From Betaproteobacteria bacterium HGW-Betaproteobacteria-9 (lineage in GTDB: Bacteria > Pseudomonadota > Gammaproteobacteria > Burkholderiales > Burkholderiaceae_C): a stretch of 64,000 bases of DNA. Made by a program: the position numbers and the translations under genes. The first letter of the stretch is position 1, and every line of letters begins with the position of its first letter. The DNA is taken from positions 78,238 through 142,237 of the forward strand of contig PHCC01000001.1 in assembly GCA_002842215.1 (NCBI GenBank). The letters are read 5' to 3'. Below, piece by piece: positions 1 through 64,000 of this stretch. The notes beneath the pieces were generated by a model that saw only the letters and a list, made by a program, of their open reading frames with translations, was not told where the DNA came from and ran no database searches.

Positions 1-2
1 CC

Positions 3-179
3 CTCGGGCTGGGTTATCCCATGGGGCCGCTGGCCATGGGCGACCGCATCGGCCCGACCAATGTGCTGGAAATCCTGTTCAACATGCAGACCGTGTACGG
101 CGACCCGCGTTACCGCCCCTCACCCTGGCTGCGCCGCCGTGGCGCGCTGGGCCTGAGCCTGCTCCACGAAGAAGCCTGA
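3..179 (+). CDS. 3-hydroxyacyl-CoA dehydrogenase, C-terminal end (5' truncated by window)
   Basis: Only the last 58 codons are in the window; the reading frame is open from base 3 to the TGA at 177-179. The residues LGYPMGPLAMGDRIG followed by VLEILFNM are characteristic of the C-terminal domain of NAD-dependent 3-hydroxyacyl-CoA dehydrogenases (PaaH / 3-hydroxybutyryl-CoA type), which oxidise the beta-hydroxyl of acyl-CoAs in beta-oxidation or the phenylacetate pathway. The enoyl-CoA hydratase-family gene starts 33 bp downstream on the same strand, so the two probably share a transcript. The N-terminal NAD-binding part lies outside, so the exact subfamily cannot be read. Confidence 0.75.
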   Translation, partial: LGLGYPMGPLAMGDRIGPTNVLEILFNMQTVYGDPRYRPSPWLRRRGALGLSLLHEEA

Positions 180-212
180 ATTCCACCAGCCGACACGGAT
201 ACAACCGCACGC

Positions 213-992
213 ATGACCGCCAGCCTCAAAAGCCACAGCCATGGTCAGACCATGGTGCTGACCATCAGCAACCCCGACCACCGCAACGCATTGGGCCCGG
301 ACATCTACGCCGCCGGCGTGGAGGCCCTCAGCGTGGCGGAAAACAACCCGGACGTTCGCAGCGTGGTCATCACCGGCGAAGGCAGCCATTTCTGTGCCGG
401 CGGCAACCTGCAACGCTTGCTGGCCAACCGCCAACTGCCCCCCGAGGTCCAGGCGCAAAGCATTGAAGGCCTGCACAACTGGATCGAGAGCATCCGCGTG
501 TTTCCGAAACCGGTGCTCGCCGCGGTGGAGGGGTCGTGCGCGGGCGCGGGCTTCTCGCTCGCCCTGGCCTGTGACCTGATCGTGGCCGCGCACAACAGCG
601 TGTTCGTCATGGCCTACAGCAACGTGGGTCTGTCGCCTGACGGTGGCGCCACCTGGAGCCTCATGCGTGCCCTGCCTCGCGCCACCGCGCTGCAGCTCCT
701 GCTGGGTGGCGAGCGCATTGATGCCACCCGTCTGCACGCCATGGGCGTGATCACGCAAGTGAGTGCCCCGGGCGAGGCACTGGCCGCTGCGCTGGCCGCG
801 GCAGATCGACTCAACTGCCGAGCCCCTAACGCGCTCGCCAGCATCAAGGAGCTGGCCAACGATGCGCTGACGGGTTCGTTGCACGCACAGCTGAGCGCCG
901 AGCGCGACCACTTCGTGCGCAATCTGCACCACCCCAACGCGGGCGAAGGCATCGCAGCCTTCCTCGAAAAGCGACCCGCGAACTACCGCTGA
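213..992 (+). CDS. enoyl-CoA hydratase/isomerase family protein (oxepin-CoA hydrolase-like)
   Basis: A 259-aa crotonase-fold protein. The oxyanion-hole segments are visible as HFCAGGNL near residue 65 and GSCAGAGFSLALACDL near residue 110, followed by the GLSPDGGATW stretch that lines the active site. Length is normal for the family. The FCAGGNL...LLANR pattern resembles proteins annotated in Burkholderiales as alternative-type oxepin-CoA hydrolase, which would place it in phenylacetate degradation; a general enoyl-CoA hydratase is the alternative. It follows a 3-hydroxyacyl-CoA dehydrogenase and precedes a Crp-type regulator and an acyl-CoA dehydrogenase, which fits an acyl-CoA catabolic cluster. 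Confidence 0.85.
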   Translation: MTASLKSHSHGQTMVLTISNPDHRNALGPDIYAAGVEALSVAENNPDVRSVVITGEGSHFCAGGNLQRLLANRQLPPEVQAQSIEGLHNWIESIRVFPKPVLAAVEGSCAGAGFSLALACDLIVAAHNSVFVMAYSNVGLSPDGGATWSLMRALPRATALQLLLGGERIDATRLHAMGVITQVSAPGEALAAALAAADRLNCRAPNALASIKELANDALTGSLHAQLSAERDHFVRNLHHPNAGEGIAAFLEKRPANYR

Positions 993-1131
993 CCCGCAGG
1001 CCCTGGCCAGCTGTGCCCAGGGTCGTGCAGCAAAAGGACGCCTGCGGGACAGGTGTCACGCAAACCCTGATGCGAGCGCAGGGTCCCAGTGGCGACAATG
1101 CCAGTCAATTCAGTCACTCATAAGACAGCCG

Positions 1132-1851
1132 ATGGACGAACCGATTCTGACAATGGAAGAACGCGAGGCGATCAACAGTGGTCGCTGGTTCAGCAGTCTT
1201 TCACCTTCCCTGCGTCACGACATACTCCGATGCGCCTACGTCAAGCGATTCAAGGATGGCGACCTCATCGTCGCCCGTGGCGACCCGCCCACCGAATGGA
1301 CAGCGGTCGCCAAGGGTGCGGTGCGTGTGAGCTCGACCTCGCTCTCGGGCAAGCAGATCACGCTGACCTATGTGGAGCCGGGCGTGTGGTTTGGCGATGT
1401 GGCCATGTTCGACGGCGACCAGCGCACGCACGATGCCTATGCACACGGACCGACCACGCTGCTCTGCGTGGCCCGCAACGATTTCCAGAAGATCCTCAGC
1501 GTGCATGTGGAGCTGTACGAAGCGCTGATGCGACTGCAGGCGCGGCGCATCCGCACGCTGTTCGGTCTGGTGGAAGACCTCAACACCCTGCCTTTGCGTG
1601 CCCGGCTGGCCAAACAGTTGTTGCACCTGGTGCGCAGCTACGGCGTGCCCTGCCTGTCGGACGGCAACGAGATGCGCATTGGCCTGCAACTGGCGCAGGA
1701 AGAACTGGCCCAGCTGCTCGGCGCTTCGCGCCAGCGCGTCAACCAGGAACTCAAGTCGATGGAGCGCGAGGAAGCGATCCGCATCGAACAAGGCGGTCTG
1801 GTGGTGCGCAACCGCGACATGCTGATGCGCATCGCCGAAGCCGAGACCTGA
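1132..1851 (+). CDS. Crp/Fnr family transcriptional regulator
   Basis: A 239-aa cytosolic regulator. An N-terminal cyclic-nucleotide-binding-like beta barrel spans roughly residues 25-135 (FKDGDLIVARGDPPTEW, VWFGDVAMFDG). A dimerisation helix follows, and then a C-terminal winged helix with the recognition motif LAQEELAQLLGASRQRVNQEL near residues 185-205. No cluster of N-terminal cysteines is present, so it is not a classical oxygen-sensing FNR. It is separated by about 140 bp from the upstream hydratase gene and by 79 bp from the downstream phosphotransferase gene, and may control the surrounding acyl-CoA genes. The ligand cannot be inferred. Confidence 0.88.
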   Translation: MDEPILTMEEREAINSGRWFSSLSPSLRHDILRCAYVKRFKDGDLIVARGDPPTEWTAVAKGAVRVSSTSLSGKQITLTYVEPGVWFGDVAMFDGDQRTHDAYAHGPTTLLCVARNDFQKILSVHVELYEALMRLQARRIRTLFGLVEDLNTLPLRARLAKQLLHLVRSYGVPCLSDGNEMRIGLQLAQEELAQLLGASRQRVNQELKSMEREEAIRIEQGGLVVRNRDMLMRIAEAET

Positions 1852-1930
1852 ACCTGCGGGTTCAGGCGAAGGGCGCACCGCGCCCCGCCACGCAGGGTCG
1901 CGCCATACACCAACGAGTGAGACCCCTCGC

Positions 1931-3016
1931 ATGAGCGATACCCAGAACTTCACCGGTACCCGCCCGGTGTCCGAACAGCACGCTTTCGACGTGTCTGCCC
2001 TGCAGGATTGGCTCGCGACCCACGTCGACGGCTTCACCGGCCCGCTCACCGTGGAGATGTTCAAGGGCGGCCAGTCCAACCCGACCTACAAGTTGATCAC
2101 GCCGAAGCGCGCGTACGTCATGCGCGCCAAACCCGGCCCGGTGGCGAAACTGCTGCCCTCGGCCCACGCGATCGAGCGTGAGTTCCGCGTCATGAGCGCG
2201 CTGCACGGCAGCGGTGTGCCGGTGGCGCAGATGCACGCGCTGTGCGAAGACGAATCGGTGATCGGCCGCGCTTTCTACGTGATGGAGTGCATCGAAGGCC
2301 GGGTGATGTGGGACCAGTCCCTGCCCGGCATGAGCCGCGACCAGCGAGGCGCCATCTACAACGAGATGAACCGCGTCATGGCCACGCTGCACACGGTGGA
2401 TCCGATCGCCATCGGCCTTGATGGCTACGGCAAACCAGGCAACTACTTCGAGCGCCAGATCGGTCGCTGGAGCAAACAGTACGTGGCCTCAATCACGCAG
2501 CCGATCCCCGAGATGGACCAGCTCATGGCCTGGCTGCCGCAGAACATCCCCTCCATGGCGCGCGATGAATCCATGGTGTCGGTGGTGCACGGCGACTACC
2601 GGCTCGACAACCTGATGTTCCACCCCAGTGAGCCGCGCGTGCTGGCCGTGCTGGACTGGGAACTCTCCACCCTGGGCCATCCGCTGGCCGACTTCAGCTA
2701 CCACTGCATGGCCTGGCACATCCCGCCCGGCGCGTTCCGCGGCATCGGTGGACTGGACGTACAGGCCCTGGGCATCCCCACCGAAGACGACTACATCGCG
2801 CTCTACTGCGAGCGCACCGGCTTTGGCACGCCAGCGCAACTCAAGGCCGACTGGAACTTCTACCTCGCCTACAACCTGTTCCGCCTTGCCGCCATCCTGC
2901 AAGGCATCGCCAAGCGCGTGGAGACCGGCACCGCCTCCAGCGCACAGGCCGTTTCATCCGCAGCCGGCGCCCGTCCGCTGGCCGAGATGGCCTGGCGCTT
3001 TGCGCAGCAGGCCTGA
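1931..3016 (+). CDS. phosphotransferase family protein (APH-like, ACAD10/11-associated)
   Basis: A 361-aa protein with the aminoglycoside phosphotransferase / choline kinase fold. A glycine-containing ATP loop lies near residues 47-55 (KGGQSNPTYKL), the catalytic loop HGDYRLDNLMF near residue 220, and the metal-binding DWELSTLGHPLADFSY near residue 240. In animals this domain is fused to acyl-CoA dehydrogenase in ACAD10/ACAD11, where the kinase phosphorylates 4-hydroxyacyl-CoAs. Here the separate acyl-CoA dehydrogenase gene follows after 60 bp, so the pair is probably the bacterial two-gene equivalent acting on hydroxy fatty acids. Substrate assignment is inference from family and context. 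Confidence 0.85.
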   Translation: MSDTQNFTGTRPVSEQHAFDVSALQDWLATHVDGFTGPLTVEMFKGGQSNPTYKLITPKRAYVMRAKPGPVAKLLPSAHAIEREFRVMSALHGSGVPVAQMHALCEDESVIGRAFYVMECIEGRVMWDQSLPGMSRDQRGAIYNEMNRVMATLHTVDPIAIGLDGYGKPGNYFERQIGRWSKQYVASITQPIPEMDQLMAWLPQNIPSMARDESMVSVVHGDYRLDNLMFHPSEPRVLAVLDWELSTLGHPLADFSYHCMAWHIPPGAFRGIGGLDVQALGIPTEDDYIALYCERTGFGTPAQLKADWNFYLAYNLFRLAAILQGIAKRVETGTASSAQAVSSAAGARPLAEMAWRFAQQA

Positions 3017-3076
3017 CAACGGCGTCCCCCAACCCCATTCAACCCACCAGCTTCGCCAGCACCCAAGGATCACCCC

Positions 3077-4336
3077 ATGAATTTCGATTACACCGACAAA
3101 GTCAAAGACATGCGCGAACGCCTGCTGGCGTTCATGGATGAGCACATCTACCCGAACGAAGGCCGCTTCTTCGCCGAGATCGCCGCCAACCGCGCCAAGG
3201 GCAACGCCTGGACTCCGACCACGATCATTGAAGATCTCAAGCCCAAGGCCCGGGCGGCCGGTCTGTGGAACCTGTTTCTTCCGAGCAGCCCGCGGGCGCC
3301 CGAAGGTCTGACCAACCTGGAATACGCGCCCTTGTGCGAGATCATGGGCCGTGTCCCGTTCGCCGCCGAAGTGTTCAACTGCTCGGCGCCGGACACCGGA
3401 AACATGGAAACGCTGGAACGCTACGCCAGCGAAGCGCTGAAGGACCAGTGGCTCGAACCCCTGCTCAAGGGCGAGTTCCGCTCCGCCTTCCTGATGACCG
3501 AGCCGATGGTGGCCTCGTCGGACGCCACCAACATCCAGTGCAGCATCGTGCGCGACGGTGACGAGTACGTGATCAACGGGCTGAAGTGGTGGTCGTCGGG
3601 TGCGGGTGATCCGCGCTGCGCGGTCTACATCGTCATGGGCAAGACCAACCCCGACGCGCCGCGCCACTCACAGCAGTCCATGATTGTGGTGCCGTCCAAC
3701 GCCAAGGGCGTCACCGTGGTGCGCCCCTTGTCGGTGTTTGGCTACGACGACGCGCCGCACGGTCACATGGAAGTCCGCCTCAAGGACGTGCGTGTGCCGG
3801 TGGGCAACCTGCTGCTGGGTGAAGGCCGTGGTTTCGAGATCGCGCAAGGCCGCCTCGGCCCGGGTCGCATCCACCACTGCATGCGCTCCATCGGCGCCGC
3901 CGAACGCGCGCTCGAACTCATGTGCAAACGGCTCAACAGCCGTGTGGCGTTTGGCAAGCCGGTGTCGGCCCAGTCGGTCTGGCACGAGCGCATTGCCGAT
4001 GCGCGCTGCCGCATCGAAATGGCCCGCCTGCTCACGCTCAAGGCCGCTTACATGATGGACACCGTGGGCAACAAGGTGGCCAAGGCCGAGATCGCGATGA
4101 TCAAGGTGGTGGCGCCCAACATGGCCTGCGACATCATCGACATGGCCATCCAGGCCCACGGCGGCGGAGGGGTGAGCGATGATTTCCCGCTTGCCTACAG
4201 CTACGCCAACCAGCGCACGCTGCGCCTGGCCGATGGCCCGGACGAGGTGCACCGCCAGTCGATCGCCAAGCTGGAGCTGGCCAAACACATGGTCGTCAAG
4301 ACCGACGTGGAGATGCCCGTCACGCGCGGCTGCTGA
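3077..4336 (+). CDS. acyl-CoA dehydrogenase (ACAD11-like)
   Basis: A 419-aa flavoprotein of the acyl-CoA dehydrogenase family. Visible landmarks are the FAD/substrate segment [17 protein letters not shown] near residue 140, the WWSSGAGD stretch of the middle beta domain, and the C-terminal helical domain ending with [15 protein letters not shown] and [10 protein letters not shown], where the family's C-terminal FAD-contact motif lies. The start is supported by an AAGGA Shine-Dalgarno 8 bp upstream. It sits directly after the APH-like gene, matching the two halves of eukaryotic ACAD10/11. It would introduce the alpha-beta double bond in an acyl-CoA; chain length preference is unknown. Confidence 0.9.
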
Positions 4337-4353
4337 ACGCTCGCGCCAACACC

Positions 4354-5019
4354 TCAGCGTGCAAACAGGCGCAGCGCGCGGGCGCTGAGGTGTTCAAAAA
4401 CGTCTAGCGCATAGAGCGCGCTGGCGTTGTCGACTGGCTGGTCCAGCTGCATGCGCAGATAGGCTTTTCCCCGGGTCAGCCAGAAGAGACGCGGCGTGTC
4501 CGCATGCAGTTGGTCTGGCGCGTCTCGCAGCAAGGCGATGCTCTCCTCGTCCAGCCACTGGCGCGCCGCCTCCGGTGCATCGGTCAGCACCGCGTGTTGT
4601 GCCCAGAAGTCGGCCGGCGGGCCCGGCCACCCCACATCGCGGTAGGCGGACATCCAGCCGACTTCCTCAGGCAGCGGTTTGTCGGTGGTCTGCAGGGCGT
4701 CGGTAACTTCCGCGTACAGCGTGTGAGCCAGCGCTTCGAGCGAACGCTTGAGCGCACGGTTCATCAGGATGACATGCACATCGGGCCGCAAGCCCAGTTC
4801 CGCCCGGGCCATCAGTTCCATCCCGCGGATGTACGACCGGGAGGAAGCGGTACAACCCGCCCGGAACGGTCGATCCAGCAAGCGCCCCTCCAGCACGCAC
4901 CCGCCTCCGCCCAAGGCCCGGTAGGCCAGCATGCGCTCGGTGGCCCATTGGACCAACGCCTCGTCGGCTTCCACCTTGGTCGAACCGACACCCAAGGCAT
5001 TCTTCAGACGTTCAAACAT
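4354..5019 (-). CDS. hypothetical protein
   Basis: A 221-aa protein convergent with the acyl-CoA dehydrogenase gene. I do not recognise a family. It is rich in Ala, Leu, Arg and Trp, has no signal peptide or membrane segment, and begins MFERLKNALG, a short amphipathic helix. The central part contains GGGGCVLEGRLLDRPFRAGC, so a role in modifying or binding a small molecule is possible but not supported. Codon use and GC resemble the flanking chromosome, so it looks native. An inverted repeat (CACCTCAGCG arms near 4350-4392) overlaps its stop codon and could act as a terminator for the convergent pair. Confidence 0.7.
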   Translation of the reverse strand: MFERLKNALGVGSTKVEADEALVQWATERMLAYRALGGGGCVLEGRLLDRPFRAGCTASSRSYIRGMELMARAELGLRPDVHVILMNRALKRSLEALAHTLYAEVTDALQTTDKPLPEEVGWMSAYRDVGWPGPPADFWAQHAVLTDAPEAARQWLDEESIALLRDAPDQLHADTPRLFWLTRGKAYLRMQLDQPVDNASALYALDVFEHLSARALRLFAR

Positions 5020-5082
5020 GGCGCAGCGAACTCCCGTAAAGTGCAGAAATTATCGGCTTCACCCCAAAAGAAAGCACCTGAA

Positions 5083-5787
5083 ATGATCGATGTCTATTCA
5101 TGGCCCACACCCAACGGTCACAAGGTCCACATCATGCTGGAGGAATGCGGGCTCCGTCTGGGTCGCGACTGGCGGGTCCACCCCGTCAATATCGGGCAGG
5201 GCGACCAGTTTCAGCCCGAGTTTCTGGCAATCAGCCCCAACAACAAGATCCCCGCCCTGGTGGACCCCGTGGGCCCTGATGGCAAACCCATCAGCCTGTT
5301 CGAATCGGGCGCCATCCTGCTGTACCTGGCGGCCAAGACCGGCAAGCTGCTCCCGCGAACGGACCGGCAAAAGTTTGAAGTGCTGCAGTGGCTGATGTTC
5401 CAGATGGGCGGCGTGGGCCCCATGCTCGGCCAGGCACACCACTTCCGCATCTACGCCCCCGAGAAGATCGGCTACGCCGTGGACCGCTACACCAACGAGG
5501 CCAAGCGTCTGTATGGCGTGATGGACAAACAGCTGAGCGGCCACAAGTTCATCGCTGGCAACCAGTACACCGTGGCCGACATCGCCATCTTTCCCTGGCT
5601 GCGCAGCTGGCAGAACCAGGGCATCGACTGGGCCGACTATCCCCGGCTCAAGGACTGGTTTGACCGCATTGCTGTGCGGCCCGCCGTCCAGCGCGGTGTC
5701 GCCGTGCTGGCCGATGCCCGCAAACCCCTTACCGACGACCGTGCGCGCGATGCGCTGTTTGGAAAAGATCAGTACAAAAAGCGATGA
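5083..5787 (+). CDS. glutathione S-transferase (YfcG/Ure2p-like)
   Basis: A 234-aa cytosolic protein. The thioredoxin-like N-terminal domain begins MIDVYSWPTPNGHKV, which carries the Asn of the TPNG motif typical of the YfcG/Nu-class disulfide-bond oxidoreductases. The cis-Pro/Ser glutathione site is visible as NKIPALVDP and LFESGAILLYLA (residues about 60-85). The C-terminal helical domain includes YTVADIAIFPWLRSW. Longer in-frame ORF sequence extends upstream to 4504, but that part is antisense to the opposite-strand gene, so the ATG at 5083 is chosen. It probably reduces or isomerises disulfides using glutathione; it stands alone before two tRNA genes. Confidence 0.88.
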   Translation: MIDVYSWPTPNGHKVHIMLEECGLRLGRDWRVHPVNIGQGDQFQPEFLAISPNNKIPALVDPVGPDGKPISLFESGAILLYLAAKTGKLLPRTDRQKFEVLQWLMFQMGGVGPMLGQAHHFRIYAPEKIGYAVDRYTNEAKRLYGVMDKQLSGHKFIAGNQYTVADIAIFPWLRSWQNQGIDWADYPRLKDWFDRIAVRPAVQRGVAVLADARKPLTDDRARDALFGKDQYKKR

Positions 5788-5826
5788 ATCCCGGCCGCAT
5801 CGACCGGGGTACCTCTTTTCGCAGGG

Positions 5827-5832
5827 TATACT
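5827..5832 (+). promoter_or_regulatory. -10 element of the tRNA-Pro promoter
   Basis: TATACT lies 12 bp before the tRNA-Pro gene and matches five of six consensus bases of a sigma-70 -10 box. I see no convincing -35 hexamer at the usual distance. Confidence 0.5.
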
Positions 5833-5844
5833 CGACAGCTTAGT

Positions 5845-5921
5845 CGGAGCGTAGCGCAGCCTGGTAGCGCATCTGCTTTGGGAGCAGAGGGTCGCGAGTT
5901 CGAATCCCGCCGCTCCGACCA
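5845..5921 (+). tRNA. tRNA-Pro (anticodon TGG)
   Basis: A full cloverleaf can be drawn. The acceptor CGGAGCG pairs with CGCTCCG. The D arm holds the GTAGCGCAGCCTGGTAGCGC signature. The anticodon stem TCTGC/GCAGA encloses the loop TTTGGGA, giving anticodon TGG. The T arm has GTTCGAATC. The gene encodes the terminal CCA at 5919-5921. A rho-independent terminator follows at 5936-5962. Confidence 0.96.
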
Positions 5922-5935
5922 TTCATCGAAGAACA

Positions 5936-5962
5936 AAAAGGCCCACTCTGTGGGCCTTTTTT
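5936..5962 (+). terminator. rho-independent terminator after tRNA-Pro
   Basis: The stem AAAAAGGCCCAC / GTGGGCCTTTTT has a 3-nt loop and ends in a run of T. It separates tRNA-Pro from the tRNA-Arg gene, so the latter probably has its own promoter or depends on read-through. Confidence 0.85.
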
Positions 5963-5983
5963 GTATCAGCAGACCGGCACCAT

Positions 5984-6060
5984 CTGCCCGTAGCTCAACC
6001 GGATAGAGCAGCTGCCTTCTAAGCAGCAGGTCGGGGGTTCGAGTCCCTCCGGGTAGACCA
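5984..6060 (+). tRNA. tRNA-Arg (anticodon TCT), integration target of the element
   Basis: The acceptor arm CTGCCCG pairs with CGGGTAG, with a G-T wobble at the third pair. The anticodon stem GCTGC/GCAGC encloses CTTCTAA, giving anticodon TCT. The T loop is TTCGAGT, the discriminator base is A, and CCA is encoded. The 3' half from 6014 is repeated at 31416-31455. There the continuation reads CGGGCAGGCCA, which would restore a perfect acceptor stem and a G discriminator. The tRNA therefore appears to be a hybrid whose last bases were supplied by the integrated element (see findings). Confidence 0.95.
6014..6053. repeat. attL core, 40-bp direct repeat (left copy)
   Basis: It runs from the anticodon loop through the T arm of tRNA-Arg and is identical to 31416-31455. 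The two copies diverge immediately after CCTCCGGG: TAGACCA on the left and CAGGCCA on the right. Confidence 0.93.
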
Positions 6061-6138
6061 ATAAACCCAGTTTTTTCAAGGCACAGAACGACAGCACTCA
6101 CTAACATTTTCTTCAAAAAACGAGGAAATGAGTATTTG

Positions 6139-6222
6139 AGTGTCCCTGCAGTGTCCCGGTTTCGCACCTTTTCGCAGCGCTTCGCACTTGCCAAAACGCG
6201 CTTAGCGTCCCCGTGGTGTCCC
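6139..6222 (+). repeat. probable integrase arm-type sites, left end
   Basis: AGTGTCCC occurs at 6139-6146 and again at 6150-6157, an 11-bp step, with a third related copy GGTGTCCC at 6215-6222. The same pair with the same 11-bp step is found at the right end (31334-31352). Direct repeats at this distance from the crossover core are typical of tyrosine-integrase arm sites. Confidence 0.6.
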
Positions 6223-6223
6223 G

Positions 6224-6251
6224 TTGACCAGCCTGTTTGATCTGGTTTAAT
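6224..6251 (+). promoter_or_regulatory. strong sigma-70-like promoter at the element's left end
   Basis: -35 TTGACC (6224-6229), a 16-bp spacer and -10 TTTAAT (6246-6251) each match five of six consensus bases. Transcription would start near 6258, leaving a leader of about 140 nt before the AlpA-like gene. The leader contains several short inverted repeats, such as AAGGGT/ACCCTT near 6263-6280 and GCTGGG/CCCAGC near 6333-6355. Confidence 0.6.
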
Positions 6252-6397
6252 GTGCTGTCGTGAAGGGTTGTGGGACCCTTCTCGCGCTCCGAGGTAGAGG
6301 CCCTGATCTCGGTGAAATGAAGTGCACGTGTGCTGGGTAACGAGGCCTCCCAGCGCTCGTCGCCTCGTCTGGACCTCGCTTTTATCGAGCGAGCAAG

Positions 6398-6730
6398 ATG
6401 AGCACGTCAGTACGTGATGAAACCCACTCCCTGCCTGAGAACCAACAGGCGCTTCTGAAAAAAATCCTGTGGGACGCCTATGACATGGCCGAATTTCTCG
6501 GTCTGTCGGTCCACAGCATCAGGCGCGTCGTGCATGCGCCTCCCGTTGGATTTCCGACTGCCCTCTTTTTGGGAGGCAAATGGATCTGGAGGTCTGTAGA
6601 GGTCCAACGTTGGGCTGATGGTGAATACATCCAACCCTACACACCACCTCCTGCCGCCGCTCCCCCTGCGCTGACCCTGCGCGGCCGAGGTCGGCCGCGC
6701 AGGACGCTTGAAGTTTTGGCCGGCTCCTGA
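6398..6730 (+). CDS. AlpA-like winged-helix protein, probable excisionase
   Basis: A 110-aa protein. A MerR/AlpA-type helix-turn-helix is visible at about residues 26-75 (WDAYDMAEFLGLSVHSIRR, then GGKWIWRSVEVQRWADG), followed by a Pro/Arg-rich tail. Small proteins of this type are commonly recombination directionality factors of tyrosine-integrase elements, or regulators of them. It lies first in the element, 345 bp inside attL, downstream of a strong promoter, and 14 bp before the trfA-like gene. The pair could therefore couple excision to replication. The DNA-binding fold is well supported; the excision role is inference. Confidence 0.7.
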   Translation: MSTSVRDETHSLPENQQALLKKILWDAYDMAEFLGLSVHSIRRVVHAPPVGFPTALFLGGKWIWRSVEVQRWADGEYIQPYTPPPAAAPPALTLRGRGRPRRTLEVLAGS

Positions 6731-6744
6731 CCGAGGAGCCCGCA

Positions 6745-7647
6745 ATGACTTCAACAATGAAACTTGCGGCAGACCTAGCCAGGTCCGCACTTTCCAACCC
6801 CAGAGGAACCGGGCAAATCGACCGGATACAGCGCAACGCCTACTTGAATGGCAAGGGAATCAAACCGACCGGCCAGTTTCAGCTTGACCTGATCTTTCCC
6901 GACACGATGGGCGACCGCGAAGACATGCGGCACATCCCCAACGACTACGCACGCTCCTCAATCTTCACGGCTCGCAACAAGCGAGAGCCGCGCCGGACGC
7001 TGATGCACGAAAAGCTGTTCCACTACAACGAACATGTCTCCATCCTCTACACCGGCATCGAGCTGCGCGCGGAGGACGATGAAATCGTGTGGCTGCAGAT
7101 CCTTAAGTATGGCGAGAGCGTTCCACTTGGCGAACCGTTCGAGTTCGGAGTCAAAGATTTATTGCGTGCGGTGGATTGGTCGAAAAATGGCCGCAACTAC
7201 GACCGCGCCCGCGAGTGCATCACGCGGTTGAAGGCCAACGAAGTGTTGGCCCTCAACACAAAGGCATACGGCAAGAGCGGTGCAACCTCGTTGATCCAGA
7301 ACTACACGACAGTCAACGACGCCGAAGGAAAGCCGACGCAATACCGAGTTTGGATGGACCCCAACTTGATCGTTCTGTTTGCTGGCAACACCTTCACCAG
7401 CCATTCTTGGGAGGTGTACCGCGACCTGTCCCCCGTGGCACGTCGCTTGGCCGATTACATCGAGAGCCACCGGCACCCCTACCCGCTGGCCGCCGAGAAG
7501 TTCCGGCAAATGTGCGGATCGATGGACAGCAACGCGCGGAGCTGGCGGCAAACCGTCAAGAAAGCCTGCTCCGAGGTTCAGGAAGCCAAGATTGCCGCCC
7601 TCGTCACACTCGACGGCAAAGACCAAATCTGCTGTGTGCGTGAATAG
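6745..7647 (+). CDS. trfA: TrfA-family plasmid replication initiator
   Basis: A 300-aa protein matching the TrfA family of IncP-type plasmid initiators. The conserved block RHIPNDYARSSIFTARNKR (residues about 55-75) is followed by YTGIELRAEDDEIVWLQIL, the FGVKDLLRAVDWSKNGRNYD region, and the second winged-helix segment LSPVARRLADYIESH. Such proteins bind iterons and open the origin with DnaA. The start is supported by a GAGGAG-type Shine-Dalgarno about 10 bp upstream. The iteron cluster lies immediately downstream (7813-8096), so the element carries a plasmid-type replicon although it is integrated. Length is near that of the shorter TrfA form. Confidence 0.88.
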   Translation: MTSTMKLAADLARSALSNPRGTGQIDRIQRNAYLNGKGIKPTGQFQLDLIFPDTMGDREDMRHIPNDYARSSIFTARNKREPRRTLMHEKLFHYNEHVSILYTGIELRAEDDEIVWLQILKYGESVPLGEPFEFGVKDLLRAVDWSKNGRNYDRARECITRLKANEVLALNTKAYGKSGATSLIQNYTTVNDAEGKPTQYRVWMDPNLIVLFAGNTFTSHSWEVYRDLSPVARRLADYIESHRHPYPLAAEKFRQMCGSMDSNARSWRQTVKKACSEVQEAKIAALVTLDGKDQICCVRE

Positions 7648-7661
7648 GCCACCGCAGCACC

Positions 7662-7817
7662 ATGCACAAAACAATGGGCGTTTGCACGCCCATTGGCATC
7701 TTCAAAGTGCAGGCCAAACGCTACGACTTGGCCAGCACCGGCCGCGCCGGTAACCTGGCCAGGCCCACCGCCCGCTATCGGGAGCGCATTTATCCACAGA
7801 TCACTGGTCGATCGTGA
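7662..7817 (+). CDS. possible 51-aa small ORF between trfA and the iterons
   Basis: ATG 7662 to TGA 7817 encodes a basic 51-aa peptide with ordinary-looking composition (MGVCTPIGIFKVQAKRYD internally). It has no clear ribosome binding site. It is preceded by a strong hairpin CAATGGGCG/CGCCCATTG (7672-7695) that overlaps its 5' end, and its stop codon lies inside the first iteron. It may be spurious. Confidence 0.22.
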   Translation: MHKTMGVCTPIGIFKVQAKRYDLASTGRAGNLARPTARYRERIYPQITGRS

Positions 7818-8135
7818 CGGATGACCTGCACCCCGTGACGGATGACCTGCAGCGGTTTTGCAAAGTGCAGGCCATCCGTCACGATTTCGCCTCCTCCCGG
7901 ACAGAGTGAAGGCGCAATTGTGGATAACTTGCTGCCGCGAAATTTTCCGAGCCACCACAAGAGCGGAAGCCATGACCAATGACCTGCGCTTCGTGACGGA
8001 TGACCTACGGCAAGTGCTGAAAATCCACCTTTCACGTGACGGATGACCTGCAAAATCGTGATGGATGACCGATGTTTTCGTGACGGATGACCTATCCACA
8101 GTTTTTGCAAGTTATTGATATAGAAAAGAAAATCG
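7790..8135. other. plasmid-type replication origin (oriV)
   Basis: The interval has a perfect DnaA box TTATCCACA at 7790-7798, a second perfect box on the minus strand at 7919-7927 (TGTGGATAA), a one-mismatch box at 8092-8100, seven 18-bp iterons, and an A/T-rich stretch at 8101-8135 suitable for melting. It lies directly downstream of the trfA-like initiator gene, as in iteron plasmids. Confidence 0.8.
7813..8096. repeat. iteron cluster, seven copies of an 18-bp repeat
   Basis: The consensus is CGTGACGGATGACCTGCA. Copies on the plus strand are at 7813-7830, 7834-7851, 7992-8009, 8035-8052, 8057-8074 (degenerate) and 8079-8096; an inverted copy is at 7866-7883. Spacing within the two subclusters is 21-22 bp, about two helical turns. 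A weaker partial copy (TGACCAATGACCTGCG) is seen near 7973. Confidence 0.88.
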
Positions 8136-8194
8136 TCAAACGCATGCAGCGCTAACCGTTTTCTTAACCCTCCTTTAACCAAAGAGGGTTGTTG

Positions 8195-8500
8195 GCACCC
8201 GGACTGGCGGCTTCGCCGGGGCGGGCTGCGCCCTCCCCCGCCTTCGGCGGCGCCCCCTTCCATATCGAGGCCCCCAAGGGGGCCAAACAGGTCCCCCAAT
8301 CGCTCGCCACCGTATCTGCCGTGGCCGACGATATCGGCGCTCCAATACTGAGATTGTCAAGACACGCAGCCACCGGGCCTGCAAGCCGACCCCTCACCCG
8401 CGGCAAGGGCCGACCCTCACGGGATCGGCTTTGGCGGCGCCAAGGCCCTGCTACGGCCCCTGATGGGGCCTTCCATGGGGGCCACGGCCCCCATACCCCA
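8195..8500. other. hairpin-rich GC-rich noncoding stretch
   Basis: I see no convincing gene here. The stretch is a series of short perfect palindromes with tiny loops: CCGCCTTCGGCGG, GGCCCCCAAGGGGGCC, GGCCCCTGATGGGGCC and TGGGGGCCACGGCCCCCA. A larger relative lies at 19480-19980. Possible roles are a single-strand origin, transfer-related structure or transcription insulation. Confidence 0.5.
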
Positions 8501-8504
8501 GGAC

Positions 8505-8663
8505 TCAGGCTTGTTCGAGCCGTTTCTCCAAGCTGGCCAACCTCGCTTCGAGCTGCTTCAACCTGGCCGACGCGCCACGGTTACCGTCGTCTCGCACCGC
8601 GAAATACCCCAGCCACCCCAGCAAGACAACGACCAGGGCGACCGCCGCATAGAACTCGACCAT
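8505..8663 (-). CDS. 52-aa membrane-anchored coiled-coil protein
   Basis: ATG at 8663-8661 is preceded by AGGAG at 7-bp spacing, and TGA is at 8507-8505. The protein is MVEFYAAVALVVVLLGWLGY and continues FAVRDDGN, then a heptad-like stretch LKQLEARLASLEKRLEQA. It is one N-terminal transmembrane helix followed by a short charged coiled coil. A clear relative with the same layout is encoded at 26773-26937 on the other strand. It is divergent from the kfrA-like gene and shares its upstream region with the palindromic operator. It may be an inner-membrane anchor or a membrane-acting peptide; the function is unknown. Confidence 0.7.
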   Translation of the reverse strand: MVEFYAAVALVVVLLGWLGYFAVRDDGNRGASARLKQLEARLASLEKRLEQA

Positions 8664-8749
8664 GACTGGCTCCTTCATGTTTCATGACGCTTCACGTTAC
8701 CAGCCTGGCCAAACCGGCGCAAAGGCGATCTTCAATCACCGGCCCTGTT

Positions 8750-8770
8750 GTTACGTTATCATAACGTAAC
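8750..8770. promoter_or_regulatory. perfect palindromic operator upstream of the kfrA-like gene
   Basis: GTTACGTTAT C ATAACGTAAC is a perfect 10+1+10 inverted repeat. Extra half sites (ACGTTAC) occur at 8694-8700 and 8771-8777. It lies 36 bp before the kfrA-like start and between two divergent genes. KfrA proteins repress their own promoters through such sites. Confidence 0.7.
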
Positions 8771-8806
8771 ACGTTACGATGCTACGATCAATCAAAAGGA
8801 GAAGCC

Positions 8807-9430
8807 ATGCAGCAAGTAGTCACTCAACAAGCGGTGGACGCCGCCGCTGACGCCATCGTCGCCGCGGGCGGCAAGCCGACCTTCCGGCTCATCAACCAGC
8901 GGGTCGGTGGGTCGTTCACCACGCTCAAGCCGATGCTGGCCAACTGGGAGGAGCGCCGGGGGAAAGGTGCTGAAGCAGTGATCGAGGTGCCCGATGCACT
9001 TCTGGCGCGCGGTGCCGACCTGGTGCGCGGGATCTTCGCGGAGGTGGCCCAGCAGGCACGGGTGGAATCGGAGGCTGTTCGCAAGGATGCGGAAGCCCGC
9101 GTCACTGAGGTACGAGCTGAGCTGAGCGAGGCCACCGAGGAGATCGCACGCCTGGAAGCCCAGGATCTCGCCAAAGCAGCCGAGCTTTCGTCACTGCGGG
9201 ACGAGCACAAGACGCTGGAGCTGCTGGCGGCCGGGCTCAAAGAACGCGCCGCCCTGGCGGCACGCTTGGAGTCGGAGCTGCGTGACGCACGCGCAGCTCT
9301 GGCCAAGAGCGAGCAGCAGGTCACCGACCTTCAAGCTCAGTTGGTCAAGGCTGGGGATGTGCAGAAGCTGCTGAGCAACCTGGAGGCCCGCCTGGGAACT
9401 GCCGGCGTAGTGCCGAAGGGGAAGATGTAG
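8807..9430 (+). CDS. KfrA-like DNA-binding coiled-coil protein
   Basis: A 207-aa protein. The N-terminal KfrA-type DNA-binding domain covers about residues 1-65 (VDAAADAIVAAGGKPTFRLINQ, then GGSFTTLKPMLANW). It is followed by a long alanine/glutamate-rich coiled coil to about residue 190. KfrA of IncP plasmids is a repressor and an accessory to partition and stable inheritance. The perfect palindrome at 8750-8770 is the likely operator. An AAAGGAG Shine-Dalgarno precedes the ATG. No ParA or ParB gene is nearby, so it may work alone as a stability or nucleoid-like factor. Confidence 0.82.
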   Translation: MQQVVTQQAVDAAADAIVAAGGKPTFRLINQRVGGSFTTLKPMLANWEERRGKGAEAVIEVPDALLARGADLVRGIFAEVAQQARVESEAVRKDAEARVTEVRAELSEATEEIARLEAQDLAKAAELSSLRDEHKTLELLAAGLKERAALAARLESELRDARAALAKSEQQVTDLQAQLVKAGDVQKLLSNLEARLGTAGVVPKGKM

Positions 9431-9489
9431 CGTCACCCTGGGTCACCGCCAAGCGGGGGGCGCACCCGGAAAAGCCATCACATCGCAAA

Positions 9490-10110
9490 TCAGCTGGCTA
9501 CCTTCTCGCGCTCAAGGTCAGCCATCCATCGGTCATGAAGCCACAGCAAGTTGGTGTATAGATGCGGGTTATCGACTTGGCCAGCCTTGATCCATGGACG
9601 AGACATGGCCACGTTTTTCCTGAGAATGCTACGTAGACTGTCTTTGAGAGTTTCCTCATCCAAGTCGCCACGCTTGACGCCTATGGCGATGAACTCGAAG
9701 TAGTTCAGGATGTACCTCAAGGCGGAGATATCGACTTTGTCTGTCGCCGATTCTCTCAGCGCGGGATTTGCACGCCTTCGTTTGTCGAACTCGGTGTAGT
9801 GCCTGCTCAGATCGTCCGCATACTTCATGTAGGTGGCCGACAAGCGAGATTGAAGCAGCGTTGTCACGGTATGCTGCCTGATAGAGTTTCGCAAGGTGAT
9901 CATGCCAGCGATGATCCAGCCGCACATAGCGCTAGCGACACCGCCCGCACCAAGCAGGTGTTCCGGCTTCAGCTTGGCCGAACTACATTCTTCAAGCCAA
10001 AGGGTCTGCCAGCCAAGAAAGATGGCAAAGATCAACAGGACTCCCAAAAGCAAGAAGCCCAGCAAAGTGCTGGGCTTCTTGTAGGGACTGATCGGCTTAG
10101 GCGTAGCCAT
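9490..10110 (-). CDS. DUF4760-like membrane protein
   Basis: A 206-aa protein starting at ATG 10110 with AGAGGGTG just upstream; a 20-codon upstream extension has no better start. Two transmembrane helices lie near residues 15-35 (GFLLLGVLLIFAIFLGW) and 53-72. The cytosolic part carries the pattern RYILNYFEFIAIGVKRGDLD typical of DUF4760 proteins, which are of unknown function and often sit in accessory regions. A perfect 13-bp inverted repeat with a 3-nt loop (10052-10080) lies inside the 5' coding region and could affect expression. It is convergent with the kfrA-like gene. Confidence 0.7.
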   Translation of the reverse strand: MATPKPISPYKKPSTLLGFLLLGVLLIFAIFLGWQTLWLEECSSAKLKPEHLLGAGGVASAMCGWIIAGMITLRNSIRQHTVTTLLQSRLSATYMKYADDLSRHYTEFDKRRRANPALRESATDKVDISALRYILNYFEFIAIGVKRGDLDEETLKDSLRSILRKNVAMSRPWIKAGQVDNPHLYTNLLWLHDRWMADLEREKVAS

Positions 10111-10170
10111 CACCCTCTTTGGACAGAACAAACATAGCTCACTCCTTTGAGGTGTGCATGGCCAGTGCAC

Positions 10171-10704
10171 GAGATGAATTGGCCTTGATGAAGTTAGTAT
10201 CGCACATTTTCGCCCTTTCTGTAGGGCAAGCCTGACGGCGCGCAGCGAGCACTTTGTCCGCCCACAGCCTCACTTCGGACGTGAGTGTATGAGTGTTTGA
10301 TCAAGCTGGCCACACTCTTTCGCTCACTGGGAAGAAAGAGCGTGGCCAGCACTCGAAGTGCCCGGTATCACCCGGCCCTGTTGCAGCTCAGAACCTGCGG
10401 ATCGCGGTCTGCACATCTGCACTTGCTCTGCGGCAGTCGTGTCTACAATTGAAAATCCCACATGAGTGAACGGGGATCGCCGTCTGCTTCCCGATGACGC
10501 ATGCCGAGCGGCATGCCGACAAGCCGTTCGCCATCGCTGTACCGGGGTGTCGGGTGACAGGGAAAGTGAAAAGTAGCCCGTTGATCTAAAAAGGGGTTTC
10601 CAGCAACCGTGTCAGCGATCAAGTCCCGAGTGACGCAGATCGTGCAAAAAGCCGGTATCCCCGCCAAGAACTGACAATCTCCGATGTGGCTGCGTGGTAG
10701 GTGG
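10171..10704. other. noncoding interval with inverted repeats
   Basis: No credible gene is seen. It contains a 17-bp inverted repeat with one mismatch at 10305-10350 (GCTGGCCACACTCTTTC and its partner). A perfect GCATGCC/GGCATGC hairpin lies at 10499-10516. One arm of a long-range inverted repeat is at 10547-10572 and one copy of a 33-bp direct repeat at 10380-10412; partners of the last two lie at 11181-11206 and 11468-11500. Confidence 0.5.
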
Positions 10705-11034
10705 TCAGCCCTTGAGCGCCTTGAGAGGCACAACTTCCGCATCAACGACGTCCGGTTGAATGGTCGTCTTCTTGGTACGCAGGAGCATCATCCCCGACGT
10801 GTGGCCGGTGATCGCATCCTTGGCAACAGCAGCCCCAACCCACCCGGCCTCGATTGCCAATTTGCCGGTGTGATTCGTAATCTTCGGGGTGATCCGCTTT
10901 GCAGGTGCCTTCAAGCCGGGGTGATCCTGGTTGTAGTGAACCAACATGCGCTCCGCGTCGATCATCGTGATCGCCTCCTTCTCTTTAGTCGCACCCGGCT
11001 TGGGAAAGTTGACTCTTTTTGCTCCTGTAACCAT
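10705..11034 (-). CDS. hypothetical protein, small and basic
   Basis: A 109-aa protein. The ATG at 11034 has AAGGAG 5-6 bp upstream; a GTG two codons earlier is less likely. It is rich in Lys, Ala and Thr and has no signal peptide or membrane segment. The stretch TMIDAERMLVHYNQDHPGL is helical and a glycine-rich centre follows (EAGWVGAAVAKD). I do not recognise the family. The gene sits alone between two related repeat arms (10380-10572 and 11181-11500), which suggests that it and its flanks arrived as one cassette. Confidence 0.5.
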   Translation of the reverse strand: MVTGAKRVNFPKPGATKEKEAITMIDAERMLVHYNQDHPGLKAPAKRITPKITNHTGKLAIEAGWVGAAVAKDAITGHTSGMMLLRTKKTTIQPDVVDAEVVPLKALKG

Positions 11035-11040
11035 CTCCAC

Positions 11041-11535
11041 TCCTTCACTTGTAAAGCGATAAGTCTGTCACAAAATGTCCTGGAAGGCGCTGCTGGGGAG
11101 GAAAGGAGACCGTTTAAAGCGGGCTCTTTTGCGTGATCTTTGCAGTACTGTGTCAGTAGTTTTTCACTAACTTGGCGAAGTTTTCACTTTCCCTGTCACC
11201 CGGCACGGGGGCCAAGGTCAACGCCGCGACCGACCTCTTGATGCGTTGAGTATTTGAGTAAATGAAGACCTGGCTGTCGTTCCGCAGGGACGAGGCACAG
11301 TATGGTCTGTGGTCCGAGAGCTGCACCCAAGGGGAAGCGGCCAAGCCCCTATGATTGACTCGGCGAGCCACCAGGCCATGTGAGCGCAAGCCTCCCCCTG
11401 GGGACGTTCGGCAGTCAGAAAAGCCCACACAAGGTGGGCTTTTCTCATTCCATCAAGTACCCAGTCTGTTGCAGCTCAGAACTTGCGGGTCGCGACCTGC
11501 TCTGCCTCGTTGAACTGGTGCAGAACCCGACAGGC
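11041..11535. other. noncoding interval with repeat arms
   Basis: I see no supported gene. It holds the inverted partner TTTTCACTTTCCCTGTCACC (11181-11200, continuing to 11206) of 10547-10572, a strong terminator at 11417-11445, and the second copy of the GTTGCAGCTCAGAAC direct repeat at 11468-11500. Confidence 0.45.
11417..11445. terminator. bidirectional rho-independent terminator
   Basis: The stem AGAAAAGCCCAC / GTGGGCTTTTCT is 12 bp with a 5-nt loop and T-rich on both strands. It could end the minus-strand triad (kinase stop at 11536) or an unseen short transcript from the left. Confidence 0.75.
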
Positions 11536-13209
11536 TCACCCCTTGAGCATCGCGAAAAGCACCAGCACGGCAACGATCCAAACCCATCCAGGTATGCGCC
11601 ATTCGGTGTCCTTCTTCACTCCACCATGTGAGTGTTGTGGTGTCATAGAGGGCGTTTGAACACGAGATGCAGCACTCCTCGAACTTGGCGCGGTGCCGCC
11701 GCCTGCAGATTGTTTGCGCATGTCCGCAAGCACCTGCTGATTTCGAGAGAGGTTTGCCACCGGCGCCGCGGCCGGCGCAGCAGCAGGCCCTCTGACCGGT
11801 GCGCCCTTACCTTTCATCTGCCCCAGCAGGTCTGAATTTGAAGCAGCGCTTGAACGACCTTTGCGTGGAGCCTTGAGACGGAATTGAGCCTCCGCCTCAG
11901 TTAACTGCACGATCTGTGACAGCGAAGCTGCGGACACGGAAATGTGTTGATAGTTGAACTTGGGATTTCGATATATCGGCTCCACCAGCCCTTTGATCGT
12001 CACCCACCGACCCACCCATGAAGCACTCGGCGTAACGCCACCTTTGGCCAAGGCGTCACTCCAGATATTGATCTTGACGCAGGGTCCATTCCAGGGTGCG
12101 AAGTTGATGAACACGAATGACTTGCCCTTGCCTTTGCCGTGTTTGCCAAACATCTGTTTGACCTCGACAATGCACCCAACCAGCTCCACCATCTGCCCTA
12201 TGTGCGCAGAGAACGAACTGAAGTTGGATGCATCAAGCACAGGGTACTGACTGATGTAGCCTATTGGTCCTTGTGGCGCGGCGCCATCGGAACGAGGGAC
12301 AAAAATCTCCTGCGGGATGTTCTTGGCGCTCAGAAAATCGGTGAGCGAGGGGACCTGTTTGTAGGCCGCGCGACAGATCGACGCGAAGTTCTTGACATCG
12401 TTCGCAAGCGACGGAATCTTTTCAATGGCAGCAAACACCGCTGACGCACCAGGGTCCGCATAGTCATTGGCACGAAACACGATGACGCCAGCACCGCTGC
12501 TGGAGCTACCCCACAGCGACGGCCGCTCACACAACCCCCGCAGCGCCAGATTTAACGCAATGAACGAGAACCGATCCAGTGTGTTGTCAAACTGGCTTGC
12601 ATCGCGGCGCGGATGTTGGTAGTCCCGATGCCCCATCTCAGAGCTTCCAAGCGATGCGATCTCGGGTACGAACATGCCGTCGTAGTCGATCAACTGAACG
12701 CGCCGCCCGCTGTCGGCCACCATCAGATTGCCTTCCTGGATGTCGCCATGCGCGATCCCTTGTTGTTCCAGGTATGAGGACAACGTACCCAGGGAATTCA
12801 GTAGATTGGTGAGCTTGGCTCTGTCACCATGGTTCGTCTCTACGAACTCGCCCAGGGTTTCTCCCGAAGCCCAGGCCATCTTGACCAATGGATATGTTGC
12901 CCCGTTGAGCCTCACCCCCTGGGCCTGAAACTCGAATTCCACAAAGTGAGGGGAAGCTAGGATCTTGAGCTTTTTCGAGATCGCCGCATACCGGCTTTCA
13001 AGGCCCTTTGCCTCACGGTGAAAGCACCGAACAGCCTTTTTGGTGGTCCCAACTTCCACTGCGTACGTCAACGCAAAGCCACCGGAGACCACCACGGGAA
13101 GGCCGAGGCCCGACGAGTGGATCTTTCCAGCTTTCAGCTGAGGATCGAGAAAGACCGTATCCGGGTGTTGCAACGCCTCCTGATACTGCTCAAGCGTGGG
13201 ATAGTTCAT
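11536..13209 (-). CDS. YegI-like protein kinase with OB-fold and C-terminal membrane anchor
   Basis: A 557-aa protein. The kinase domain covers roughly residues 30-300, with catalytic loop HGDIQEGNLMV near residue 153 and IDYDGMF in place of DFG near residue 174. A region at about 330-440 (QMVELVGCIVEVKQMFGKHG, then FVFINFAPWNGPCVKINIW) looks like an OB-fold nucleic-acid or metal-response domain. A disordered Ala/Ser/Pro linker and one C-terminal transmembrane helix (IPGWVWIVAVLVLFAML) complete it. The start overlaps the phosphatase stop by 4 bp (ATGA). E. coli has a comparable yegI-pphC-yegL set. It probably phosphorylates a partner that the adjacent PP2C dephosphorylates; the target is unknown. 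Confidence 0.82.
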   Translation of the reverse strand: MNYPTLEQYQEALQHPDTVFLDPQLKAGKIHSSGLGLPVVVSGGFALTYAVEVGTTKKAVRCFHREAKGLESRYAAISKKLKILASPHFVEFEFQAQGVRLNGATYPLVKMAWASGETLGEFVETNHGDRAKLTNLLNSLGTLSSYLEQQGIAHGDIQEGNLMVADSGRRVQLIDYDGMFVPEIASLGSSEMGHRDYQHPRRDASQFDNTLDRFSFIALNLALRGLCERPSLWGSSSSGAGVIVFRANDYADPGASAVFAAIEKIPSLANDVKNFASICRAAYKQVPSLTDFLSAKNIPQEIFVPRSDGAAPQGPIGYISQYPVLDASNFSSFSAHIGQMVELVGCIVEVKQMFGKHGKGKGKSFVFINFAPWNGPCVKINIWSDALAKGGVTPSASWVGRWVTIKGLVEPIYRNPKFNYQHISVSAASLSQIVQLTEAEAQFRLKAPRKGRSSAASNSDLLGQMKGKGAPVRGPAAAPAAAPVANLSRNQQVLADMRKQSAGGGTAPSSRSAASRVQTPSMTPQHSHGGVKKDTEWRIPGWVWIVAVLVLFAMLKG

Positions 13210-13934
13210 GTTGGCAGCTCCGACGTTTCAGCCTCCACGGCGATGCGCAGAACAGTCGAGTCGTCCAGTCGCATACGTCGGGTCTGACGCTGCTCAACAA
13301 CCAATTGCGTGAACTCCTCAGCCATCGAAACGGCCAACAGCTTCGGTAGTTCTTCGGGATGGGACAGCAACCAGTGACCAACTGCGTCGGTCACCAAAAG
13401 AATGGCATCACCAATCTGCACATCCCAGGTGATGTTGTTACCCGCAAAAAAGCCTTGCTCTCCGACGAAGGCATTTGCCGTGGCCAGCGTGGATAACAGC
13501 CGGGGGCGCGCATCAAACTCCTCTGGTCGTGCAAAGGGGAACGACGACAAAATCACGCCATTGCGAACGTGTACAGCGAGGCTGTCACCAACCGCGAGCA
13601 CATCGATCGCGTGCCCATTGGATGCCAACTTGAGTCCAAGCAATGTGGCAAAGCTACCCCGCTCAAACGCTGCTTGTCGTGACCACGACAGGGAAGTGAT
13701 GTCGATGGACTCCAGGTAGGACCGTACTCTCCCTGCAACCCAATCCTCACCAACGCATTGGTCCTGCACATATGCAGCCGCCAGCAACCGTGCCCATGTT
13801 TGAGAATCGTATGACTCCGAAGCACCGTCGGTCAGGGCCACGCAGGACGTGCCTTCTGCATGGGCGTCTTCGTTCAGGTCCTGACGCTGCAGGTCTTTGG
13901 CAACCGATGCCGTCAGGTCAACTCTGAGTTGCAC
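13206..13934 (-). CDS. PP2C-family serine/threonine phosphatase (PphC-like)
   Basis: A 242-aa cytosolic phosphatase with a GTG start (13934-13932). Metal-binding motifs are in order: NEDAH and ALTDGASES near residues 21-40, FATLLGLKL near 94-102, VLAVGDSL near 112-119, ILLVTDAVGHWLL near 179, and LDDSTVLRI near 224. These aspartates hold the two Mn/Mg ions of the PP2C centre. It follows the VWA gene after 6 bp and overlaps the kinase gene by 4 bp, so all three are translated from one mRNA. By analogy with E. coli PphC it should counter the linked kinase. Confidence 0.86.
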   Translation of the reverse strand: MQLRVDLTASVAKDLQRQDLNEDAHAEGTSCVALTDGASESYDSQTWARLLAAAYVQDQCVGEDWVAGRVRSYLESIDITSLSWSRQAAFERGSFATLLGLKLASNGHAIDVLAVGDSLAVHVRNGVILSSFPFARPEEFDARPRLLSTLATANAFVGEQGFFAGNNITWDVQIGDAILLVTDAVGHWLLSHPEELPKLLAVSMAEEFTQLVVEQRQTRRMRLDDSTVLRIAVEAETSELPT

Positions 13935-13940
13935 TCGAAC

Positions 13941-14777
13941 TCACCGCAGTTGGGCAGGACGAGTACCGATGTCGAAGAAGTCAACGATCTCAGCAGCGTC
14001 GGCATTGAAAACGTAGCCGCGAGACTCGTTGGATACAGTGCGCCCCTTTTCTTGGGCGACTTTGATGAGATGTGGGGGTAGTGGACTGGACATCCGAAAC
14101 AGGAGCTTGGCGTACTGATCGGGCAATCCCGCGTCACTCGCCGGAAAGGAAATGGGTGTTGCCGCCAGCGCGCTGACGTGCAGGTTCAGCAACAGGATGT
14201 TTCCGTCGGTCGTCTGGAACTGTCGCAGGGAGTCGGCAAGTTGCTCCGGGTTGCCGTCTGTGGATTCACCATCAGTGATGTGCAGCACTGTGGGCGGGTA
14301 GCTGTTGGGGTGCGCATCGCACCACGATGCCAGCTCCTCAGCCGCTTTCGTGATGGCAGCGCACATGGGAGTGCCGCCACTGGCCTGCGGTTCAAACCAA
14401 ACGGGAAACTTCACCGTCTGCTCAACGATCCCACCTGCGCCATCATCGATCTTGCGCTTGCGCTCCTCCACCCGAAGGGGATTGGCCTCAATAGAGGAAA
14501 TTGGATTGAGGACTTGTTGGGCCAGTCCACCTTGCAGAGAGTTCTTGGCGCCGCCATCGCCATACCCGATCACACCAATATCGAAATAGTCCCGAATTCC
14601 GTCAGCCTTTTGGCATCGTGTCACCAACTGCATGAGCGTTTTGTTCAACACATCGGCGACGATCTGCGCTTTGGTCCGCTCTGAGTTGGCCATACGATCG
14701 CCCATGGAGCCAGACTGATCGACGAGAAACAAAAGAGCTGTGGGATCGCTCCGTTGAATTGGCGCTTGGTAAGGCAT
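13941..14777 (-). CDS. VWA-domain protein (TerY/YegL-like)
   Basis: A 278-aa cytosolic von Willebrand factor A protein. The metal-ion-dependent adhesion site is complete: DQSGSM near residue 20, the threonine of SGGTPMCAA near residue 133, and ITDGEST near residue 165. GGGAG and Trp/Phe-rich inserts fit the TerY/YegL group. A GGAG Shine-Dalgarno precedes the ATG. It is the first gene of the triad with the PP2C and kinase. TerY-P triads were predicted from comparative genomics to form phosphorylation-controlled stress or defence complexes; the function of this one is not established. Confidence 0.86.
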   Translation of the reverse strand: MPYQAPIQRSDPTALLFLVDQSGSMGDRMANSERTKAQIVADVLNKTLMQLVTRCQKADGIRDYFDIGVIGYGDGGAKNSLQGGLAQQVLNPISSIEANPLRVEERKRKIDDGAGGIVEQTVKFPVWFEPQASGGTPMCAAITKAAEELASWCDAHPNSYPPTVLHITDGESTDGNPEQLADSLRQFQTTDGNILLLNLHVSALAATPISFPASDAGLPDQYAKLLFRMSSPLPPHLIKVAQEKGRTVSNESRGYVFNADAAEIVDFFDIGTRPAQLR

Positions 14778-14908
14778 AACACTCCCGTTTTTGACATGTT
14801 GAAAATGACTATCTTACTGTCAGACATGAAGATCATCGGCGCAGAACCACCCAATGCGTCTGATGAAAAATGCCTGCCATCAGCATGGGTTGCCCCCAGC
14901 AAGACGAC

Positions 14909-15109
14909 CTAACCGCAGGACCTTGGCTGACACGCACACCCACAACCACTGCCCCGGTGACAGTGGCACTCACCGGTCTTTCGATTGAAGTGGCATCCGC
15001 AACTGTTCAGTCCGCCACCATGGGCAACAAGCTGGCATGGCAGGTCAACGGTGTAGCCCGTCGAAGCCGACAAAAACAGGCACACCAGGATTGCGGCGAA
15101 GTGCTTCAT
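14909..15109 (-). CDS. small secreted YHYH-domain protein
   Basis: A 66-aa protein starting at ATG 15109, one base after the stop of the DUF4236 gene, so it is translationally coupled. The first 20 residues form a signal peptide (MKHFAAILVCLFLSASTGYT). The mature part holds HGGGLNSCGCHFNRKTGECH, the Cys/His pattern seen in YHYH-domain proteins that often accompany secreted nucleases, and a Cys-rich tail. It is the last gene of a five-gene minus-strand run containing a thermonuclease and a lipoprotein. A metal-binding periplasmic role is plausible but not shown. Confidence 0.65.
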   Translation of the reverse strand: MKHFAAILVCLFLSASTGYTVDLPCQLVAHGGGLNSCGCHFNRKTGECHCHRGSGCGCACQPRSCG

Positions 15110-15110
15110 C

Positions 15111-16295
15111 TCAGAAGCTCTCAATGGGCTTGAAGATGCCCGTCTTGCTCATCTCACGCCGCATTTGAAATCGGGCCAATGCTTCAACCACGTCGATCGA
15201 GCGCAGCTCAGTGAAGTTGAGTTGTCCCCAGGCGGCCCGGGTGACCACCACCGACAGGAGGTAGTGATCGACGGTGTGTCCACTGGCCTTGTCCTTGCGC
15301 TGCGTGTAGCCCGACAACGTGACTTCCTGGACCGTTGGGAGCATGCCGAATGCTTCACCGATCAGCCGGAACGCGATCGAGTGAACATGCTGGGCATAGA
15401 GCTTCTGCACGGCCGTCTGCCCCATTTCCTTGACCGACAGCCGATAGCCGCGCTGGGGAACCGATGCGGTCTTGCTGGGCATGTCTTCGACCTCTGGCAG
15501 ATCCACATCGAATGCCAGACTCGCACCGCCGGCACGAACCTCGAACGACACCTGGGTTTCGCGCGGCCAAACAATGTCGCTCAGCACGTTGCCGAAAAAC
15601 TGCTCCATCGCCTCGGCATCGCCAGCCAGCGCTTTGTCGATGAGGGCCTGCTTCTGAGCTTCAGTCCGCTCGAAACGCACCTTCTCGGAGGCCCATTCAT
15701 CCACCGCGGCTTGGTGCCTGGCTTCCGCCCTCGCGTTCTCTTCCTCGATCCGCTTGCGCTTGCTCTTGAACAGGCTGTCGATGAACCCCGGCACCTTGGG
15801 AACGGCGGCCCTTGGCGGATCGACCTCGTATGAGGCAACCTGGGACGAAGGGCGAGATCTTGGATCTGGCGTGTCCAGATGCAACTCCCCAAGGGCAGTG
15901 ACCTGGCTGTTGATCTCAGAGCACTTCTGCTGGATCAGGTCCATGATCACATCGCCCTGCTGCCGCTTGGCCAAGGTGATCATGTTCTCAGGAACGGGCG
16001 CACCCGCCTCATCCGTGAAAGTGATCGTGCCGTCGTCACTCACGCCGACGGTCAGTGCCGCCTTTACCGTGCGCGTTGGCGGGCGCGAGGAACCAGCACG
16101 CGCCTGTCCTCCTGAGTGCAAGGCTTGGCGCATCGACAAACCGATGCCAGGAAGGCCCGCATTGAGGTAGGTGCCGCGCTTTCCGATCCCGACTGACGCA
16201 CCCCTTGGGCCAAGGGTCCAACTGACCCCGCTACCACTGAGGTTCATCCTGATCCCAGGCGCCAGCTTGAGAGATTTTCGGAATCGAATTGCCAT
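15111..16295 (-). CDS. DUF4236-domain protein
   Basis: A 394-aa protein. The N-terminal 55 residues are a clear DUF4236 domain (FRKSLKLAPGIRMNLSGSG, then GPRGASVGIGKRGTYLNAG). A flexible region and a charged coiled coil near residues 180-220 (KRKRIEEENARAEARHQAAV) follow, then a globular C-terminal part that I cannot place. An AGGGGA Shine-Dalgarno lies 7 bp upstream. DUF4236 is common in phage and plasmid-borne accessory genes and has no agreed function. It follows the nuclease gene by 17 bp and is coupled to the YHYH gene. Confidence 0.78.
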   Translation of the reverse strand: MAIRFRKSLKLAPGIRMNLSGSGVSWTLGPRGASVGIGKRGTYLNAGLPGIGLSMRQALHSGGQARAGSSRPPTRTVKAALTVGVSDDGTITFTDEAGAPVPENMITLAKRQQGDVIMDLIQQKCSEINSQVTALGELHLDTPDPRSRPSSQVASYEVDPPRAAVPKVPGFIDSLFKSKRKRIEEENARAEARHQAAVDEWASEKVRFERTEAQKQALIDKALAGDAEAMEQFFGNVLSDIVWPRETQVSFEVRAGGASLAFDVDLPEVEDMPSKTASVPQRGYRLSVKEMGQTAVQKLYAQHVHSIAFRLIGEAFGMLPTVQEVTLSGYTQRKDKASGHTVDHYLLSVVVTRAAWGQLNFTELRSIDVVEALARFQMRREMSKTGIFKPIESF

Positions 16296-16312
16296 TCAAC
16301 GGTCCCCTTGAT

Positions 16313-16828
16313 CTACTGGTTTGCCCGCCTGTTGCGAATCTCTGACCGATGGTCCCAGGGCGCTACGGGCGAAAGATCCCGCCACAGGCCGCGCCTGGCC
16401 AAACGAGCTTCCTGCTCGGCGTCAGAGTACAAGAGGCGATCGGCTGGCGATTGCTCGCCCTGGTATTGCTTGTAGTGCCAGGCCAAACCGGCGACCACCA
16501 TGGCAAGGTTTGCATCCCGACCGTCGATGATCACCTTGCCAACGGAGCGCCCGTAACGGTCCTTTTTCTCGGTTTCGACCGTGACTAGGCGGCCGAATAC
16601 AAGTGAAGACAGGTGTTCCTTGCTTCGATTGCCGAAGTCCTGGCGCTTCTCTGGTGCATCGATGCCGGCCAACCTGATTTTGTGCTGAGTGTGCTGTTCG
16701 TCGAGCACCGTGACAGTATCGCCGTCCGCGACCCCGACAACCTTTCCCTCCACGGTGCCGGCCAGGGCTATGCCAGCCCACACGACACTGACAAACGCAA
16801 GCCCTATGTGAGTCTTTAGCTGGCGCAT
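16313..16828 (-). CDS. secreted thermonuclease (SNase family)
   Basis: A 171-aa protein with a signal peptide (residues 1-23, ending AGIALAG). The staphylococcal-nuclease fold is marked by VVGVADGDTVTVLD (calcium-binding Asp), KIRLAGIDAPE (catalytic Arg, Asp), the Glu of the SKEHLSSLVFG region, and DRYGRSVGKV (second catalytic Arg). It should hydrolyse DNA or RNA in the periplasm or outside the cell. The start lies 3 bp after the lipoprotein stop. Similar nucleases are common on IncP-type plasmids and ICEs, where they may limit extracellular DNA uptake. Confidence 0.88.
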   Translation of the reverse strand: MRQLKTHIGLAFVSVVWAGIALAGTVEGKVVGVADGDTVTVLDEQHTQHKIRLAGIDAPEKRQDFGNRSKEHLSSLVFGRLVTVETEKKDRYGRSVGKVIIDGRDANLAMVVAGLAWHYKQYQGEQSPADRLLYSDAEQEARLARRGLWRDLSPVAPWDHRSEIRNRRANQ

Positions 16829-16831
16829 AGG

Positions 16832-17215
16832 TCAGCACCCACCGTAGTTTTTCTTGCCGGATTTGCTGATCGTGTAACGGCCGCCACGGGGACCGGTGTA
16901 GCACCCTGAGGACGCTGGGCGGCTGTAGACGACAGCTTCGCGCTCGCGCCGCTCAGCATCAGCTACCTGGCCCTCAAGACTGATGATGCGCAGCTCCAGC
17001 TCGCGAATTTCTACCGTGAGTCTGTCGATTTCTTCTTGCAGCTTTGACTCGCGGAGCTGAGCCTTGCGGGCATCACGATCAGCCCTCGCTCGCTGCAAAG
17101 AGGCACGGTGGGTGGCCGAACTCACAGCGTTGCCCGAGTGGTTCATAGGTGGCCCACTCGGCGCCGTGCATCCCACCATCGACAGCACCAATGCTGTCGC
17201 GATCAGTACCCGCAT
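16832..17215 (-). CDS. coiled-coil lipoprotein with GPRGGRYTI C-terminal motif
   Basis: A 127-aa protein beginning at ATG 17215, with GAGGAGAGG just upstream. The lipobox LSMVGC makes Cys17 the lipidated residue. Residues about 40-95 are a charged coiled coil (KLQEEIDRLTVEIRELELRI). The C-terminus ends GCYTGPRGGRYTISKSGKK, a short Cys-flanked motif seen at the C-terminus of various secreted proteins, often near nucleases. A longer ORF extends upstream, but that part lacks a start signal and would bury the lipobox. It is in one operon with the nuclease. Confidence 0.75.
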   Translation of the reverse strand: MRVLIATALVLSMVGCTAPSGPPMNHSGNAVSSATHRASLQRARADRDARKAQLRESKLQEEIDRLTVEIRELELRIISLEGQVADAERREREAVVYSRPASSGCYTGPRGGRYTISKSGKKNYGGC

Positions 17216-17364
17216 AGCCTCTCCTCGGTGTCTGGTTGTTTTGCGAATCATTCTATCGGGATGAAACACAAGGTAAAGATTCCGACAAATAACTAGTGAA
17301 AGGTTGGAATCTTTATCTATGGGCAAGCCGCAACCGACACTCGTTTTCCGCTGACGAGCACAGC

Positions 17365-17868
17365 TCAAAACCTGCCGTAGGGATCGTGCGTCTGGCTTCC
17401 GACAGAAGCCCTCGGGGATACCTGCCGCCCGTTACTGCACAGGTGGCAAAACCAGTAACCCTCCCCGTTGTGCACCAGGACGCTCTTCTTGCCCGCGTCA
17501 AAGCATGTTTGGCAGACGAAATGCGCTGGCTCGTCGGCGCGCTCCTTCAGGTCGGCTGGCGCCCGCAACTTGTAGACGAAATAGTCTCCTTCGCTCCCGT
17601 CACCGAGCCGGTGGAGGGCATATCGGTCGCGCTCGTTCTGGGCGCTCTCCAAAGCCCGCACCTGGTCGCGCAGGGTCTGGATCGTCTGATCCTTGTCGAT
17701 GACAGCGGCAAGCACCTGGCTGAGCTGCGCCTGCGCGTGGATCACCTTGTCGGAAAGGTCGATCTGGATCGCCGCCTGCTTTTGCTGATCGCGCTCTCGA
17801 AAGAGCGCACTTCCAAGGTCCTTGATCGTGGCGAGGCTGGCAAGAAGAGCGGAAGTTTCGGCGAGCAT
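17365..17868 (-). CDS. coiled-coil protein with C-terminal zinc ribbon
   Basis: A 167-aa cytosolic protein. Residues 1-80 are a long helix with heptads (LAAVIDKDQTIQTLRDQVRA). Residues about 115-145 carry two CxxC pairs (FVCQTCFDAGKK and YWFCHLCSNG), a probable zinc ribbon. Proteins of this layout occur in betaproteobacterial prophages and islands without a known function. It lies 150 bp upstream of the lipoprotein gene on the same strand and immediately downstream of the long repeat-rich intergenic region, so it may head the operon. Confidence 0.65.
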   Translation of the reverse strand: MLAETSALLASLATIKDLGSALFRERDQQKQAAIQIDLSDKVIHAQAQLSQVLAAVIDKDQTIQTLRDQVRALESAQNERDRYALHRLGDGSEGDYFVYKLRAPADLKERADEPAHFVCQTCFDAGKKSVLVHNGEGYWFCHLCSNGRQVSPRASVGSQTHDPYGRF

Positions 17869-18508
17869 TTCGGGTTCCTCCTGATCGTTAATACAGCATC
17901 GAGGTTACCCGCTCCGATCGAAACCCGACGCCGGGTACCAGGCGGCGGCCACGACCGGAGGGAGTGATCCGAACCATCCGGGCGCCGACCGCCCGGCCTT
18001 GCTCGTCCGGGTTCCGGACGTCATGCTGGGAGCCACACCTCCAGTACGCGGTCAGCCTGCTGGCACGCCCACCCATCGTTCGCGCCCTGATCAACCGAAC
18101 CGGTTTTTGAATCAACTTTGCATGTTTTTTGATTCAACTTTGAATCAACGGCTTCCATGACCAAAGGGAGTGATCCAAACGGTCCGGACGCCGACCGCCC
18201 GGCTGCACTCGTCCGGCATCCGGACTTCCTTGTGGAAGCAACAAACCTGTACGCGGCCCACGCGCCCGCCCGCCCGGCAGTCGTGCCTTGAACAACAAGG
18301 CTGTTCGACTTGCTGTCGTTTTTCAAAGAACTTTCACGAGCTTTTTCTTTGAAAGTTCATTGAACCGCCCGGTTCTATGAACTTTGCCGTGTTTTTTCTT
18401 TGAACTTTCGCGCGTTTTTCATTGAACCGCCAGCCGAAGGTCCTGCCGCAGCTTTTTTCTATCAACTTTGACAGAACTTTGACAGAAAAAAGTTACAACT
18501 CGCCTCAC
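17869..18508. repeat. repeat-rich noncoding region with AACTTT motifs and a duplicated 61-bp block
   Basis: No supported gene. A 61-bp block at 17959-18019 recurs at 18165-18225 (AGGGAGTGATCC start, GCCGACCGCCCGG centre, CCGGAC end). TCAACTTTG or GAACTTTS occurs at 18112, 18134, 18328, 18379, 18402, 18462 and 18474 on the plus strand and at 18351 on the minus strand, usually after T-runs. The pattern resembles a set of protein-binding sites such as a centromere or transfer-origin region. Confidence 0.6.
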
Positions 18509-19402
18509 TTAGAACGGATCAGGATCATCCCAGATTTCACGAACCACCAATTGAGTGACCATTGAGCGGTGAAATTGCACACCTCCACTCTCCCACCCTT
18601 CAAGCTTGACGAGCATTGCCTCCATCTTTTGGCGCGTCTCTGTGACCAGAACAACACGCAACAAACGGTTGAGTTCAATTAGCTTTTCGACAAGCTTCTT
18701 AACCTCCTCTTCCGATTTCGGCGTTCGTTCTACCTCTATGGCATATCCGATCTTTCCATGCAAAGAAAACCATTCAGATTCAAAAGCCAAATAATCGGTA
18801 TGATCGGTCAAAATCAATTCGTCTGGGATGAGCTGGTTTTTTCTAAATTGAAGTCGAAGCAATGACCTGACATCAGGACGATCAATCAACGAGAGCTTTG
18901 AAGGCGGATAGCTATCGCACCAGACGCCATGACTCCGCAAATCCCGAACCAGGCTAGCAGCAACAAGTTGAGCAAGGATGTTGTGACGGATGACTTCAGG
19001 TCGATCAATTCTATTTGTTCGCGGGTACTCTTCAGGACTCAAGGCGAATTCTTCAATGACCTCCCGATAGCCTTTGCTGGTCAAAAATAGCAGTGAAACT
19101 GAGCGAACCTGGCGTCCATCTCGTTTTGATCGCTTGGCCGAACGCACATAGCGCGGTTCGGCCGAAACCCACCCCAGCGATCTCAGCGTTGTGATGAATC
19201 GAACGCTCCGGCCGACAAGCAACCTCAAGACAGGTGCGGAGGTGTAGCCGTGAAGAAGAATCCAGCGGGCAGCCTGAAGTGCGTCCTGGCGAAGCTGCAC
19301 CGTGCGAGCTTCATCCAATGCCGCACGGCCGGCTGTAGCTGCCGCAGTTCTCTCTCGACGGTACTCAGTTGTCCAGTGCGAGGTGTCTCTGATTTTGCCC
19401 AT
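18509..19402 (-). CDS. winged-helix protein with nuclease-like C-terminal domain (replication-relaxation-like)
   Basis: A 297-aa protein starting at ATG 19402 (an upstream in-frame extension to 19474 lacks a better signal). The N-terminal part has a basic winged helix (LLVGRSVRFITTLRSLGWV, then LTSKGYREVIEEF). The C-terminal part has IPDELILTD and, after about 20 residues, YAIEVERTPKSEEEV. This spacing of PD with ExE/K-type residues resembles the restriction-endonuclease-like fold of replication-relaxation proteins. It lies between the two most structured noncoding regions of the element, as expected for a protein acting on an origin of transfer or replication. The assignment is tentative. 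Confidence 0.5.
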   Translation of the reverse strand: MGKIRDTSHWTTEYRRERTAAATAGRAALDEARTVQLRQDALQAARWILLHGYTSAPVLRLLVGRSVRFITTLRSLGWVSAEPRYVRSAKRSKRDGRQVRSVSLLFLTSKGYREVIEEFALSPEEYPRTNRIDRPEVIRHNILAQLVAASLVRDLRSHGVWCDSYPPSKLSLIDRPDVRSLLRLQFRKNQLIPDELILTDHTDYLAFESEWFSLHGKIGYAIEVERTPKSEEEVKKLVEKLIELNRLLRVVLVTETRQKMEAMLVKLEGWESGGVQFHRSMVTQLVVREIWDDPDPF

Positions 19403-19474
19403 CCCACCATTATGGTCGCGTGTTGAAGTTTTTACATATCGATAACTGGATTTTGGATGATCTCTCCTACGCAT

Positions 19475-20480
19475 CCACGCAAGCGTGGATGCTGCGCGAA
19501 CCCAGACAAACCGGCCCGGCGACCTAAAGGTCGGCCCCTGGAGGGGCTTCCCGGTCCTTTCGCGTCCGGAGGCCGCGAATTTTCTGGATTCTTTGCCTTT
19601 CGTCGCAAGCGACTCCAGCGGGCGGAGCCCTCGGGGCCTCCCCCGCTAAAGCGGGGGCAAATGGGGTTCTGCCGCACCCCATTTGCCCCCGCTTCGCAGG
19701 GGAGGCGGGGCTTCGCCCCCCAACAAGGACCGGCCGCTTGGGGCGGCCTACCAGGCTGCGGCCCCCCTTTAGGGGGGGGCCTTGTCCCCGTCCACAGCCG
19801 CAAGCGGCTGAGGCGGGGAGCGCGTACGCGGCCCTGGTTTCCTTGTCGGCTCCCCCCCGTCGCCCAGTCGGCCCACCAGGTCGGGGCAAGCCCGACGCTG
19901 GCGGGTCCCCGCTGGGCGATGGTGCGGTCTGGACGACCGCACCCCCGGCAAGCCGGCGCCCCCCAATTGCGCCGATCTTTCATTGATTTTGAGGGTGACA
20001 GGAACTAGAAAATCTCTCCCGGAGTTGCGGCACCACGGAGCTGCGGCAATCTTCGAAATCTGAATAGATAGAACAATTCGGAATGAACGAATATCTGCTT
20101 GGAACTGCGGCAATGCCGACATTGCTCAAATCAAAGCGAAGTCAGGAATGAAGATGCCCCGCACTGCTGCCCACGGCACGGATGAGACGATTGGAATTCG
20201 AATAGGCTGGCCGCGAAGGGCTTCATTGGCGGGCTAATGTCGCCCGGACTCCGGGCGAATCTCGACGGGCTGCACGCCCTCGAATTCGACTCACTCGCTA
20301 CGCTCGTATTGCCAGTACGCGCCTGGTGCCCGGCGCTCCAAGTTCGTACTTCAGATACGAATTAAGCGTTGGAAAAAGACAATCACATAGCACAGAATTA
20401 CTTGTGAATTGACGGCCGAAATGATAAAATCAAACCTCGAAATAAGCGACCCCAGAAGGTGCTGTCACACCAACCGGGGT
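19475..20480. other. hairpin cluster, extremely GC-rich noncoding region
   Basis: Successive perfect palindromes with loops of 2-4 nt include GCATCCACGC/GCGTGGATGC (19471-19492 area), CGACCTAAAGGTCG, GCCCCTGGAGGGGC and GTCGCAAGCGAC. A nested pair around 19645-19706 combines CCCCCGCTAAAGCGGGGG with GGGGGCAAATGGGG and its complement. GGCCGCTTGGGGCGGCC and CAGCCGCAAGCGGCTG follow. From 20000 to 20480 the sequence becomes AT-richer, with smaller hairpins and the promoter region of the next gene. ORFs across it are artefacts of composition. Confidence 0.65.
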
Positions 20481-20510
20481 CTAACCACCACCACTGTCTG
20501 AGAGTGCACG

Positions 20511-20708
20511 ATGGCTACCATGAATCTTATCAATGAACCGGCTCGTTTTTCCAATACGAACGACCGGAATGAGGGAAAAAAGCAAATGCATATCGCAGCC
20601 TATGGCTGCGTCTTTCTCGCACCTGGCGCAGCTCGCGCAGCGCAGGTTGTCCCTGCAACCCCTGGATGGACCGTCCCTGCGGTCGCTGCCCTGAAGAAAA
20701 ACAACTGA
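20511..20708 (+). CDS. possible 65-aa leader ORF upstream of the CAP protein gene
   Basis: ATG 20511 has GAGAG about 6 bp upstream. The product has no recognisable domain and is Ala/Val/Pro-rich in its second half. It stops 9 bp before the start of the CAP-domain gene, so it could couple translation. Composition gives no strong support. Confidence 0.3.
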   Translation: MATMNLINEPARFSNTNDRNEGKKQMHIAAYGCVFLAPGAARAAQVVPATPGWTVPAVAALKKNN

Positions 20709-20717
20709 GGACTCACC

Positions 20718-21299
20718 ATGAACACCACTTCCTACACGCGCCTGGCTGCGACGCTTATCGCAGCCTCCGCCCTCACCGCCTGCGGCGGTGGCGGAGACGA
20801 TGGATCGTCCGCACCTGCCATCGGCCAGAACGGCGCCGTGGACGTGAACACTGTCTCGATGCCCGCTGGCCAGACCTGCGGCATCGGCAACTTCGCGCCA
20901 GCGCTCCTCGCCGCGATCAACAGCGCGCGTGCGCAGGCCCGGACCTGCGGTGGTACGGCCTACCCAGCAGCGGCCCCTCTGGGCTGGAACTCCCTGCTCA
21001 CGCAGGCCGCTGTGCGACATTCTTCGGACATGGCCACCAAGGGGTTCTTCTCGCATAACGGTAGCGATGGCAGCAGCTACATCGACCGTATCAACGCCAC
21101 TGGCTATAACGACAATGGCCTGTCGGAGGTTCTGAACCTGTCCCAAGGCGGCGCATTCAGCATTGGACGCTCGATGAACTCGTGGCTGGCCAGTCCTGGA
21201 CATTGCGCTTCAATCATGGACCCGTCGTTCAACGAAATGGGCGGTGCGTGTGTTTCGTCGGGGAGCAAAGCGTACTTCACCGTGGACTTCGGCGGTTGA
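20718..21299 (+). CDS. CAP-domain (SCP/PR-1-like) lipoprotein
   Basis: A 193-aa lipoprotein. The lipobox LTAC (Cys22) is followed by a Gly/Asp linker. The CAP domain covers about residues 60-190: LLAAINSARAQARTCG, PLGWNSLLTQAAVRHSSDMA, GFFSHNGSDGSSYIDRI, ASPGHCASIMDPSFNEMGGA. The His of FFSHN and the GHC segment fit the conserved cavity of the family. Four cysteines may form two disulfides. CAP proteins are secreted and bind lipids or act as adhesins. A palindromic terminator follows directly. It is convergent with the adhesin-like gene and likely belongs to the same surface module. Confidence 0.85.
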   Translation: MNTTSYTRLAATLIAASALTACGGGGDDGSSAPAIGQNGAVDVNTVSMPAGQTCGIGNFAPALLAAINSARAQARTCGGTAYPAAAPLGWNSLLTQAAVRHSSDMATKGFFSHNGSDGSSYIDRINATGYNDNGLSEVLNLSQGGAFSIGRSMNSWLASPGHCASIMDPSFNEMGGACVSSGSKAYFTVDFGG

Positions 21300-21319
21300 T
21301 CGGGCCTTCCCTGGGCACA

Positions 21320-21347
21320 AAAAAGCCGCTCCATGGAGCGGCTTTTT
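21320..21347. terminator. bidirectional terminator between convergent genes
   Basis: A perfect 28-bp palindrome with arms AAAAAGCCGCTCCA/TGGAGCGGCTTTTT. It separates the CAP gene from the minus-strand adhesin-like gene (stop at 21367). Confidence 0.85.
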
Positions 21348-21366
21348 CATGTGTGATTCGCTGCGA

Positions 21367-22674
21367 TCAGCCAGTGCAAGACCAACTTGAGGTGATCATC
21401 CCCATGGGGTAGTAGCTGCCGCTCCAAACTCGAGACCAATTGCTGGCCGCAGTCCGCGCTGCCGCTGGAGCCGCTGATGGCAAGCTAGCATATTGTCGCA
21501 GCGTCCCACTGCAAGTGACGCTGCCCACATCTCGAATAGTTGAACCGTTGGCAACGCCAAGCTTGTAGGCGTTGCACCCACCGCCATTCCCTCCATTTGC
21601 AGCTTCACGACGACATGCTCGGAAGAACCACGTGGTGGTAGCAGGCGTGTCCGAGGTATTGCCGCCGCCCGTATTGCCACCGCCCGAAGCTGCCACCGCG
21701 CGCCAGGTGGCAGTCGTGGTTCCGGTCCCGCCCGGCCCGGTCACCGTGAACGTGCACGTCGAGCTGCGGCCGGCCGCAGATCCGCTGCCTTGGTTGTGGC
21801 TGGTGGTGTACCACCCGCTGTTGCTCGATGGCCGCGAGTCGGTGAAGTTCCATATCCCGGTGCACCGCCAGGTGATGTTGCCCGTCGCGTTCGTAGTCCT
21901 GGTACGAAGGCTCACGCGGGTGCTGCCCACTGTGACCGGCGAGTTCGTGAACTCCGCCTGCACCGTGGGTGCCGGCGTCGAGACTGTGGCTGTGGCGTTG
22001 AAGGAGACCTGGTAGTTCACGCTGCCGGCCGCATTTGCGGCCGTGATCGTGCATGCAGTGTTGCCGGCGCTGCCGGCCGCAACGGCGGGGAAAGTGTGGT
22101 CCTGGCCAGCATAGGCGATCAGGTTCGTCTGGTTGAACGGACTGATGGCCGCGTTCGTGCCCGAACAAGCCATCGTGAGGGTCGTGGGCGTGCTCAGGGG
22201 TGTCGCACTGGCTGTGTTGACCCTCAAGGTCACATTCGCCCCTTGAGAGAGCGTGGCAACCTGCACGCCGTTGACCGTGGCCCCCAAGGTGGGCGGCACC
22301 GGGCAGCGGCCGGGGATCGCATGCGTCGGGCCGGTCGGATTGACGTTGGTCACGTCGCACAGCAGATCCTGCGGATCGCGCACGCCTTTGAGGCCACCCT
22401 CGCGAGATCCGGGAATGATGTGGCAGCGCTCCGGGCTTCCAACGGCCATGGTCAGGCAGTACGGAGGAGGCCCGCACCAGAACATACCGTCGCTGGGACC
22501 GTCAGAGCTGGTGATCGGTCGAAGGCCGCCAGGAACGTTGCACCCATCTACGAGAGGGAGTTTTTGCATGCCCACCTTGTTGATGTCGTAGATGGGTTGA
22601 GCATGTCCAGAGGGAGCAGCCAGCGCCAGGAGGCTCGCAGCAAGGTAGCTGTATGCAGTGTTCGAGAGTTTCAT
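21367..22674 (-). CDS. secreted adhesin-like protein, last gene of the trb/pilin module
   Basis: A 435-aa exported protein with a signal peptide (residues 1-25, SLLALAAPSGHAQ). The mature part is Thr/Ser/Asn/Gly-rich with even numbers of Cys. Two or three repeats resemble bacterial Ig-like beta domains (ATLSQGANVTLRVNTASATP, and TVSTPAPTVQAEFTNSPVTV). A Gly/Asn linker follows and then a C-terminal domain with paired Cys. I do not recognise a family. It lies 23 bp after the prepilin gene on the same strand, so it is probably a pilus-tip or surface-binding partner. Confidence 0.65.
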   Translation of the reverse strand: MKLSNTAYSYLAASLLALAAPSGHAQPIYDINKVGMQKLPLVDGCNVPGGLRPITSSDGPSDGMFWCGPPPYCLTMAVGSPERCHIIPGSREGGLKGVRDPQDLLCDVTNVNPTGPTHAIPGRCPVPPTLGATVNGVQVATLSQGANVTLRVNTASATPLSTPTTLTMACSGTNAAISPFNQTNLIAYAGQDHTFPAVAAGSAGNTACTITAANAAGSVNYQVSFNATATVSTPAPTVQAEFTNSPVTVGSTRVSLRTRTTNATGNITWRCTGIWNFTDSRPSSNSGWYTTSHNQGSGSAAGRSSTCTFTVTGPGGTGTTTATWRAVAASGGGNTGGGNTSDTPATTTWFFRACRREAANGGNGGGCNAYKLGVANGSTIRDVGSVTCSGTLRQYASLPSAAPAAARTAASNWSRVWSGSYYPMGMITSSWSCTG

Positions 22675-22697
22675 TTTTTCCTCGTTTCAGGACTGGT

Positions 22698-23855
22698 TCA
22701 GGAAGCGGTACATGCAGTGAGGATCAGCGCCTTTGCGCCACCGCCAGCTTGAACACCGGTCGAACCGGTGATCGAGACAGTCCAAGTCGCAGGGTCAACA
22801 GACGCCTCAAAGCTGCCGGTGTTGTTGCCTGGGTTGTTCGCGCCGATCATTGCGCTCGCAGCCACGGTTGCCACCGTGGCCACTGGGGTCAATCCGATCC
22901 CGCAGGCAGGCCGATCGACAATGGCACCGTGCACGTAGTAGTTGCTCCCTTGGTACCCAAGGGTGAGGTGATCGCGCCACTGGCTGTTGATGCACATCAG
23001 CGAAGCACCGGCAGCGGTCACACCCATGGCCCCCTGCGTCACGCATGCCGTGCCTCCAACGACGATCTGACCTGAGTAGATGGTCCACACACCGTCGTTG
23101 CACAGAACGATCCCATTCGCAGCGGAAGCGAACGCACCCTGAGGGGTACAAGCCTCACCAGGTGTCTTGTGCGCGGTATCGAACTGGGTGCCGGTCACCG
23201 ATGGGCCGCGGAAGTCCGGATTTCTCGTGTCTCCGACACGAAGCCATGGTTCGCCGGCACCTCCCAGACCGTTGACCAGCACCACGATGCCTGGACGTGC
23301 TGCTGGATCAGGGTTCGCGATCACCCACGACCCCCCGCCACCGGAAATCGTCGCTGTGTTCGGTGGCCCGCTGAAAGAGGCGTTGGCGCTCGTGATGCGA
23401 GCCACCAGGGCGTTCAAGCGATCAGCCGGGACGGTCCCATCGGGATTCAGAATTGGAGCCACGGGCGACGTTCTGGACCATACCGTACACGGATCATTTG
23501 CAGGAGCCACACAGCCCACCGGACTGCGCGCGAGCGCAATGGAATAGTCGGCCGCAGACATGTTCACCGCTGGCGCCAGAAACCCCGCCACCTGCAACTC
23601 TGCGGTGGTCGGCGCGTAGGGGTCTGCGAACCCATCGACGGTGACTGGTTGAGCGCCCGTAAGGGTGGCCAGGTGGGTCGTGCGGTACAGCTCGACGGCA
23701 CGACCCAGCTCATTGAGAGAACCACCGATCGAGCGACCAGCCAGTTCATTGGCGGCGCGCACTCGCTGCTGCGCCAGTGACACCAGGATGATGGCCATTA
23801 CAGCCAACGCGATCGCCATTCCAGGCAGTGAGATACCCCGTTCGTTGATTTTCAT
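22698..23855 (-). CDS. PilV-like prepilin with large C-terminal domain
   Basis: A 385-aa protein. The N-terminus has a type IV prepilin leader: short charged leader ending ERG, then the hydrophobic helix ISLPGMAIALAVMAIILVSL. The usual Glu at +5 of the mature protein is absent. The helix continues with a pilin-like stalk (RAANELAGRSIGGSLNELGR). The long C-terminal region is Gly/Thr/Asn-rich with Cys pairs, as in the PilV minor pilins of conjugative thin pili, whose tips recognise recipient cells. No shufflon recombinase or repeats are seen nearby. It follows the trbJ-like gene by 9 bp. Confidence 0.72.
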   Translation of the reverse strand: MKINERGISLPGMAIALAVMAIILVSLAQQRVRAANELAGRSIGGSLNELGRAVELYRTTHLATLTGAQPVTVDGFADPYAPTTAELQVAGFLAPAVNMSAADYSIALARSPVGCVAPANDPCTVWSRTSPVAPILNPDGTVPADRLNALVARITSANASFSGPPNTATISGGGGSWVIANPDPAARPGIVVLVNGLGGAGEPWLRVGDTRNPDFRGPSVTGTQFDTAHKTPGEACTPQGAFASAANGIVLCNDGVWTIYSGQIVVGGTACVTQGAMGVTAAGASLMCINSQWRDHLTLGYQGSNYYVHGAIVDRPACGIGLTPVATVATVAASAMIGANNPGNNTGSFEASVDPATWTVSITGSTGVQAGGGAKALILTACTAS

Positions 23856-23864
23856 CAGGTTTCC

Positions 23865-24635
23865 TTATTGGTTTTGGGAAGAATTTCCAACGTGATCAAG
23901 GACGTTGCCAAAGGTCGGCCCCTTGTTGGTTACAACGGTTGAATTGATTGCCCGCTTTTGCGCCTCTTGAACCTGCTTTTGCGCGAGAAGCCCTGCCTCA
24001 CGCTCACGATTGCGTGCAATGTGTTCTTGCGCAATGGTCTGATTCAAATCATTGAGGGCAGCGCCGAGCTGCGCATTCATTGAGGCAAGCGCCTGAAACC
24101 CCTGAACGTGGGTTGCGATGCCCTTGGCGTTGTTCATGGCGGATTTGAGCGACTGGGCACGTTCCTTCGCATTGGCCAGGACCTTCAAGTCGGCATCCAA
24201 CGCAAGCTTGTAAACACCGCCCTTCTTTTCCGCGAGATCCATGCGCAGCTTGAGATACTGCGCAGGGTTCTGCGCCAAGCGCTCCATCGTTTCCAGATCA
24301 CGCTCAACGGTGTCTTTGAGATCTTTGTATGCTGTCCTCGCTTCATTGAGGTTGTCAGCAATGGCCACTATCGCGTCCATGTCAACGCCCATTTCGCGCA
24401 AGACCGATTTCAGGGCTTCTGGCGAAAGCTGCTCAAGCTGGCGCTTGAGGTTCATGACCGTGTTGTAGGTGTTCGTGGTGGTCGCAATGGCTTCAACAAG
24501 ATCGGCGCTCAGCACACCGAAATTGGCATATTGAGTCCACTCAGTTGCACCCCATATCGCTGCCGCGTTGACAGGACCAATACAGATACCTTGGAGCGCA
24601 ACAGTAACCGCACAGGTTATGGCAAGTTTTTTCAT
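23865..24635 (-). CDS. trbJ: TrbJ-like (VirB5-type) conjugal transfer protein
   Basis: A 256-aa periplasmic protein starting at ATG 24635 with AGGGGAA upstream; longer upstream ORF sequence lacks a signal. A signal peptide ends VNAAA near residue 24. The mature protein begins IWGATEWTQYANF and is almost wholly helical (LVEAIATTTNTYNTVMNLKR, TYKDLKDTVERDLETM-like heptads). This start, the WTQxxN element and length match TrbJ of P-type T4SS. TrbJ/VirB5 sits at the pilus tip or base and contributes to recipient contact. It is followed by the prepilin gene and preceded by trbL. Confidence 0.78.
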   Translation of the reverse strand: MKKLAITCAVTVALQGICIGPVNAAAIWGATEWTQYANFGVLSADLVEAIATTTNTYNTVMNLKRQLEQLSPEALKSVLREMGVDMDAIVAIADNLNEARTAYKDLKDTVERDLETMERLAQNPAQYLKLRMDLAEKKGGVYKLALDADLKVLANAKERAQSLKSAMNNAKGIATHVQGFQALASMNAQLGAALNDLNQTIAQEHIARNREREAGLLAQKQVQEAQKRAINSTVVTNKGPTFGNVLDHVGNSSQNQ

Positions 24636-24651
24636 ATCGGTTCCCCTTTGG

Positions 24652-25785
24652 CTATTGATTCGTGCTGCCGGCACGATTTGAAATTGCAGCGCCAGTTGGT
24701 GCCGCAGTTTTGGTCTGCGATGCGCTGCCACCTTTTGAAGATCCGTCATTCTGTTTACCTCCAGATTTACTCGCCTTTCCGGCTGGTGACGCCTTCAGCT
24801 TCAGACTGCGCATGGCCGCCGCTGCCATTGCACCGCCGCCGCCTGCCCCACCCCCGCCAACAAGGCCCTGTGCGATGTCATCAACCTTCAGCAGCAAGAT
24901 GCAACCAAACACCAGAATCAGCGCGATTGATGCCCCCATGAAAATGGTCGCTAAGCCGATGCCTTGTGCATTCACCCCTGTTTTCAGCATCGTCTGAAAA
25001 ACCGGGAGCATTGCCGTGGCAAGGATGCTGGTTACCAAATAGGCAATGGCAAGGGTCAGCCCGGTTGTGATCATGAATCTGAGCCAGCTCGTAGCGAGCC
25101 AGGCCATAGGCGCGTAAGGAATGAAAGCAATGGCGAGGGGGCCGAAGATGATCCCGATCTTCATGATCAGTGCGTTCCCAAACAACACGCCCAGCAGCAA
25201 TGCAGAGAAAGCCGTCAATGGAATGATGATGATCAGTATCGCAATCGCAAGGGATACATAGAGCCGAATCACATCCATGAATGTCTTGAGCGTGATCGTG
25301 TCAAATAGGCTTTGCAGTGAAGCCATCATCCCGCCTTCCGACTCGCTGCATGGCTTTGCACCCGTCTCGATCCAGGCGGTCATTTCCCTGAACATTTCCG
25401 CAAATACCGCATAGAACTGCCCAATAGCTGACGCCGGGTCAGTGGATGCCGTCAGTTTGGAAATCACATCGCTCTTGAACCAGGCTGGAATAGCCTGCGA
25501 GGCAGCAGCCCAGTTATTCAACAGCGCCAGCGCTATCACGCCGAGGATCATGGCTCTGAAAACATCCGTAAGAACGGACTCAACACCACCGTTTCCCATC
25601 AGGTTCCGATAACCCGCTGTGACCGTCGCCGCAAGAAAGGAGAACGTCAGGAGTGTCATTCCGCTCCCAATCAGTGCTCCGCCCAGTGAATCGGCCTGCT
25701 TGAGGACTTGATCAGGAAAACCGCCGATGGCAACCAAGAAGGTATCCATCGCATCCGTGCTCGGATTACAAATTGCTGCAGCCAT
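24652..25785 (-). CDS. trbL: TrbL/VirB6-like type IV secretion channel protein
   Basis: A 377-aa polytopic inner-membrane protein. At least six hydrophobic helices can be read, including LLTFSFLAATVTAGY, AMILGVIALALLNNW, SLAIAILIIIIPLTAF, IIFGPLAIAFIPYAPMAWLA, TTGLTLAIAYLVTSILATAM and IFMGASIALILVFGCILLL. A Gly-rich and then Lys/Ser-rich cytosolic tail follows. This is the TrbL/VirB6 architecture: the inner-membrane channel component of conjugative T4SS. No VirB4, VirB8, VirB9, VirB10 or VirB11 homologue is present in the element, so this is an orphan channel subunit. Confidence 0.8.
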   Translation of the reverse strand: MAAAICNPSTDAMDTFLVAIGGFPDQVLKQADSLGGALIGSGMTLLTFSFLAATVTAGYRNLMGNGGVESVLTDVFRAMILGVIALALLNNWAAASQAIPAWFKSDVISKLTASTDPASAIGQFYAVFAEMFREMTAWIETGAKPCSESEGGMMASLQSLFDTITLKTFMDVIRLYVSLAIAILIIIIPLTAFSALLLGVLFGNALIMKIGIIFGPLAIAFIPYAPMAWLATSWLRFMITTGLTLAIAYLVTSILATAMLPVFQTMLKTGVNAQGIGLATIFMGASIALILVFGCILLLKVDDIAQGLVGGGGAGGGGAMAAAAMRSLKLKASPAGKASKSGGKQNDGSSKGGSASQTKTAAPTGAAISNRAGSTNQ

Positions 25786-25789
25786 TTCG

Positions 25790-26068
25790 TCACCCCAGCA
25801 CGAACTGAGTCAACTGCACCGCCAGCACCAGCAGACTGATGCTCGCCAATGGAAATCCGACATACACTGTGACTGGATCGACAATGATCATTTTCGCCAA
25901 AATCCACCGCATCATCAGCGGTCCAAATTTTCGAGTCGGACCGAGAACTTGTCTTCGTTCAGATTTGGGTGCGTCAATTAGCACCCTGAAACGGCGGAGC
26001 AGCGATTTTTTCTCAGTGATTGAGAGTTCCCGTGTTGCAATAAGAACACGCTCGGCAGGGGTCAACAT
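25790..26068 (-). CDS. small membrane protein at the head of the trb module
   Basis: A 92-aa protein starting at ATG 26068; the GGAG Shine-Dalgarno is partly inside an 18-bp hairpin. The N-terminal half is helical and charged (LIATRELSITEKKSLLRRF). Two hydrophobic helices follow (LMMRWILAKMIIVDPVTVYV and FPLASISLLVLAVQLTQFVL). It ends 4 bp before the trbL start, so it is almost certainly co-transcribed. I do not recognise the family; size and position recall small accessory pilin or channel-assembly proteins of T4SS. Confidence 0.6.
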   Translation of the reverse strand: MLTPAERVLIATRELSITEKKSLLRRFRVLIDAPKSERRQVLGPTRKFGPLMMRWILAKMIIVDPVTVYVGFPLASISLLVLAVQLTQFVLG

Positions 26069-26075
26069 ATAGGCT

Positions 26076-26114
26076 CCAATAAGGGTAAACATCCAAGATG
26101 TTTACCCTTATTGG
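26076..26114. promoter_or_regulatory. perfect 18-bp inverted repeat overlapping the ribosome binding site
   Basis: The arms CCAATAAGGGTAAACATC and their exact complement are separated by 3 nt. On the minus strand the distal arm ends TTGG, where the GG forms part of the GGAG Shine-Dalgarno of the gene starting at 26068. It can act as an RNA hairpin that hides the start, as a dimeric repressor operator, or as both. Confidence 0.7.
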
Positions 26115-26348
26115 TAGACCCTGCAACTGCTATTTTTTGGGCTATTTCGGACTAATCAAAAGACCCCCCTCCCCCATTGGGTGGGTGCTTTTCTGTGGCA
26201 TTCATGCTACAGAAGGCATGCCACGTACACACCAAAGCGTTGCGCGCAACAGTTAAGAAGTTGGGTGTTTTCACATTGGTAGGTTTCGTAATCGAGGTAC
26301 GAATCTGATTCGATTGTTTTGCCTGTACGATGCATCTAGAATCAGAGC
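26115..26348. promoter_or_regulatory. divergent control region between the trb module and the RHH operon
   Basis: No gene seen. It contains inverted motifs TTCGTAATCGAGGTACGAA (26285-26303) and CGAATCTGATTCG (26300-26312). A sigma-70-like promoter TTGTTT (26314-26319), 17 bp, TAGAAT (26337-26342) points right. The inverted motifs are suitable operators for the RHH protein encoded immediately downstream. Confidence 0.55.
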
Positions 26349-26555
26349 ATGAGCATGCGCGTTTCAAGCATCAGACTCCCAGCCGACCTGGACCAACGTC
26401 TTGAGCTGCTGTCCTTCAAAAGCGGGCGGCAGCGCGGCTTCTACATCCGCAAAGCACTGGAGCTCACCTTGGATGAATTCGAGCGCGTCTACCTGCATGA
26501 ACAAGTGCAGCCCGATCCGGCCAGGATCAGTTCGCTGAGGACCAGCGATTCATGA
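26349..26555 (+). CDS. ribbon-helix-helix (CopG-like) regulator
   Basis: A 68-aa DNA-binding protein. Residues 3-12 form the beta ribbon (MRVSSIRLPADLDQRLELL) and two helices follow (GRQRGFYIRKALELTLDEFE), the normal layout of CopG/Arc-type repressors or antitoxins. The ATG is only 6 bp after the -10 box TAGAAT, so the mRNA may be leaderless. The stop overlaps the next gene by ATGA. A broken second copy of this gene lies at 27249-27371. It could repress its own operon and the divergent trb module; no toxin of a known family is adjacent. Confidence 0.75.
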   Translation: MSMRVSSIRLPADLDQRLELLSFKSGRQRGFYIRKALELTLDEFERVYLHEQVQPDPARISSLRTSDS

Positions 26556-26773
26556 GCACCAAGCCGCGAAAGCAACTGCCCTACAGCATGTGCCTCGAAG
26601 GCATCCGCCTGGTCGAGCACGAGGGCTACAGCGTGCGTGCTGCTGCTGACAAGACCGGCTACACGCCGAATGCGATTTCACGCGCCAGGAAGCGCTTTGG
26701 ACTGCCGCCATTGCCGAAAGGCCGAAAGACTGCACCCGAGGAAGCCGCCTACCTAAACAAAAAGGAGAAGTGA
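26552..26773 (+). CDS. HTH-type small protein, first cassette copy
   Basis: A 73-aa basic protein with a helix-turn-helix (EHEGYSVRAAADKTGYTPNA followed by ISRARKRFGLPPLPKGRK). The fold resembles homeodomain-like or transposase-type HTHs. It overlaps the RHH gene by 4 bp and the next membrane-protein gene by 3 bp, which indicates tight coupling. A paralogue with the same core (SVREAARRTGYTANAVSWTRKRF) is encoded at 27368-27562, also directly after an RHH-type gene. It is probably a DNA-binding partner of the RHH protein; the target is unknown. Confidence 0.6.
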   Translation: MSTKPRKQLPYSMCLEGIRLVEHEGYSVRAAADKTGYTPNAISRARKRFGLPPLPKGRKTAPEEAAYLNKKEK

Positions 26774-26937
26774 TGCTTGAATTTTTCGTTGCACTCGCAA
26801 TCACAGCAGGCATCATGGCTTGGCTTGGATACCACGCCATGACCGATCAGGACGGACTCAAAACCGAACCGGACGAGAGACTTGCACATCTGGAGAAAAA
26901 GGTGGCTGACCTCGAAAAGCGAGTGGGCAACATATGA
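26773..26937 (+). CDS. 54-aa membrane-anchored coiled-coil protein (relative of 8505-8663)
   Basis: ATG 26773 overlaps the preceding stop, and the TGA at 26935-26937 overlaps the next ATG. AAAGGAG lies just upstream. The protein is MLEFFVALAITAGIMAWLGY followed by HAMTDQDG and a heptad stretch LAHLEKKVADLEKRV. It is one transmembrane helix plus a short coiled coil. The layout and the WLGY and LExxxxxLEKR positions match the 52-aa protein at 8505-8663. The function is unknown; oligomerisation at the membrane is likely. Confidence 0.7.
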   Translation: MLEFFVALAITAGIMAWLGYHAMTDQDGLKTEPDERLAHLEKKVADLEKRVGNI

Positions 26938-27131
26938 GCGTCAAGCTGCCATTCGAGCTAGACGTCGAGAGGGCCAAGCTCGGTGTTGATGACATGCAGG
27001 CCCATTTAATTGCAGGCGAGGTCGATGCCTTTTTCGATGCTGGCTGGGCCACCATGAACGCGATCGAACGCTCCATGCAAGAGGTGCTGGCCGTCAAACT
27101 CGGCCAGCTTCGGCCACAGAACGGGGACTGA
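26934..27131 (+). CDS. hypothetical 65-aa protein, fourth gene of the RHH operon
   Basis: It starts at an ATG overlapping the previous stop (ATGA). The 65-aa product is acidic-to-neutral and helical (DDMQAHLIAGEVDAFFDAGW, then MNAIERSMQEVLAVKLGQL), with no signal peptide or known motif. Its place in a four-gene chain in which every junction is an ATGA or TGATG overlap supports expression. No family is recognised. Confidence 0.5.
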   Translation: MSVKLPFELDVERAKLGVDDMQAHLIAGEVDAFFDAGWATMNAIERSMQEVLAVKLGQLRPQNGD

Positions 27132-27248
27132 CCTCTTACCCGTGTGTCGAACCTCGAGCGCGAGACATCCGGCAGTGTGCGCTCCAGTTGCACCCGCCCG
27201 AGGCCTTACGGTGTGGGGGCCGCATGGCCTCGCCCCATTCGGCCATGA

Positions 27249-27371
27249 GGTTTCTACGTCCGAAAGGCCCTCGAAATGACCCTGCCCGAGTTCGAGCGGG
27301 TCTATCTTGCGGAACAGGTGCAGCCCGACCCCGCCCGGGTCGACGTGCCTCAAAAAGTTGATGCGCAATGA
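27249..27371 (+). pseudogene. 5'-truncated second copy of the RHH regulator gene
   Basis: The frame reads GFYVRKALEMTLPEFERVYL and then AEQVQPDPARVD. It aligns with the C-terminal two thirds of the RHH protein encoded at 26349-26555. An in-frame TGA (27246-27248) precedes it and the ribbon-encoding N-terminus is missing. Its stop overlaps the start of the second HTH copy by ATGA, exactly as in the intact cassette. Confidence 0.75.
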
Positions 27372-27562
27372 ACGACAACGCCAAGAAGCCGCGGAAGCCG
27401 CCGTTTCAAATGTGCCTTGTACGTGTCCGCTTGGTCGAGGAAGACGGGTTGAGCGTGCGTGAAGCTGCGCGTAGGACCGGGTACACAGCCAACGCCGTGT
27501 CCTGGACCCGGAAACGGTTCAAGTTGCCGCCACTACCGCCAGGTCGAAGGCCCGGTGGTTGA
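27368..27562 (+). CDS. HTH-type small protein, second cassette copy
   Basis: A 64-aa basic protein and a paralogue of the product of 26552-26773. Shared features are the Lys/Pro-rich start, QMCLVRVRLVEEDGLSVREA, TGYTANAVSWTRKRFKLPPL and a PPGRRPGG tail. Its upstream RHH partner is broken, so it may now be expressed poorly or regulated differently. Nearby a perfect palindrome GAGGTGAAG T CTTCACCTC (27584-27602) and a terminator (27704-27740) close the region. Confidence 0.6.
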   Translation: MNDNAKKPRKPPFQMCLVRVRLVEEDGLSVREAARRTGYTANAVSWTRKRFKLPPLPPGRRPGG

Positions 27563-27703
27563 CCATGACATTCACAAGCCAGGGAGGTGAAGTCTTCACC
27601 TCTTGTCGCGCAAAGAAGGGGGCCAAACCTACGAGGTACACTGAATTTGAGGCCACCAAGCCTCCCCGCCTTCCTCCCTGAGCGGGCCGACGTCAGTCGG
27701 TTG

Positions 27704-27740
27704 AAACACCCGGTGGCCCCGAGGCTCCCGGGTGTTTTTA
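27704..27740 (+). terminator. rho-independent terminator after the RHH/HTH cassettes
   Basis: The stem AAACACCCGG / CCGGGTGTTT has a 14-nt loop and is followed by TT. Confidence 0.7.
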
Positions 27741-27791
27741 CGACTGACAACTGGTTTGACAACTAGGAAAAAGCTCTCGACACGCACAGCC

Positions 27792-28505
27792 ATGACGACA
27801 CAGAAACCACCCTTTATTGAAGCCAGTCCTTATCACTTTGTGGGTGACGGCAAAGGTGGCTGGGTTCAAACGCCTGGGCGTCTCCAGTTCTCCATCGTCA
27901 CAAAAGCGTTTGGCCCCGCAGAGAAAGGCGCCCGCGATCTCGTAGGAAGCGCAACGCGTATAAATGGATTTATGGTGGACAGGCTTGAGTCATTGTTGGC
28001 CGGGTATTTACAGGCACGTGAAAACCTGTATGAATACCTCCACACGCCGCAGGGAAATATCCCGATCGTTGCCGATAGTGCTGAATTCCGAAATATGTGG
28101 CACTTGTATCTTTTCAAAGGAAGAGAGTTAATCGATGCGACTGGTCCTCTCGTTGGTCGCAGCTTTAATCTGAAATACCCAGCCAAAGGACTGAATGCCG
28201 AAAGCTTCAGCGCATTGAGAAAGGTAATCTCTCAAGCATCACGAAAGGCGCAAGGGTTTGAACCATTGGTCGAGTGCCTTGAACGATCCGAGCTGTTGCT
28301 TCAGCAATTCATCAAACTGCGCAACCGAGAAAAAACTCACGGCGATACAATCCGAGAATCTCCAGCAATCTCGGAGGAGGGCATTCCATCAAAGGGGAAG
28401 CTATACATCCACGATCCACACTATGGCTCCGACTTCATTATTTTTTTTGAACAGAGTCACACAGCAATAATGGACCTTATCAGAACTATTCTTGGGTCCG
28501 AATGA
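27792..28505 (+). CDS. hypothetical cargo protein, AT-rich gene
   Basis: A 237-aa soluble protein. The ATG at 27792 is chosen because the upstream ORF extension runs through the terminator. No signal peptide or membrane helix is visible. It reads as mixed alpha/beta with a helical middle (RLESLLAGYLQARENLYEYL, then LFKGRELIDATGPLVG) and a C-terminal part with YIHDPHYGSDFIIFFEQSHT. I do not recognise the family. The gene is markedly more AT-rich than the chromosome, a sign of recent transfer. It occupies the cargo position between regulators and integrase, where defence genes often lie; that role is not demonstrated. Confidence 0.6.
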   Translation: MTTQKPPFIEASPYHFVGDGKGGWVQTPGRLQFSIVTKAFGPAEKGARDLVGSATRINGFMVDRLESLLAGYLQARENLYEYLHTPQGNIPIVADSAEFRNMWHLYLFKGRELIDATGPLVGRSFNLKYPAKGLNAESFSALRKVISQASRKAQGFEPLVECLERSELLLQQFIKLRNREKTHGDTIRESPAISEEGIPSKGKLYIHDPHYGSDFIIFFEQSHTAIMDLIRTILGSE

Positions 28506-28716
28506 ATGGCTCGCTCTATTTGGCGATGACCGCATGCACGAAATTGCCGCGCATTTGCTGACTTCCGACCAAATTAGGTCATCAAGAAGATGGAAAAAAT
28601 CATAGGATTTCGGATAGATACTATCCTTTGCTAGCTGCCCACGTGGATAGCCATGTCCATTGCAAAGGAAAATCCATGTCTCTCTCAACACAGACTGCGA
28701 CTTTTCAATAGAGCAT
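28506..28716. other. short noncoding gap between convergent cargo genes
   Basis: AT-rich, with no clear terminator, gene or repeat. Confidence 0.4.
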
Positions 28717-29691
28717 CTACAACGATTTCTCAGATTTCGACTGAGGTGCATGGCGTAGAGTACTAATCCACGCCGTCATTTCTTCGAAAGTCTGAGACAA
28801 CGTAGTTCTTGGCGTCACCTCAAATCGTCTCTTCAGATTGATTAGAAAAAGTCGCGTTCTTTCCGAATCCTCCAAATAAGCAAGCTCCTGCATTTTTTTC
28901 TCAAAAGTCAGCGCCTTCTCGCTTTGTTTTAATGACCTCTCAAGAAGGCTTTTGATTCTCGCAAATGAAGAGATCATGCGAGTTTTTTCACCCTCCACTC
29001 CATCCTTCAAAGCCAACATTAAAGCAACCGTTCCGGCTGGGTTATCAAAAATTGAAATAAAAAGATCATCACTCCCAAACATCAGAACAGCTTTCGGACG
29101 TCGAGCAATTTGAGTTTTATATTGCTCTTCATACTCTTTATTTACACCCAAAACCGTTGCTAACTCCAGCGCCATATTATTAATCTGAAACTGGCAATCT
29201 CCAACAATTTTTTGCCCCTCCACTGCCTTCTTTGCAAAATCAGTCAGTTGATCCATAAGTGGTTTTACTAGAACCTCAGCCCCAGTGAAATCTACGCCCT
29301 TTAATTTTTCATTCAAAAAATATTCGTTTGCGTAACCGTTGGCACTTTTCAACATTCCAGAATATCCCGCAAGCGCCGCAAGGGCATCTGCTCTTTTTGA
29401 CAGGCACTCTGACGATCGCTCGCGAAGCGGGCGATATAAATCAGCAATAGCAAATTGACGAAGCGACTCCTCTGCCTTAAATGATTCCAGCGTTGTAAGT
29501 GTGAAATAAACACTTGCAAAGCTAGCCAATACCGCACCGGCTAAAGCGGCAAAAAACGTTACCAAACCTCTCGAAATAAGGCCCGTAAGCCCGACAAAAT
29601 TACCCATAGTTTTTACAAAACTATTTGTATTTTTAGGCTTTGATTCGAGAGCCAAACTCTTTTGAAGCCGCCGCTTGTAAGGAAAATCCAT
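28717..29691 (-). CDS. hypothetical membrane-anchored cargo protein, AT-rich gene
   Basis: A 324-aa protein with a strong AGGAGGGG Shine-Dalgarno 4 bp before the ATG. After a basic N-terminus, one or two transmembrane helices occupy about residues 30-70 (GLISRGLVTFFAALAGAVLA and SFASVYFTLTTL). The rest is a long, mainly helical soluble domain with coiled-coil segments (RIKSLLERSLKQSEKALTFE). I do not recognise the family. GC is low, matching 27792-28505 and unlike the rest of the element. It is convergent with that gene, so the two are not one operon. Confidence 0.62.
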   Translation of the reverse strand: MDFPYKRRLQKSLALESKPKNTNSFVKTMGNFVGLTGLISRGLVTFFAALAGAVLASFASVYFTLTTLESFKAEESLRQFAIADLYRPLRERSSECLSKRADALAALAGYSGMLKSANGYANEYFLNEKLKGVDFTGAEVLVKPLMDQLTDFAKKAVEGQKIVGDCQFQINNMALELATVLGVNKEYEEQYKTQIARRPKAVLMFGSDDLFISIFDNPAGTVALMLALKDGVEGEKTRMISSFARIKSLLERSLKQSEKALTFEKKMQELAYLEDSERTRLFLINLKRRFEVTPRTTLSQTFEEMTAWISTLRHAPQSKSEKSL

Positions 29692-30146
29692 AACCCCTCC
29701 TTTTAAATCTATTTTTGACCCTACTGATCACAAAACAAACCCTCAATTAAATATTAAAATTCTGCATGCATCGAACAACAATAGAATTTATATTCCTGAG
29801 GGACAGATTTCAGAGCTTCTTTATCCACCGGCCTTGTCCAGCCTATCAGGCTCGAAGTTTTTGACGGCCTTCATGATAGAGAATGTCAAAACGCTACTCA
29901 TCCGAGTAAACAACTTGGTAACGCTCACATGATCGCACTATGAACGGCTTCTTGCCCACTCACAGCCCGAGTCCTCTTCACCGTTCTTAACGTTTGCACG
30001 CCTTACTAGCGCGAATGTGATCACAGACTCTATCCTGCCCCACCGTAGACGCCCGCACTTCACGTCAACTCGACCTCCATTACCTCCCGGAGTTTTGAAA
30101 CAGCCTGGTGACGCCCACACGTCGCCAGGCTTTTCTACGTGCCTGA
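29692..30146. other. noncoding interval between cargo and integrase
   Basis: AT-rich to about 29900, then mixed. The only structure seen is a hairpin at 30101-30136 (AGCCTGGTGACG / CGTCGCCAGGCT with one G-T pair), followed on the plus strand by TTTTCT. It lies just beyond the integrase stop and can terminate transcription into or out of the cargo region. Confidence 0.5.
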
Positions 30147-31301
30147 TCAGGCCAGCTTCGCGGCCAGATCCTCGGCACGAGGGTGGTAGTAGCGCGACAG
30201 CATTGAGCTGGTCTTGTGACCAGTGACCTTCATCAGCTCGTGCATCTGGAGCTTTTCAGCCAGGCGGCTGGTGGCCTCATGGCGAAGGTCGTGAAAATGC
30301 AGATCCACCAACATCCTGTCCTTTTTCTCCAGCTCAGCCAAGAGCTGGACAGTCCTGGCCAGTGGCTGGCGCTTCTTGAAGATCAACGCCCTGACCTCTC
30401 GAACTCCGTCGATCCCTTCGGCTTCCAGCTTTTTCACGAGCAGCCGGTGCAGATGCGACCTGCGAGCACTGACAAGTGCCCGATCCCACGACAGCCGAAG
30501 CGCGTTCTGACTGATCGGAAAGACACGCCCACCGTCTATGTGACGGGGAAGGCTGGACAGCACTTCCAGTGCGCGGGTTGACAGTGGCACATCTCTGAAA
30601 TCGTCACCGCCTTTCGTTTCTCTGCCCCCGACACCGCGAAGCCGCGCCACGCGCCGCCTGAGATCTACGTCAGCCCAGCTCATGCTGATCAACTCCGATT
30701 GCCGAGCAGCGGTCTCCAGGGCAAGAATGACCGCAGCACGAGGGTAGGTTTTGCCGGCGAGAGATTCGAGCAACTGAGACTCTTCCTGGCCTTCCAGCCG
30801 CCTTTCCCGAGCGTTGGACACCTTGGGCTTGCGCACCAAGGTTGTCGGGATGCCCTGGGGCAGCGCAATCCCCCAATCCAGTTGGCAGGCCTTGAGGACC
30901 CGAGTGATGAGGCCCAGCTCGTGGACCACCGTCTGCGGACTCACGACCTTCATGCGACTGTCCCGATACTCCGCCAGCATGGCAGGCGAGATGCCGGCGA
31001 GCGAATATCGACCAAACTGCTCACACAGCCGGTCGAGCATGTAGCGAGGTTGAACCTGTGCTCGTTTGGTCGGCAGCACCTCGCGCTTGTAGCGCTCGGC
31101 TGCTTCACGAAAAGTGGTCCGCTCGGCGTCATCGCGCTGGACAAACGCGCCCACGTCCATCTCCCGCTCGACAGCTCTTGCCCACGCCTCAGCGTCTGCC
31201 TTGCGATCGAAAGTCTTCGAGGCTGGTGGCCAGCCCTTGCGACGGACCTTCGCCTGCCACCGTTCACCGTTGTCAGTTTTGCGCTTTGTGATCACAGCCA
31301 T
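30147..31301 (-). CDS. int: tyrosine-type site-specific integrase
   Basis: A 384-aa phage-type integrase. The N-terminal arm-binding and core-binding domains cover residues 1-160 (FREAAERYKREVLPTKRAQV). Catalytic residues are Arg200 in ETAARQSELISMSW, Lys230, His337 and Arg340 in HFHDLRHEA, His362 in VTGHKTSS, and Tyr371 (or 372) in SRYYHP. An insertion of about 50 residues (roughly 280-333) separates the usual strand region from the HxxR box. The gene ends 1.27 kb inside attR and its start is about 115 bp from it. It should catalyse integration into and excision from tRNA-Arg. Confidence 0.95.
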   Translation of the reverse strand: MAVITKRKTDNGERWQAKVRRKGWPPASKTFDRKADAEAWARAVEREMDVGAFVQRDDAERTTFREAAERYKREVLPTKRAQVQPRYMLDRLCEQFGRYSLAGISPAMLAEYRDSRMKVVSPQTVVHELGLITRVLKACQLDWGIALPQGIPTTLVRKPKVSNARERRLEGQEESQLLESLAGKTYPRAAVILALETAARQSELISMSWADVDLRRRVARLRGVGGRETKGGDDFRDVPLSTRALEVLSSLPRHIDGGRVFPISQNALRLSWDRALVSARRSHLHRLLVKKLEAEGIDGVREVRALIFKKRQPLARTVQLLAELEKKDRMLVDLHFHDLRHEATSRLAEKLQMHELMKVTGHKTSSMLSRYYHPRAEDLAAKLA

Positions 31302-31333
31302 GGAGTGCTCCTGGCTGAAATTTTACAATGCGG

Positions 31334-31352
31334 ACTGTCCCCCAAGTGTCCC
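31334..31352 (+). repeat. probable integrase arm-type sites, right end
   Basis: ACTGTCCC at 31334-31341 and AGTGTCCC at 31345-31352 have the same 11-bp step as the pair at 6139-6157 and lie between the integrase start and attR. Confidence 0.6.
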
Positions 31353-31415
31353 CACTCTTTCCCTGCAAAGTTTTTTTTGCTTTTAAATCAACAACATAAT
31401 TTTGTTGTTTTTATA

Positions 31416-31455
31416 GCCTTCTAAGCAGCAGGTCGGGGGTTCGAGTCCCTCCGGG
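31416..31455. repeat. attR core, 40-bp direct repeat (right copy)
   Basis: Identical to 6014-6053. It is followed by CAGGCCA, the probable original 3' end of the host tRNA-Arg gene. Just before it is a hairpin-forming A/T stretch (ACAAC/GTTGT near 31391-31409). Confidence 0.93.
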
Positions 31456-31505
31456 CAGGCCAGACCTCTACACCACCTTGCAGCAGAAGACATTTGTCTT
31501 CATGT

Positions 31506-31547
31506 AAAAAAGCACAAACCACCCGAGGGTGGCTTGTGCTTTTTTTT
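31506..31547. terminator. bidirectional terminator downstream of the livK-like gene
   Basis: A 19-bp stem (AAAAAAGCACAAACCACCC and complement, one mismatch) with a 2-nt loop and flanking A and T runs. It terminates the minus-strand substrate-binding protein gene and insulates it from the element. Confidence 0.85.
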
Positions 31548-31601
31548 GACCAGCCAGCCCCGGCGAAGGGACTGACTGGTATCAAGAGGCCTTTCGCCGT
31601 A

Positions 31602-32789
31602 TCAGCGAATCACGGCCAGGGTGGTGCGAGCACCCGCCTTGTAGGTCATCAGCGTCAGGGCACCATTCTTGATGTCACCCTTTTCGTCAAAAGTGATGTT
31701 GCCGGTCACGCCCTTGTAGGTGGTGGCCTTCAGCGCAGGCAGGTACTTGGCCGGATCGGACGAGTTGGCGGTGACCATGGCGTTGGCCATCACCTTCACG
31801 GCGTCATACACATAAGGCGCATACACCTGAACATCGGCACCGAACTTGGCCTTGAAGTCGGCGCGGAATTTATCCATGCCTTCCTTCTGCTCGCCTTCCA
31901 CGCCACCGGCTTCCGCGCAGTAGACCTGGTCGTCGGCCATGCCGTCGCCGGCCAGCTTGGGCAGCTCGCTGGAGCAGATGCCGTCGCCGCCCATGAACTT
32001 GGCGTTGATGCCCAGCTGCTTCATCTGCTTGAGCATCGGGCCGGCAACGGCGTCCATGCCGCCAAAGAACACGACGTCGGGCTTCTTGGCCTTCAGCGTG
32101 GTCAGGATGGCGTTGAAGTCGGTCGCCTTGTCGTTGGTGAACTCACGTCCCACAACGGTACCGCCTGCAGCGGCCACGCCTTTTTCGAACTCGTCGGCCA
32201 CGCCCTGGCCATAGGCCGTGCGGTCGTCGATCACAGCCACGTTCTTGGCCTTGAGGGTTTCCACAGCGTACTTGCCGAGCGTGCCACCGAGGTGCACGTC
32301 ATCAGCCACCATGCGGAACACGCCTGCGTAGCCCTGACGGGTGTACTTGGGGTTGGTGGCCGAGGGGGAGATCTGGGGAATGCCGGCGTCGTTGTAGATC
32401 TGCGACGCGGGGATGGTGGTACCGGAGTTCAGGTGACCGATCACGCCTGAAACCTTGGCGTCAACCAGCTTCTGGGCAGCGGCCGTGCCCTGCTTGGGAT
32501 CGGCTGCGTCGTCTTCAGCCAGCAACTCGAACTTGGCCGGCGCGCCATTGATGGTCAGGCCTGCGGCGTTGAGCTCTTCCACGGCCATCTTGGCGCCGTT
32601 TTCGTTGTCCTTGCCAAGGTGAGCAATGGCACCACTGGTGGGGCCAACGTGACCGATCTTGATGACCTGGGCTTCAGCAGCTGCAGGAGCAGCGGCCGGA
32701 GCGGCTGCAGGTGCTGCCTCTTCTTTTTTGCCGCAAGCGGCCAGGGCGACAGCCGCAGCGATGACGGCCAGTTTCATGTTCAGTTGCAT
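31602..32789 (-). CDS. branched-chain amino acid ABC transporter substrate-binding protein
   Basis: A 395-aa exported lipoprotein starting at ATG 32789 with GAGGATAAC upstream; the longer ORF to 32933 has no signal-peptide logic. The lipobox LAACG is at about residue 20, followed by an Ala/Pro linker. The periplasmic binding fold of the LivJ/LivK type is clear: IKIGHVGPTSGAIAHLGKDN, ELLAEDDAADPKQGTAAAQ, GHLNSGTTIPASQIY, FFGGMDAVAGPMLKQM. It should bind leucine, isoleucine, valine or a related compound. No permease or ATPase genes are adjacent, so it works with transporter parts encoded elsewhere. Confidence 0.9.
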   Translation of the reverse strand: MQLNMKLAVIAAAVALAACGKKEEAAPAAAPAAAPAAAEAQVIKIGHVGPTSGAIAHLGKDNENGAKMAVEELNAAGLTINGAPAKFELLAEDDAADPKQGTAAAQKLVDAKVSGVIGHLNSGTTIPASQIYNDAGIPQISPSATNPKYTRQGYAGVFRMVADDVHLGGTLGKYAVETLKAKNVAVIDDRTAYGQGVADEFEKGVAAAGGTVVGREFTNDKATDFNAILTTLKAKKPDVVFFGGMDAVAGPMLKQMKQLGINAKFMGGDGICSSELPKLAGDGMADDQVYCAEAGGVEGEQKEGMDKFRADFKAKFGADVQVYAPYVYDAVKVMANAMVTANSSDPAKYLPALKATTYKGVTGNITFDEKGDIKNGALTLMTYKAGARTTLAVIR

Positions 32790-32978
32790 AGTTATCCTCA
32801 GGAAGGAACAAAGATTGGAATGCGGAGGGAACTTTTTTCTCCACATCCGTAAAGATACTCCAAAAATCCCGGCTGTTACATGCGAACCAGAAGAACGGGG
32901 GCCGCTTCGAGGGTTTGCCCCGAGCTGCATCACGCCAACGAATGTGGCATTAGCCAGGCAGCCGGGTGACGGCTTGAA

Positions 32979-33422
32979 TCAACTGGCGCTGCCGGCGATC
33001 TTCAAATCGTGCCGCAGGGGTTCACATCCTGCGGCTTTGTAGTGCTTCCAGCGTTCGCGTGCGCGCTGGCGATCGGCCTCGTCAAACGTGACAACTTCGA
33101 TCAGCCGTTCAAACCGCTCAAAGCCGACAGGACATTCGTCGCTCAGGTTGAGAAGCACGTCGGCTGGAAAATCAGCGGGCGGCGCATGGCCACTGGCGAT
33201 GAGGATGGGAGAAGCCTTGAACAGCAAGGCCGCATCGCTCTCGCGACAGTGCGGCACAAACTCCCCCGCCGCCATGGTCCACAGCGCCTGGTCCAGTGAC
33301 GCACAGTCCCTGGACGAACCCAGCACCACCACACGCGCACCCTTGAGATAGGCCTTTCGCAGAAGGCGGCAGGCATAACCCAGTTTGTCCGGTGCGTTGA
33401 AGTGGAAGGCCACTTCGGTCAT
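32979..33422 (-). CDS. holC: DNA polymerase III subunit chi
   Basis: A 147-aa protein starting at ATG 33422. It begins MTEVAFHFNAPDKLGYACRL and continues RKAYLKGARVVVLGSS, LDQALWTMAAGEFVPHC and DVLLNLSDECPVGFERFERL, the typical HolC signature, including the W...FVPH element that contacts SSB-bound lagging-strand DNA machinery. It follows pepA on the same strand with 53 bp between, the standard pepA-holC arrangement in proteobacteria. Longer ORF sequence upstream overlaps the pepA C-terminus and is discarded. Confidence 0.9.
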   Translation of the reverse strand: MTEVAFHFNAPDKLGYACRLLRKAYLKGARVVVLGSSRDCASLDQALWTMAAGEFVPHCRESDAALLFKASPILIASGHAPPADFPADVLLNLSDECPVGFERFERLIEVVTFDEADRQRARERWKHYKAAGCEPLRHDLKIAGSAS

Positions 33423-33475
33423 GCCGGACACCTCGACGGGTTGGCCCCGGTTGCAGGTGCATCCATACCGTCTGG

Positions 33476-34987
33476 CTATTTCTGGCGCGCAGCCTTGACC
33501 GTCGCCTTGGCTGCCCGTGCCGGCGCCTTGGCCACAACGCCCGCTTCGTTGATCAGGTACTGCAGCAGCAGGGGCACGGGCCGACCGGTTGCGCCCTTGG
33601 CCGTACCGCTTTTCCAGGCGGTCCCGGCGATGTCCAGGTGAGCCCAGGGAAGGTCGCCCGTGAACTTCTGCAGAAACTTCGCGGCGGTGATGGCTCCGCC
33701 GGCCCGACCAGCCACGTTGCCCATGTCGGCAAAGTTCGACTTCAGGCCTTCGGCGTACTCGTCGTCCAGTGGCATGCGCCAGCACAGATCCAGCGACTGG
33801 TCACCGGCCTGGCCGAGTGCTTGTGCGAGTTCGTTGCGCGCAGAAAAGAGACCCGAGCGCACGGCGCCCAGGGCGATCACGCAGGCACCGGTGAGCGTGG
33901 CAATGTCGATCACACTGCGCGGCTTGAACCGCGCAGCGTAGGTCAACGCATCGCACAGGATGAGGCGTCCTTCGGCATCGGTGTTGAGCACTTCAATGGT
34001 CTGACCACTCATGCTGGTGACCACATCACCGGGCTTGACCGCCAGGCCATCCGGCATGTTCTCGCAGCTCGGAATCAGGCCCACCACATTGATGGCGGGT
34101 TGCAGCTCGGCCAATGCGGCAAAGGTGCCCAGCACGCTGGCGGCCCCACCCATGTCGAACTTCATTTCATCCATTTCAGCCGCAGGCTTGATGGAGATGC
34201 CGCCGGTGTCGAATGTGATGCCCTTGCCCACCAGCACCACTGGTGCGCTGGTCTTGGCCGCGCCGCTGTAATGCATGACGATGAATCGCAAAGGCTCTGC
34301 CGAGCCTTGGGCGACCGCGATGAAAGCCCCCATGCCGAGCGCTGCAACTTCTTTCGGACCCAGCACCTCGGTCCGGATCCCTGGCTTGCGCCCCAGCTTG
34401 CGCGCGGCGTCCGCCAGCATGCTGGGCGTGGCGTGATTGGCGGGACGGTTGGCCCATTCCTTGGCCAACTCCACGCCAGCGAACAGGGCTTTGCCGGCGG
34501 AATATTCAGCGCGCGCTGCGGTGGCATCGCTCACACCCAGAACGACCTGGCTGATCGTCCGCGCCTTGGCCGAAGGCTTGGTGGTGGTGAAACAGTAGGT
34601 GGCGTCGGCGCAGGCCATCATGGCCACGCGCAGGGCCAGCGCATCCTGATCCAGCAAGCTCAACAGCAGACCCAGCTTTTTCACACCAGGCTGCTTGAGC
34701 AAGGCCATGCCCGCCAGCACCGCCTTGCGCACCGCAGACGCCGATCCGTCGCCTGAGCGGACTAGCACCACCCACGGCGCCTTGATATCCTGCGGGCGGT
34801 AGCAACTCAAGGCCTTGCCGACACCCGGCTCCAGATCACCCCGACGGGTGGCTTCGCGGATCAGAGTGACCAGCGCAGCGTCGGCGGTGCCGGATAGATC
34901 GACCCCGTCGGGCACCAGAACCAGCAGGGCGTCCACGGGCAGCCTGGCGGCTTGCTGATGCGAAAGGGATTTGAGTTCAAAGTCCAT
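33476..34987 (-). CDS. pepA: leucyl aminopeptidase
   Basis: A 503-aa M17 metallopeptidase. The N-terminal macro-like domain is followed by the catalytic domain, with VGKGITFDTGGISIKPAAEM (metal-binding Lys and Asp), the M17 signature NTDAEGRLILCDAL (Asp/Glu ligands and catalytic Arg) and TLTGACVIALG. Length is usual. PepA removes N-terminal residues from peptides in the cytosol and in some bacteria also binds DNA. It is divergent from lptF, with 27 bp between start codons, so the promoters overlap. A C-terminal Lys/Ala tail (KAPARAAKATVKAARQK) is an added feature. Confidence 0.95.
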   Translation of the reverse strand: MDFELKSLSHQQAARLPVDALLVLVPDGVDLSGTADAALVTLIREATRRGDLEPGVGKALSCYRPQDIKAPWVVLVRSGDGSASAVRKAVLAGMALLKQPGVKKLGLLLSLLDQDALALRVAMMACADATYCFTTTKPSAKARTISQVVLGVSDATAARAEYSAGKALFAGVELAKEWANRPANHATPSMLADAARKLGRKPGIRTEVLGPKEVAALGMGAFIAVAQGSAEPLRFIVMHYSGAAKTSAPVVLVGKGITFDTGGISIKPAAEMDEMKFDMGGAASVLGTFAALAELQPAINVVGLIPSCENMPDGLAVKPGDVVTSMSGQTIEVLNTDAEGRLILCDALTYAARFKPRSVIDIATLTGACVIALGAVRSGLFSARNELAQALGQAGDQSLDLCWRMPLDDEYAEGLKSNFADMGNVAGRAGGAITAAKFLQKFTGDLPWAHLDIAGTAWKSGTAKGATGRPVPLLLQYLINEAGVVAKAPARAAKATVKAARQK

Positions 34988-35014
34988 AATTGAGGTTTCC
35001 TGGGTATCTTTTCG

Positions 35015-36154
35015 ATGTTATTCCATTCTTCCCTACGCACCGAGCTGGCACGCAGTTTCGGGGCCACGCTGGTGGTCCTGCTCACCATCGTGCTGACGAT
35101 GCTGCTGATCCGCACGCTGGGTCTGGCCTCCAAGGGCAGTGTCAACCCGGAAGAAATCATGCTCGTGCTGGGCTACACGGTGCTGGGTTACACGCAGACC
35201 ATTCTGACGCTGGCCTTGTTCATCGCCATCGTGTCCACGCTCGCCCGCATGTACCGCGACAGCGAGATGATCATCTGGTTCTCCAGCGGTCGCTCGCTCG
35301 CCGGGTTTCTGGGCCCGGTGATGCGTTTCTCCTGGCCGGTGTTGCTGGTGATCAGTGTGATGGTCTTTTTCGTCTGGCCCTGGGCCAATCAGCAAACCGC
35401 CGATCTGCGTGACCGGTTTGCCAGCCGCGGCGATCTGCAGCGCATAGCGCCAGGGCAGTTCCAGGAGTCTTCCAGCGGACGCCGCGTGTTCTTCATCGAC
35501 AAGGACACCGCCGATGGCACCGAAGGCCGCAACGTGTTCATTTCCAGCATCGAGAAAAACGGCACCGAAACCGTGACAACGGCCAACTCGGGCCGCATTG
35601 AGCAGATCGGTGACCAGTCGTATCTCATGCTCCGCAACGGCCAGCGACTGGAAGCCGAAGTGCAGACGCCCACGAAACCGGGCCGCATCAAGGTCAGCGA
35701 GTTCGAGGAATATGGTGCGCTGATTGGTGCCACGACACCCCGGACCCGCAGCAGTCAGGCCCTCAAGGCGCGCAGCACCTGGGCCCTGATGACCGAACCC
35801 AGCGCCGCCAACCAGGGTGAGCTGGGGTGGCGTATCGGCATTGTCCTGACCGCGCTCAACCTGGTGCTGCTGGCCGTGGCCACCACCGTCAGCAATCCTC
35901 GCGCCGGACGCAGTGGCAACCTGATGTTCACCTTGTTTGCCTTCATCCTGTACTTCAACTTTCTCAACATCGGTCAGCGCTGGGTGGGATCGGGCCAGCT
36001 GTCGCTGTCCTCGCTGTTGCTGATGTTGCACGGCAGTGTCTTTGTGATTTGCACGGTGTGGCTGATCAAACGCCAGCGCAACGTCAGCCTGAGAGACTGG
36101 CTGCAGAGGCACCTGCGACCCGAACCCGTTGAAAAGATCGGGCAAACGGCATGA
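35015..36154 (+). CDS. lptF: LPS export ABC transporter permease LptF
   Basis: A 379-aa YjgP/YjgQ-family inner-membrane protein. It has three N-terminal transmembrane helices (LVVLLTIVLTMLLIRTLGL, TILTLALFIAIVSTLARMYR, WPVLLVISVMVFFVWPWA). A periplasmic beta-jellyroll domain covers about residues 130-260. Three more helices complete it (GIVLTALNLVLLAVATTV and following). With LptG and LptB it extracts lipopolysaccharide from the inner membrane. The stop overlaps the lptG start by 4 bp, so the two subunits are coupled. Confidence 0.94.
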   Translation: MLFHSSLRTELARSFGATLVVLLTIVLTMLLIRTLGLASKGSVNPEEIMLVLGYTVLGYTQTILTLALFIAIVSTLARMYRDSEMIIWFSSGRSLAGFLGPVMRFSWPVLLVISVMVFFVWPWANQQTADLRDRFASRGDLQRIAPGQFQESSSGRRVFFIDKDTADGTEGRNVFISSIEKNGTETVTTANSGRIEQIGDQSYLMLRNGQRLEAEVQTPTKPGRIKVSEFEEYGALIGATTPRTRSSQALKARSTWALMTEPSAANQGELGWRIGIVLTALNLVLLAVATTVSNPRAGRSGNLMFTLFAFILYFNFLNIGQRWVGSGQLSLSSLLLMLHGSVFVICTVWLIKRQRNVSLRDWLQRHLRPEPVEKIGQTA

Positions 36155-37269
36155 AGACCATCCGGCGCCTCATCTACTGGGAGATCCTGCTCGCCACCGG
36201 CTTTGTGCTGCTGGCGTTTCTTTCGTTGTTCTTTTTCTTTGATTTCGTCGAGGAGCTTTCGTCCCTGGGCAAGCCATCGCGGCTGGAGCCGGATGTGATT
36301 TACGAGGTACGACACGCGCTGCTCTATGTCGGGCTGCTGATGCCCAGCCGGGTGTACGAGCTGCTACCCATCTCGGTGCTCATCGGCACGATCGCGGTGC
36401 TGGCCCGGTTGGCGCAAACCTCGGAGTACACGATCCTGCGCACCAGTGGCCTGGGCCCCTGGAAGGCGCTGCGCACCCTGCTGGGCCTGGGTCTGATCTT
36501 TGTTGTGGTGACCTTTGCCGTGGGTGACTACGTAGCGCCCCTGGCCGACAAGACCGCCCAGTTGCTCAAGGCCCGGTACCAGGGCCGCATCAGCCTGGGA
36601 CAAACCGGTGCCTGGCTCAAGGAGCGCCAGCTCTACAGCAACTTCTCGGTGAATGTGGGCTCACTGTCGCCCAAGGGAGAGCTGGGCGAAGTGCGTGTTT
36701 TCGAGTTTGACAACCAGGGGCTGCTCGTATCAACGCTAGAAGCCGCGCATGGCCAGATTGAAGCCGACGAGTCCTGGACGCTGCGCAAAGTCCTGCGCCG
36801 CGAGTTCGACACCGCGGGCCAGATGTCGGCGCGCATCCTGCGCAGCGATCTGGAGACCTTCCGTTGGCCCAGCACCATCACCGCCGAAATGGTGTCGGTC
36901 GCGCTGCTCAAGCCAGAGCGCATGCGCACCACCGACCTGTACGCCTACATCCAGCACCTGGAGAGCAACGGGCAGACCGCGCAGCGCTACGAGATCGAGT
37001 TCTGGCGCAAGGTGTTCTACCCCTTGAGCTGTCTGGTGATGGTGGTGCTGGCACTGCCCTTTGCCTACCTGCATTTCCGCTCCGGCGGGATCACCGGCTA
37101 TGTGTTTGGCGGGGTCATGATCGGCATCAGCTTCTTCCTGCTCAACAACGTGTTCGGCTATATCGGCAACCTCAACCAGTGGCAACCCTGGTTCGCCGCG
37201 GCCTCTCCGTCGATCATCTACTCGCTGGTTTCGCTCGGTGCGTTTGGCTGGCTGGTTTTAAGGCGTTGA
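36151..37269 (+). CDS. lptG: LPS export ABC transporter permease LptG
   Basis: A 372-aa YjgP/YjgQ-family permease with the same layout as LptF: helices near residues 12-35 (LATGFVLLAFLSLFFFFDFV), 65-85 and 100-125, a periplasmic jellyroll, then three C-terminal helices (LVMVVLALPFAYLHF, YVFGGVMIGISFFLLN, SIIYSLVSLGAFGWLVL). Residues PISVLIGTIAVLARLAQ belong to the conserved LptG coupling region. It overlaps lptF by ATGA. A CbiX-like gene begins 4 bp after the stop, so the operon may continue. Confidence 0.94.
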   Translation: MKTIRRLIYWEILLATGFVLLAFLSLFFFFDFVEELSSLGKPSRLEPDVIYEVRHALLYVGLLMPSRVYELLPISVLIGTIAVLARLAQTSEYTILRTSGLGPWKALRTLLGLGLIFVVVTFAVGDYVAPLADKTAQLLKARYQGRISLGQTGAWLKERQLYSNFSVNVGSLSPKGELGEVRVFEFDNQGLLVSTLEAAHGQIEADESWTLRKVLRREFDTAGQMSARILRSDLETFRWPSTITAEMVSVALLKPERMRTTDLYAYIQHLESNGQTAQRYEIEFWRKVFYPLSCLVMVVLALPFAYLHFRSGGITGYVFGGVMIGISFFLLNNVFGYIGNLNQWQPWFAAASPSIIYSLVSLGAFGWLVLRR

Positions 37270-37273
37270 CGTT

Positions 37274-37639
37274 ATGCGTGGTGTGATTGTTTTTGCCCAC
37301 GGCTCGCGCGACCCCTTGTGGCGCTTGCCGGTGGAAGCGGTTGCGGCGCAAATTGCCCTGGCCGATCCGTCCGCTCCCGTGGCCTGCGCCTATCTCGAGC
37401 TCTCCGAGCCCGATCTGCCCACAGCCGCCGAACGCCTGGTCGCCGCAGGCGCCACCCACATCCGCGTGCTCCCGCTGTTCTTCGGCATGGGCAAACACGC
37501 GCGGGAGGACCTGCCGCAGCTGATGATCGACCTGGCCACCCAACACCCTGACGTGCGGTTCGAACAGCTGGCGGCGGCTGGTGAAGATCCGCGCCTCACC
37601 GCCTTGCTGGCCCGGATCGCGCTGGAAAACACCCCATGA
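37274..37639 (+). CDS. CbiX-like sirohydrochlorin chelatase
   Basis: A 121-aa single-domain chelatase of the CbiX-short type. The metal-binding His is in IVFAHGSRDPLWRLP near residue 9. The second conserved block is HIRVLPLFFGMGKHAREDLP near residues 62-80, with the second His. Short CbiX proteins insert Co2+ or Fe2+ into sirohydrochlorin. Position directly before a cysB-type regulator, in a genome with a siroheme sulfite reductase (52760-54541), suggests ferrochelation for siroheme. The stop overlaps the next gene by ATGA. Confidence 0.85.
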   Translation: MRGVIVFAHGSRDPLWRLPVEAVAAQIALADPSAPVACAYLELSEPDLPTAAERLVAAGATHIRVLPLFFGMGKHAREDLPQLMIDLATQHPDVRFEQLAAAGEDPRLTALLARIALENTP

Positions 37640-38580
37640 ACCTGCACCAGTTCCGGTTTGTCCAGGAGGCCGTGCGCCGCAACCTGAACCTGACCGAAGC
37701 CGCCAAAGCGCTGCACACGTCGCAACCCGGTGTCTCCAAGGCCATCATCGAACTGGAAGACGAGCTCGGCATCGAGATTTTTGCCCGCCACGGCAAGCGC
37801 ATCAAACGCGTCACCGAACCCGGCGTGCAGGTGCTCAAGAGCATCGAGATCATCCTGCGCGAGGTCAACAACCTCAAGCGCATCGGTGAACAGTATTCGG
37901 CCCAGGACAGCGGCACGCTGTCGATCGCCACCACACACACCCAGGCGCGCTATGTGCTGCCCGATTCGGTGGCCAAACTGCGCAAGGCCTACCCCAAGGT
38001 CGGCATCAGCCTGCACCAGGGCTCGCCCGACCAGGTGGCCAAGATGCTGCTGGAGGAAGTGGCCGAGATTGGCGTGGCGACCGAGTCGCTCGTGAACTAC
38101 CCCGAGCTCGTGACCCTGCCCTGCTACGAATGGCAACACGTGCTGGTGTTCCCGTTCGACCACCCGCTGGCGACGCAGGAGCGCATCACACTCGAAGACC
38201 TGGCGCACCTGCCACTGATCACTTACCACCCCAGTTTCACCGGCCGCACCCGTATCGACCAGGCGTTTGCACTGCGCCATCTGCAGCCCGAGATCGTGCT
38301 CGAAGCCATCGACTCGGACGTGATCAAGACCTACGTCAAGCTCGGCATGGGCGTAGGGATCGTGGCCGAAATGGCCGTGCAGGGCGAAAACCAGACACCC
38401 GATCTGTCGTCCCGACCCGCCGGGCAACTGTTCGGCCACAACCTGGCGCGCGTGGCGTTCAAACGTGGCACCTACCTGCGTCACTTCGTGCTGCGTTTTG
38501 CCGAACTGCTCAGCGACCGGCTCTCGCGCGACCTGATCCTGCGTGCCATGAGTGGTACGCCGGACGACTATGAGCTCTGA
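37636..38580 (+). CDS. cysB: CysB-family LysR-type regulator
   Basis: A 314-aa LysR-family activator. The N-terminal winged helix reads NLNLTEAAKALHTSQPGVSK and ELEDELGIEIFARHGKRIKR, the CysB/Cbl type. The effector domain has SIATTHTQARYVLP and QGSPDQVAKMLLEEVAEIGV, positions that bind N-acetylserine, sulfate or APS in CysB and Cbl. It likely controls the TauE/cysI-cysN cluster at 51947-58014, where a matching palindrome (51869-51895) is seen. It overlaps the chelatase gene by 4 bp. CysB versus Cbl cannot be separated from sequence alone. Confidence 0.88.
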   Translation: MNLHQFRFVQEAVRRNLNLTEAAKALHTSQPGVSKAIIELEDELGIEIFARHGKRIKRVTEPGVQVLKSIEIILREVNNLKRIGEQYSAQDSGTLSIATTHTQARYVLPDSVAKLRKAYPKVGISLHQGSPDQVAKMLLEEVAEIGVATESLVNYPELVTLPCYEWQHVLVFPFDHPLATQERITLEDLAHLPLITYHPSFTGRTRIDQAFALRHLQPEIVLEAIDSDVIKTYVKLGMGVGIVAEMAVQGENQTPDLSSRPAGQLFGHNLARVAFKRGTYLRHFVLRFAELLSDRLSRDLILRAMSGTPDDYEL

Positions 38581-38624
38581 CGCCCCCCGCGCCGGCCTGA
38601 CGGCCGTCCCCCCCCCCAGGGGGC

Positions 38625-38661
38625 AACACCAGCGGCCTGGCAAAGCCAGTTCCGCGGTGTT
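38625..38661. repeat. chromosomal hairpin repeat, copy A
   Basis: AACACC-AGCGG-CCTGGC-AAA-GCCAG-TTCCGC-GGTGTT folds into a two-stage hairpin. Copy B at 56614-56650 has the same plan with paired base changes. It lies in the gap between cysB and the aminotransferase gene, after a C-run of 10. Confidence 0.65.
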
Positions 38662-38695
38662 CTGGTCGGGGCTACCCTGATCTCCGGACATTGAT

Positions 38696-39874
38696 ATGCC
38701 ATCCCTCGTCTCTCACACCCCCGCCCTCACCTCCCGCCTGCCCCACGTCGGCACGACCATCTTCACCGTCATGTCGGCGCTGGCCGCCGAAACCGGTGCG
38801 GTCAACCTGGGCCAGGGTTTCCCGGACTTCGACTGCGACCCGGAACTGGTCAACGCCGTCACGCGCGCCATGCAGGCGGGCCACAACCAGTACCCGCCCA
38901 TGCCCGGCGTGCCGGCGCTGCGCCAGGCCATGGCGGCCAAGATGTTGGCCCTGTACGGCCTGAGCTGCGATCCGAACACCGAGATCACCGTCACCGCCGG
39001 CGCCACGCAGGCCATCCTGACCGCCATCCTCGCCGTAGTGCACCCGGGCGACGAAGTGATCGTGCTCGAACCCTGCTACGACAGCTACGTGCCGAACATC
39101 GAGCTGGCCGGCGGTGTGGCGGTGCGAGTGCCGCTCACGCCCGGTAGCTTCCGCCCCGACTTCGGCGCCATCGCCGCGGCCATCACGCCACGCACCCGCG
39201 CCCTCATCGTCAACAGTCCGCACAACCCCAGCGGCCAGGTCTGGACCGAAGCCGACATGCTCCAGCTGCAAGAGCTGCTGGCGCCCACCGACGTGCTGCT
39301 GATCAGCGACGAGGTCTACGAGCACATGGTGTTCGACGGCCAGCAGCACCAGAGCGCGGCGCGCTTCCCCGGCCTGGCGGCGCGCGCCTTCATCATCAGC
39401 AGCTTCGGCAAGACCTACCACGTCACGGGCTGGAAAGTCGGCACGGTGGTGGCTCCCGCCGCCATGACCGCCGAGTTCCGCAAGGTGCACCAGTTCAACG
39501 TGTTCACTGTGAACACGCCCGTGCAGCACGCGCTGGCGGCCTACATGGCCAACCCGGCGCCCTATCTGGAGCTGTCGGCCTTCTACCAGCGCAAGCGCGA
39601 CCTGTTCCGCGAGGGTCTGGCCGGCACCCGTTTCACCCTGCTGCCCGGACAGGGCACCTACTTCCAGTGCGTCGGCATCGGCGACCTGGCGGTGCCCGAG
39701 CGCGACCTGCCCGAAGGCGACTTCTGCCAATGGCTCACGCGCGAGATCGGCGTCGCGGCCATTCCGCTCTCTGCCTTCTACGGCAACGGCTTCGACCAGA
39801 AGGTGGTGCGCTTCTGTTTTGCGAAGAAGGACGACACCTTGCGCGAAGCGCTCAAGCGACTCGCGCGCCTCTGA
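38696..39874 (+). CDS. PLP-dependent aminotransferase (methionine aminotransferase, YbdL-like)
   Basis: A 392-aa fold-type I aminotransferase. Cofactor-binding elements are GATQAILTAILAVV (near residue 102), NSPHNPSGQVW (Asn of the PLP ring site), LLISDEVYEHMVFDG (Asp) and SSFGKTYHVTGWKVG (Schiff-base Lys near residue 240). HVTGWKVG with HQFNVFTVNTPVQHALA closely matches YbdL-type methionine-oxo-acid aminotransferases. It probably closes a methionine salvage or keto-methylthiobutyrate step. Spacing to cysB (115 bp with a hairpin repeat) suggests a separate promoter. Confidence 0.88.
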   Translation: MPSLVSHTPALTSRLPHVGTTIFTVMSALAAETGAVNLGQGFPDFDCDPELVNAVTRAMQAGHNQYPPMPGVPALRQAMAAKMLALYGLSCDPNTEITVTAGATQAILTAILAVVHPGDEVIVLEPCYDSYVPNIELAGGVAVRVPLTPGSFRPDFGAIAAAITPRTRALIVNSPHNPSGQVWTEADMLQLQELLAPTDVLLISDEVYEHMVFDGQQHQSAARFPGLAARAFIISSFGKTYHVTGWKVGTVVAPAAMTAEFRKVHQFNVFTVNTPVQHALAAYMANPAPYLELSAFYQRKRDLFREGLAGTRFTLLPGQGTYFQCVGIGDLAVPERDLPEGDFCQWLTREIGVAAIPLSAFYGNGFDQKVVRFCFAKKDDTLREALKRLARL

Positions 39875-39910
39875 TCCGGAAAGCGGCGATCCCGACGCCT
39901 GCCACACCGC

Positions 39911-40627
39911 TCAGCAGCGCACCGCGTTGCGACAGAAGCGTTCCAGTTCCCGCACCGTGCTGCTGGCCGCGACGGCTTGGCGGGCCTTGGGACCCACCTC
40001 CAGGCTGAGCTTCATGTCGTATTTCCTGAAGAAATCGTCGAACGGCTCGCCACCCAGCGTGCCGGTGGCCGTCAGCGTGTCGGCCTTGGCGTCGTGCTCC
40101 AGCAACACCGCGCAAAGCGGCTGCTCCGCCGGCCCACCCAACACCTGAGCACCCCGGGCCGGGTCGTACTGGCTGTGGTCGGCACAACAATGGATCAGGT
40201 CACTGCCCTTGCTCGGGGTCAACGGGTTGAGTGCAGCGCCCTTGCGGAAACTGATGAAGCTCAGATCCCGGGTGGGGTAGACCAGCTTGTGGGCGCAGAT
40301 GGCGGAAAACGCCACCAGGCTGCGCGCCGGCCCGACACCACCCGGCCACTGGTAGGTCTGCTGCCCGCGCGTGCGCAAGCTCGTCGGCATGGCCGGTTTG
40401 CCCAGGTCCAGCAGGAACACCGGCGTGGCCTCGAACGGGTAGTGAAACACGTAGTTGGTCTGCGCCTTCAGGGCGGAGGCCCTGAGCGGGTCGCCCAGCT
40501 CGTCCACCAGCAGCACCCGTTCGTAAGCCCGGGGTTCGGCGCTTGCCGCCCAGGCACCGCTGGCCAAGGAGGCCGAAAGCGCTGCAGTCCCCAGCGCACA
40601 ACTTTCCACGAATTCGCGTCGATCCAT
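39911..40627 (-). CDS. Tat-exported Rieske (2Fe-2S) protein
   Basis: A 238-aa protein. The N-terminus MDRREFVESCALGTAALSAS is Tat-like, but with a single Arg pair in an RRxF context rather than a full SRRxFLK motif. The Rieske cluster motifs are CAHKL (residues about 122-126) and, further on, CCADHSQYDP, giving the C-x-H and C-x-x-H ligands. The extra Cys of CC may form the stabilising disulfide. It resembles the small subunits of arsenite oxidase or molybdopterin oxidoreductases, but no large subunit is adjacent. It is convergent with the aminotransferase gene. Its redox partner is unknown. Confidence 0.75.
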   Translation of the reverse strand: MDRREFVESCALGTAALSASLASGAWAASAEPRAYERVLLVDELGDPLRASALKAQTNYVFHYPFEATPVFLLDLGKPAMPTSLRTRGQQTYQWPGGVGPARSLVAFSAICAHKLVYPTRDLSFISFRKGAALNPLTPSKGSDLIHCCADHSQYDPARGAQVLGGPAEQPLCAVLLEHDAKADTLTATGTLGGEPFDDFFRKYDMKLSLEVGPKARQAVAASSTVRELERFCRNAVRC

Positions 40628-40740
40628 GAACGGGCCTCCATGAAACGCCCGATCCCTGTGCGGGTCCGGTACGCCCTGCAGTGAAGCGCATTCGGGAACG
40701 CGCTGTCAAGCTTGCCCCTGGCACGGCATGGGGCAGGACT

Positions 40741-43700
40741 TCAGGTGTTCAGTTGAGCCCAGGCCTTGTCCAGCCGCTTCACGCTCACCGGCTGCGGTGT
40801 GCGCAGCTCCTGCGCGAAAAAGCTCACGCGCAGCTCTTCCAGCAGCCAACGCAGTTCCTGCAGCCGCGCGTCCTGCACGCCCTTGCGCTCGGCCACCATG
40901 CGCCAGAAACGCTGGTCCTGTGGCCGCAGTTCGGCCAGCTTGGCGGCGTCGCGCGCCGGGTCGGCGCGATGCTTGTCCAGCCGCAGCTGCACAGCCTTCA
41001 GGTAACGCGGAAAGTGCTGCAGCTGCGCATACGGCGTGCTCAGCAGAAAGCGCTTGGGCACCAGGCGCTGCAGCTGCTGGCTGATGTCGGTCGCCACGTC
41101 GGCGGGCGGGCGGCTGTCCTTGAGCTTGCGAGCGGCGGCCGCGTATTCGGTGAGGATCAGGCCGGCGTTGCGCGCGATCTCGGATGAGATCAGCGTGAGC
41201 CGGCCACGGCCCTCGTCCACCCGCTTCTTGAACGCGGCCTCGTCGGTGGGCAACGGGTCGGCCAGGAAGGCACGGTCCAGCGCCAGTTCGATGATCTGGC
41301 TGCGCAGCTCCTCCAGCGTGCCGCCGCCCGATCCGCTCTCCGTCTTGCCCACCTGCATGTAGGCCGTGGCCATGGTCATCAGACCGGGCAGGTTTTTCTC
41401 CAGGTACTTCAGCGCGTCGCGGATCTGCAGCGCGAACAGGCGGCGCAGGCCCTCGCGGTGGCGCGCCATCGCGACCTCGGGCTCGTCGAACACCTCGATG
41501 CCGACCGCGTCGCCCAGATCCATCAGCGCGGGGAAACCAATCAGCGTCTGCCCGCCTTTGCGGATTTCCATCAGCTCGGGCAGTTCGCCGAAATCCCACC
41601 TTGTGTGGCGCTGGGTGGCGCTGGCGGCGGGCGCTGCGGGCGCTTCCGCCGTGACGCGGCGCGCGCCACCCGCGCTGGCAGGCGCCGGCGAGGCCTTGGG
41701 TTCAGGGGCCGCTGGCCGCAGGCTTTCCAGCTTCAGGGAAGCCAGCGCCTGAAACGCCCCACGCGCCAGCCCACCCAGCTCGGCCTTGAGCGCCGCGAGG
41801 CTGCGGCCCTGGCCAAGTTGGCGACCATGTTCGTCCACCACGCGCAGGTGCATGAAGTGGTGGGCGTTCAACATGTCGACCTTGATGTCGTTGCGCACGA
41901 TGTCGAGCTGCGTCGCCTCGCGCACCAGCTTGAGCAGCGCGTCCATCAGGTTGCCGGCGCCGTACACCGCGGGCTCGGTGAGCGCCGAGGCAAAGCGCTC
42001 GGCTGTGGCGGGCAGCGGCACCAGGCGTGAGCGCGGGCGCTGGTGCAAGGTTTTCAGCAGCGCCAGCAGCTTCTCTTTCAGCATGCCCGGCACCAGCCAG
42101 TCGCAGCGGTCTTCGCTCACCTGGTTGAGCGCAAAGATCGGCACCGTGACGCTCAAACCATCGCGTGGGTCGCCCGGTTCGTGAAGGTAGGTACAGGCGC
42201 AGTCCACGCCACCCAGGCGCAGTGTCTTCGGGAACGCCTGCGTGGTGATGCCAGCCGCCTCGTGGCGCATCAGCTCTTCTTTGGTCAGCAGCAGGAGCTT
42301 AGGGTTGAGCCGCTGCGCATCTTTGTACCAGTGCTCGAAGCTGGCGCCGCTGCACACGTCGGCGGGCAATTGCTGGTCGTAGAAGGCGTAGATCAGCTCG
42401 TCGTCCACCAGCACGTCCTGCCGTCGCGACTTGTGTTCCAGCTCCGCCACCTGCTTCACCAGCTTCTGGTTCGCAGCCAGGAACGGCAGGCGCGTCTCCC
42501 AGTCGCCAGCGACCAGCGCCTCGCGGATGAAGATTTCGCGCGCGCCCGCCGGGTCCACCCGGCCGTAGTCGGTGCGGCGGTTGTGGTAGACCACCAGCCC
42601 GTAGAGCGTGGCGCGCTCCAGCGCCGAGACGCGCGCGGCCTTCTTCTCCCAGTGCGGGTCGAGCAGCTGCTTTTTCAGTAGGTGCGTGCCCACCTGTTCC
42701 AGCCAGGTGGGATCGATGTTGGCAATGCCGCGGCCAAACAGGCGCGTGGTCTCAACCAGCTCGGCGCAGACGATCCAGCGCCCGGGCTTCTTGCTCAGGT
42801 TCGCGCCCGGGTGACGGTAAAACTTGATGCCGCGCGCGCCCAGGTACCAGTCTTCGGCCTCGTTCTTCTGGCCGATGTTGCCCAGCAGGCCCGAGAGCAT
42901 GGCCAGGTGCAGCTGTTCGTAGCTCGCCGGCTGCGTGTTGAGGATCCACTTGTGTTCGGCCACCACGGTGTGCAGCTGGGTGTGGATATCGCGCCATTCG
43001 CGCACGCGGCGCACGTTGATGAAGTTCTCGCGCAGCAGGTTTTCGTACTGGCGGTGGCTCAATTTGTGGTCGTTGCCGTGGCCGCCCTTGGTGTCGTCCA
43101 GCCACTTCCAGAGCTTGAGCGTGCCGCTGAATTCGCTCTTTTCGTCGTCGAACTTGGCGTGCGCCTGGTCGGCCTGGGTCTGCTTGTCCATGGGCCGGTC
43201 GCGCACGTCCTGCACACTCAGCGCCGAAGCGATCACCATCACCTCGTCGAGCGCGCCGCGCTGCTGCGCCTCCAGGATCATGCGGCCCACGCGCGGGTCC
43301 AGCGGCAGGCGCGAGAGCGTCTGGCCGATGGGCGTGAGCTCGTTGGCCTCGTCCACCGCGCCCAGCTCGGACAGCAACTGGTAGCCGTCCACGATCGCGC
43401 GCTTTTGCGGCGCCTCGATGAAGGCGAAATCTTCCACCGCGCCCAGGCGCAGCGCCTTCATGCGCAGGATCACGCCCGCGAGCGAGCTGCGCAGGATCTC
43501 GGGGTCGGTGAAGGCCGGCCGTCCGTTGAAGCCGGCCTCGTCGTACAGCCGGATGCAGATGCCGTCGGCCACGCGGCCGCAGCGGCCCGCGCGCTGGTTG
43601 GCCGCCGCCCGGCTGATGGACTCCACCATCAGTTGCTCCACCTTCTGCCGGAAACTGTAGCGCTTGACGCGCGCCGTGCCAGCGTCGATCACATACCGGA

Positions 43701-44634
43701 TGCCCGGCACGGTGAGCGAGGTCTCGGCCACGTTGGTCGAGAGCACGATGCGCCGGCCGCTGTGGTCCTGGAAGATGCGGTCCTGCTCGGCCTGCGACAG
43801 GCGCGCAAACAGCGGCAGCACCTCGGCGTTGCGCAGCGTGGGGATGTGGCTGAGGTGTTTGCGCAGGTGGTCGGCGGCTTCGCGGATCTCGCGTTCACCC
43901 GGCAGAAAGATCAGGATGTCGCCGCCCTGCGGTGTGCGCCACAACTCGTCCACGCCATCGGCGATCGCGTTGTTGAGGTCGTATTCGCGGCTCTCTTCAA
44001 ACGGCCGGTAACGCACCTCTACCGGGAAAGTGCGCCCGGAAACCTGGATGACCGGCGCTGGACCGCGCTTGGAAGAAAAATACTGCGCAAAACGGTCCGC
44101 ATCGATGGTGGCCGAGGTCACCACCACCTTCAAATCGGGCCGACGCGGCAGCAGCTGGCGCAGGTACCCGAGCAGGAAGTCGATATTGAGCGACCGCTCG
44201 TGCGCCTCGTCAATGATGATGGTGTCGTAGGCGCGCAGGTCCGGGTCGGTCTGCGTCTCGGCGAGCAGGATGCCGTCGGTCATGAGCTTGACCGAAGCAT
44301 CTTTCGAGAGCCGGTCCTGGAAGCGCACCTTGAACCCGACCACCTCGCCCAGCGGCGTCTTCAGCTCCTCGGCGATGCGCTTGGCCACGCTGGAGGCTGC
44401 AATACGGCGCGGCTGGGTGTGGCCGATCAGCTGCGGGCGCTGACCCGGTTTCGCGTTGAGCTTGCCGCGCCCCATCTGCAGCGCGATCTTGGGCAGCTGC
44501 GTGGTCTTGCCCGAGCCGGTCTCGCCGCAGACGATCACCACCTGGTGCTCGCGCATGGCGGTCTCGATCTCGTGCCGGCGGGCCGATACGGGCAGGGACT
44601 CGGGGAATTCGATGTGCAGCGGCGTGGAGGACAA
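40741..44634 (-). CDS. hrpA: ATP-dependent RNA helicase HrpA
   Basis: A 1297-aa DEAH-box helicase of full usual length. Walker A GETGSGKTTQLPK lies near residue 37, motif II DEAHERSLNIDFLLGYL near 143, motif III TSATID near 176, motif V STNVAETSLTVPGI near 300, and motif VI NQRAGRCGR near 345. Winged-helix, HA2, OB and the large HrpA-specific C-terminal region follow. HrpA unwinds RNA and has been linked to mRNA processing and rescue of stalled ribosomes. It is divergent from argA, with about 75 bp between starts. The long ORFs on its opposite strand are composition artefacts. Confidence 0.96.
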   Translation of the reverse strand: MSSTPLHIEFPESLPVSARRHEIETAMREHQVVIVCGETGSGKTTQLPKIALQMGRGKLNAKPGQRPQLIGHTQPRRIAASSVAKRIAEELKTPLGEVVGFKVRFQDRLSKDASVKLMTDGILLAETQTDPDLRAYDTIIIDEAHERSLNIDFLLGYLRQLLPRRPDLKVVVTSATIDADRFAQYFSSKRGPAPVIQVSGRTFPVEVRYRPFEESREYDLNNAIADGVDELWRTPQGGDILIFLPGEREIREAADHLRKHLSHIPTLRNAEVLPLFARLSQAEQDRIFQDHSGRRIVLSTNVAETSLTVPGIRYVIDAGTARVKRYSFRQKVEQLMVESISRAAANQRAGRCGRVADGICIRLYDEAGFNGRPAFTDPEILRSSLAGVILRMKALRLGAVEDFAFIEAPQKRAIVDGYQLLSELGAVDEANELTPIGQTLSRLPLDPRVGRMILEAQQRGALDEVMVIASALSVQDVRDRPMDKQTQADQAHAKFDDEKSEFSGTLKLWKWLDDTKGGHGNDHKLSHRQYENLLRENFINVRRVREWRDIHTQLHTVVAEHKWILNTQPASYEQLHLAMLSGLLGNIGQKNEAEDWYLGARGIKFYRHPGANLSKKPGRWIVCAELVETTRLFGRGIANIDPTWLEQVGTHLLKKQLLDPHWEKKAARVSALERATLYGLVVYHNRRTDYGRVDPAGAREIFIREALVAGDWETRLPFLAANQKLVKQVAELEHKSRRQDVLVDDELIYAFYDQQLPADVCSGASFEHWYKDAQRLNPKLLLLTKEELMRHEAAGITTQAFPKTLRLGGVDCACTYLHEPGDPRDGLSVTVPIFALNQVSEDRCDWLVPGMLKEKLLALLKTLHQRPRSRLVPLPATAERFASALTEPAVYGAGNLMDALLKLVREATQLDIVRNDIKVDMLNAHHFMHLRVVDEHGRQLGQGRSLAALKAELGGLARGAFQALASLKLESLRPAAPEPKASPAPASAGGARRVTAEAPAAPAASATQRHTRWDFGELPELMEIRKGGQTLIGFPALMDLGDAVGIEVFDEPEVAMARHREGLRRLFALQIRDALKYLEKNLPGLMTMATAYMQVGKTESGSGGGTLEELRSQIIELALDRAFLADPLPTDEAAFKKRVDEGRGRLTLISSEIARNAGLILTEYAAAARKLKDSRPPADVATDISQQLQRLVPKRFLLSTPYAQLQHFPRYLKAVQLRLDKHRADPARDAAKLAELRPQDQRFWRMVAERKGVQDARLQELRWLLEELRVSFFAQELRTPQPVSVKRLDKAWAQLNT

Positions 44635-44708
44635 GGGGGAACTTCAGTCAAAATCAGGCAACCGGCGATTATCCGCGCCGCGCCCAACGTCTGTCCGATC
44701 CGCTGCCC

Positions 44709-46061
44709 ATGTCCAACGTCTTCAACTTCACCTTCGTGCCCTGGTTCCGCTCGGTCGCGCCTTACATCCACAAGCTGCGCGGCAGCACGGTGGTGGTCGG
44801 TGTTGCCGGGGAGGCCATCGCGGCCGGCAAGTTGCCGCTGATCGCGCAGGACCTCGCGCTGATCCAGAGCATGGGCGTGCAGATCGTGCTGGTGCACGGC
44901 TTTCGTCCGCAGGTGAACGAGCAGCTCCAGGCCAAAGGCCACGCAGCAAAGTACTCCCACGGCATGCGCATCACCGACTCGGTGGCGCTGGACTGCGCGC
45001 AGGAAGCCGCCGGCCAGCTGCGCTACGAGATCGAGGCCGCTTTCAGCCAGGGCCTGCCCAACACGCCCATGGCCGGTGCCACGGTGCGCGTGATTTCGGG
45101 CAACTTCATCACCGCACGCCCGGTGGGTCTGATCGATGGCGTGGACTTCATCCACTCCGGCCTGGTGCGCAAGGTGGACACCGAAGGCATCCAGCGCACG
45201 CTGGACATGGGCGCCATGGTGTTGCTCTCGCCCTTCGGCTTTTCACCCACCGGCGAGGCCTTCAACCTCACCATGGAAGACGTGGCCACCTCCATCGCCG
45301 TGGCGCTGCAGGCCGACAAGCTGATGTTTCTGACCGAGGTGCCCGGCATCGCGCTCGACGCGGGAGCGCCACACCCGGCCAAAGACAGTGAGATCGACAC
45401 CGAACTGCCTCTGGCGGACGCCAAAAAGCTGCTCACCGCCCTGCCCCAGGCCACGCAGCCCACCGACACAGCGTTCTACCTGCAGCACTGCATCCGTGCC
45501 TGCGAAGGCGGTGTGGAGCGCAGCCACATCCTGCCGTTTGCGGTGGACGGCGCGCTGCTGCTGGAGATCTACACCCACGACGGCATCGGCACCATGGTGG
45601 TGGACGAAAAGCTGGAGAGCGTGCGTGAAGCCACCATGGACGACGTGAGCGGCATCGTGGCGCTGATCGAGCCGTTCGAAAAAGACGGGACGCTGGTCAA
45701 GCGCGACCGCACCGAGATCGAACGCGACGCGGGTAACTACACCATCATCGAACACGACGGCGTGATCTTCGGCTGCGCCGCGCTCTACCCCTACCCCGAG
45801 GCCCGCACCGGCGAGATGGCCGCGCTCACCGTGTCGCCCGACACGCAGAGCCAGGGCGACGGCGAGCGCCTGCTCAAGCGCATCGAAATCCGCGCCAAGG
45901 CGCAGGGCCTGCAGAGCATCTTCGTGCTCACCACGCGCACCATGCACTGGTTCCTCAAACGCGGCTTTGTGCAGGTCAACCCCGACTGGTTGCCCGAGGC
46001 GCGCAAGCGCAAATACAACTGGGACCGGAAAAGCCAGGTGCTCGTGAAAAAAATCGGTTGA
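44709..46061 (+). CDS. argA: N-acetylglutamate synthase
   Basis: A 450-aa enzyme with an N-terminal amino acid kinase-like domain (RGSTVVVGVAGEAIAAGKLP, VLVHGFRPQVNEQL, PNTPMAGATVRVISGNFITA) that binds arginine for feedback control. A C-terminal GNAT acetyltransferase domain covers residues about 305-445 (GEMAALTVSPDTQSQGDGERL gives the acetyl-CoA loop). It makes N-acetylglutamate, the first step of arginine synthesis. Length is that of the classical ArgA. The acetyl-CoA loop reads SQGDGERLL, with Asp where many homologues have a small or basic residue. Confidence 0.94.
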   Translation: MSNVFNFTFVPWFRSVAPYIHKLRGSTVVVGVAGEAIAAGKLPLIAQDLALIQSMGVQIVLVHGFRPQVNEQLQAKGHAAKYSHGMRITDSVALDCAQEAAGQLRYEIEAAFSQGLPNTPMAGATVRVISGNFITARPVGLIDGVDFIHSGLVRKVDTEGIQRTLDMGAMVLLSPFGFSPTGEAFNLTMEDVATSIAVALQADKLMFLTEVPGIALDAGAPHPAKDSEIDTELPLADAKKLLTALPQATQPTDTAFYLQHCIRACEGGVERSHILPFAVDGALLLEIYTHDGIGTMVVDEKLESVREATMDDVSGIVALIEPFEKDGTLVKRDRTEIERDAGNYTIIEHDGVIFGCAALYPYPEARTGEMAALTVSPDTQSQGDGERLLKRIEIRAKAQGLQSIFVLTTRTMHWFLKRGFVQVNPDWLPEARKRKYNWDRKSQVLVKKIG

Positions 46062-46153
46062 CCCTGTCCTTGAGTGGGCCGACTTGACAAATATCAAGCG
46101 GCCCACTCTGCATCTCAACATACTGGGATGTTTGATGACAGGAGCTGAAAAAC

Positions 46154-47431
46154 ATGACCGATCGAAGCCCGCCCACCGCCACCGCGCCCGTGTCCGCCAA
46201 CGGTTCCGGCCATAAACCCGCGGCAAAACCGGCGGCCCGAAAAACCGCAAAAGCCCAGGCACTCCCGAAGAAAACCGTGGTCGCCAGAGCGGTCAAAACC
46301 AGCAAGACGCGCGCTGCGCCTGTCGAAAAGCCGCGCCGCACGAGTCTGGGTGACGTCACCGGGAGCCAGCAGCCCGGGAAGATCGCCAGGATCAGCACGG
46401 CTGCGGTCACCGAAGCCCGTCAACAAGCCAAGTTCGCCGCCGTGCGCGACATCCTGGGCAAGCCCGGCACCAGCAAAAAAGCCAAGGCCGAATCCCTGCG
46501 CGCGATCCTCGAAGGCGCTGCCCCGGACGACGCCAGGGCGATCCGCCGGCTGCTGCGCCAGGAAACCGATGTGGCGCGCAGCAAGGCCATGGCCGTCGCC
46601 AACCCGGACGAAGTGCTGGCGGCCGACTGGCGCAGTGGCGCCTACCCGTACAAGAACCTGCTCTCACGCAAGGTGTACGAGTCGCAGAAATACCTGCTCC
46701 AGGTCGAGCTGCTCAAACTGCAGGCCTGGGCCAAGGAGACCGGGCAACGCGTCGTGATCCTGTTCGAAGGGCGCGATGCGGCCGGCAAGGGCGGCACCAT
46801 CAAACGCATGATGGAACACCTGAACCCGCGCGGCGCGCGTGTGGTCGCGCTGGAAAAGCCCAGCGAGGTCGAACGTGGTCAGTGGTACTTCCAGCGCTAT
46901 GTGCAGCACCTGCCCACCGCGGGCGAGATCGTGCTGTTTGATCGCAGCTGGTACAACCGCGCCGGGGTCGAGCGCGTGATGGGGTTCTGTTCCACCCCCG
47001 AGTACGAGGAGTTCATGCGCCAGGCGCCCCAGTTCGAGCGCCAGCTGGTGCGCAGCGGCGTGCACCTGATCAAGTTCTGGTTTTCGGTCAGTCGCGAAGA
47101 ACAGCGCCGCCGCTTCAAGGAGCGCAAGGCCCACCCGCTCAAGCAGTGGAAGCTCAGCCCGATCGACCTGGCGTCGCTCGACAAGTGGAACGACTACACC
47201 AAGGCCAAGGAGTCCATGTTCTTCGAGACCGACACGGCCGACGCCCCCTGGACCGTGATCAAAAGCGATTGCAAGAAGCGCGCTCGGCTGAACGCCATGC
47301 GCTATGTGCTGCAGAAGCTGCCCTACACCAACAAGGACACGGCCAACATAGGTTCGCTGGATTCGTTGATCGTGGGTCGCGCGCACGTGGTCTACGAGCG
47401 CGGCGAGCGCCCGGGCAACGCGATTCTCTGA
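46154..47431 (+). CDS. ppk2: polyphosphate kinase 2 family protein
   Basis: A 425-aa protein. A basic, disordered Ala/Lys/Thr-rich extension occupies about residues 1-100. The PPK2 domain then has Walker A FEGRDAAGKGGTIKRMMEHL near residue 210, the PPK2 lid and Walker B elements PTAGEIVLFDRSWYNRAG and GFCSTPEYEEFMRQAPQFER, and WKLSPIDLASLDKWNDYTKA. It transfers phosphate between polyphosphate and nucleotides. The extension resembles those of polyphosphate-granule-associated PPK2 proteins. A terminator follows at 47453-47476. Confidence 0.92.
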   Translation: MTDRSPPTATAPVSANGSGHKPAAKPAARKTAKAQALPKKTVVARAVKTSKTRAAPVEKPRRTSLGDVTGSQQPGKIARISTAAVTEARQQAKFAAVRDILGKPGTSKKAKAESLRAILEGAAPDDARAIRRLLRQETDVARSKAMAVANPDEVLAADWRSGAYPYKNLLSRKVYESQKYLLQVELLKLQAWAKETGQRVVILFEGRDAAGKGGTIKRMMEHLNPRGARVVALEKPSEVERGQWYFQRYVQHLPTAGEIVLFDRSWYNRAGVERVMGFCSTPEYEEFMRQAPQFERQLVRSGVHLIKFWFSVSREEQRRRFKERKAHPLKQWKLSPIDLASLDKWNDYTKAKESMFFETDTADAPWTVIKSDCKKRARLNAMRYVLQKLPYTNKDTANIGSLDSLIVGRAHVVYERGERPGNAIL

Positions 47432-47452
47432 ATCGCGAAGCTTCAGGCAAAT

Positions 47453-47476
47453 CAAAGCCGCCCGTGGGCGGCTTTG
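47453..47476. terminator. terminator between ppk2 and dsbB
   Basis: An 11-bp perfect stem CAAAGCCGCCC / GGGCGGCTTTG with a 2-nt loop between convergent genes. Confidence 0.75.
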
Positions 47477-47501
47477 TCATGTGCGATGCACCGGTATCGG
47501 T

Positions 47502-48020
47502 TCAGGCGGCCCGGGGACGCAACAGCAACACCAAGGCCAGCAAGGCAATGGCCGAAAAACACAGGAACGACCAGTTGGCGATCGACAGGCCGAGGAAGGT
47601 CCAGTCCACGGCCGAACAATCACCACTGCCCTTGAAGATCATGGGAATGGCCCGCTTGAGCGGGAACGATTCGATCATTCCGTAAAAATCACGACCGCAG
47701 GTCATGACCTCGGGAGGGTTCCATTGCAGCCAGGTCTGGCGTGCCGCCACAAAGGCGCCCCCCAATGCAAGCGCCCCCATCAGGCCCACGCCCAGCTGCC
47801 GGGTGCTGCGCCCGCTGCTGGCTGCCGCCACACCCGCCATCAAGGCCACCAGAATCAACGCATAACGTTGCACGATGCACATGGGGCACGGCTCCAGGCC
47901 CACGACATGCTGGAGGTAGATGCCAAAGGCCAGCAACCCCACACAGCCCACCGAGACAAGGGTCAGCAGGCGGCGCGGGTGGCGGTCAAACAGCGCAAGA
48001 ACGGGGGCAGCGGTGGTCAA
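47502..48020 (-). CDS. dsbB: disulfide bond formation protein B
   Basis: A 172-aa inner-membrane protein with four transmembrane helices (RRLLTLVSVGCVGLLAFGIY; IVQRYALILVALMAGVAAA; LGVGLMGALALGGAFVAA; IANWSFLCFSAIALLALVLL). The first redox pair is CPMC in EPCPMCIVQRY (about residues 41-44). The second pair comprises the Cys of MTCGRDF and SGDC in the second periplasmic loop. The conserved Arg of QRY contacts quinone. DsbB reoxidises DsbA and passes electrons to ubiquinone. DsbA is not in the window. Confidence 0.92.
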   Translation of the reverse strand: MTTAAPVLALFDRHPRRLLTLVSVGCVGLLAFGIYLQHVVGLEPCPMCIVQRYALILVALMAGVAAASSGRSTRQLGVGLMGALALGGAFVAARQTWLQWNPPEVMTCGRDFYGMIESFPLKRAIPMIFKGSGDCSAVDWTFLGLSIANWSFLCFSAIALLALVLLLRPRAA

Positions 48021-48096
48021 GTGATCTCCTGAAAATAAAACGAGGCGCCCCGGTGGACCCGGCCGACGCCTCGGAGTTCCGGCCGCTCGGATGGGT

Positions 48097-48870
48097 TCAA
48101 CTGTCCGCGAAAGCGCGTTCGATCACGAACTGGCCCGGGCGTGTCGTGTTGCCTTCGGCAAAGCCGCGCTTCTCGCAAAGCGCCTTCAGGTCGCGCAACA
48201 TTTCAGGGCTGCCGCAGATCATCACTCGATCTTCGGCCGGGTTCAGCTCGGGCAGGCCCAGGTCTTTGGCCACCTGACCGTTGTCAAGAATCACCGGAAT
48301 GCGACCCTGGTGAACAAAGGGCTCGCGCGTGACGGTGGGGTAATACAGGAACTGCTGTTGCACCATCTCGCCGAGGAACTCGTCCTGCTTGAGCGTGTGT
48401 TCCAGCATCTCGCGGTAGGCCAGTTCCTTGACCTCGCGCACACCGTGGATCAGCACCACCTGTTCGAATTTTTCGTAGGTCTCTGGGTCGCGCACGATGG
48501 ACAGGAACGGTGCCAGACCGGTGCCGGTGGCCAGCAGGTACAGGCGCTTGGCCGGCAGCAGGTAGTCGATCAGCAGCGTGCCCGTGGGCTTGCGACCCAC
48601 CACGATGCTGTCACCCACCTGGATGTGCTGCAGGCGCGAAGTCAGCGGACCATCCTGCACCTTGATGCTCAGGAACTCCAGGTGTTCGGCGTAGTTGGGG
48701 CTGGCGATGCTGTAGGCGCGCAGCAGCGGCTTCTCGTTCACGCGCAGGCCGATCATGGTGAAGTGCCCGTTGGAGAAACGCAGCGCCTGGTCGCGGGTGG
48801 TGGTGAAACTGAACAGGCGGTCGGTCCAGTGGTGCACGCTCAACACGCGCTCTTCCAGAAATGCACTCAT
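48097..48870 (-). CDS. fpr: ferredoxin-NADP reductase
   Basis: A 257-aa flavoprotein of the bacterial Fpr type. It has FAD-binding RAYSIASPNYAEHLEFLSIK (RxYS), then VGRKPTGTLLIDYLLP, the NADP-binding LLATGTGLAPFLSIVRDPET near residue 110, and ICGSPEMLRDLKALCEKRG. It ends with a short aromatic-less tail (VIERAFADS). It exchanges electrons between NADPH and ferredoxin or flavodoxin. It is placed between dsbB and yggX, whose product also serves iron-sulfur protection, so oxidative-stress expression is plausible. Confidence 0.93.
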   Translation of the reverse strand: MSAFLEERVLSVHHWTDRLFSFTTTRDQALRFSNGHFTMIGLRVNEKPLLRAYSIASPNYAEHLEFLSIKVQDGPLTSRLQHIQVGDSIVVGRKPTGTLLIDYLLPAKRLYLLATGTGLAPFLSIVRDPETYEKFEQVVLIHGVREVKELAYREMLEHTLKQDEFLGEMVQQQFLYYPTVTREPFVHQGRIPVILDNGQVAKDLGLPELNPAEDRVMICGSPEMLRDLKALCEKRGFAEGNTTRPGQFVIERAFADS

Positions 48871-49205
48871 GGTCTTGGGTCAGATGAACGGCCGCCCCTT
48901 GGCTGGCCTGTGAAAAAACTGGGCAAGCGGAAAGGGAAAACCCTGATCGATCACCGCGTGGATAACCAGTAATTGTAAAAGTCTTGCCGACCGTCCCTTT
49001 TGCGATATGTCAGGAACCGGATCGGCCACGACCGGAAGTCGCCCCGAGGGCCTTCATTCGTTGATACAGTCGGTGATTCGGGCACTCAAGCCCCCGGCGC
49101 GTCTCAAACGTTCAGGCGTTCGCATGATGCCCACAAGCTTATAAAACCGGAAAGAATAAATTTTCATTTCGGTTATACGGAAATCCATCTTAAACAGGAA
49201 ACCCC

Positions 49206-49484
49206 ATGGCACGCACCGTCAACTGCATCAAGCTCGGCAAAGAAGCTGAAGGCCTGGACTTTCCGCCCTACCCGGGCGAACTGGGCAAGCGCCTGTATGA
49301 AAACGTGAGCAAGGAAGCCTGGGCCGCCTGGCTCAAGCACCAGACCATGCTGCTCAACGAAAACCGCCTCAACCTGGCCGACGCGCGTGCGCGCCAGTAC
49401 CTGGCCCGCCAGATGGAAAAGCACTTTTTCGGCGAGGGCGCCGACGCCGCCGCGGGCTATGTTCCGCCGGCTGACGCCAGCTGA
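49206..49484 (+). CDS. yggX: Fe(2+)-trafficking / oxidative damage protection protein YggX
   Basis: A 92-aa protein with the family's start [20 protein letters not shown] (single conserved Cys) and [37 protein letters not shown]. YggX protects iron-sulfur clusters and limits labile iron. The 335-bp gap to fpr contains an AT-rich stretch (49138-49200) suited to a promoter; a GGAAACCCC stretch immediately precedes the ATG. The FAD-oxidoreductase gene follows after 9 bp. Confidence 0.93.
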
Positions 49485-49493
49485 GGCCGGCCG

Positions 49494-50654
49494 ATGCCTT
49501 CTGCCCTGGTGATCGGGGCCGGACTCGCTGGGGCCGCCAGTTGTGTGGCGCTGGCCCGACGTGGCTGGCGACTGACCTTGCTGGACGCGGCCGATGGACC
49601 GTCCTTGGGTGCATCGGCGCTGCCGGTGGGCATGCTGAGCCCGCACGTCACCCGCGCCCCCACGCCGCTCTCCCGCCTGTGCGCGCTGGGCGTGTCCGAC
49701 ATGCGCGCCCAGCTGGAGCGACTGGTTCCGCCAGGCCGGGGCTGGCAGCCCTGCGAAGTCGACAACCTGGGGCACGACCCCGGGCGATGGCCCGCGGCGC
49801 TGGTGCGACCTTCCGCGCTGGTTGAAGCCTGGCTCGACGAATGCCGGCGGCTAACGACCCTCACGACGCGCTGGCAGAGTCCTGTCGACCGCCTGGTCAA
49901 CCGGTCCACCCCGAACCAGGCACGGTGGCAGGCCTTGGATGCCGAGGGCCAGGTGCTCGCCGAGGCACCGGTGGTGGTCATTGCCGCCGCGTTTGGCAGC
50001 CATGCCCTGCTCACGCACGAAAACGGCCCGATGGCGCCCGAGGCCCTGCCCTTGCGCCCAGTGAAAGGCCAGATGAGCCTGGCCGCCCTCCAGAGCGAGC
50101 CGCTGGCCGAACGGCCCCAGCGCAACAACGGTGTTTTCGTGCCGGTCTATGAAGACGCTGGCCTGCCGCCCCAGTGGCCGGCACGCATCTGGGCCATGGG
50201 CTCCACTTACGAGCGGGGCGACAACTCCAGCCATGTGAACGCTGCAGCGCACGAGCGCAACGCCCACAGCCTGGAGAGCATCAGTCCCGCGGCCGCCCTG
50301 CGCCAGCGCGAAACCGCCGCCCGGGGTGAGTTGCTGGGCTGGGCGCAGGTGCGCTGCGCCTCGCTGGACCGCGTGCCCATGGTGGGCGCGGTGCCCCATC
50401 TGCAGTATCTGCAAGCGCTGATGCAACAAGCCGGTGCACGGCGAGGACGTGTGCCCATGGCCGACACGCCACGCTGGCCCGGGCTTTTCATGCTGGGCGC
50501 GCTGGGTTCCCGTGGCCTGACCCTGGCCCACGCCATGGGCGAATTGCTGGCCCGACTGATCGAGGGCGAAGACCCGAACCTTGAGGCCGATCTGCTGCGT
50601 GCACTCGACCCGGCGCGTTTCGCCTGGAAACACGCCCGGCGCCAACCGGCCTAG
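49494..50654 (+). CDS. FAD-dependent oxidoreductase related to the MnmC C-terminal domain
   Basis: A 386-aa DAO-family flavoprotein. The dinucleotide-binding motif VIGAGLAGAASCVALARRGW is at the N-terminus, followed by ASALPVGMLSPHVTRAPTPL, which matches the C-terminal oxidoreductase half of MnmC (removal of the carboxymethyl group from modified U34 of tRNA). The C-terminal GLTLAHAMGELLARLI closes the FAD site. The methyltransferase half is not present, so this is a stand-alone oxidoreductase. Alternative: another glycine-oxidase-like enzyme. The stop lies at the edge of the inverted-repeat element. Confidence 0.78.
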   Translation: MPSALVIGAGLAGAASCVALARRGWRLTLLDAADGPSLGASALPVGMLSPHVTRAPTPLSRLCALGVSDMRAQLERLVPPGRGWQPCEVDNLGHDPGRWPAALVRPSALVEAWLDECRRLTTLTTRWQSPVDRLVNRSTPNQARWQALDAEGQVLAEAPVVVIAAAFGSHALLTHENGPMAPEALPLRPVKGQMSLAALQSEPLAERPQRNNGVFVPVYEDAGLPPQWPARIWAMGSTYERGDNSSHVNAAAHERNAHSLESISPAAALRQRETAARGELLGWAQVRCASLDRVPMVGAVPHLQYLQALMQQAGARRGRVPMADTPRWPGLFMLGALGSRGLTLAHAMGELLARLIEGEDPNLEADLLRALDPARFAWKHARRQPA

Positions 50655-50656
50655 GA

Positions 50657-50945
50657 CCTGTTCACACTGTTATTCCAAGTGCGAATGGCTGAAAACAGCG
50701 CCACTCGTCGTTGCACTCCTAGGCCAGACACCCAGTCTGGCCGTCGTCGCGCGCCTAGATTGGCGCTGTTTTCAGCCCATTCCCTTCGGGTTGCGGCCAA
50801 AAAAGGCCGTGCGCGGCGTTGCGAAGCCTTGCCGGGGGCGACCCCGGCTGCGTTTCGCGCCCTCGGCCAGCCCCGACAGGGGATGGGCGACACGCGCATG
50901 GCCTTTTTGATCCGCAACGCATCTTGGAATAACAGTGTGAACAGG
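50657..50945. mobile_element. 289-bp MITE-like inverted-repeat element
   Basis: It has perfect 23-bp terminal inverted repeats at 50657-50679 and 50923-50945 (outer ends CCTGTTCACACTGTTATTCC and complement). Inside is a second perfect 17-bp inverted repeat (50687-50703 with 50761-50777) that encloses GGCCAGAC/GTCTGGCC. ORFs crossing it on both strands are low-complexity. No target-site duplication is evident. It fits exactly between the stop codons of two convergent genes. Confidence 0.75.
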
Positions 50946-50952
50946 CCCTGGT

Positions 50953-51765
50953 TCAGCGCAGGCGCTCCAGGCCCTGCATCAGATCGGTCGTCTGCAGCGG
51001 CCGCCCCAGCAGCGCGTGGATGCCGGTCCGCTGGGCGTCGCGCACAACCCGCCGACGGCGCCACCAGGCGGCCAAGGGCCCCGCGTGTTCGCTGATGCCC
51101 ATGTTCAGGGCCTGTGGATTGCCCTGCCCGAAATACCGGGCCAGCGACCAGGCATCCAGATGCGGGTCGTCCAGGTTGAACACGCCACAGCAATAGGGAT
51201 GGCGCCGCATCAGGTTCATCGTGGCCTCGGTGCTGTCGACCTCATCGATCTCCGGCACAGCCATCGCCGTCAGCCCGGCACGCAAAGTCAGCCGCTCCTG
51301 TCCGTTGAGCCCGACGAGCAATGCCCGCCGCACGGGCTCGGGGCTGGGCTCAAGATCCAGATCCAGCGGGGCCGGGCGGGTGACATCGAGGTCCAGAAGA
51401 CCTGAGTCGGCCTGCCGCGCCGCGTACACAGCGTCAAGGTCGTTCAGCACGCTGGCCCACTGAATAGGGCGATCCAGCACTCGCCAGGCATGGGCCGGTG
51501 CACCCGGGCCGACCCAGATCAGGCGCTGCCCGGTGGGCAAGCCCTTGGCGTGAGAGAGCACCGCCTCCGCGCTCTCACCATCCACCAGCATCACTTCAGC
51601 GTTCATGGCGGGTGGTTTGGCGCCAGGAGCGACGAGCGGCACCCAGGGTGCATACGACAGCTCGCGAGTCTCCGACAGACGGAACACGGTGTTGAGTGCG
51701 TGCCTTTCAACATCCGAAAAGCCCACAACGCCGACAAATATCCGCTGTTTTTGCATGACGGTCAT
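50953..51765 (-). CDS. receiver-like hypothetical protein
   Basis: A 270-aa protein beginning at ATG 51765 with GAGG five bases upstream (a second ATG at 51756 is possible). Two alpha/beta halves can be read. The N-terminal one (QRIFVGVVGFSDVERHALNT, MLVDGESAEAVLSHAKG) and the C-terminal one (RRALLVGLNGQERLTLRAGL, GVFNLDDPHLDAW) both look like degenerate response-regulator receiver domains, but without the full acidic triad and Lys. No output domain is seen. It ends LQTTDLMQGLERLR. It is divergent from the TauE-type gene; the role is unknown. Confidence 0.6.
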   Translation of the reverse strand: MTVMQKQRIFVGVVGFSDVERHALNTVFRLSETRELSYAPWVPLVAPGAKPPAMNAEVMLVDGESAEAVLSHAKGLPTGQRLIWVGPGAPAHAWRVLDRPIQWASVLNDLDAVYAARQADSGLLDLDVTRPAPLDLDLEPSPEPVRRALLVGLNGQERLTLRAGLTAMAVPEIDEVDSTEATMNLMRRHPYCCGVFNLDDPHLDAWSLARYFGQGNPQALNMGISEHAGPLAAWWRRRRVVRDAQRTGIHALLGRPLQTTDLMQGLERLR

Positions 51766-51868
51766 GGTACCTCGACACCGTCTTTCTGGGCAGATGCTGG
51801 TCGTCTGAACCGCCTGCATGCTTCCCTTGCCCGGGCTTGGATCGCGGGCATTGAAAACGCGGTGTCGC

Positions 51869-51895
51869 TCGCTTATTCAAGTATGGAATAAGCGA
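51869..51895. promoter_or_regulatory. palindromic operator, probable CysB-family binding site
   Basis: TCGCTTATTC - 7 nt - GAATAAGCGA is a perfect 10-bp inverted repeat about 50 bp upstream of the TauE-type gene. TTATTC/GAATAA half sites with this spacing resemble sites bound by LysR regulators such as CysB or Cbl. It probably controls the transporter gene and the cys genes behind it. Confidence 0.6.
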
Positions 51896-51946
51896 ATGAG
51901 AAAAAAATCGTTTGGAATATATGGAGTCAAAACTACAGTCGCGTCC

Positions 51947-52738
51947 ATGCCCGAATTCGCCATCATCTTTGCCGGCTTTGCCGTGGGACTCATCGTCGGA
52001 CTGACGGGGGTCGGTGGCGGCTCGCTGATGACGCCGATCCTGATCTTCTTCTTCGGCATCAAGCCCTATCTGGCCGTGGGCACCGATTTGTTGTTCGCTG
52101 CCGTCACCAAGGCCGGTGGCACGCTGAGCCTGGCCAAGCAGCGCCTGGTGCCCTGGCGCGTGGTGGGCCAGCTCTGCGCCGGGAGCATCCCGGCCGCACT
52201 GATCACCCTGGCGGTGTTGCACCGGGTCGGCCCGGCCAACCCCCAGGTGCAGTCGGTCATGACGCACACCCTGGGCATCGCCCTGCTGCTGACCGCCGCC
52301 GCCATGCTCTACAAGGCCGCCCGCGGCAAACAGCTGCCACGCACCCTGCCCGAAGGCCAGCTGCAGGACGCGACCCACGCCCGCCACTGGAGCCTGCCGG
52401 TGCTGTTTGGCGCCGTCATCGGCACCCTGGTCACGCTCACCTCGGTCGGCGCCGGTGCCATTGGCGTGTCGGTGCTGCTGATCCTGTTCCCGCTGCTGCC
52501 GCTGCCGCGCATCGTGGCGGCCGACATCGCCTACGCCGTGCCGCTCACGCTGGTGGCCGGTCTGGGCCACGCAAGTCTCGGCTCGGTGGACTGGCCACTG
52601 CTGGCCCAACTGCTGGCGGGTTCGCTGCCCGGCATCTGGCTCGGCACACGCCTGATGCGCCACACCCCCGAGCGCCTGGTGCGCTCGGTGCTCTCGCTGC
52701 TGCTGGCCTATGCCGGCACCAAGCTGATCGCTTTCTGA
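51947..52738 (+). CDS. TauE/SafE family sulfite/sulfoacetate-type anion transporter
   Basis: A 263-aa inner-membrane protein starting at ATG 51947. Earlier in-frame codons lie in the operator region. About eight hydrophobic helices are visible, beginning FAIIFAGFAVGLIVGLTGVG. The two family repeats are marked by GVGGGSLMTPILIFFFGI and GVGAGAIGVSVLLILFPLLP. It lies 21 bp upstream of cysI in what reads as one operon, so it probably moves sulfite, sulfate or an organosulfonate linked to sulfur assimilation. Direction of transport is not readable. Confidence 0.85.
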   Translation: MPEFAIIFAGFAVGLIVGLTGVGGGSLMTPILIFFFGIKPYLAVGTDLLFAAVTKAGGTLSLAKQRLVPWRVVGQLCAGSIPAALITLAVLHRVGPANPQVQSVMTHTLGIALLLTAAAMLYKAARGKQLPRTLPEGQLQDATHARHWSLPVLFGAVIGTLVTLTSVGAGAIGVSVLLILFPLLPLPRIVAADIAYAVPLTLVAGLGHASLGSVDWPLLAQLLAGSLPGIWLGTRLMRHTPERLVRSVLSLLLAYAGTKLIAF

Positions 52739-52759
52739 TACCTATTTCCCACGAAGCCC

Positions 52760-54541
52760 ATGTACCAGTATTCCGACTTTGACCGCCAGTTCGTCCAGCA
52801 GCGCGCTGCCCAGTTCCGCGACCAGCTCGAACGCGCAGAGGAGGGCACGCTCGGCGGCGACGAGTTCAAGCCCCTGCGCCTGCAGAACGGCTGGTACATC
52901 CAGCGCTTCGCGCCCATGCTTCGAGTGGCCGTGCCCTACGGCGAAATATCCAGCGCCCAGCTGCGCGTGCTGGCGAAGATCGCGCGCGACTACGACCACA
53001 AGGAAGACCACGACGTGTCCAAGGCCAACGCGGCCCTGGCCGATGTGCCCAGCCTGCCCGACCGCTGCGGCCACTTCACCACGCGCCAGAACGTGCAGTA
53101 CAACTGGATTCCGCTGCACCGCGCGGCGGACGTGATGGACCTGTTGGCCAGCGTCAACCTGCACGGCATCCAGACCAGCGGCAACTGCATCCGCAACATC
53201 ACCACCGACGCGCTCGCCGGCATCGCGGTGGACGAAGTCGCCGACCCGCGCCCGTTCTCCGAAATCATGCGCCAGTGGAGCACGCTGCACCCCGAGTTCG
53301 CCTTCCTGCCGCGCAAGTTCAAGATCGCCATCACCGGTGCCCGCGAAGACCGCGCCGCCACGCCGTGGCACGACGTCGGCCTGCGCCTCTTGCGCAACGT
53401 GGACGGCGACCTGGGCTTCCAGGTGCGCGTGGGCGGCGGCATGGGCCGCACGCCGATCATCGGCACGGTGGTCCGCGAGTTCCTGCCCTGGAACCAGATC
53501 CTCAACTACCTCGAAGCCGTGGTGCGCGCCTACAACCGCTTCGGCCGCCGCGACAACATCTACAAGGCCCGCATCAAGATCCTGGTGAAGGCCGAGGGCC
53601 AGGCCTTCACCGACCAGGTGGAAGCCGAATACGCCGACATCATCGAAAAAGACGGCGCGCCGCACACCATCACCCAGGCCGAACTGGACCGCGTGAGCGC
53701 CTTCTTCGTGCAGCCCGAGCTGGGCTGCGACCGCAAGAGCGCCGACGCCAAGATCGCGCACATCCTCAAGGCCGCGGCCGAAGACGACGTGGAGTTCAGC
53801 CGCTGGCTCACGCAGAACGTGAAGCCGCACCAGAACCCCGACCTGCGCGCCGTCACGCTGTCATTCAAGCGCCTGGGCTCGGCCCCCGGCGATGCGAGCG
53901 CCGACCAGCTGGAGCGCGCCGCCGACCTGGCCGACCGCTTCTCCGCCGGCGAAGCCCGTGTGACGCACGAACAGAACCTGCTGCTGCCCTGGGTCAGCTG
54001 CGACCAGTTGCCCGAGCTGTGGCGGGAAGCGCGCCGCCTCGGCCTGGCCAAGCCCAACATCGGTCTGCTCAGCGACATGATCGCCTGCCCCGGCGGTGAT
54101 TTCTGCGACCTGGCCAACGCCCGCTCGCTGCCCATCGCGCAGGCCCTGCTGGCCCGCTACCAGGACCTGGACGAGCTGCACGACCTGGGCGAGATCGACC
54201 TGCACATCAGCGGCTGCATCAACAGCTGCGGCCACCACCACAGCGGCCACATCGGCATCCTCGGCGTCGACAAGGACGGCCAGGAGTGGTACCAGGTCAC
54301 CCTGGGCGGCTCCGACGGTACGCGCCTGTCGGGCGAAGCCGTGCCGGGCAAAGTGATCGGCCCGTCCTTCGCCGCCAATGAAATGACGGACGTGATCGAA
54401 GCCTTGCTCACCACCTACCGCGCAGAGCGTCAGACTGCCGAAACCTTCACCCAGACCGTCAAGCGCGTCGGCATCGATCCCTTCAAGACCGCCGCCAACG
54501 CGGTGCGCGTGGCCACCGCCCGCACACCCGTCGCAGCCTGA
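52760..54541 (+). CDS. cysI: assimilatory sulfite reductase (siroheme/4Fe-4S hemoprotein)
   Basis: A 593-aa protein of the nitrite/sulfite reductase family. The tandem ferredoxin-like and siroheme-binding repeats are visible. The substrate Arg/Lys region lies near residues 95-165 (CGHFTTRQNVQYNWIPLHR, GIQTSGNCIRNITTDALAG). The cluster ligands are ACPGGDFCDLANARS and GCINSCGHHHSGHIG (CxxxxxC ... CxxxC) near residues 442-500. It reduces sulfite to sulfide with six electrons. No CysJ flavoprotein is adjacent, so the donor may be ferredoxin, consistent with fdxA and ferredoxin reductase genes downstream. Confidence 0.92.
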   Translation: MYQYSDFDRQFVQQRAAQFRDQLERAEEGTLGGDEFKPLRLQNGWYIQRFAPMLRVAVPYGEISSAQLRVLAKIARDYDHKEDHDVSKANAALADVPSLPDRCGHFTTRQNVQYNWIPLHRAADVMDLLASVNLHGIQTSGNCIRNITTDALAGIAVDEVADPRPFSEIMRQWSTLHPEFAFLPRKFKIAITGAREDRAATPWHDVGLRLLRNVDGDLGFQVRVGGGMGRTPIIGTVVREFLPWNQILNYLEAVVRAYNRFGRRDNIYKARIKILVKAEGQAFTDQVEAEYADIIEKDGAPHTITQAELDRVSAFFVQPELGCDRKSADAKIAHILKAAAEDDVEFSRWLTQNVKPHQNPDLRAVTLSFKRLGSAPGDASADQLERAADLADRFSAGEARVTHEQNLLLPWVSCDQLPELWREARRLGLAKPNIGLLSDMIACPGGDFCDLANARSLPIAQALLARYQDLDELHDLGEIDLHISGCINSCGHHHSGHIGILGVDKDGQEWYQVTLGGSDGTRLSGEAVPGKVIGPSFAANEMTDVIEALLTTYRAERQTAETFTQTVKRVGIDPFKTAANAVRVATARTPVAA

Positions 54542-54561
54542 GCCCAGCATCCGAGAACCGC

Positions 54562-54945
54562 ATGAAACCCACGCTCCAACTCTTCCAGGCTGAAGCCGCC
54601 CCTGCAGACGAAGCCGGCACCCTGACGCTGGCCAACGATGCCGATCCGCGCGAGGCCGATCTCGACGGCGCCACCACCGTCGTGCTGCAGTTCCCCAAAT
54701 TCACCGACGGTCGCGCATTCAGCCAGGCCTTTTTGCTGCGCCGCCGCCTCGGCTTCACGGGCGAGATCCGTGCGGTGGGCGACGTGCTGATCGACCAGTT
54801 GGCGCAGATGCAGCGCAGTGGCTTCAGCCAGGCCGTGTTGCGAGCCGACCAGAGCATTGAGCACGGCCGCAAGCTGCTGGCCCAGTACGACGCCTTCTAC
54901 CAGGGCGATGCCGTGAATACCCGCCCCCATTTCGCCGCAGCCTGA
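54562..54945 (+). CDS. DUF934 protein of the sulfate assimilation operon
   Basis: A 127-aa protein typical of DUF934: FPKFTDGRAFSQAFLLRRRL, RAVGDVLIDQLAQMQRSGF, LLAQYDAFYQGDAVNTRPHF. This family is nearly always encoded between cysI and cysH in betaproteobacteria and pseudomonads and is thought to support the sulfite reductase; its biochemical function is unknown. It sits 20 bp after cysI and 18 bp before cysH, so it belongs to the same transcript. Confidence 0.88.
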   Translation: MKPTLQLFQAEAAPADEAGTLTLANDADPREADLDGATTVVLQFPKFTDGRAFSQAFLLRRRLGFTGEIRAVGDVLIDQLAQMQRSGFSQAVLRADQSIEHGRKLLAQYDAFYQGDAVNTRPHFAAA

Positions 54946-54963
54946 GCATCAGGAAGAAACACC

Positions 54964-55587
54964 ATGAACACCATCGACCTCGCCCAAGTCAACGCCGAAA
55001 TCGGTCGCAACGCACCGGGACTGGTGAACTGGGCCCTCGGCCTGGGGCAGCCCACCATCGTCACCACCAACTTCCGCCCTTTTGAAGCGGTGATCCTGCA
55101 CATGGTCGCGAGCGTGAAGCCCGATGTGCCGGTCATCTGGATGGACAACGGCTACAACACCGAAGCCACCTACCGCTTCGCCGACGAAGTGACGCGGCAG
55201 CTCAAGCTGAACCTTCAGATCTACCTGCCGCGCCGCTCCCGTGCGCACCGCGAGGCGGTGGACGGAACGACACCTGCGCTGGACGACCCGCGCCATGCCG
55301 CCTTCACTGAGGAGGTCAAGCTGGAGCCCTTTGCCCGCGCCCTGCGCGAGACGGCACCCAAGGTCTGGTTCACCGCATTGCGCGCCACCGATACCGCTGT
55401 GCGTGCCCAGATGGACCCGGTGAGCGTCAACCCCGACGGCCTGATCAAGGTCGCGCCGCTCCTGCACTGGTCGTCCAAAGACCTGTACCAGTATTGCGAG
55501 ATACACGGTCTGCCCAACAACTTCGACTATGTGGACCCGACCAAAGGCGAAGAGAACCGCGAATGCGGCCTGCACCTGGCCCACTGA
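54964..55587 (+). CDS. cysH: phosphoadenylyl-sulfate reductase (thioredoxin)
   Basis: A 207-aa protein, shorter than most CysH. The PP-loop-related core is partly preserved (TTNFRPFEAVILHMV, WMDNGYNTEATYRFADEV), with KLEPFARALRE, WFTALRATDTAVR and WSSKDLYQYCEIHGLP. The catalytic Cys is in the C-terminal ENRECGLH. The CC pair that binds the 4Fe-4S cluster in APS reductases is absent before KLEPF. By family rules this predicts a PAPS-using enzyme, but no cysC (APS kinase) is in the window. The N-terminal SGGxDS-type loop is also poorly conserved. Confidence 0.85.
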   Translation: MNTIDLAQVNAEIGRNAPGLVNWALGLGQPTIVTTNFRPFEAVILHMVASVKPDVPVIWMDNGYNTEATYRFADEVTRQLKLNLQIYLPRRSRAHREAVDGTTPALDDPRHAAFTEEVKLEPFARALRETAPKVWFTALRATDTAVRAQMDPVSVNPDGLIKVAPLLHWSSKDLYQYCEIHGLPNNFDYVDPTKGEENRECGLHLAH

Positions 55588-55606
55588 TCAGGACACAAAG
55601 ACCATC

Positions 55607-56566
55607 ATGAACGCACGCACCGAACCCGAAGTGATCCACACCGCCTTGCAGGCCGCCGCCGGCCACCACCTGAGCAACGCTCACCTCGACGCGCTCGAAG
55701 AAGAAACCATCTTCATCCTGCGCGAAGTGGCCGCCGCTTTCGAGCGCCCCACCCTGCTGTTCTCGGGCGGCAAGGACTCGCTGGTCATGCTGCGCTGCGC
55801 CGAAAAAGCCTTTGGCGTTGGCCGCATCCCCTACCCGCTGCTGATGATCGACACCGGCCACAACTTCCCTGAAGTGACCGACTTCCGAGACAGCCGCGCC
55901 TCCGAGCTTCAGGCCGAGCTGATCGTGCGCAACGTGGAAGACTCGATGAAGCGTGGCACCGTGCGCCTGGCCCACCCGGGTGAAAGCCGCAACGTGCACC
56001 AGTCGGTCACGCTGCTGGAAGCGATTGAAGAATTCCGCTTCGACGCGCTGATCGGCGGCGCCCGCCGCGACGAAGAAAAGGCCCGCGCCAAGGAGCGCAT
56101 CTTTTCGCACCGCGACAGCTTCGGCCAGTGGCAACCCAAGGCCCAGCGCCCCGAGCTCTGGACCTTGTTCAACACGCGCCTGGCCCCGGGCGAACACTTC
56201 CGCGTGTTCCCCATCAGCAACTGGACCGAGCTGGACGTGTGGCAGTACATCGAGCGCGAGCGCATCGCCCTGCCCTCGATCTACTACACGCACCAGCGCG
56301 AAGTGGTGGACCGCCGCGGCTTGCTGGTCCCCGTGACCGAACTGACCCCGCCGAAAGACGGCGAAACGGTGCAGGTGCGCGACGTGCGCTTCCGCACCGT
56401 GGGCGACATCACCTGCACCTGCCCGGTGGAAAGCCTGGCCGCCACGGCCGGCGACATCGTGATCGAGACGCTGGCCGCCGACGTGAGCGAGCGTGGCGCG
56501 ACGCGCATGGACGACAAGACCTCCGACGCTTCGATGGAGAAGCGGAAAAAGGATGGGTATTTCTAG
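55607..56566 (+). CDS. cysD: sulfate adenylyltransferase subunit 2
   Basis: A 319-aa PP-loop ATPase starting at ATG 55607; the ORF upstream overlaps cysH. The PP-loop LLFSGGKDSLVMLR lies near residue 50, then PLLMIDTGHNFPE, and FDALIGGARRDEEKARAKER near residue 150. The C-terminal WTELDVWQYIERERIALPSI and RFRTVGDITCTCPV follow. With CysN it forms ATP sulfurylase, making APS from sulfate and ATP. It follows cysH by 19 bp and precedes cysN by 125 bp, in which a hairpin repeat lies. Confidence 0.95.
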   Translation: MNARTEPEVIHTALQAAAGHHLSNAHLDALEEETIFILREVAAAFERPTLLFSGGKDSLVMLRCAEKAFGVGRIPYPLLMIDTGHNFPEVTDFRDSRASELQAELIVRNVEDSMKRGTVRLAHPGESRNVHQSVTLLEAIEEFRFDALIGGARRDEEKARAKERIFSHRDSFGQWQPKAQRPELWTLFNTRLAPGEHFRVFPISNWTELDVWQYIERERIALPSIYYTHQREVVDRRGLLVPVTELTPPKDGETVQVRDVRFRTVGDITCTCPVESLAATAGDIVIETLAADVSERGATRMDDKTSDASMEKRKKDGYF

Positions 56567-56613
56567 CCCACCCAAGCACCGCGCCTAAGGGCGCGTCACC
56601 CCCTCAAGGGGGC

Positions 56614-56650
56614 GGCGCTGGCGGCCCGGCAAAGCCGGTTCCGCGGCGCC
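56614..56650. repeat. chromosomal hairpin repeat, copy B (inside the cys operon)
   Basis: GGCGC-TGGCGG-CCCGGC-AAA-GCCGG-TTCCGC-GGCGCC has the same fold as copy A (38625-38661). It lies between cysD and cysN and could attenuate transcription or stabilise the cysD-side mRNA. Confidence 0.65.
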
Positions 56651-56691
56651 CTTGAGCCCTTGAAACAGTCACCTCACTCGGATATCTCCTC

Positions 56692-58014
56692 ATGAACACC
56701 ACTTCCTCCGTTCGGGCTGAGCCTGTCGAAGCCCTCGCACAAGACACCCGCCCCGCCCTGAAGTTCATCACCTGCGGTTCGGTGGACGATGGCAAGAGCA
56801 CGCTGATCGGCCGCCTGCTGGTGGACAGCAAGGCTGTGCTGCAGGACCACCTGGCCGGCGTACAGCGCCAGGGTGAAACCGACCTCGCCTTGCTGACCGA
56901 CGGCCTGTCGGCCGAGCGTGAGCAGGGCATCACCATCGATGTCGCCTACCGCTACTTCAACACCGAAACCCGCAAGTTCATCATCGGCGACGCACCCGGC
57001 CATGAGCAGTACACCCGCAACATGGTGACCGCGGCCTCCGCCGCCGACGCGGCCGTGGTGCTGGTCGATGCCACCAAGCTGGACTGGCAGGACGCTGGCC
57101 TCAAGCTGTTGGTGCAGACCCGCCGCCACTCGCTGCTGCTCAAGCTGCTGCGTGTGCCGTCCATCGTGTTCGCGGTCAACAAGCTCGACGCCGTGGCCGA
57201 CAGCGCGCTCGCGTTCGCCCACATCAGCGCAGCGCTCGCCGCCTTCGCCGCCGAAGCCGGCATCACCGTCACCGCCACCGTACCGGTCTCGGCCCTGAAG
57301 GGCTGGAACGTGGTGGACGCCGCGGCCGACGCCGCTTGGTGCGGTTACAGCGGCCCCACGCTGCTGGACATCCTGGAGCACCTGCCAGTGACGGCCGCCG
57401 ACACCGCGCTGCCGTTCGCGTTCCCGGTGCAGTGGGTGGAGAAGTTCTCTTCCTCGTCCGACACCAGCCAGGGTCGTCGCGTCTTCTGGGGCCGTGTGGC
57501 CACCGGTGGCGTGGTGCCCGGCCAGCCCGTCAAGGTCATGCCCAGCGGCCAGACCGCGACCGTGGCCCAGGTGCTCGACCACGCACGCAATCCGAAGATC
57601 GTGCAGGCTGGTCACAGCGCCGGCATCGTGCTGGACCGTGAGGTCGATGTGTCGCGTGGCGACTGGCTGCTCGCCGCCGACGGCGAAGGCGCTGCGCTCG
57701 AAGCCAGCCGCGAAATCCGCGCGACCGTGGCCTGGATGGACGACGAAACCCTGGTCGCCGGCCGCGTGTACTGGGCGCTGCACGGCCACCGCTGGGTCAA
57801 GGCCAAGGTCAAGCGCATCGTGCACAAGCTGGACATCAACACCCTGGCAGAGGAAGATGCAACCCAGCTGGAGCCCAACGCCATCGGCCACATCGAACTG
57901 GCCCTGCAAGAGCCGCTGGTCACGTTGCCATTCGCGCAATCGCGTGCACTCGGCTCGCTGGTGCTGGTCGACACGGCCAGCCATCGGACCTCGGGCGCGG
58001 TGCTCGTGAACTGA
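56692..58014 (+). CDS. cysN: sulfate adenylyltransferase subunit 1 (GTPase)
   Basis: A 440-aa EF-Tu-like GTPase. G1 is GSVDDGKSTLIGRLL near residue 29, then REQGITIDVAYRYF, G3 DAPGHEQYTRNM and G4 VNKLD, followed by two beta-barrel domains (GRVATGGVVPGQPVKVMPSG). It stimulates CysD by GTP hydrolysis. It ends after the CysN barrels and has no fused CysC kinase domain. The N-terminal 20 residues (SSVRAEPVEALAQDTRP) are a short low-complexity extension found in many Comamonadaceae genes. Confidence 0.95.
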   Translation: MNTTSSVRAEPVEALAQDTRPALKFITCGSVDDGKSTLIGRLLVDSKAVLQDHLAGVQRQGETDLALLTDGLSAEREQGITIDVAYRYFNTETRKFIIGDAPGHEQYTRNMVTAASAADAAVVLVDATKLDWQDAGLKLLVQTRRHSLLLKLLRVPSIVFAVNKLDAVADSALAFAHISAALAAFAAEAGITVTATVPVSALKGWNVVDAAADAAWCGYSGPTLLDILEHLPVTAADTALPFAFPVQWVEKFSSSSDTSQGRRVFWGRVATGGVVPGQPVKVMPSGQTATVAQVLDHARNPKIVQAGHSAGIVLDREVDVSRGDWLLAADGEGAALEASREIRATVAWMDDETLVAGRVYWALHGHRWVKAKVKRIVHKLDINTLAEEDATQLEPNAIGHIELALQEPLVTLPFAQSRALGSLVLVDTASHRTSGAVLVN

Positions 58015-58145
58015 GCGCCAGCGGGTTTCGACCGGCTCCAACCGCCGGCCAAACCGGTTAACTTATGTCAAGGCAAGGGCCTAGGCCCTGCCTTACGCTC
58101 CGGAAACCCTAAAATCCGGGGTCTTACCGATTTCTCACCATTACC

Positions 58146-58475
58146 ATGACCCACGTCGTCACCGAATCCTGCATCCGCTGCAAATACACCGATTGTGTTG
58201 ATGTCTGTCCTGTGGACTGCTTCCGCGAAGGTCCCAACTTCCTGACCATCGACCCCGACGAGTGCATCGACTGCGCGGTGTGTATTCCGGAATGCCCGGT
58301 GAGCGCCATCTACGCCGAAGAAGACCTGCCCAAAGACCAGTTGCACATGACGGCCCTCAACGCCGAGCTGGCGCTGCTGCCGGGCTGGAAGAGCATCACC
58401 AAACGCAAGGACGCGCTGCCCGACGCCGAAGAGTGGAAAGACCGCACGGGCAAGCTGAACCAGCTGATCCGCTGA
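58146..58475 (+). CDS. fdxA: ferredoxin FdxA (7Fe, 3Fe-4S/4Fe-4S)
   Basis: A 109-aa ferredoxin. The cluster ligands are in [18 protein letters not shown] (residues about 9-26) and [16 protein letters not shown] (about 40-55), the pattern of seven-iron ferredoxins. The C-terminal extension ending [12 protein letters not shown] is family-typical. It is immediately followed (14 bp) by a ferredoxin reductase gene, so the two probably form an electron-transfer pair that could feed the sulfite reductase encoded upstream. Confidence 0.94.
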
Positions 58476-58489
58476 AGCAGCGCCCGCCA

Positions 58490-59590
58490 ATGGAACCCCA
58501 GCTGAACCGGCAAGTGGTGGACACCGCGGTGGCCCACGACGGGCCGATCGAAACCGATGCCGTCATCGTCGGCGCCGGGCCGGTTGGCCTGTTCCAGGTG
58601 TTCGAGCTCGGGCTGCTCGAAATCAAGGCCCACGTGATCGACTCGCTCGCCTACCCGGGCGGCCAGCCGGTGGAGCTGTACCCCGACAAGCCCATCTACG
58701 ACATCCCGGCCGTGCCGGTGTGCACCGGCCAGGAGCTGACCGACGCCCTGCTCAAGCAGATCGAGCCCTTTGGCGCCACCTTCCATCTGGGGCAGGAAGT
58801 CACCACGGTCCAGAAGCAGGACGATGGCCGCTTCTTCGTGGAAACGTCCAAGGGCACACACTTCCTCACCAAGACCATTTTCATTGCCGCCGGCGTGGGG
58901 GCCTTCCAGCCGCGCACGCTCAAGGTTGAAGGTCTGGATCCGTTCGAAGGCTCACAACTTTTTTACCGGGTGAAAAACCCCGCCGACTTCGCCGGCAAGA
59001 ACCTGGTGATCGTGGGCGGCGGCGACTCCGCACTCGACTGGGCACTGAACTTCGTCGCCGAGGGCCCGAACAAGGCCGAGAGCGTGATCCTGATCCACCG
59101 CCGCGACGGCTTCAAGGCCGCGCCCGCCAACGTGGCGAAGATGCGCGAACTGTGCGAGCAGCTGGAGATGCAATTCATCGTCGGCCAGGTCACGGGCTGC
59201 GAAGAGAAGAACGGCCAACTCACCGGCATCAAGGTGACCGGGTCCGACGCCGTCACGCGCGTGGTCCCGCTGGACGTCCTGCTGGTGTTCTTCGGCCTGT
59301 CCCCCAAACTCGGCCCCATAGCCGAATGGGGCCTGGAGATCGAGCGCAAGCAGCTCGTGGTGGACACCGAAAAGTTCTCCACCAGCGTTCCCGGCATCTT
59401 CGCGGTGGGCGACATCAACACCTACCCGGGCAAGAAAAAGCTCATCCTCTCAGGCTTCCACGAATGCGCGCTGGCCGCCTTTGGCGCCATGCCCATCATC
59501 TTTCCCGAAAAGAAAGTGTTCCTCCAGTACACGACCACCAGCCCTAAGCTGCACAAGGTGCTGGGTGTGGAATCACCGGTGTTCGACTGA
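58490..59590 (+). CDS. thioredoxin-reductase-like ferredoxin-NADP+ reductase
   Basis: A 366-aa flavoprotein starting at ATG 58490; the longer ORF overlaps fdxA. FAD site [20 protein letters not shown], then [22 protein letters not shown] site [18 protein letters not shown] near residue 170, and [20 protein letters not shown] near the end. The active-site CxxC of thioredoxin reductases is absent, which places it in the TrxB-like FNR group. Context after fdxA supports NADPH-to-ferredoxin electron transfer. A second, unrelated FNR (fpr) is encoded at 48097-48870. Confidence 0.92.
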
Positions 59591-59664
59591 GGACCACCAT
59601 CGCTGGATGCGGCGACATTTTTTGACAAAAATGCGCCAACCTCCAAAAATGGCGAAAATCACAC

Positions 59665-59670
59665 TATAAT
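59665..59670 (+). promoter_or_regulatory. -10 box of the tRNA-Asn promoter
   Basis: A perfect TATAAT lies 10 bp before the tRNA gene. A perfect TTGACA occurs at 59622-59627, but 37 bp away, too far to be the -35 partner. No good hexamer is seen at 16-18 bp. Confidence 0.55.
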
Positions 59671-59680
59671 TTGAGGCTGT

Positions 59681-59756
59681 TCCCTGATAGCTCAGTCGGT
59701 AGAGCGACGGACTGTTAATCCGCAGGTCCCTGGTTCGAGTCCAGGTCGGGGAGCCA
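59681..59756 (+). tRNA. tRNA-Asn (anticodon GTT)
   Basis: The acceptor TCCCTGA pairs with TCGGGGA, with one T-G wobble. The anticodon loop CTGTTAA gives GTT. The T loop is TTCGAGT and CCA is encoded at 59754-59756. Confidence 0.96.
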
Positions 59757-59764
59757 GAAAATCG

Positions 59765-59800
59765 AAAAAGCACTTGAGTCTCACGACCCAAGTGCTTTTT
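59765..59800. terminator. terminator after tRNA-Asn
   Basis: A 12-bp stem AAAAAGCACTTG / CAAGTGCTTTTT with a 12-nt loop; it works for tRNA-Asn and for the convergent lectin-like gene. Confidence 0.85.
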
Positions 59801-59817
59801 TCTTGCCTGATGGAAAC

Positions 59818-60480
59818 TCAGTTCGCTGCAAAACAATAGAACAGCCCCGCCCCTCCGGTGGCCTTGAGCGCGTCCATGCCGCAACCCCGCGTGCCGTGCG
59901 ACGCGTTCCACGACTTGGCGGGCGCGGAGTCGTCCAGTCCCATGCGGTCGTGGTGACCAACGACGGCGGACCCAGCGCCGCTCTGGCTCCAGTTACCACA
60001 GGTCGTGTCGCCCGACGCCATGGCCACGCGCCCGTCCGGTGCCGATCCCGTCAGGATGTCGTGCATGTTGACCGGGTCACCCCGGCCACTGATGACCTCG
60101 CCTTTTTCGGTCAGCGCCGTCTGCTTGTTGAGCATGTTGGTTCCATGCAGTTCGTCCACGTTGGCCGCCACCAGCGCGCCCTTGGCGTTGTGCCAGGGTC
60201 CGTGACCGATGCGGTCGCGGGCGTTCACGGCGGGGCTACCGCCACTCGCTGTGGCGCTGAGATAGGCACGCCAGTTCTTGCTTCCCGCATTGACCGCGGC
60301 GGCGAGCTTCTCGCAATAGGCATCGGCGCCCGTCAGCCCACCGAGGTCTGCGCCCTGACCCGGATTGGCGCTGGTCAGAAAGAAGCTCATCGCGTTTTGC
60401 GGCACCGCGGGTGTCGACAGACTCACACCCAGAACAGCCATGGGCAAAAGCAAAACGGCACGTTGGATCCGAAGTTGCAT
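59818..60480 (-). CDS. exported lectin-like protein
   Basis: A 220-aa protein starting at ATG 60480 with AAAGGAGAC upstream. A signal peptide covers residues 1-28 (LLLPMAVLGVSLSTPAVPQN). The mature part begins MSFFLTSANPGQGADLGGLT, then DAYCEKLAAAVNAGSKNWRA, and ends with Cys-containing GTRGCGMDALKATGGAGLFY. This Gly/Asn/Cys-rich pattern matches a family of secreted proteins in betaproteobacteria sometimes annotated as lectins. Even spacing of Cys suggests disulfides. The ligand is unknown. Confidence 0.7.
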   Translation of the reverse strand: MQLRIQRAVLLLPMAVLGVSLSTPAVPQNAMSFFLTSANPGQGADLGGLTGADAYCEKLAAAVNAGSKNWRAYLSATASGGSPAVNARDRIGHGPWHNAKGALVAANVDELHGTNMLNKQTALTEKGEVISGRGDPVNMHDILTGSAPDGRVAMASGDTTCGNWSQSGAGSAVVGHHDRMGLDDSAPAKSWNASHGTRGCGMDALKATGGAGLFYCFAAN

Positions 60481-60626
60481 GACAGTCTCCTTTTGTTGAC
60501 GTCGCAGACAACTCGACGCGAGGCACAACATACTCCGACCCTTTGGTCAGTTCAAGAAACCACACGGTTCGTCGGTACACTGCAAAACAAAAGGGGGCTT
60601 CAGCACCCTACCCGACAAGAAGCTCC

Positions 60627-60998
60627 ATGCCCCTCCTGCTCAAGACATCGTTCTGGCTCAGCACCATGGCGGTGGTCGTGCTGTCCCTACTGCCGGTGGC
60701 CTACCTGCCACCACAAAGCTTCGACATCTGGGACAAAACCCAGCACGCCGCAGGCTTCTTCGTCCTCACGGTGCTGGGACTGGCAGCGTATCCCGCCACC
60801 CCGGTTCTGCGACTGTGCCTGAGGTTGCTGCTGCTGGGGGGCGCGATCGAGTTCGCCCAGGCAGCCACAGGCTGGCGACAGGGTGATCTGCTGGACCTGC
60901 TGGCCGATGCGGTGGGCATTGTGCTCGGGGGTGGCCTGGACTGGCCGTTGCGCCGGCTGCTCGCTGCGGCTTCCCGCCATGTCCGGCACCAGGGTTGA
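60627..60998 (+). CDS. VanZ-family membrane protein
   Basis: A 123-aa protein starting at ATG 60627. Four hydrophobic helices can be read: TSFWLSTMAVVVLSLLPVAY, HAAGFFVLTVLGLAAYPA, VLRLCLRLLLLGGAIEFAQ and LLDLLADAVGIVLGGGL. The order DKTQHAAGFFVL ... GAIEFAQAATGWRQGDLLDL matches the VanZ/YfiM-like conserved core (EhxQxxxxxRxxDxxDxxxN). Many members are of unknown function; vancomycin relevance should not be assumed. It is 48 bp upstream of aat. Confidence 0.82.
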   Translation: MPLLLKTSFWLSTMAVVVLSLLPVAYLPPQSFDIWDKTQHAAGFFVLTVLGLAAYPATPVLRLCLRLLLLGGAIEFAQAATGWRQGDLLDLLADAVGIVLGGGLDWPLRRLLAAASRHVRHQG

Positions 60999-61046
60999 TG
61001 GCAGGTTCTCTGGCATCGGGCGAAAACGGCGAAGCACAATAGCGGC

Positions 61047-61817
61047 ATGTCGTCTTCGCCCACCTTGCCCGCACTGCCCTGGCTTGAACCCGGTGACGTT
61101 TTCCCTCCGGTGGAACAAGCCTGGGGACCAGCCGATCCGGCCCCTGGTCTGTTGGCCGCCGGTGGCGTGCTGGACGTGCCGACGCTGGTCGCCGCCTATT
61201 CCCAGGGCATCTTCCCCTGGTACAGCGCAGGGCAGCCCATCTTGTGGTGGAGCACCGATCCGCGCATGGTGCTGCACTGCCGCGCCGTGCGGCTGCACCG
61301 CTCCCTGCGAAAGACGATCCACAAGCTTTTGCTGCAGGGCCGGCTGGAAGTTCGTTTCGACAGCGCTTTTGACCGGGTAATCCAGGCCTGCGCCCACATT
61401 CCCCGCGAGGGTCAAAACGGTACCTGGATCGTGCCCGCCATGGTGCAGGCTTACATCCAACTGCATCGGGCGGGCCGGGCGCACAGCGTGGAAACCTGGA
61501 TCGATAGTGAGCTTGTCGGCGGTCTGTACTGCGTGAACCTGGGCGCCATGGTGTTTGGAGAGTCCATGTTCTGCCGCCAGAGCGATGCCTCCAAGATTGC
61601 ACTGATGGCGCTGGTATCGTTCTGCCGGGCACAGGACATTCCCCTGATCGACTGCCAGCAGGACACGCCACACCTCTCGTCTCTGGGCGGACAGTTGATG
61701 CCGCGCGAAGTGTTCACCCGGCACCTGCGACAGGCCACGCCGCAACCGGCGCCGGTTTGGCGCTTCGAGCCCGTATACTGGAAACACCTCCTCTCCGAAG
61801 ACGGCGACCGAGCGTGA
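61047..61817 (+). CDS. aat: leucyl/phenylalanyl-tRNA-protein transferase
   Basis: A 256-aa enzyme. [20 protein letters not shown] and [20 protein letters not shown] are the family signature, followed by [36 protein letters not shown] and [15 protein letters not shown]. It adds Leu or Phe to proteins with N-terminal Arg or Lys, marking them for ClpAP. The final TGA overlaps the GTG start of bpt, so the two N-degron enzymes are coupled. Confidence 0.95.
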
Positions 61818-62551
61818 CCCACCTCAAAGAACTTCCACTGCAGGCACTGCAGTTTTACGCCACGGCACCGTACCCGTGCAGTTACCTGGCGGGCCGTATG
61901 GCCCGCTCACAGGTCGCCACCCCCAGCCATCTGATCCACAACGATGCCTATTCGGATCTGGTGACGCACGGTTTCCGCCGCAGCGGCATGTTCACCTACC
62001 GCCCGAACTGCGATGACTGCAAGGCCTGCGTACCCCTGCGCTTGCCCGTGGCACAGTTCAAGCCCAGCCGCAGCCAGCGCCGCAGCCGGGCGACCCACGC
62101 CCAGTTGCACACCCGGGTGCTCAAGCTCTGCTTCGTCCCCGAGCACTACCAGCTGTATTTGCGCTATCAGAACAGCCGCCATGCGGGCGGCGGCATGGAC
62201 CACGACAGCATCGACCAGTACACCCAGTTCCTGCTGCAGAGCCGGGTCAATTCGCGTCTCGTCGAGTTCTATGAACCGGCGGTCAGCGGTCGTCCGGCCC
62301 AGCTCAAGATGGTGTCCATCGTGGACGTTCTCAACGACGGCCTCTCGGCGGTCTACACCTTCTACGAACCCGACGACAAAGCGAGCTACGGCACCTACAG
62401 CGTGCTTTGGCAAATCGAACAGTCCCGTTCCCTCGGCCTGCCCCATGTGTACCTGGGTTACTGGATCGCGCAGAGCAGCAAGATGAGCTACAAGGCGGGC
62501 TTTCGGCCACACGAAGTCCTGCTCAACGGCAGCTGGGTCCCGGTTGCCTGA
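61814..62551 (+). CDS. bpt: aspartate/glutamate leucyltransferase (arginyl-transferase family)
   Basis: A 245-aa protein with a GTG start at 61814 that overlaps the aat stop. Family motifs: [40 protein letters not shown] (the paired Cys of the ATE N-domain) and YDPDxxSxGTYS-like [39 protein letters not shown]. Bpt transfers leucine from tRNA to N-terminal Asp or Glu, again feeding ClpS/ClpAP. The ORF can be read further upstream from 61757, but that part duplicates aat sequence in another frame. Confidence 0.94.
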
Positions 62552-62643
62552 TCGCCTGGCAACCGACCGCACCCGCTGCGGGTGAATGCACATTCGTGCC
62601 ACGCAATTTCATCTTGTAAAATACAGGTCAACCTCTTGCTGCC

Positions 62644-63447
62644 ATGACCAAACGTTCAGACTCCCTCCCCAGCACGCCAACCGTCCAGGTGATCGAGCGC
62701 ATGTTCAACCTCCTCGAAGTGCTGGCAGCACGAGAAGAACCTGTTTCACTCAAGGACATCAGCGAAAAGACGGGACTTCATCCTTCCACCGCCCACCGCA
62801 TCCTCAACGACCTCACGATCGGCCGGTTCGTCGACCGGCCTGAGGCAGGCAGTTACCGGCTGGGCATGCGGCTGCTCGAGTTGGGCAATCTGGTCAAGGC
62901 GCGCCTGAGCGTGCGCGACGCGGCGCTCACTCCCATGCGCGAGCTGCACAAATTGATCCAGCAGCCGGTCAACCTGAGCGTGCGCCAGGGCGACGAAATT
63001 GTGTATGTGGAACGCGCCTACAGCGAACGCTCAGGCATGCAAGTCGTGCGCGCCATCGGTGGCCGTGCACCCCTGCACCTGACATCGGTGGGAAAACTCT
63101 TCCTGGCGGCCGATGACCCCCAACGCGTTCGCGCCTACGCCGCGCGCACCGGCCTGGCCGGCAACACGCGCAACAGCCTGACGCAGCTGGCCACGCTGGA
63201 ACGTGAACTCACCCAGTGTCGCCAGGCCGGACTGGCCAGGGACAACGAGGAGCTGGAACTCGGCGTGCGCTGCATGGCGGCTGGCATCTACGACGACCAA
63301 TGCAAACTGGTGGCCGGGTTGTCGATTTCTGCGCCAGCCGACCGCATCGACGAAAGCTGGGTGCCGAAGCTGCGTGCAACCGCCGCCGACATCTCGGTCT
63401 CTCTGGGGTGCCCGAAGGCAACGGCTGCCATCGCCAACAACCGTTGA
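62644..63447 (+). CDS. IclR-family transcriptional regulator
   Basis: A 267-aa regulator. The N-terminal winged helix (VIERMFNLLEVLAAREEPVS, LKDISEKTGLHPSTAHRILN) precedes the GAF-like effector domain (VNLSVRQGDEIVYVERAYSE, APLHLTSVGKLFLAADDPQR, GVRCMAAGIYDDQCKLVAGL). A typical member controls aromatic or carboxylic acid catabolism, but no target genes are adjacent here, so the effector is not assignable. A terminator follows at 63464-63492. Confidence 0.9.
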   Translation: MTKRSDSLPSTPTVQVIERMFNLLEVLAAREEPVSLKDISEKTGLHPSTAHRILNDLTIGRFVDRPEAGSYRLGMRLLELGNLVKARLSVRDAALTPMRELHKLIQQPVNLSVRQGDEIVYVERAYSERSGMQVVRAIGGRAPLHLTSVGKLFLAADDPQRVRAYAARTGLAGNTRNSLTQLATLERELTQCRQAGLARDNEELELGVRCMAAGIYDDQCKLVAGLSISAPADRIDESWVPKLRATAADISVSLGCPKATAAIANNR

Positions 63448-63463
63448 CCTAACAAAAGCAAAA

Positions 63464-63492
63464 AAGAGGGACTCCGCAAAGGGATCCCTCTT
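63464..63492. terminator. terminator between the iclR-type gene and the carboxypeptidase gene
   Basis: AAGAGGGA / TCCCTCTT stem with a 13-nt loop and T-rich 3' side, between convergent genes. Confidence 0.65.
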
Positions 63493-63517
63493 CTTTGGTT
63501 GACTACAGGCAGATCGA

Positions 63518-64000
63518 TCAGCCTTGCGGTCTACTGGCCATCACTCGCTGACTGGCGCCTTGGGCCTCGACCCAGTGGCGGACCCGTTCGGCGTCCTGCG
63601 CCCGACCGAGTTTGCCAGCCGAATCCAGGAAGACCATGATGAGTTTGCGACCGCTCACCTTGGCTTGCATCACCAGACAGCGCCCGGCTTCCGATATGTA
63701 GCCGGTTTTTTGCAGACCGATGTCCCAATCCGGGTTGCGGATCAGGCGGTTCGAGTTGTTGAATTGCAGGGTGCGGTTGCCCAGTTCCAGCAGGTGGCTG
63801 GGCGACGTGGACAGGTCGCGAAGGATCGGGCGCTCATAGGCCACCGACACCAGCGTGGCCAGATCGCGAGCACTGGACTGGTTCTGACTCATCAACCCGG
63901 TAGGCTCGACGTAGCGCGTGTCCATCATGCCCAGATCACGGGCCTTGGCGTTCATCAGTCGGACAAAATGCGCCAGACCACCAGGATAGGTGCGCCCCAG
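63518..64000 (-). CDS. serine-type D-Ala-D-Ala carboxypeptidase/endopeptidase, C-terminal part (5' end outside window)
   Basis: The frame is open from the window edge to TGA at 63518. An internal ATG at 63955 is not the start, because the frame continues upstream as GRTYPGGLAHFVRLM. The KTG box (LQKTGYISEAG) that binds the peptidoglycan stem is present, with ARDLGMMDTRYVEPTGLMSQ and NSNRLIRNPDWDIGL before it, as in PbpG/DacA-type S11 peptidases. The SxxK and SxN boxes lie outside the window. It should trim or cleave peptidoglycan cross-links in the periplasm. Confidence 0.88.
   Translation of the reverse strand: MGRTYPGGLAHFVRLMNAKARDLGMMDTRYVEPTGLMSQNQSSARDLATLVSVAYERPILRDLSTSPSHLLELGNRTLQFNNSNRLIRNPDWDIGLQKTGYISEAGRCLVMQAKVSGRKLIMVFLDSAGKLGRAQDAERVRHWVEAQGASQRVMASRPQG

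Follow-up and report, generated by a model that had tools for sequence, protein, structure and literature searches.

A 25.4-kb island lies inside a tRNA-Arg gene of Betaproteobacteria bacterium HGW-Betaproteobacteria-9, its edges being a 40-bp exact repeat of the 3' end of the tRNA, and we propose that it is an integrative mobilizable element which remodels the mating machine of a helper. We put the probability of this reading at roughly 0.57. It draws on the observation that several islands of similar build likewise retain just a few conjugation genes, as would be expected if they moved by altering the machine of another element.

Boundaries and predicted replicon

Positions are those of the window, i.e. 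the whole 64-kb stretch of DNA that was analysed. The integration site is a tRNA-Arg (tct) gene at 5984-6060 (plus strand; ARAGORN and Rfam), and the att repeat on the tRNA side (6014-6060, plus) is identical in 45 of 47 positions, including the first 40, to the far-side repeat at 31416-31462 (plus), confirming the element and the 40-bp identical repeats described in the initial annotation. The GC content of the island is 0.568 versus 0.646 in the remainder of the window. Close to the far edge is a tyrosine integrase gene (30147-31301, minus; PF00589, 2e-20), the product of which matches the integrases of six sibling islands at 28-60%, and the island accordingly combines an integrase with att repeats at a specific site as expected of an integrative mobilizable element. 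At the other end an AlpA-like HTH gene (6398-6730, plus), a candidate excisionase or regulator, gives an HTH_17 score of 0.004, which is weak and under the Pfam cut-off, and a match to PHROG 66 (excisionase/regulator) at 1e-5; its product furthermore shows a 44% match to that of the gene at the corresponding place in C18, another island of the same genome. A phage origin is not favoured, since functional phage PHROG matches among ten island proteins scanned are confined to the integrase and the AlpA-like gene.

The AlpA-like gene is followed by a TrfA replication initiator gene (6745-7647, plus; PF07042, 1e-67), the product of which is 83.5% identical to the TrfA of p1 from Nitrosomonas eutropha, a conjugative plasmid with trb genes. 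Adjacent to it, at 7814-8093 (no strand assigned), a 14-mer occurs seven times with at most two mismatches, and the five exact copies are the only ones in the 64 kb; TrfA and these iterons together constitute a predicted TrfA-type replicon and iteron origin. A KfrA-like protein is encoded at 8807-9430 (plus; KfrA_N, 2e-15) and shows a 77% match to a copy in Pseudomonas aeruginosa PA7. The integrase, the AlpA-like gene, the TrfA-type initiator with iterons and the KfrA-like gene had all been named previously and are all borne out here.

Conjugation genes of the island

Four genes on the minus strand make up the conjugation-related set, and all are intact reading frames. The TrbL (VirB6-like) membrane protein (24652-25785) passes the PF04610 cut-off of 25.9 bits marginally, with 28.2 bits. 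TrbJ (VirB5-like; 23865-24635, 256 aa from an internal ATG at 24635) matches none of the TrbJ family models in profile searches and is assigned by pairwise similarity, namely 26% to an annotated Burkholderia TrbJ of the plasmid collection (E 1e-8), the alignment spanning 86% of its length. The PilV-like prepilin or pilus-tip adhesin (22698-23855) shows a 29% match to PilV from an operon for a type IVb pilus (E 2e-19, the match covering 70%), whereas the secreted adhesin-like protein (21367-22674) was recognized by eye and has no family match in profile and PHROG searches. The genes reported in the initial annotation are thus present, with TrbL marginal and the adhesin-like protein outside any family. 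trbL precedes trbJ by 16 bases with no trbK in the gap, and directly upstream of trbL is a 100-aa ORF (25790-26092, minus) of no known family with a hydrophobic segment as judged by eye. The region from 26.1 to 27.7 kb holds no clear gene.

In a tblastn search of the island with reference proteins from trb, virB and type IVb pilus systems, only TrbJ and PilV appeared at E 0.05, and a later reference set detected TrbL too. These references revealed no trace of VirB4, VirB8-11, a coupling protein or genes for pilus assembly, in agreement with the previous description, and no HUH relaxase was seen in the island. The island is therefore without a complete mating-pair machine of its own and lacks the VirB4, coupling protein and full MPF by which integrative conjugative elements are recognized.

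An IncP-like source of the parts, as suggested initially, is not supported by the plasmid collection, where the nearest TrbJ is found in MOBH plasmids carrying type IVb pili; the nearest PilV there belongs to an operon for such a pilus, and neither is IncP. Relatives of TrbL were found neither in 72,556 plasmids nor in a pattern scan of genome contigs. A search for the PilV-like protein in 399 genomes gave three with matches, including its own genome, the other two being partial, and viral contigs gave none. The VirB-type locus C51 of the same genome is not close to the T4SS parts of the island; an ORF there with the size and place of TrbB proves homologous to lytic transglycosylases, and neither TrbJ nor a coupling protein has support in that locus.

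Proposed transfer and the relaxase candidate

We infer that the integrase would excise the island from tRNA-Arg, with the AlpA-like protein as the likely excisionase or switch, and that TrfA acting on the iterons would maintain replication of the excised circle. A helper conjugative element would provide the core secretion machine, in which TrbL (the VirB6-class pore), TrbJ (the VirB5-class tip) and the PilV-like adhesin of the island may displace their helper counterparts. Such swapped subunits could alter the range of recipients that can be entered, perhaps including cells shut by the entry exclusion of the helper.

Transfer may begin with a MOB_C-like relaxase acting at an adjoining hairpin-rich region. 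The candidate is a 321-aa ORF (18509-19474, minus) in which the motif order H...PD...E[VT]ER.K is present, a composite pattern put together post hoc after inspection of both proteins. Among 1.13 million residues this motif is found in eight MobC proteins and the 321-aa ORF only. Furthermore, a thermonuclease gene lies downstream of mobC in two plasmids, and the SNase gene of the window is the third gene after the ORF. The noncoding stretch upstream of the candidate (19475-20400) is rich in hairpins, contains a 19-bp perfect inverted repeat at 19649-19694 and is an oriT candidate by position. The island may hence possess a MOB_C-like relaxase as judged from this motif; the candidate is of a non-HUH type, and the initial annotation, which saw no HUH relaxase, is correct on that point.

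There is however a variant of the helper-dependent reading, which we regard as quite conceivable if somewhat short of even odds, that the island has no relaxase, the 321-aa ORF having some other identity, and that transfer uses a helper-type oriT and the relaxase of the helper. In its favour, the ORF gives no NCBIfam match (NF041423 included), no PF13814 match at 18509-19474, no BLASTP support for a relaxase and no relatives in plasmids (tblastn). Likewise, our own MobC profile, with annotated relatives as the MobC references, ranks the ORF behind ten other sequences (E 4.7), and behind three (E 0.48) when G150 is included. The protein is found in just one of 300 genomes of the order, its own, and not in viral contigs; it has a single match to solved structures, at chance level, and AlphaFold, given no relatives, models it poorly (mean pLDDT 39.7). 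Against this variant stand the restriction of the motif to MobC proteins and the ORF, and the similarly placed nuclease genes.

Related islands and the question of decay

In six other tRNA islands the integrase is homologous to that of the window, all 21 pairs among the seven being related at E 1e-5 or better, and an AlpA-like gene is present; five of the six have TrfA. With the window and the TrfA/KfrA locus of P. aeruginosa PA7 they form the eight loci studied. Exact tRNA repeats are 34 bp long in Methylophilaceae bacterium 11, 47 bp in G196 and 48 bp each in G212, G150 and C18. In G082 a tRNA and integrase are present and no repeat was found, the contig stopping 68 bp beyond the integrase, and PA7 shows no att repeat of at least 14 bp with either nearby tRNA.

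TrbJ and TrbL occur without the remaining trb genes in three siblings (Methylophilaceae bacterium 11, G082 and G150), TraN and TraG, i.e. two of the three SGI1 subunits, in one (G196), and no T4SS part in two, suggesting that such parts are dispensable for the island build, as two of the eight loci do without. TrbL is above the Pfam cut-off in all three, as are TraN and TraG_N in G196, while TrbJ is matched by NCBIfam at 2e-28, 1e-7 and 3e-7, respectively, all below curated cut-offs. PA7 has DotA_TraY above the cut-off and a 167-aa TraD-like protein (PF06412, 9e-7); some other ORFs beside TraG and DotA/TraY in G196 and PA7 have no Pfam match. Six of the eight loci thus encode a VirB6-class, TraG or TraY protein, and VirB4 and VirB8-11 were matched in none of the eight with MPF_T-type references, which were used for G196 and PA7 as well. 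We can conclude from the three TrbJ-TrbL islands and from G196 that the reduced form recurs, recurrence being the test set by the initial annotation. The PilV-like and adhesin-like genes are found in no sibling, and the exact combination TrbL-TrbJ-PilV-adhesin is seen only in the HGW-Betaproteobacteria-9 island, which counts against the helper-remodelling reading.

In a broader survey, a tRNA, an AlpA-like gene and TrfA came together at seven of 18 TrfA places (the window, C18, G082, G196, G212, G101 and G149), of which G101 and G149 reach contig ends and were left out of the eight loci. None of 14 further places had a tRNA in the stretch examined, and of 13 TrfA loci those other than L050, L055, L056 and L061 were scanned for tRNAs. 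Among 23 TrbL-based stretches (window and C51 excluded) VirB4 was matched in 14 and in none of the other nine, which comprise G150, a bounded island, G122 C31, which has other T4SS genes, and G001, G295, G241, G246, G094, G391 and G067.

The island could alternatively have arisen by decay of an integrative conjugative element or an integrated conjugative plasmid, TrbJ, TrbL and PilV then being functionless leftovers, and this is in line with the closeness of its TrfA to that of the p1 plasmid, with the trb operons adjoining the TrfA relatives L050, L052 and L057, and with the region devoid of clear genes. We nonetheless hold this to be unlikely, as the four frames are all intact, as no remnant of the missing machine was detected with the reference proteins used, and as the TrbJ-TrbL pair recurs in three other islands with relaxases of different types. 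Furthermore, the four orphan TrbJ proteins form a single clade in none of 200 bootstrap trees and the four orphan TrbL proteins likewise in none of 200, a result that speaks against decay from one ICE. In the TrbJ tree the well-supported branches require at least two label changes, a result unchanged by removal of one wrongly labelled C51 row; the TrbL tree by itself does not require multiple origins.

VirB5 and PilV serve as tip or adhesion proteins, a pore could be poisoned by foreign subunits, and a candidate defence system (TerY-P) is among the cargo. The notion that TrbJ, TrbL, PilV and the adhesin serve in attachment or in interference with incoming plasmids, rather than in transfer of the island, is nevertheless quite improbable, since Methylophilaceae bacterium 11, G082, G150 and PA7, four of the five other loci in which such parts occur, have a relaxase (none was identified in G196), which points to transfer, and since the SGI1 parts act in transfer according to PMC5389848.

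Comparison with known mobilizable elements

Remodelling of a helper is not a new strategy. It is proven for SGI1, the TraN, TraH and TraG of which substitute for helper subunits (PMC5389848), and GIsul2 and the IncP island were put forward in 2017 as analogues, as yet unproven, in which orphan TrbJ, TrbK and TrbL would reshape the MPF_T of the helper (PMC5704250). The suggestion that the present island is an unrelated betaproteobacterial counterpart of SGI1 is partly supported, namely by the recurrence of the reduced form, whereas the idea itself had already been published for TrbJ/K/L islands.

As described in PMC5389848, PMC7433901 and PMC8409611, the SGI1 family resembles our island in being integrated and not self-transmissible, in the order HTH_17 gene, rep and iteron origin, and, for SGI1, in a small number of exchangeable T4SS subunits, TraG among them; yicC islands carry TrfA too. 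SGI1 elements are however found at trmE, dusA or yicC rather than tRNA-Arg, and TrbJ, TrbL and PilV here take the place of TraN, TraH and TraG, no Pfam match to MPF_F TraN or TraG occurring in 20 window proteins scanned. C51 of the same genome, moreover, offers no matched helper. The GIsul2 and IncP islands (Burkholderia glumae, Brucella suis) likewise have orphan TrbJ and TrbL on an integrated island and no other MPF genes, but they are found at guaA with RepA or RepA/RepC, as opposed to tRNA-Arg with TrfA/KfrA, have trbJ-trbK-trbL adjacent, as opposed to trbL-trbJ with no trbK between, and lack PilV-like and adhesin-like genes. A relaxase is described for the IncP island in addition (PMC5704250), while a MobP relaxase is absent from our island.

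With IncP-like plasmids carrying the full trb set, such as p1, the island shares its TrfA replicon and the TrbJ and TrbL families, but VirB4/TrbE, VirB8-11, a coupling protein and an HUH relaxase were not detected in it. The nearest TrbJ of the plasmid collection comes from Burkholderia MOBH plasmids that combine MPF_T genes with a type IVb pilus; one of these, p48s4p, differs in having annotated VirB8-11-like genes as well as TraD, MobH and genes for pilus assembly.

Entry exclusion

Evasion of entry exclusion by TrbJ and TrbL is possible. PMC8923210 gives the donor partner of the IncP TrbK as not identified, and TrbJ and TrbL would be singled out in MPF_T systems if the helper-remodelling reading is true. 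The same paper reports that in pKPC_UVA01 TrbK itself fulfils the cognate role on both the donor and the recipient side, which speaks against TrbJ or TrbL as the exclusion target. A wider proposal, that the tRNA islands with related integrases, AlpA-like genes and mostly TrfA replicons repeatedly capture exclusion-read or exclusion-adjacent subunits (TrbJ/TrbL of MPF_T, TraG of MPF_F, DotA/TraY of MPF_I) as general exclusion-evasion kits, and that TrbL or TrbJ is the donor partner of TrbK in IncP, appears doubtful; its MPF_I part derives from the PA7 locus. If remodelling of the helper holds true, parts of varied mating machines on islands with related integrases would represent a common route of competition for mobilizable islands.

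Cargo

A CAP-domain protein is encoded at 20718-21299 (plus; PF00188, 2e-17), and its equation with the CAP protein of a C. gilardii plasmid was rejected (BLASTP, 0.01). The SNase-like nuclease (16313-16828, minus; PF00565, 2e-25) shows a 53% match to the SNase encoded behind the relaxase gene of the Methylophilaceae bacterium 11 island. Adjacent genes for the kinase STK_OB (11536-13209), PP2C (13206-13934) and TerY (13941-14777) form a TerY-P triad (11536-14777, minus; PADLOC models at 8e-217, 2e-77 and 2e-154), a candidate defence cassette which, like the MOB_C-like candidate and its adjoining hairpin-rich region, is an addition to the earlier description.

Gene content of the window island

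The 3' end of a tRNA-Arg gene is duplicated at 6014-6060 and 31416-31462 (40 bp identical, 45 of 47 positions overall), and the two copies flank an island of 25.4 kb with a GC content of 0.568 against 0.646 in the remaining window. The tRNA end carries an AlpA-like HTH gene, TrfA (PF07042, 1e-67), iterons in the form of five exact 14-mers that occur nowhere else within the window, and KfrA, while a tyrosine integrase is found at the far end, and the att repeats, integrase, AlpA-like gene, replicon and KfrA of the initial annotation are all borne out. The minus strand of the interior encodes TrbL (PF04610, just above the cut-off) and TrbJ, which is 26% identical to annotated TrbJ, together with a PilV-like prepilin and an adhesin-like protein; a CAP-domain gene adjoins them on the plus strand. 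Searched with reference proteins of trb, virB and type IVb pilus systems, the island matched with TrbJ, TrbL and PilV alone; the earlier claim had named TrbJ, TrbL, the PilV-like prepilin and the adhesin-like protein as its sole conjugation parts. The cargo includes a TerY-P phosphorylation triad (11536-14777, by PADLOC models), an SNase, a DUF4760 protein and a DUF4236 protein. Two genes of no assigned function are located close to the integrase (27732-29691), the second of them where the island is richest in AT (28001-30000, 42-45% GC), and inverted repeats of 26 nt (96% complementary) are found at 10547-10572 and 11181-11206 with 608 nt between them.

Sibling islands

Six sibling islands were reached via TrfA relatives (13 loci) and via surveys of evenly rather than exhaustively drawn genomes, in which TrfA was positive in 17 of 399 and 13 of 369 genomes and TrbL in 22 of 399, the own genome being counted each time. 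The initial annotation had proposed a search for the same gene set in tRNA-Arg of other Comamonadaceae; tRNA islands with TrbJ and TrbL but no match to MPF_T-type VirB4 or VirB8-11 references are present in Methylophilaceae bacterium 11 and in two surveyed genomes, G082 and G150. The Methylophilaceae island (tRNA-Leu, 34-bp repeat, 29.9 kb) carries an AlpA-like gene, TrfA, TrbJ, TrbL, TraL, a relaxase (PF03432, 1e-10), an SNase and a far-end integrase, and its TrbL is the sole PF04610 match of that genome; a 50-aa lipobox ORF adjoining trbJ (17239-17391 of the fetched stretch L059) resembles the TrbK exclusion lipoprotein in kind. The G082 island (tRNA-Ser) combines an AlpA-like gene, TrfA, KfrA, TrbJ and TrbL with a TrwB-type coupling protein, a TrwC/MobF relaxase and an integrase, and the G150 island (tRNA-Arg, 48-bp repeat, 14.2 kb) has an AlpA-like gene, TrbJ, TrbL, a MobC relaxase, a coupling protein and an integrase, while an ORF beside its AlpA-like gene, without family match, may be a non-TrfA rep.

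Different parts are found in the G196 island (tRNA-Met, 47-bp repeat, 15.9 kb), where an AlpA-like gene, TrfA and an integrase accompany TraN, a coupling protein and TraG. The G212 island (tRNA-Arg) and an island on contig C18 of the own genome (tRNA-Asp, 48-bp exact repeat, about 11936-27393, covered by L108 and L101) each have an AlpA-like gene, TrfA and an integrase; neither yielded a T4SS gene. The C18 island furthermore shows type I restriction-like ORFs by eye, and its integrase is 60% identical to that of the window island. The AlpA-like calls are weak matches, and in G196 and the Methylophilaceae island they go by place and appearance. All 21 pairs of the seven island integrases match (E 1e-5 or better, 28-60% identity). 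A chromosomal locus of Pseudomonas aeruginosa PA7 (L054, 13565-20476) has TrfA (75%), KfrA (77%), DotA/TraY (6.5e-180), a MobQ relaxase and a protein resembling TraD. Neither the boundaries of this locus nor an AlpA-like gene could be located, and its integrase was not placed in the family of the other seven.

Decay or repeated capture

The orphan parts could be remnants of formerly full conjugation machines, but remnants predict that different genes survive, and what is observed is that a VirB6-class, TraG or TraY protein is retained in six of the eight loci (the window island, its six siblings and PA7) and that each of the four MPF_T cases has both TrbJ and TrbL. VirB4 and VirB8-11 gave no match in the eight loci with MPF_T-type references, the only type used for G196 and PA7. 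Of the ORFs listed for G196 from TrfA to its integrase, none is of TraC size, and among ten neighbouring or unassigned ORFs from G196, PA7 and other loci the one T4SS-type Pfam match is the TraD-like protein of PA7. Decay is likewise in poor agreement with the trees, which contain long branches, since neither the four orphan TrbJ nor the four orphan TrbL form a single clade in any of 200 bootstrap trees; the starred branches require at least two label changes for TrbJ and at least one for TrbL. The TrbJ outcome is unchanged with the own-genome row removed, and in that tree the Methylophilaceae TrbJ groups with the Nitrosomonas p1 TrbJ (support 99/98). Repeated capture of the same TrbJ and TrbL pair is the better reading, though not a proven one.

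Possible mechanism and relation to known islands

We infer that the window island would excise, be replicated by TrfA and start transfer at its own oriT, with its TrbL, TrbJ and pilus adhesin taking the place of the helper's. In SGI1, parts of this sort are able to take over from subunits of the helper, and exchange of TraG disables entry exclusion (PMC5389848). The idea that captured subunits are general exclusion-evasion kits, with TrbL or TrbJ as donor partner of IncP TrbK-type exclusion, is unlikely. PMC8923210 places TrbK-type exclusion genes between trbJ/virB5 and trbL/virB6 and names TraG and TraY as donor-side exclusion partners, that of IncP TrbK not being known, but it counts against a simple exclusion version of TrbJ/TrbL exchange, and our low estimate reflects that TrbK of pKPC_UVA01 served donor as well as recipient. 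Since the same paper shows trbJ and trbL to be essential for transfer, exchanging them could affect assembly or the range of recipients even if exclusion plays no part.

TrbJ/TrbK/TrbL islands were described with the same interpretation in 2017, namely GIsul2, which lacks a relaxase, and an IncP island with MobP (PMC5704250), whereas the window island has trbL-trbJ with no trbK between. Its TrfA replicon is shared with yicC-specific SGI1-like islands, and TrfA replicons are also known from some V. cholerae SGI1 relatives (PMC8409611 and PMC9035990). The window island is set apart as a variant by its tRNA site, TrfA/KfrA, the trbL-trbJ arrangement and the PilV-like adhesin, and perhaps MOB_C. 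Among the open-licence papers listed by literature searches, no title or abstract deals with tRNA-AlpA-TrfA islands that as a group carry parts from several types of machine.

Candidate relaxase, oriT and helper

A 321-aa ORF (18509-19474, minus strand) has a MOB_C (CloDF13-type) layout, in which a winged-helix-like part precedes a PD motif and one of EVERTPKS type. When 1.13 million open-frame residues were scanned with a composite MOB_C pattern, composed post hoc with MobC proteins and this ORF already in view, it hit only seven MobC references, a G150 protein and the 321-aa ORF, and the G150 protein was subsequently identified as MobC by NCBIfam (4e-79). Relaxase identity of the 321-aa ORF was unsupported by NCBIfam, BLASTP and a single-sequence model; a MobC profile gave E 4.7 with ten other decoy-set sequences ranked higher, and E 0.48 with three ranked higher once G150 was added. 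Upstream lies a hairpin-rich noncoding stretch (z -6.8 over 221 bases, none of 200 shuffles equally stable), and we regard the two, as leads from sequence features, as candidate relaxase and oriT. Immediately 3' of the ORF, 17943-18409 contains two pairs of imperfect direct repeats, one of 95 nt and one of 37 nt.

A possible helper is the VirB-type locus on contig C51 of the own genome (L038), with VirB4, VirB3 and VirB6 by Pfam, the former two being the sole such matches in the assembly, VirB8-, VirB9-, VirB10- and VirB11-like proteins by similarity and a lytic transglycosylase homologue; neither VirB5 nor a coupling protein was recognized in it. Contig C22 (35.7 kb) carries a VirB6-like gene (PF04610, 3e-46), NikA-like and LPD7-domain proteins and a TrwB-type coupling protein (L072, 1325-11244), and with the only VirB4 match on C51 it is perhaps another orphan-VirB6 island or a contig cut short.
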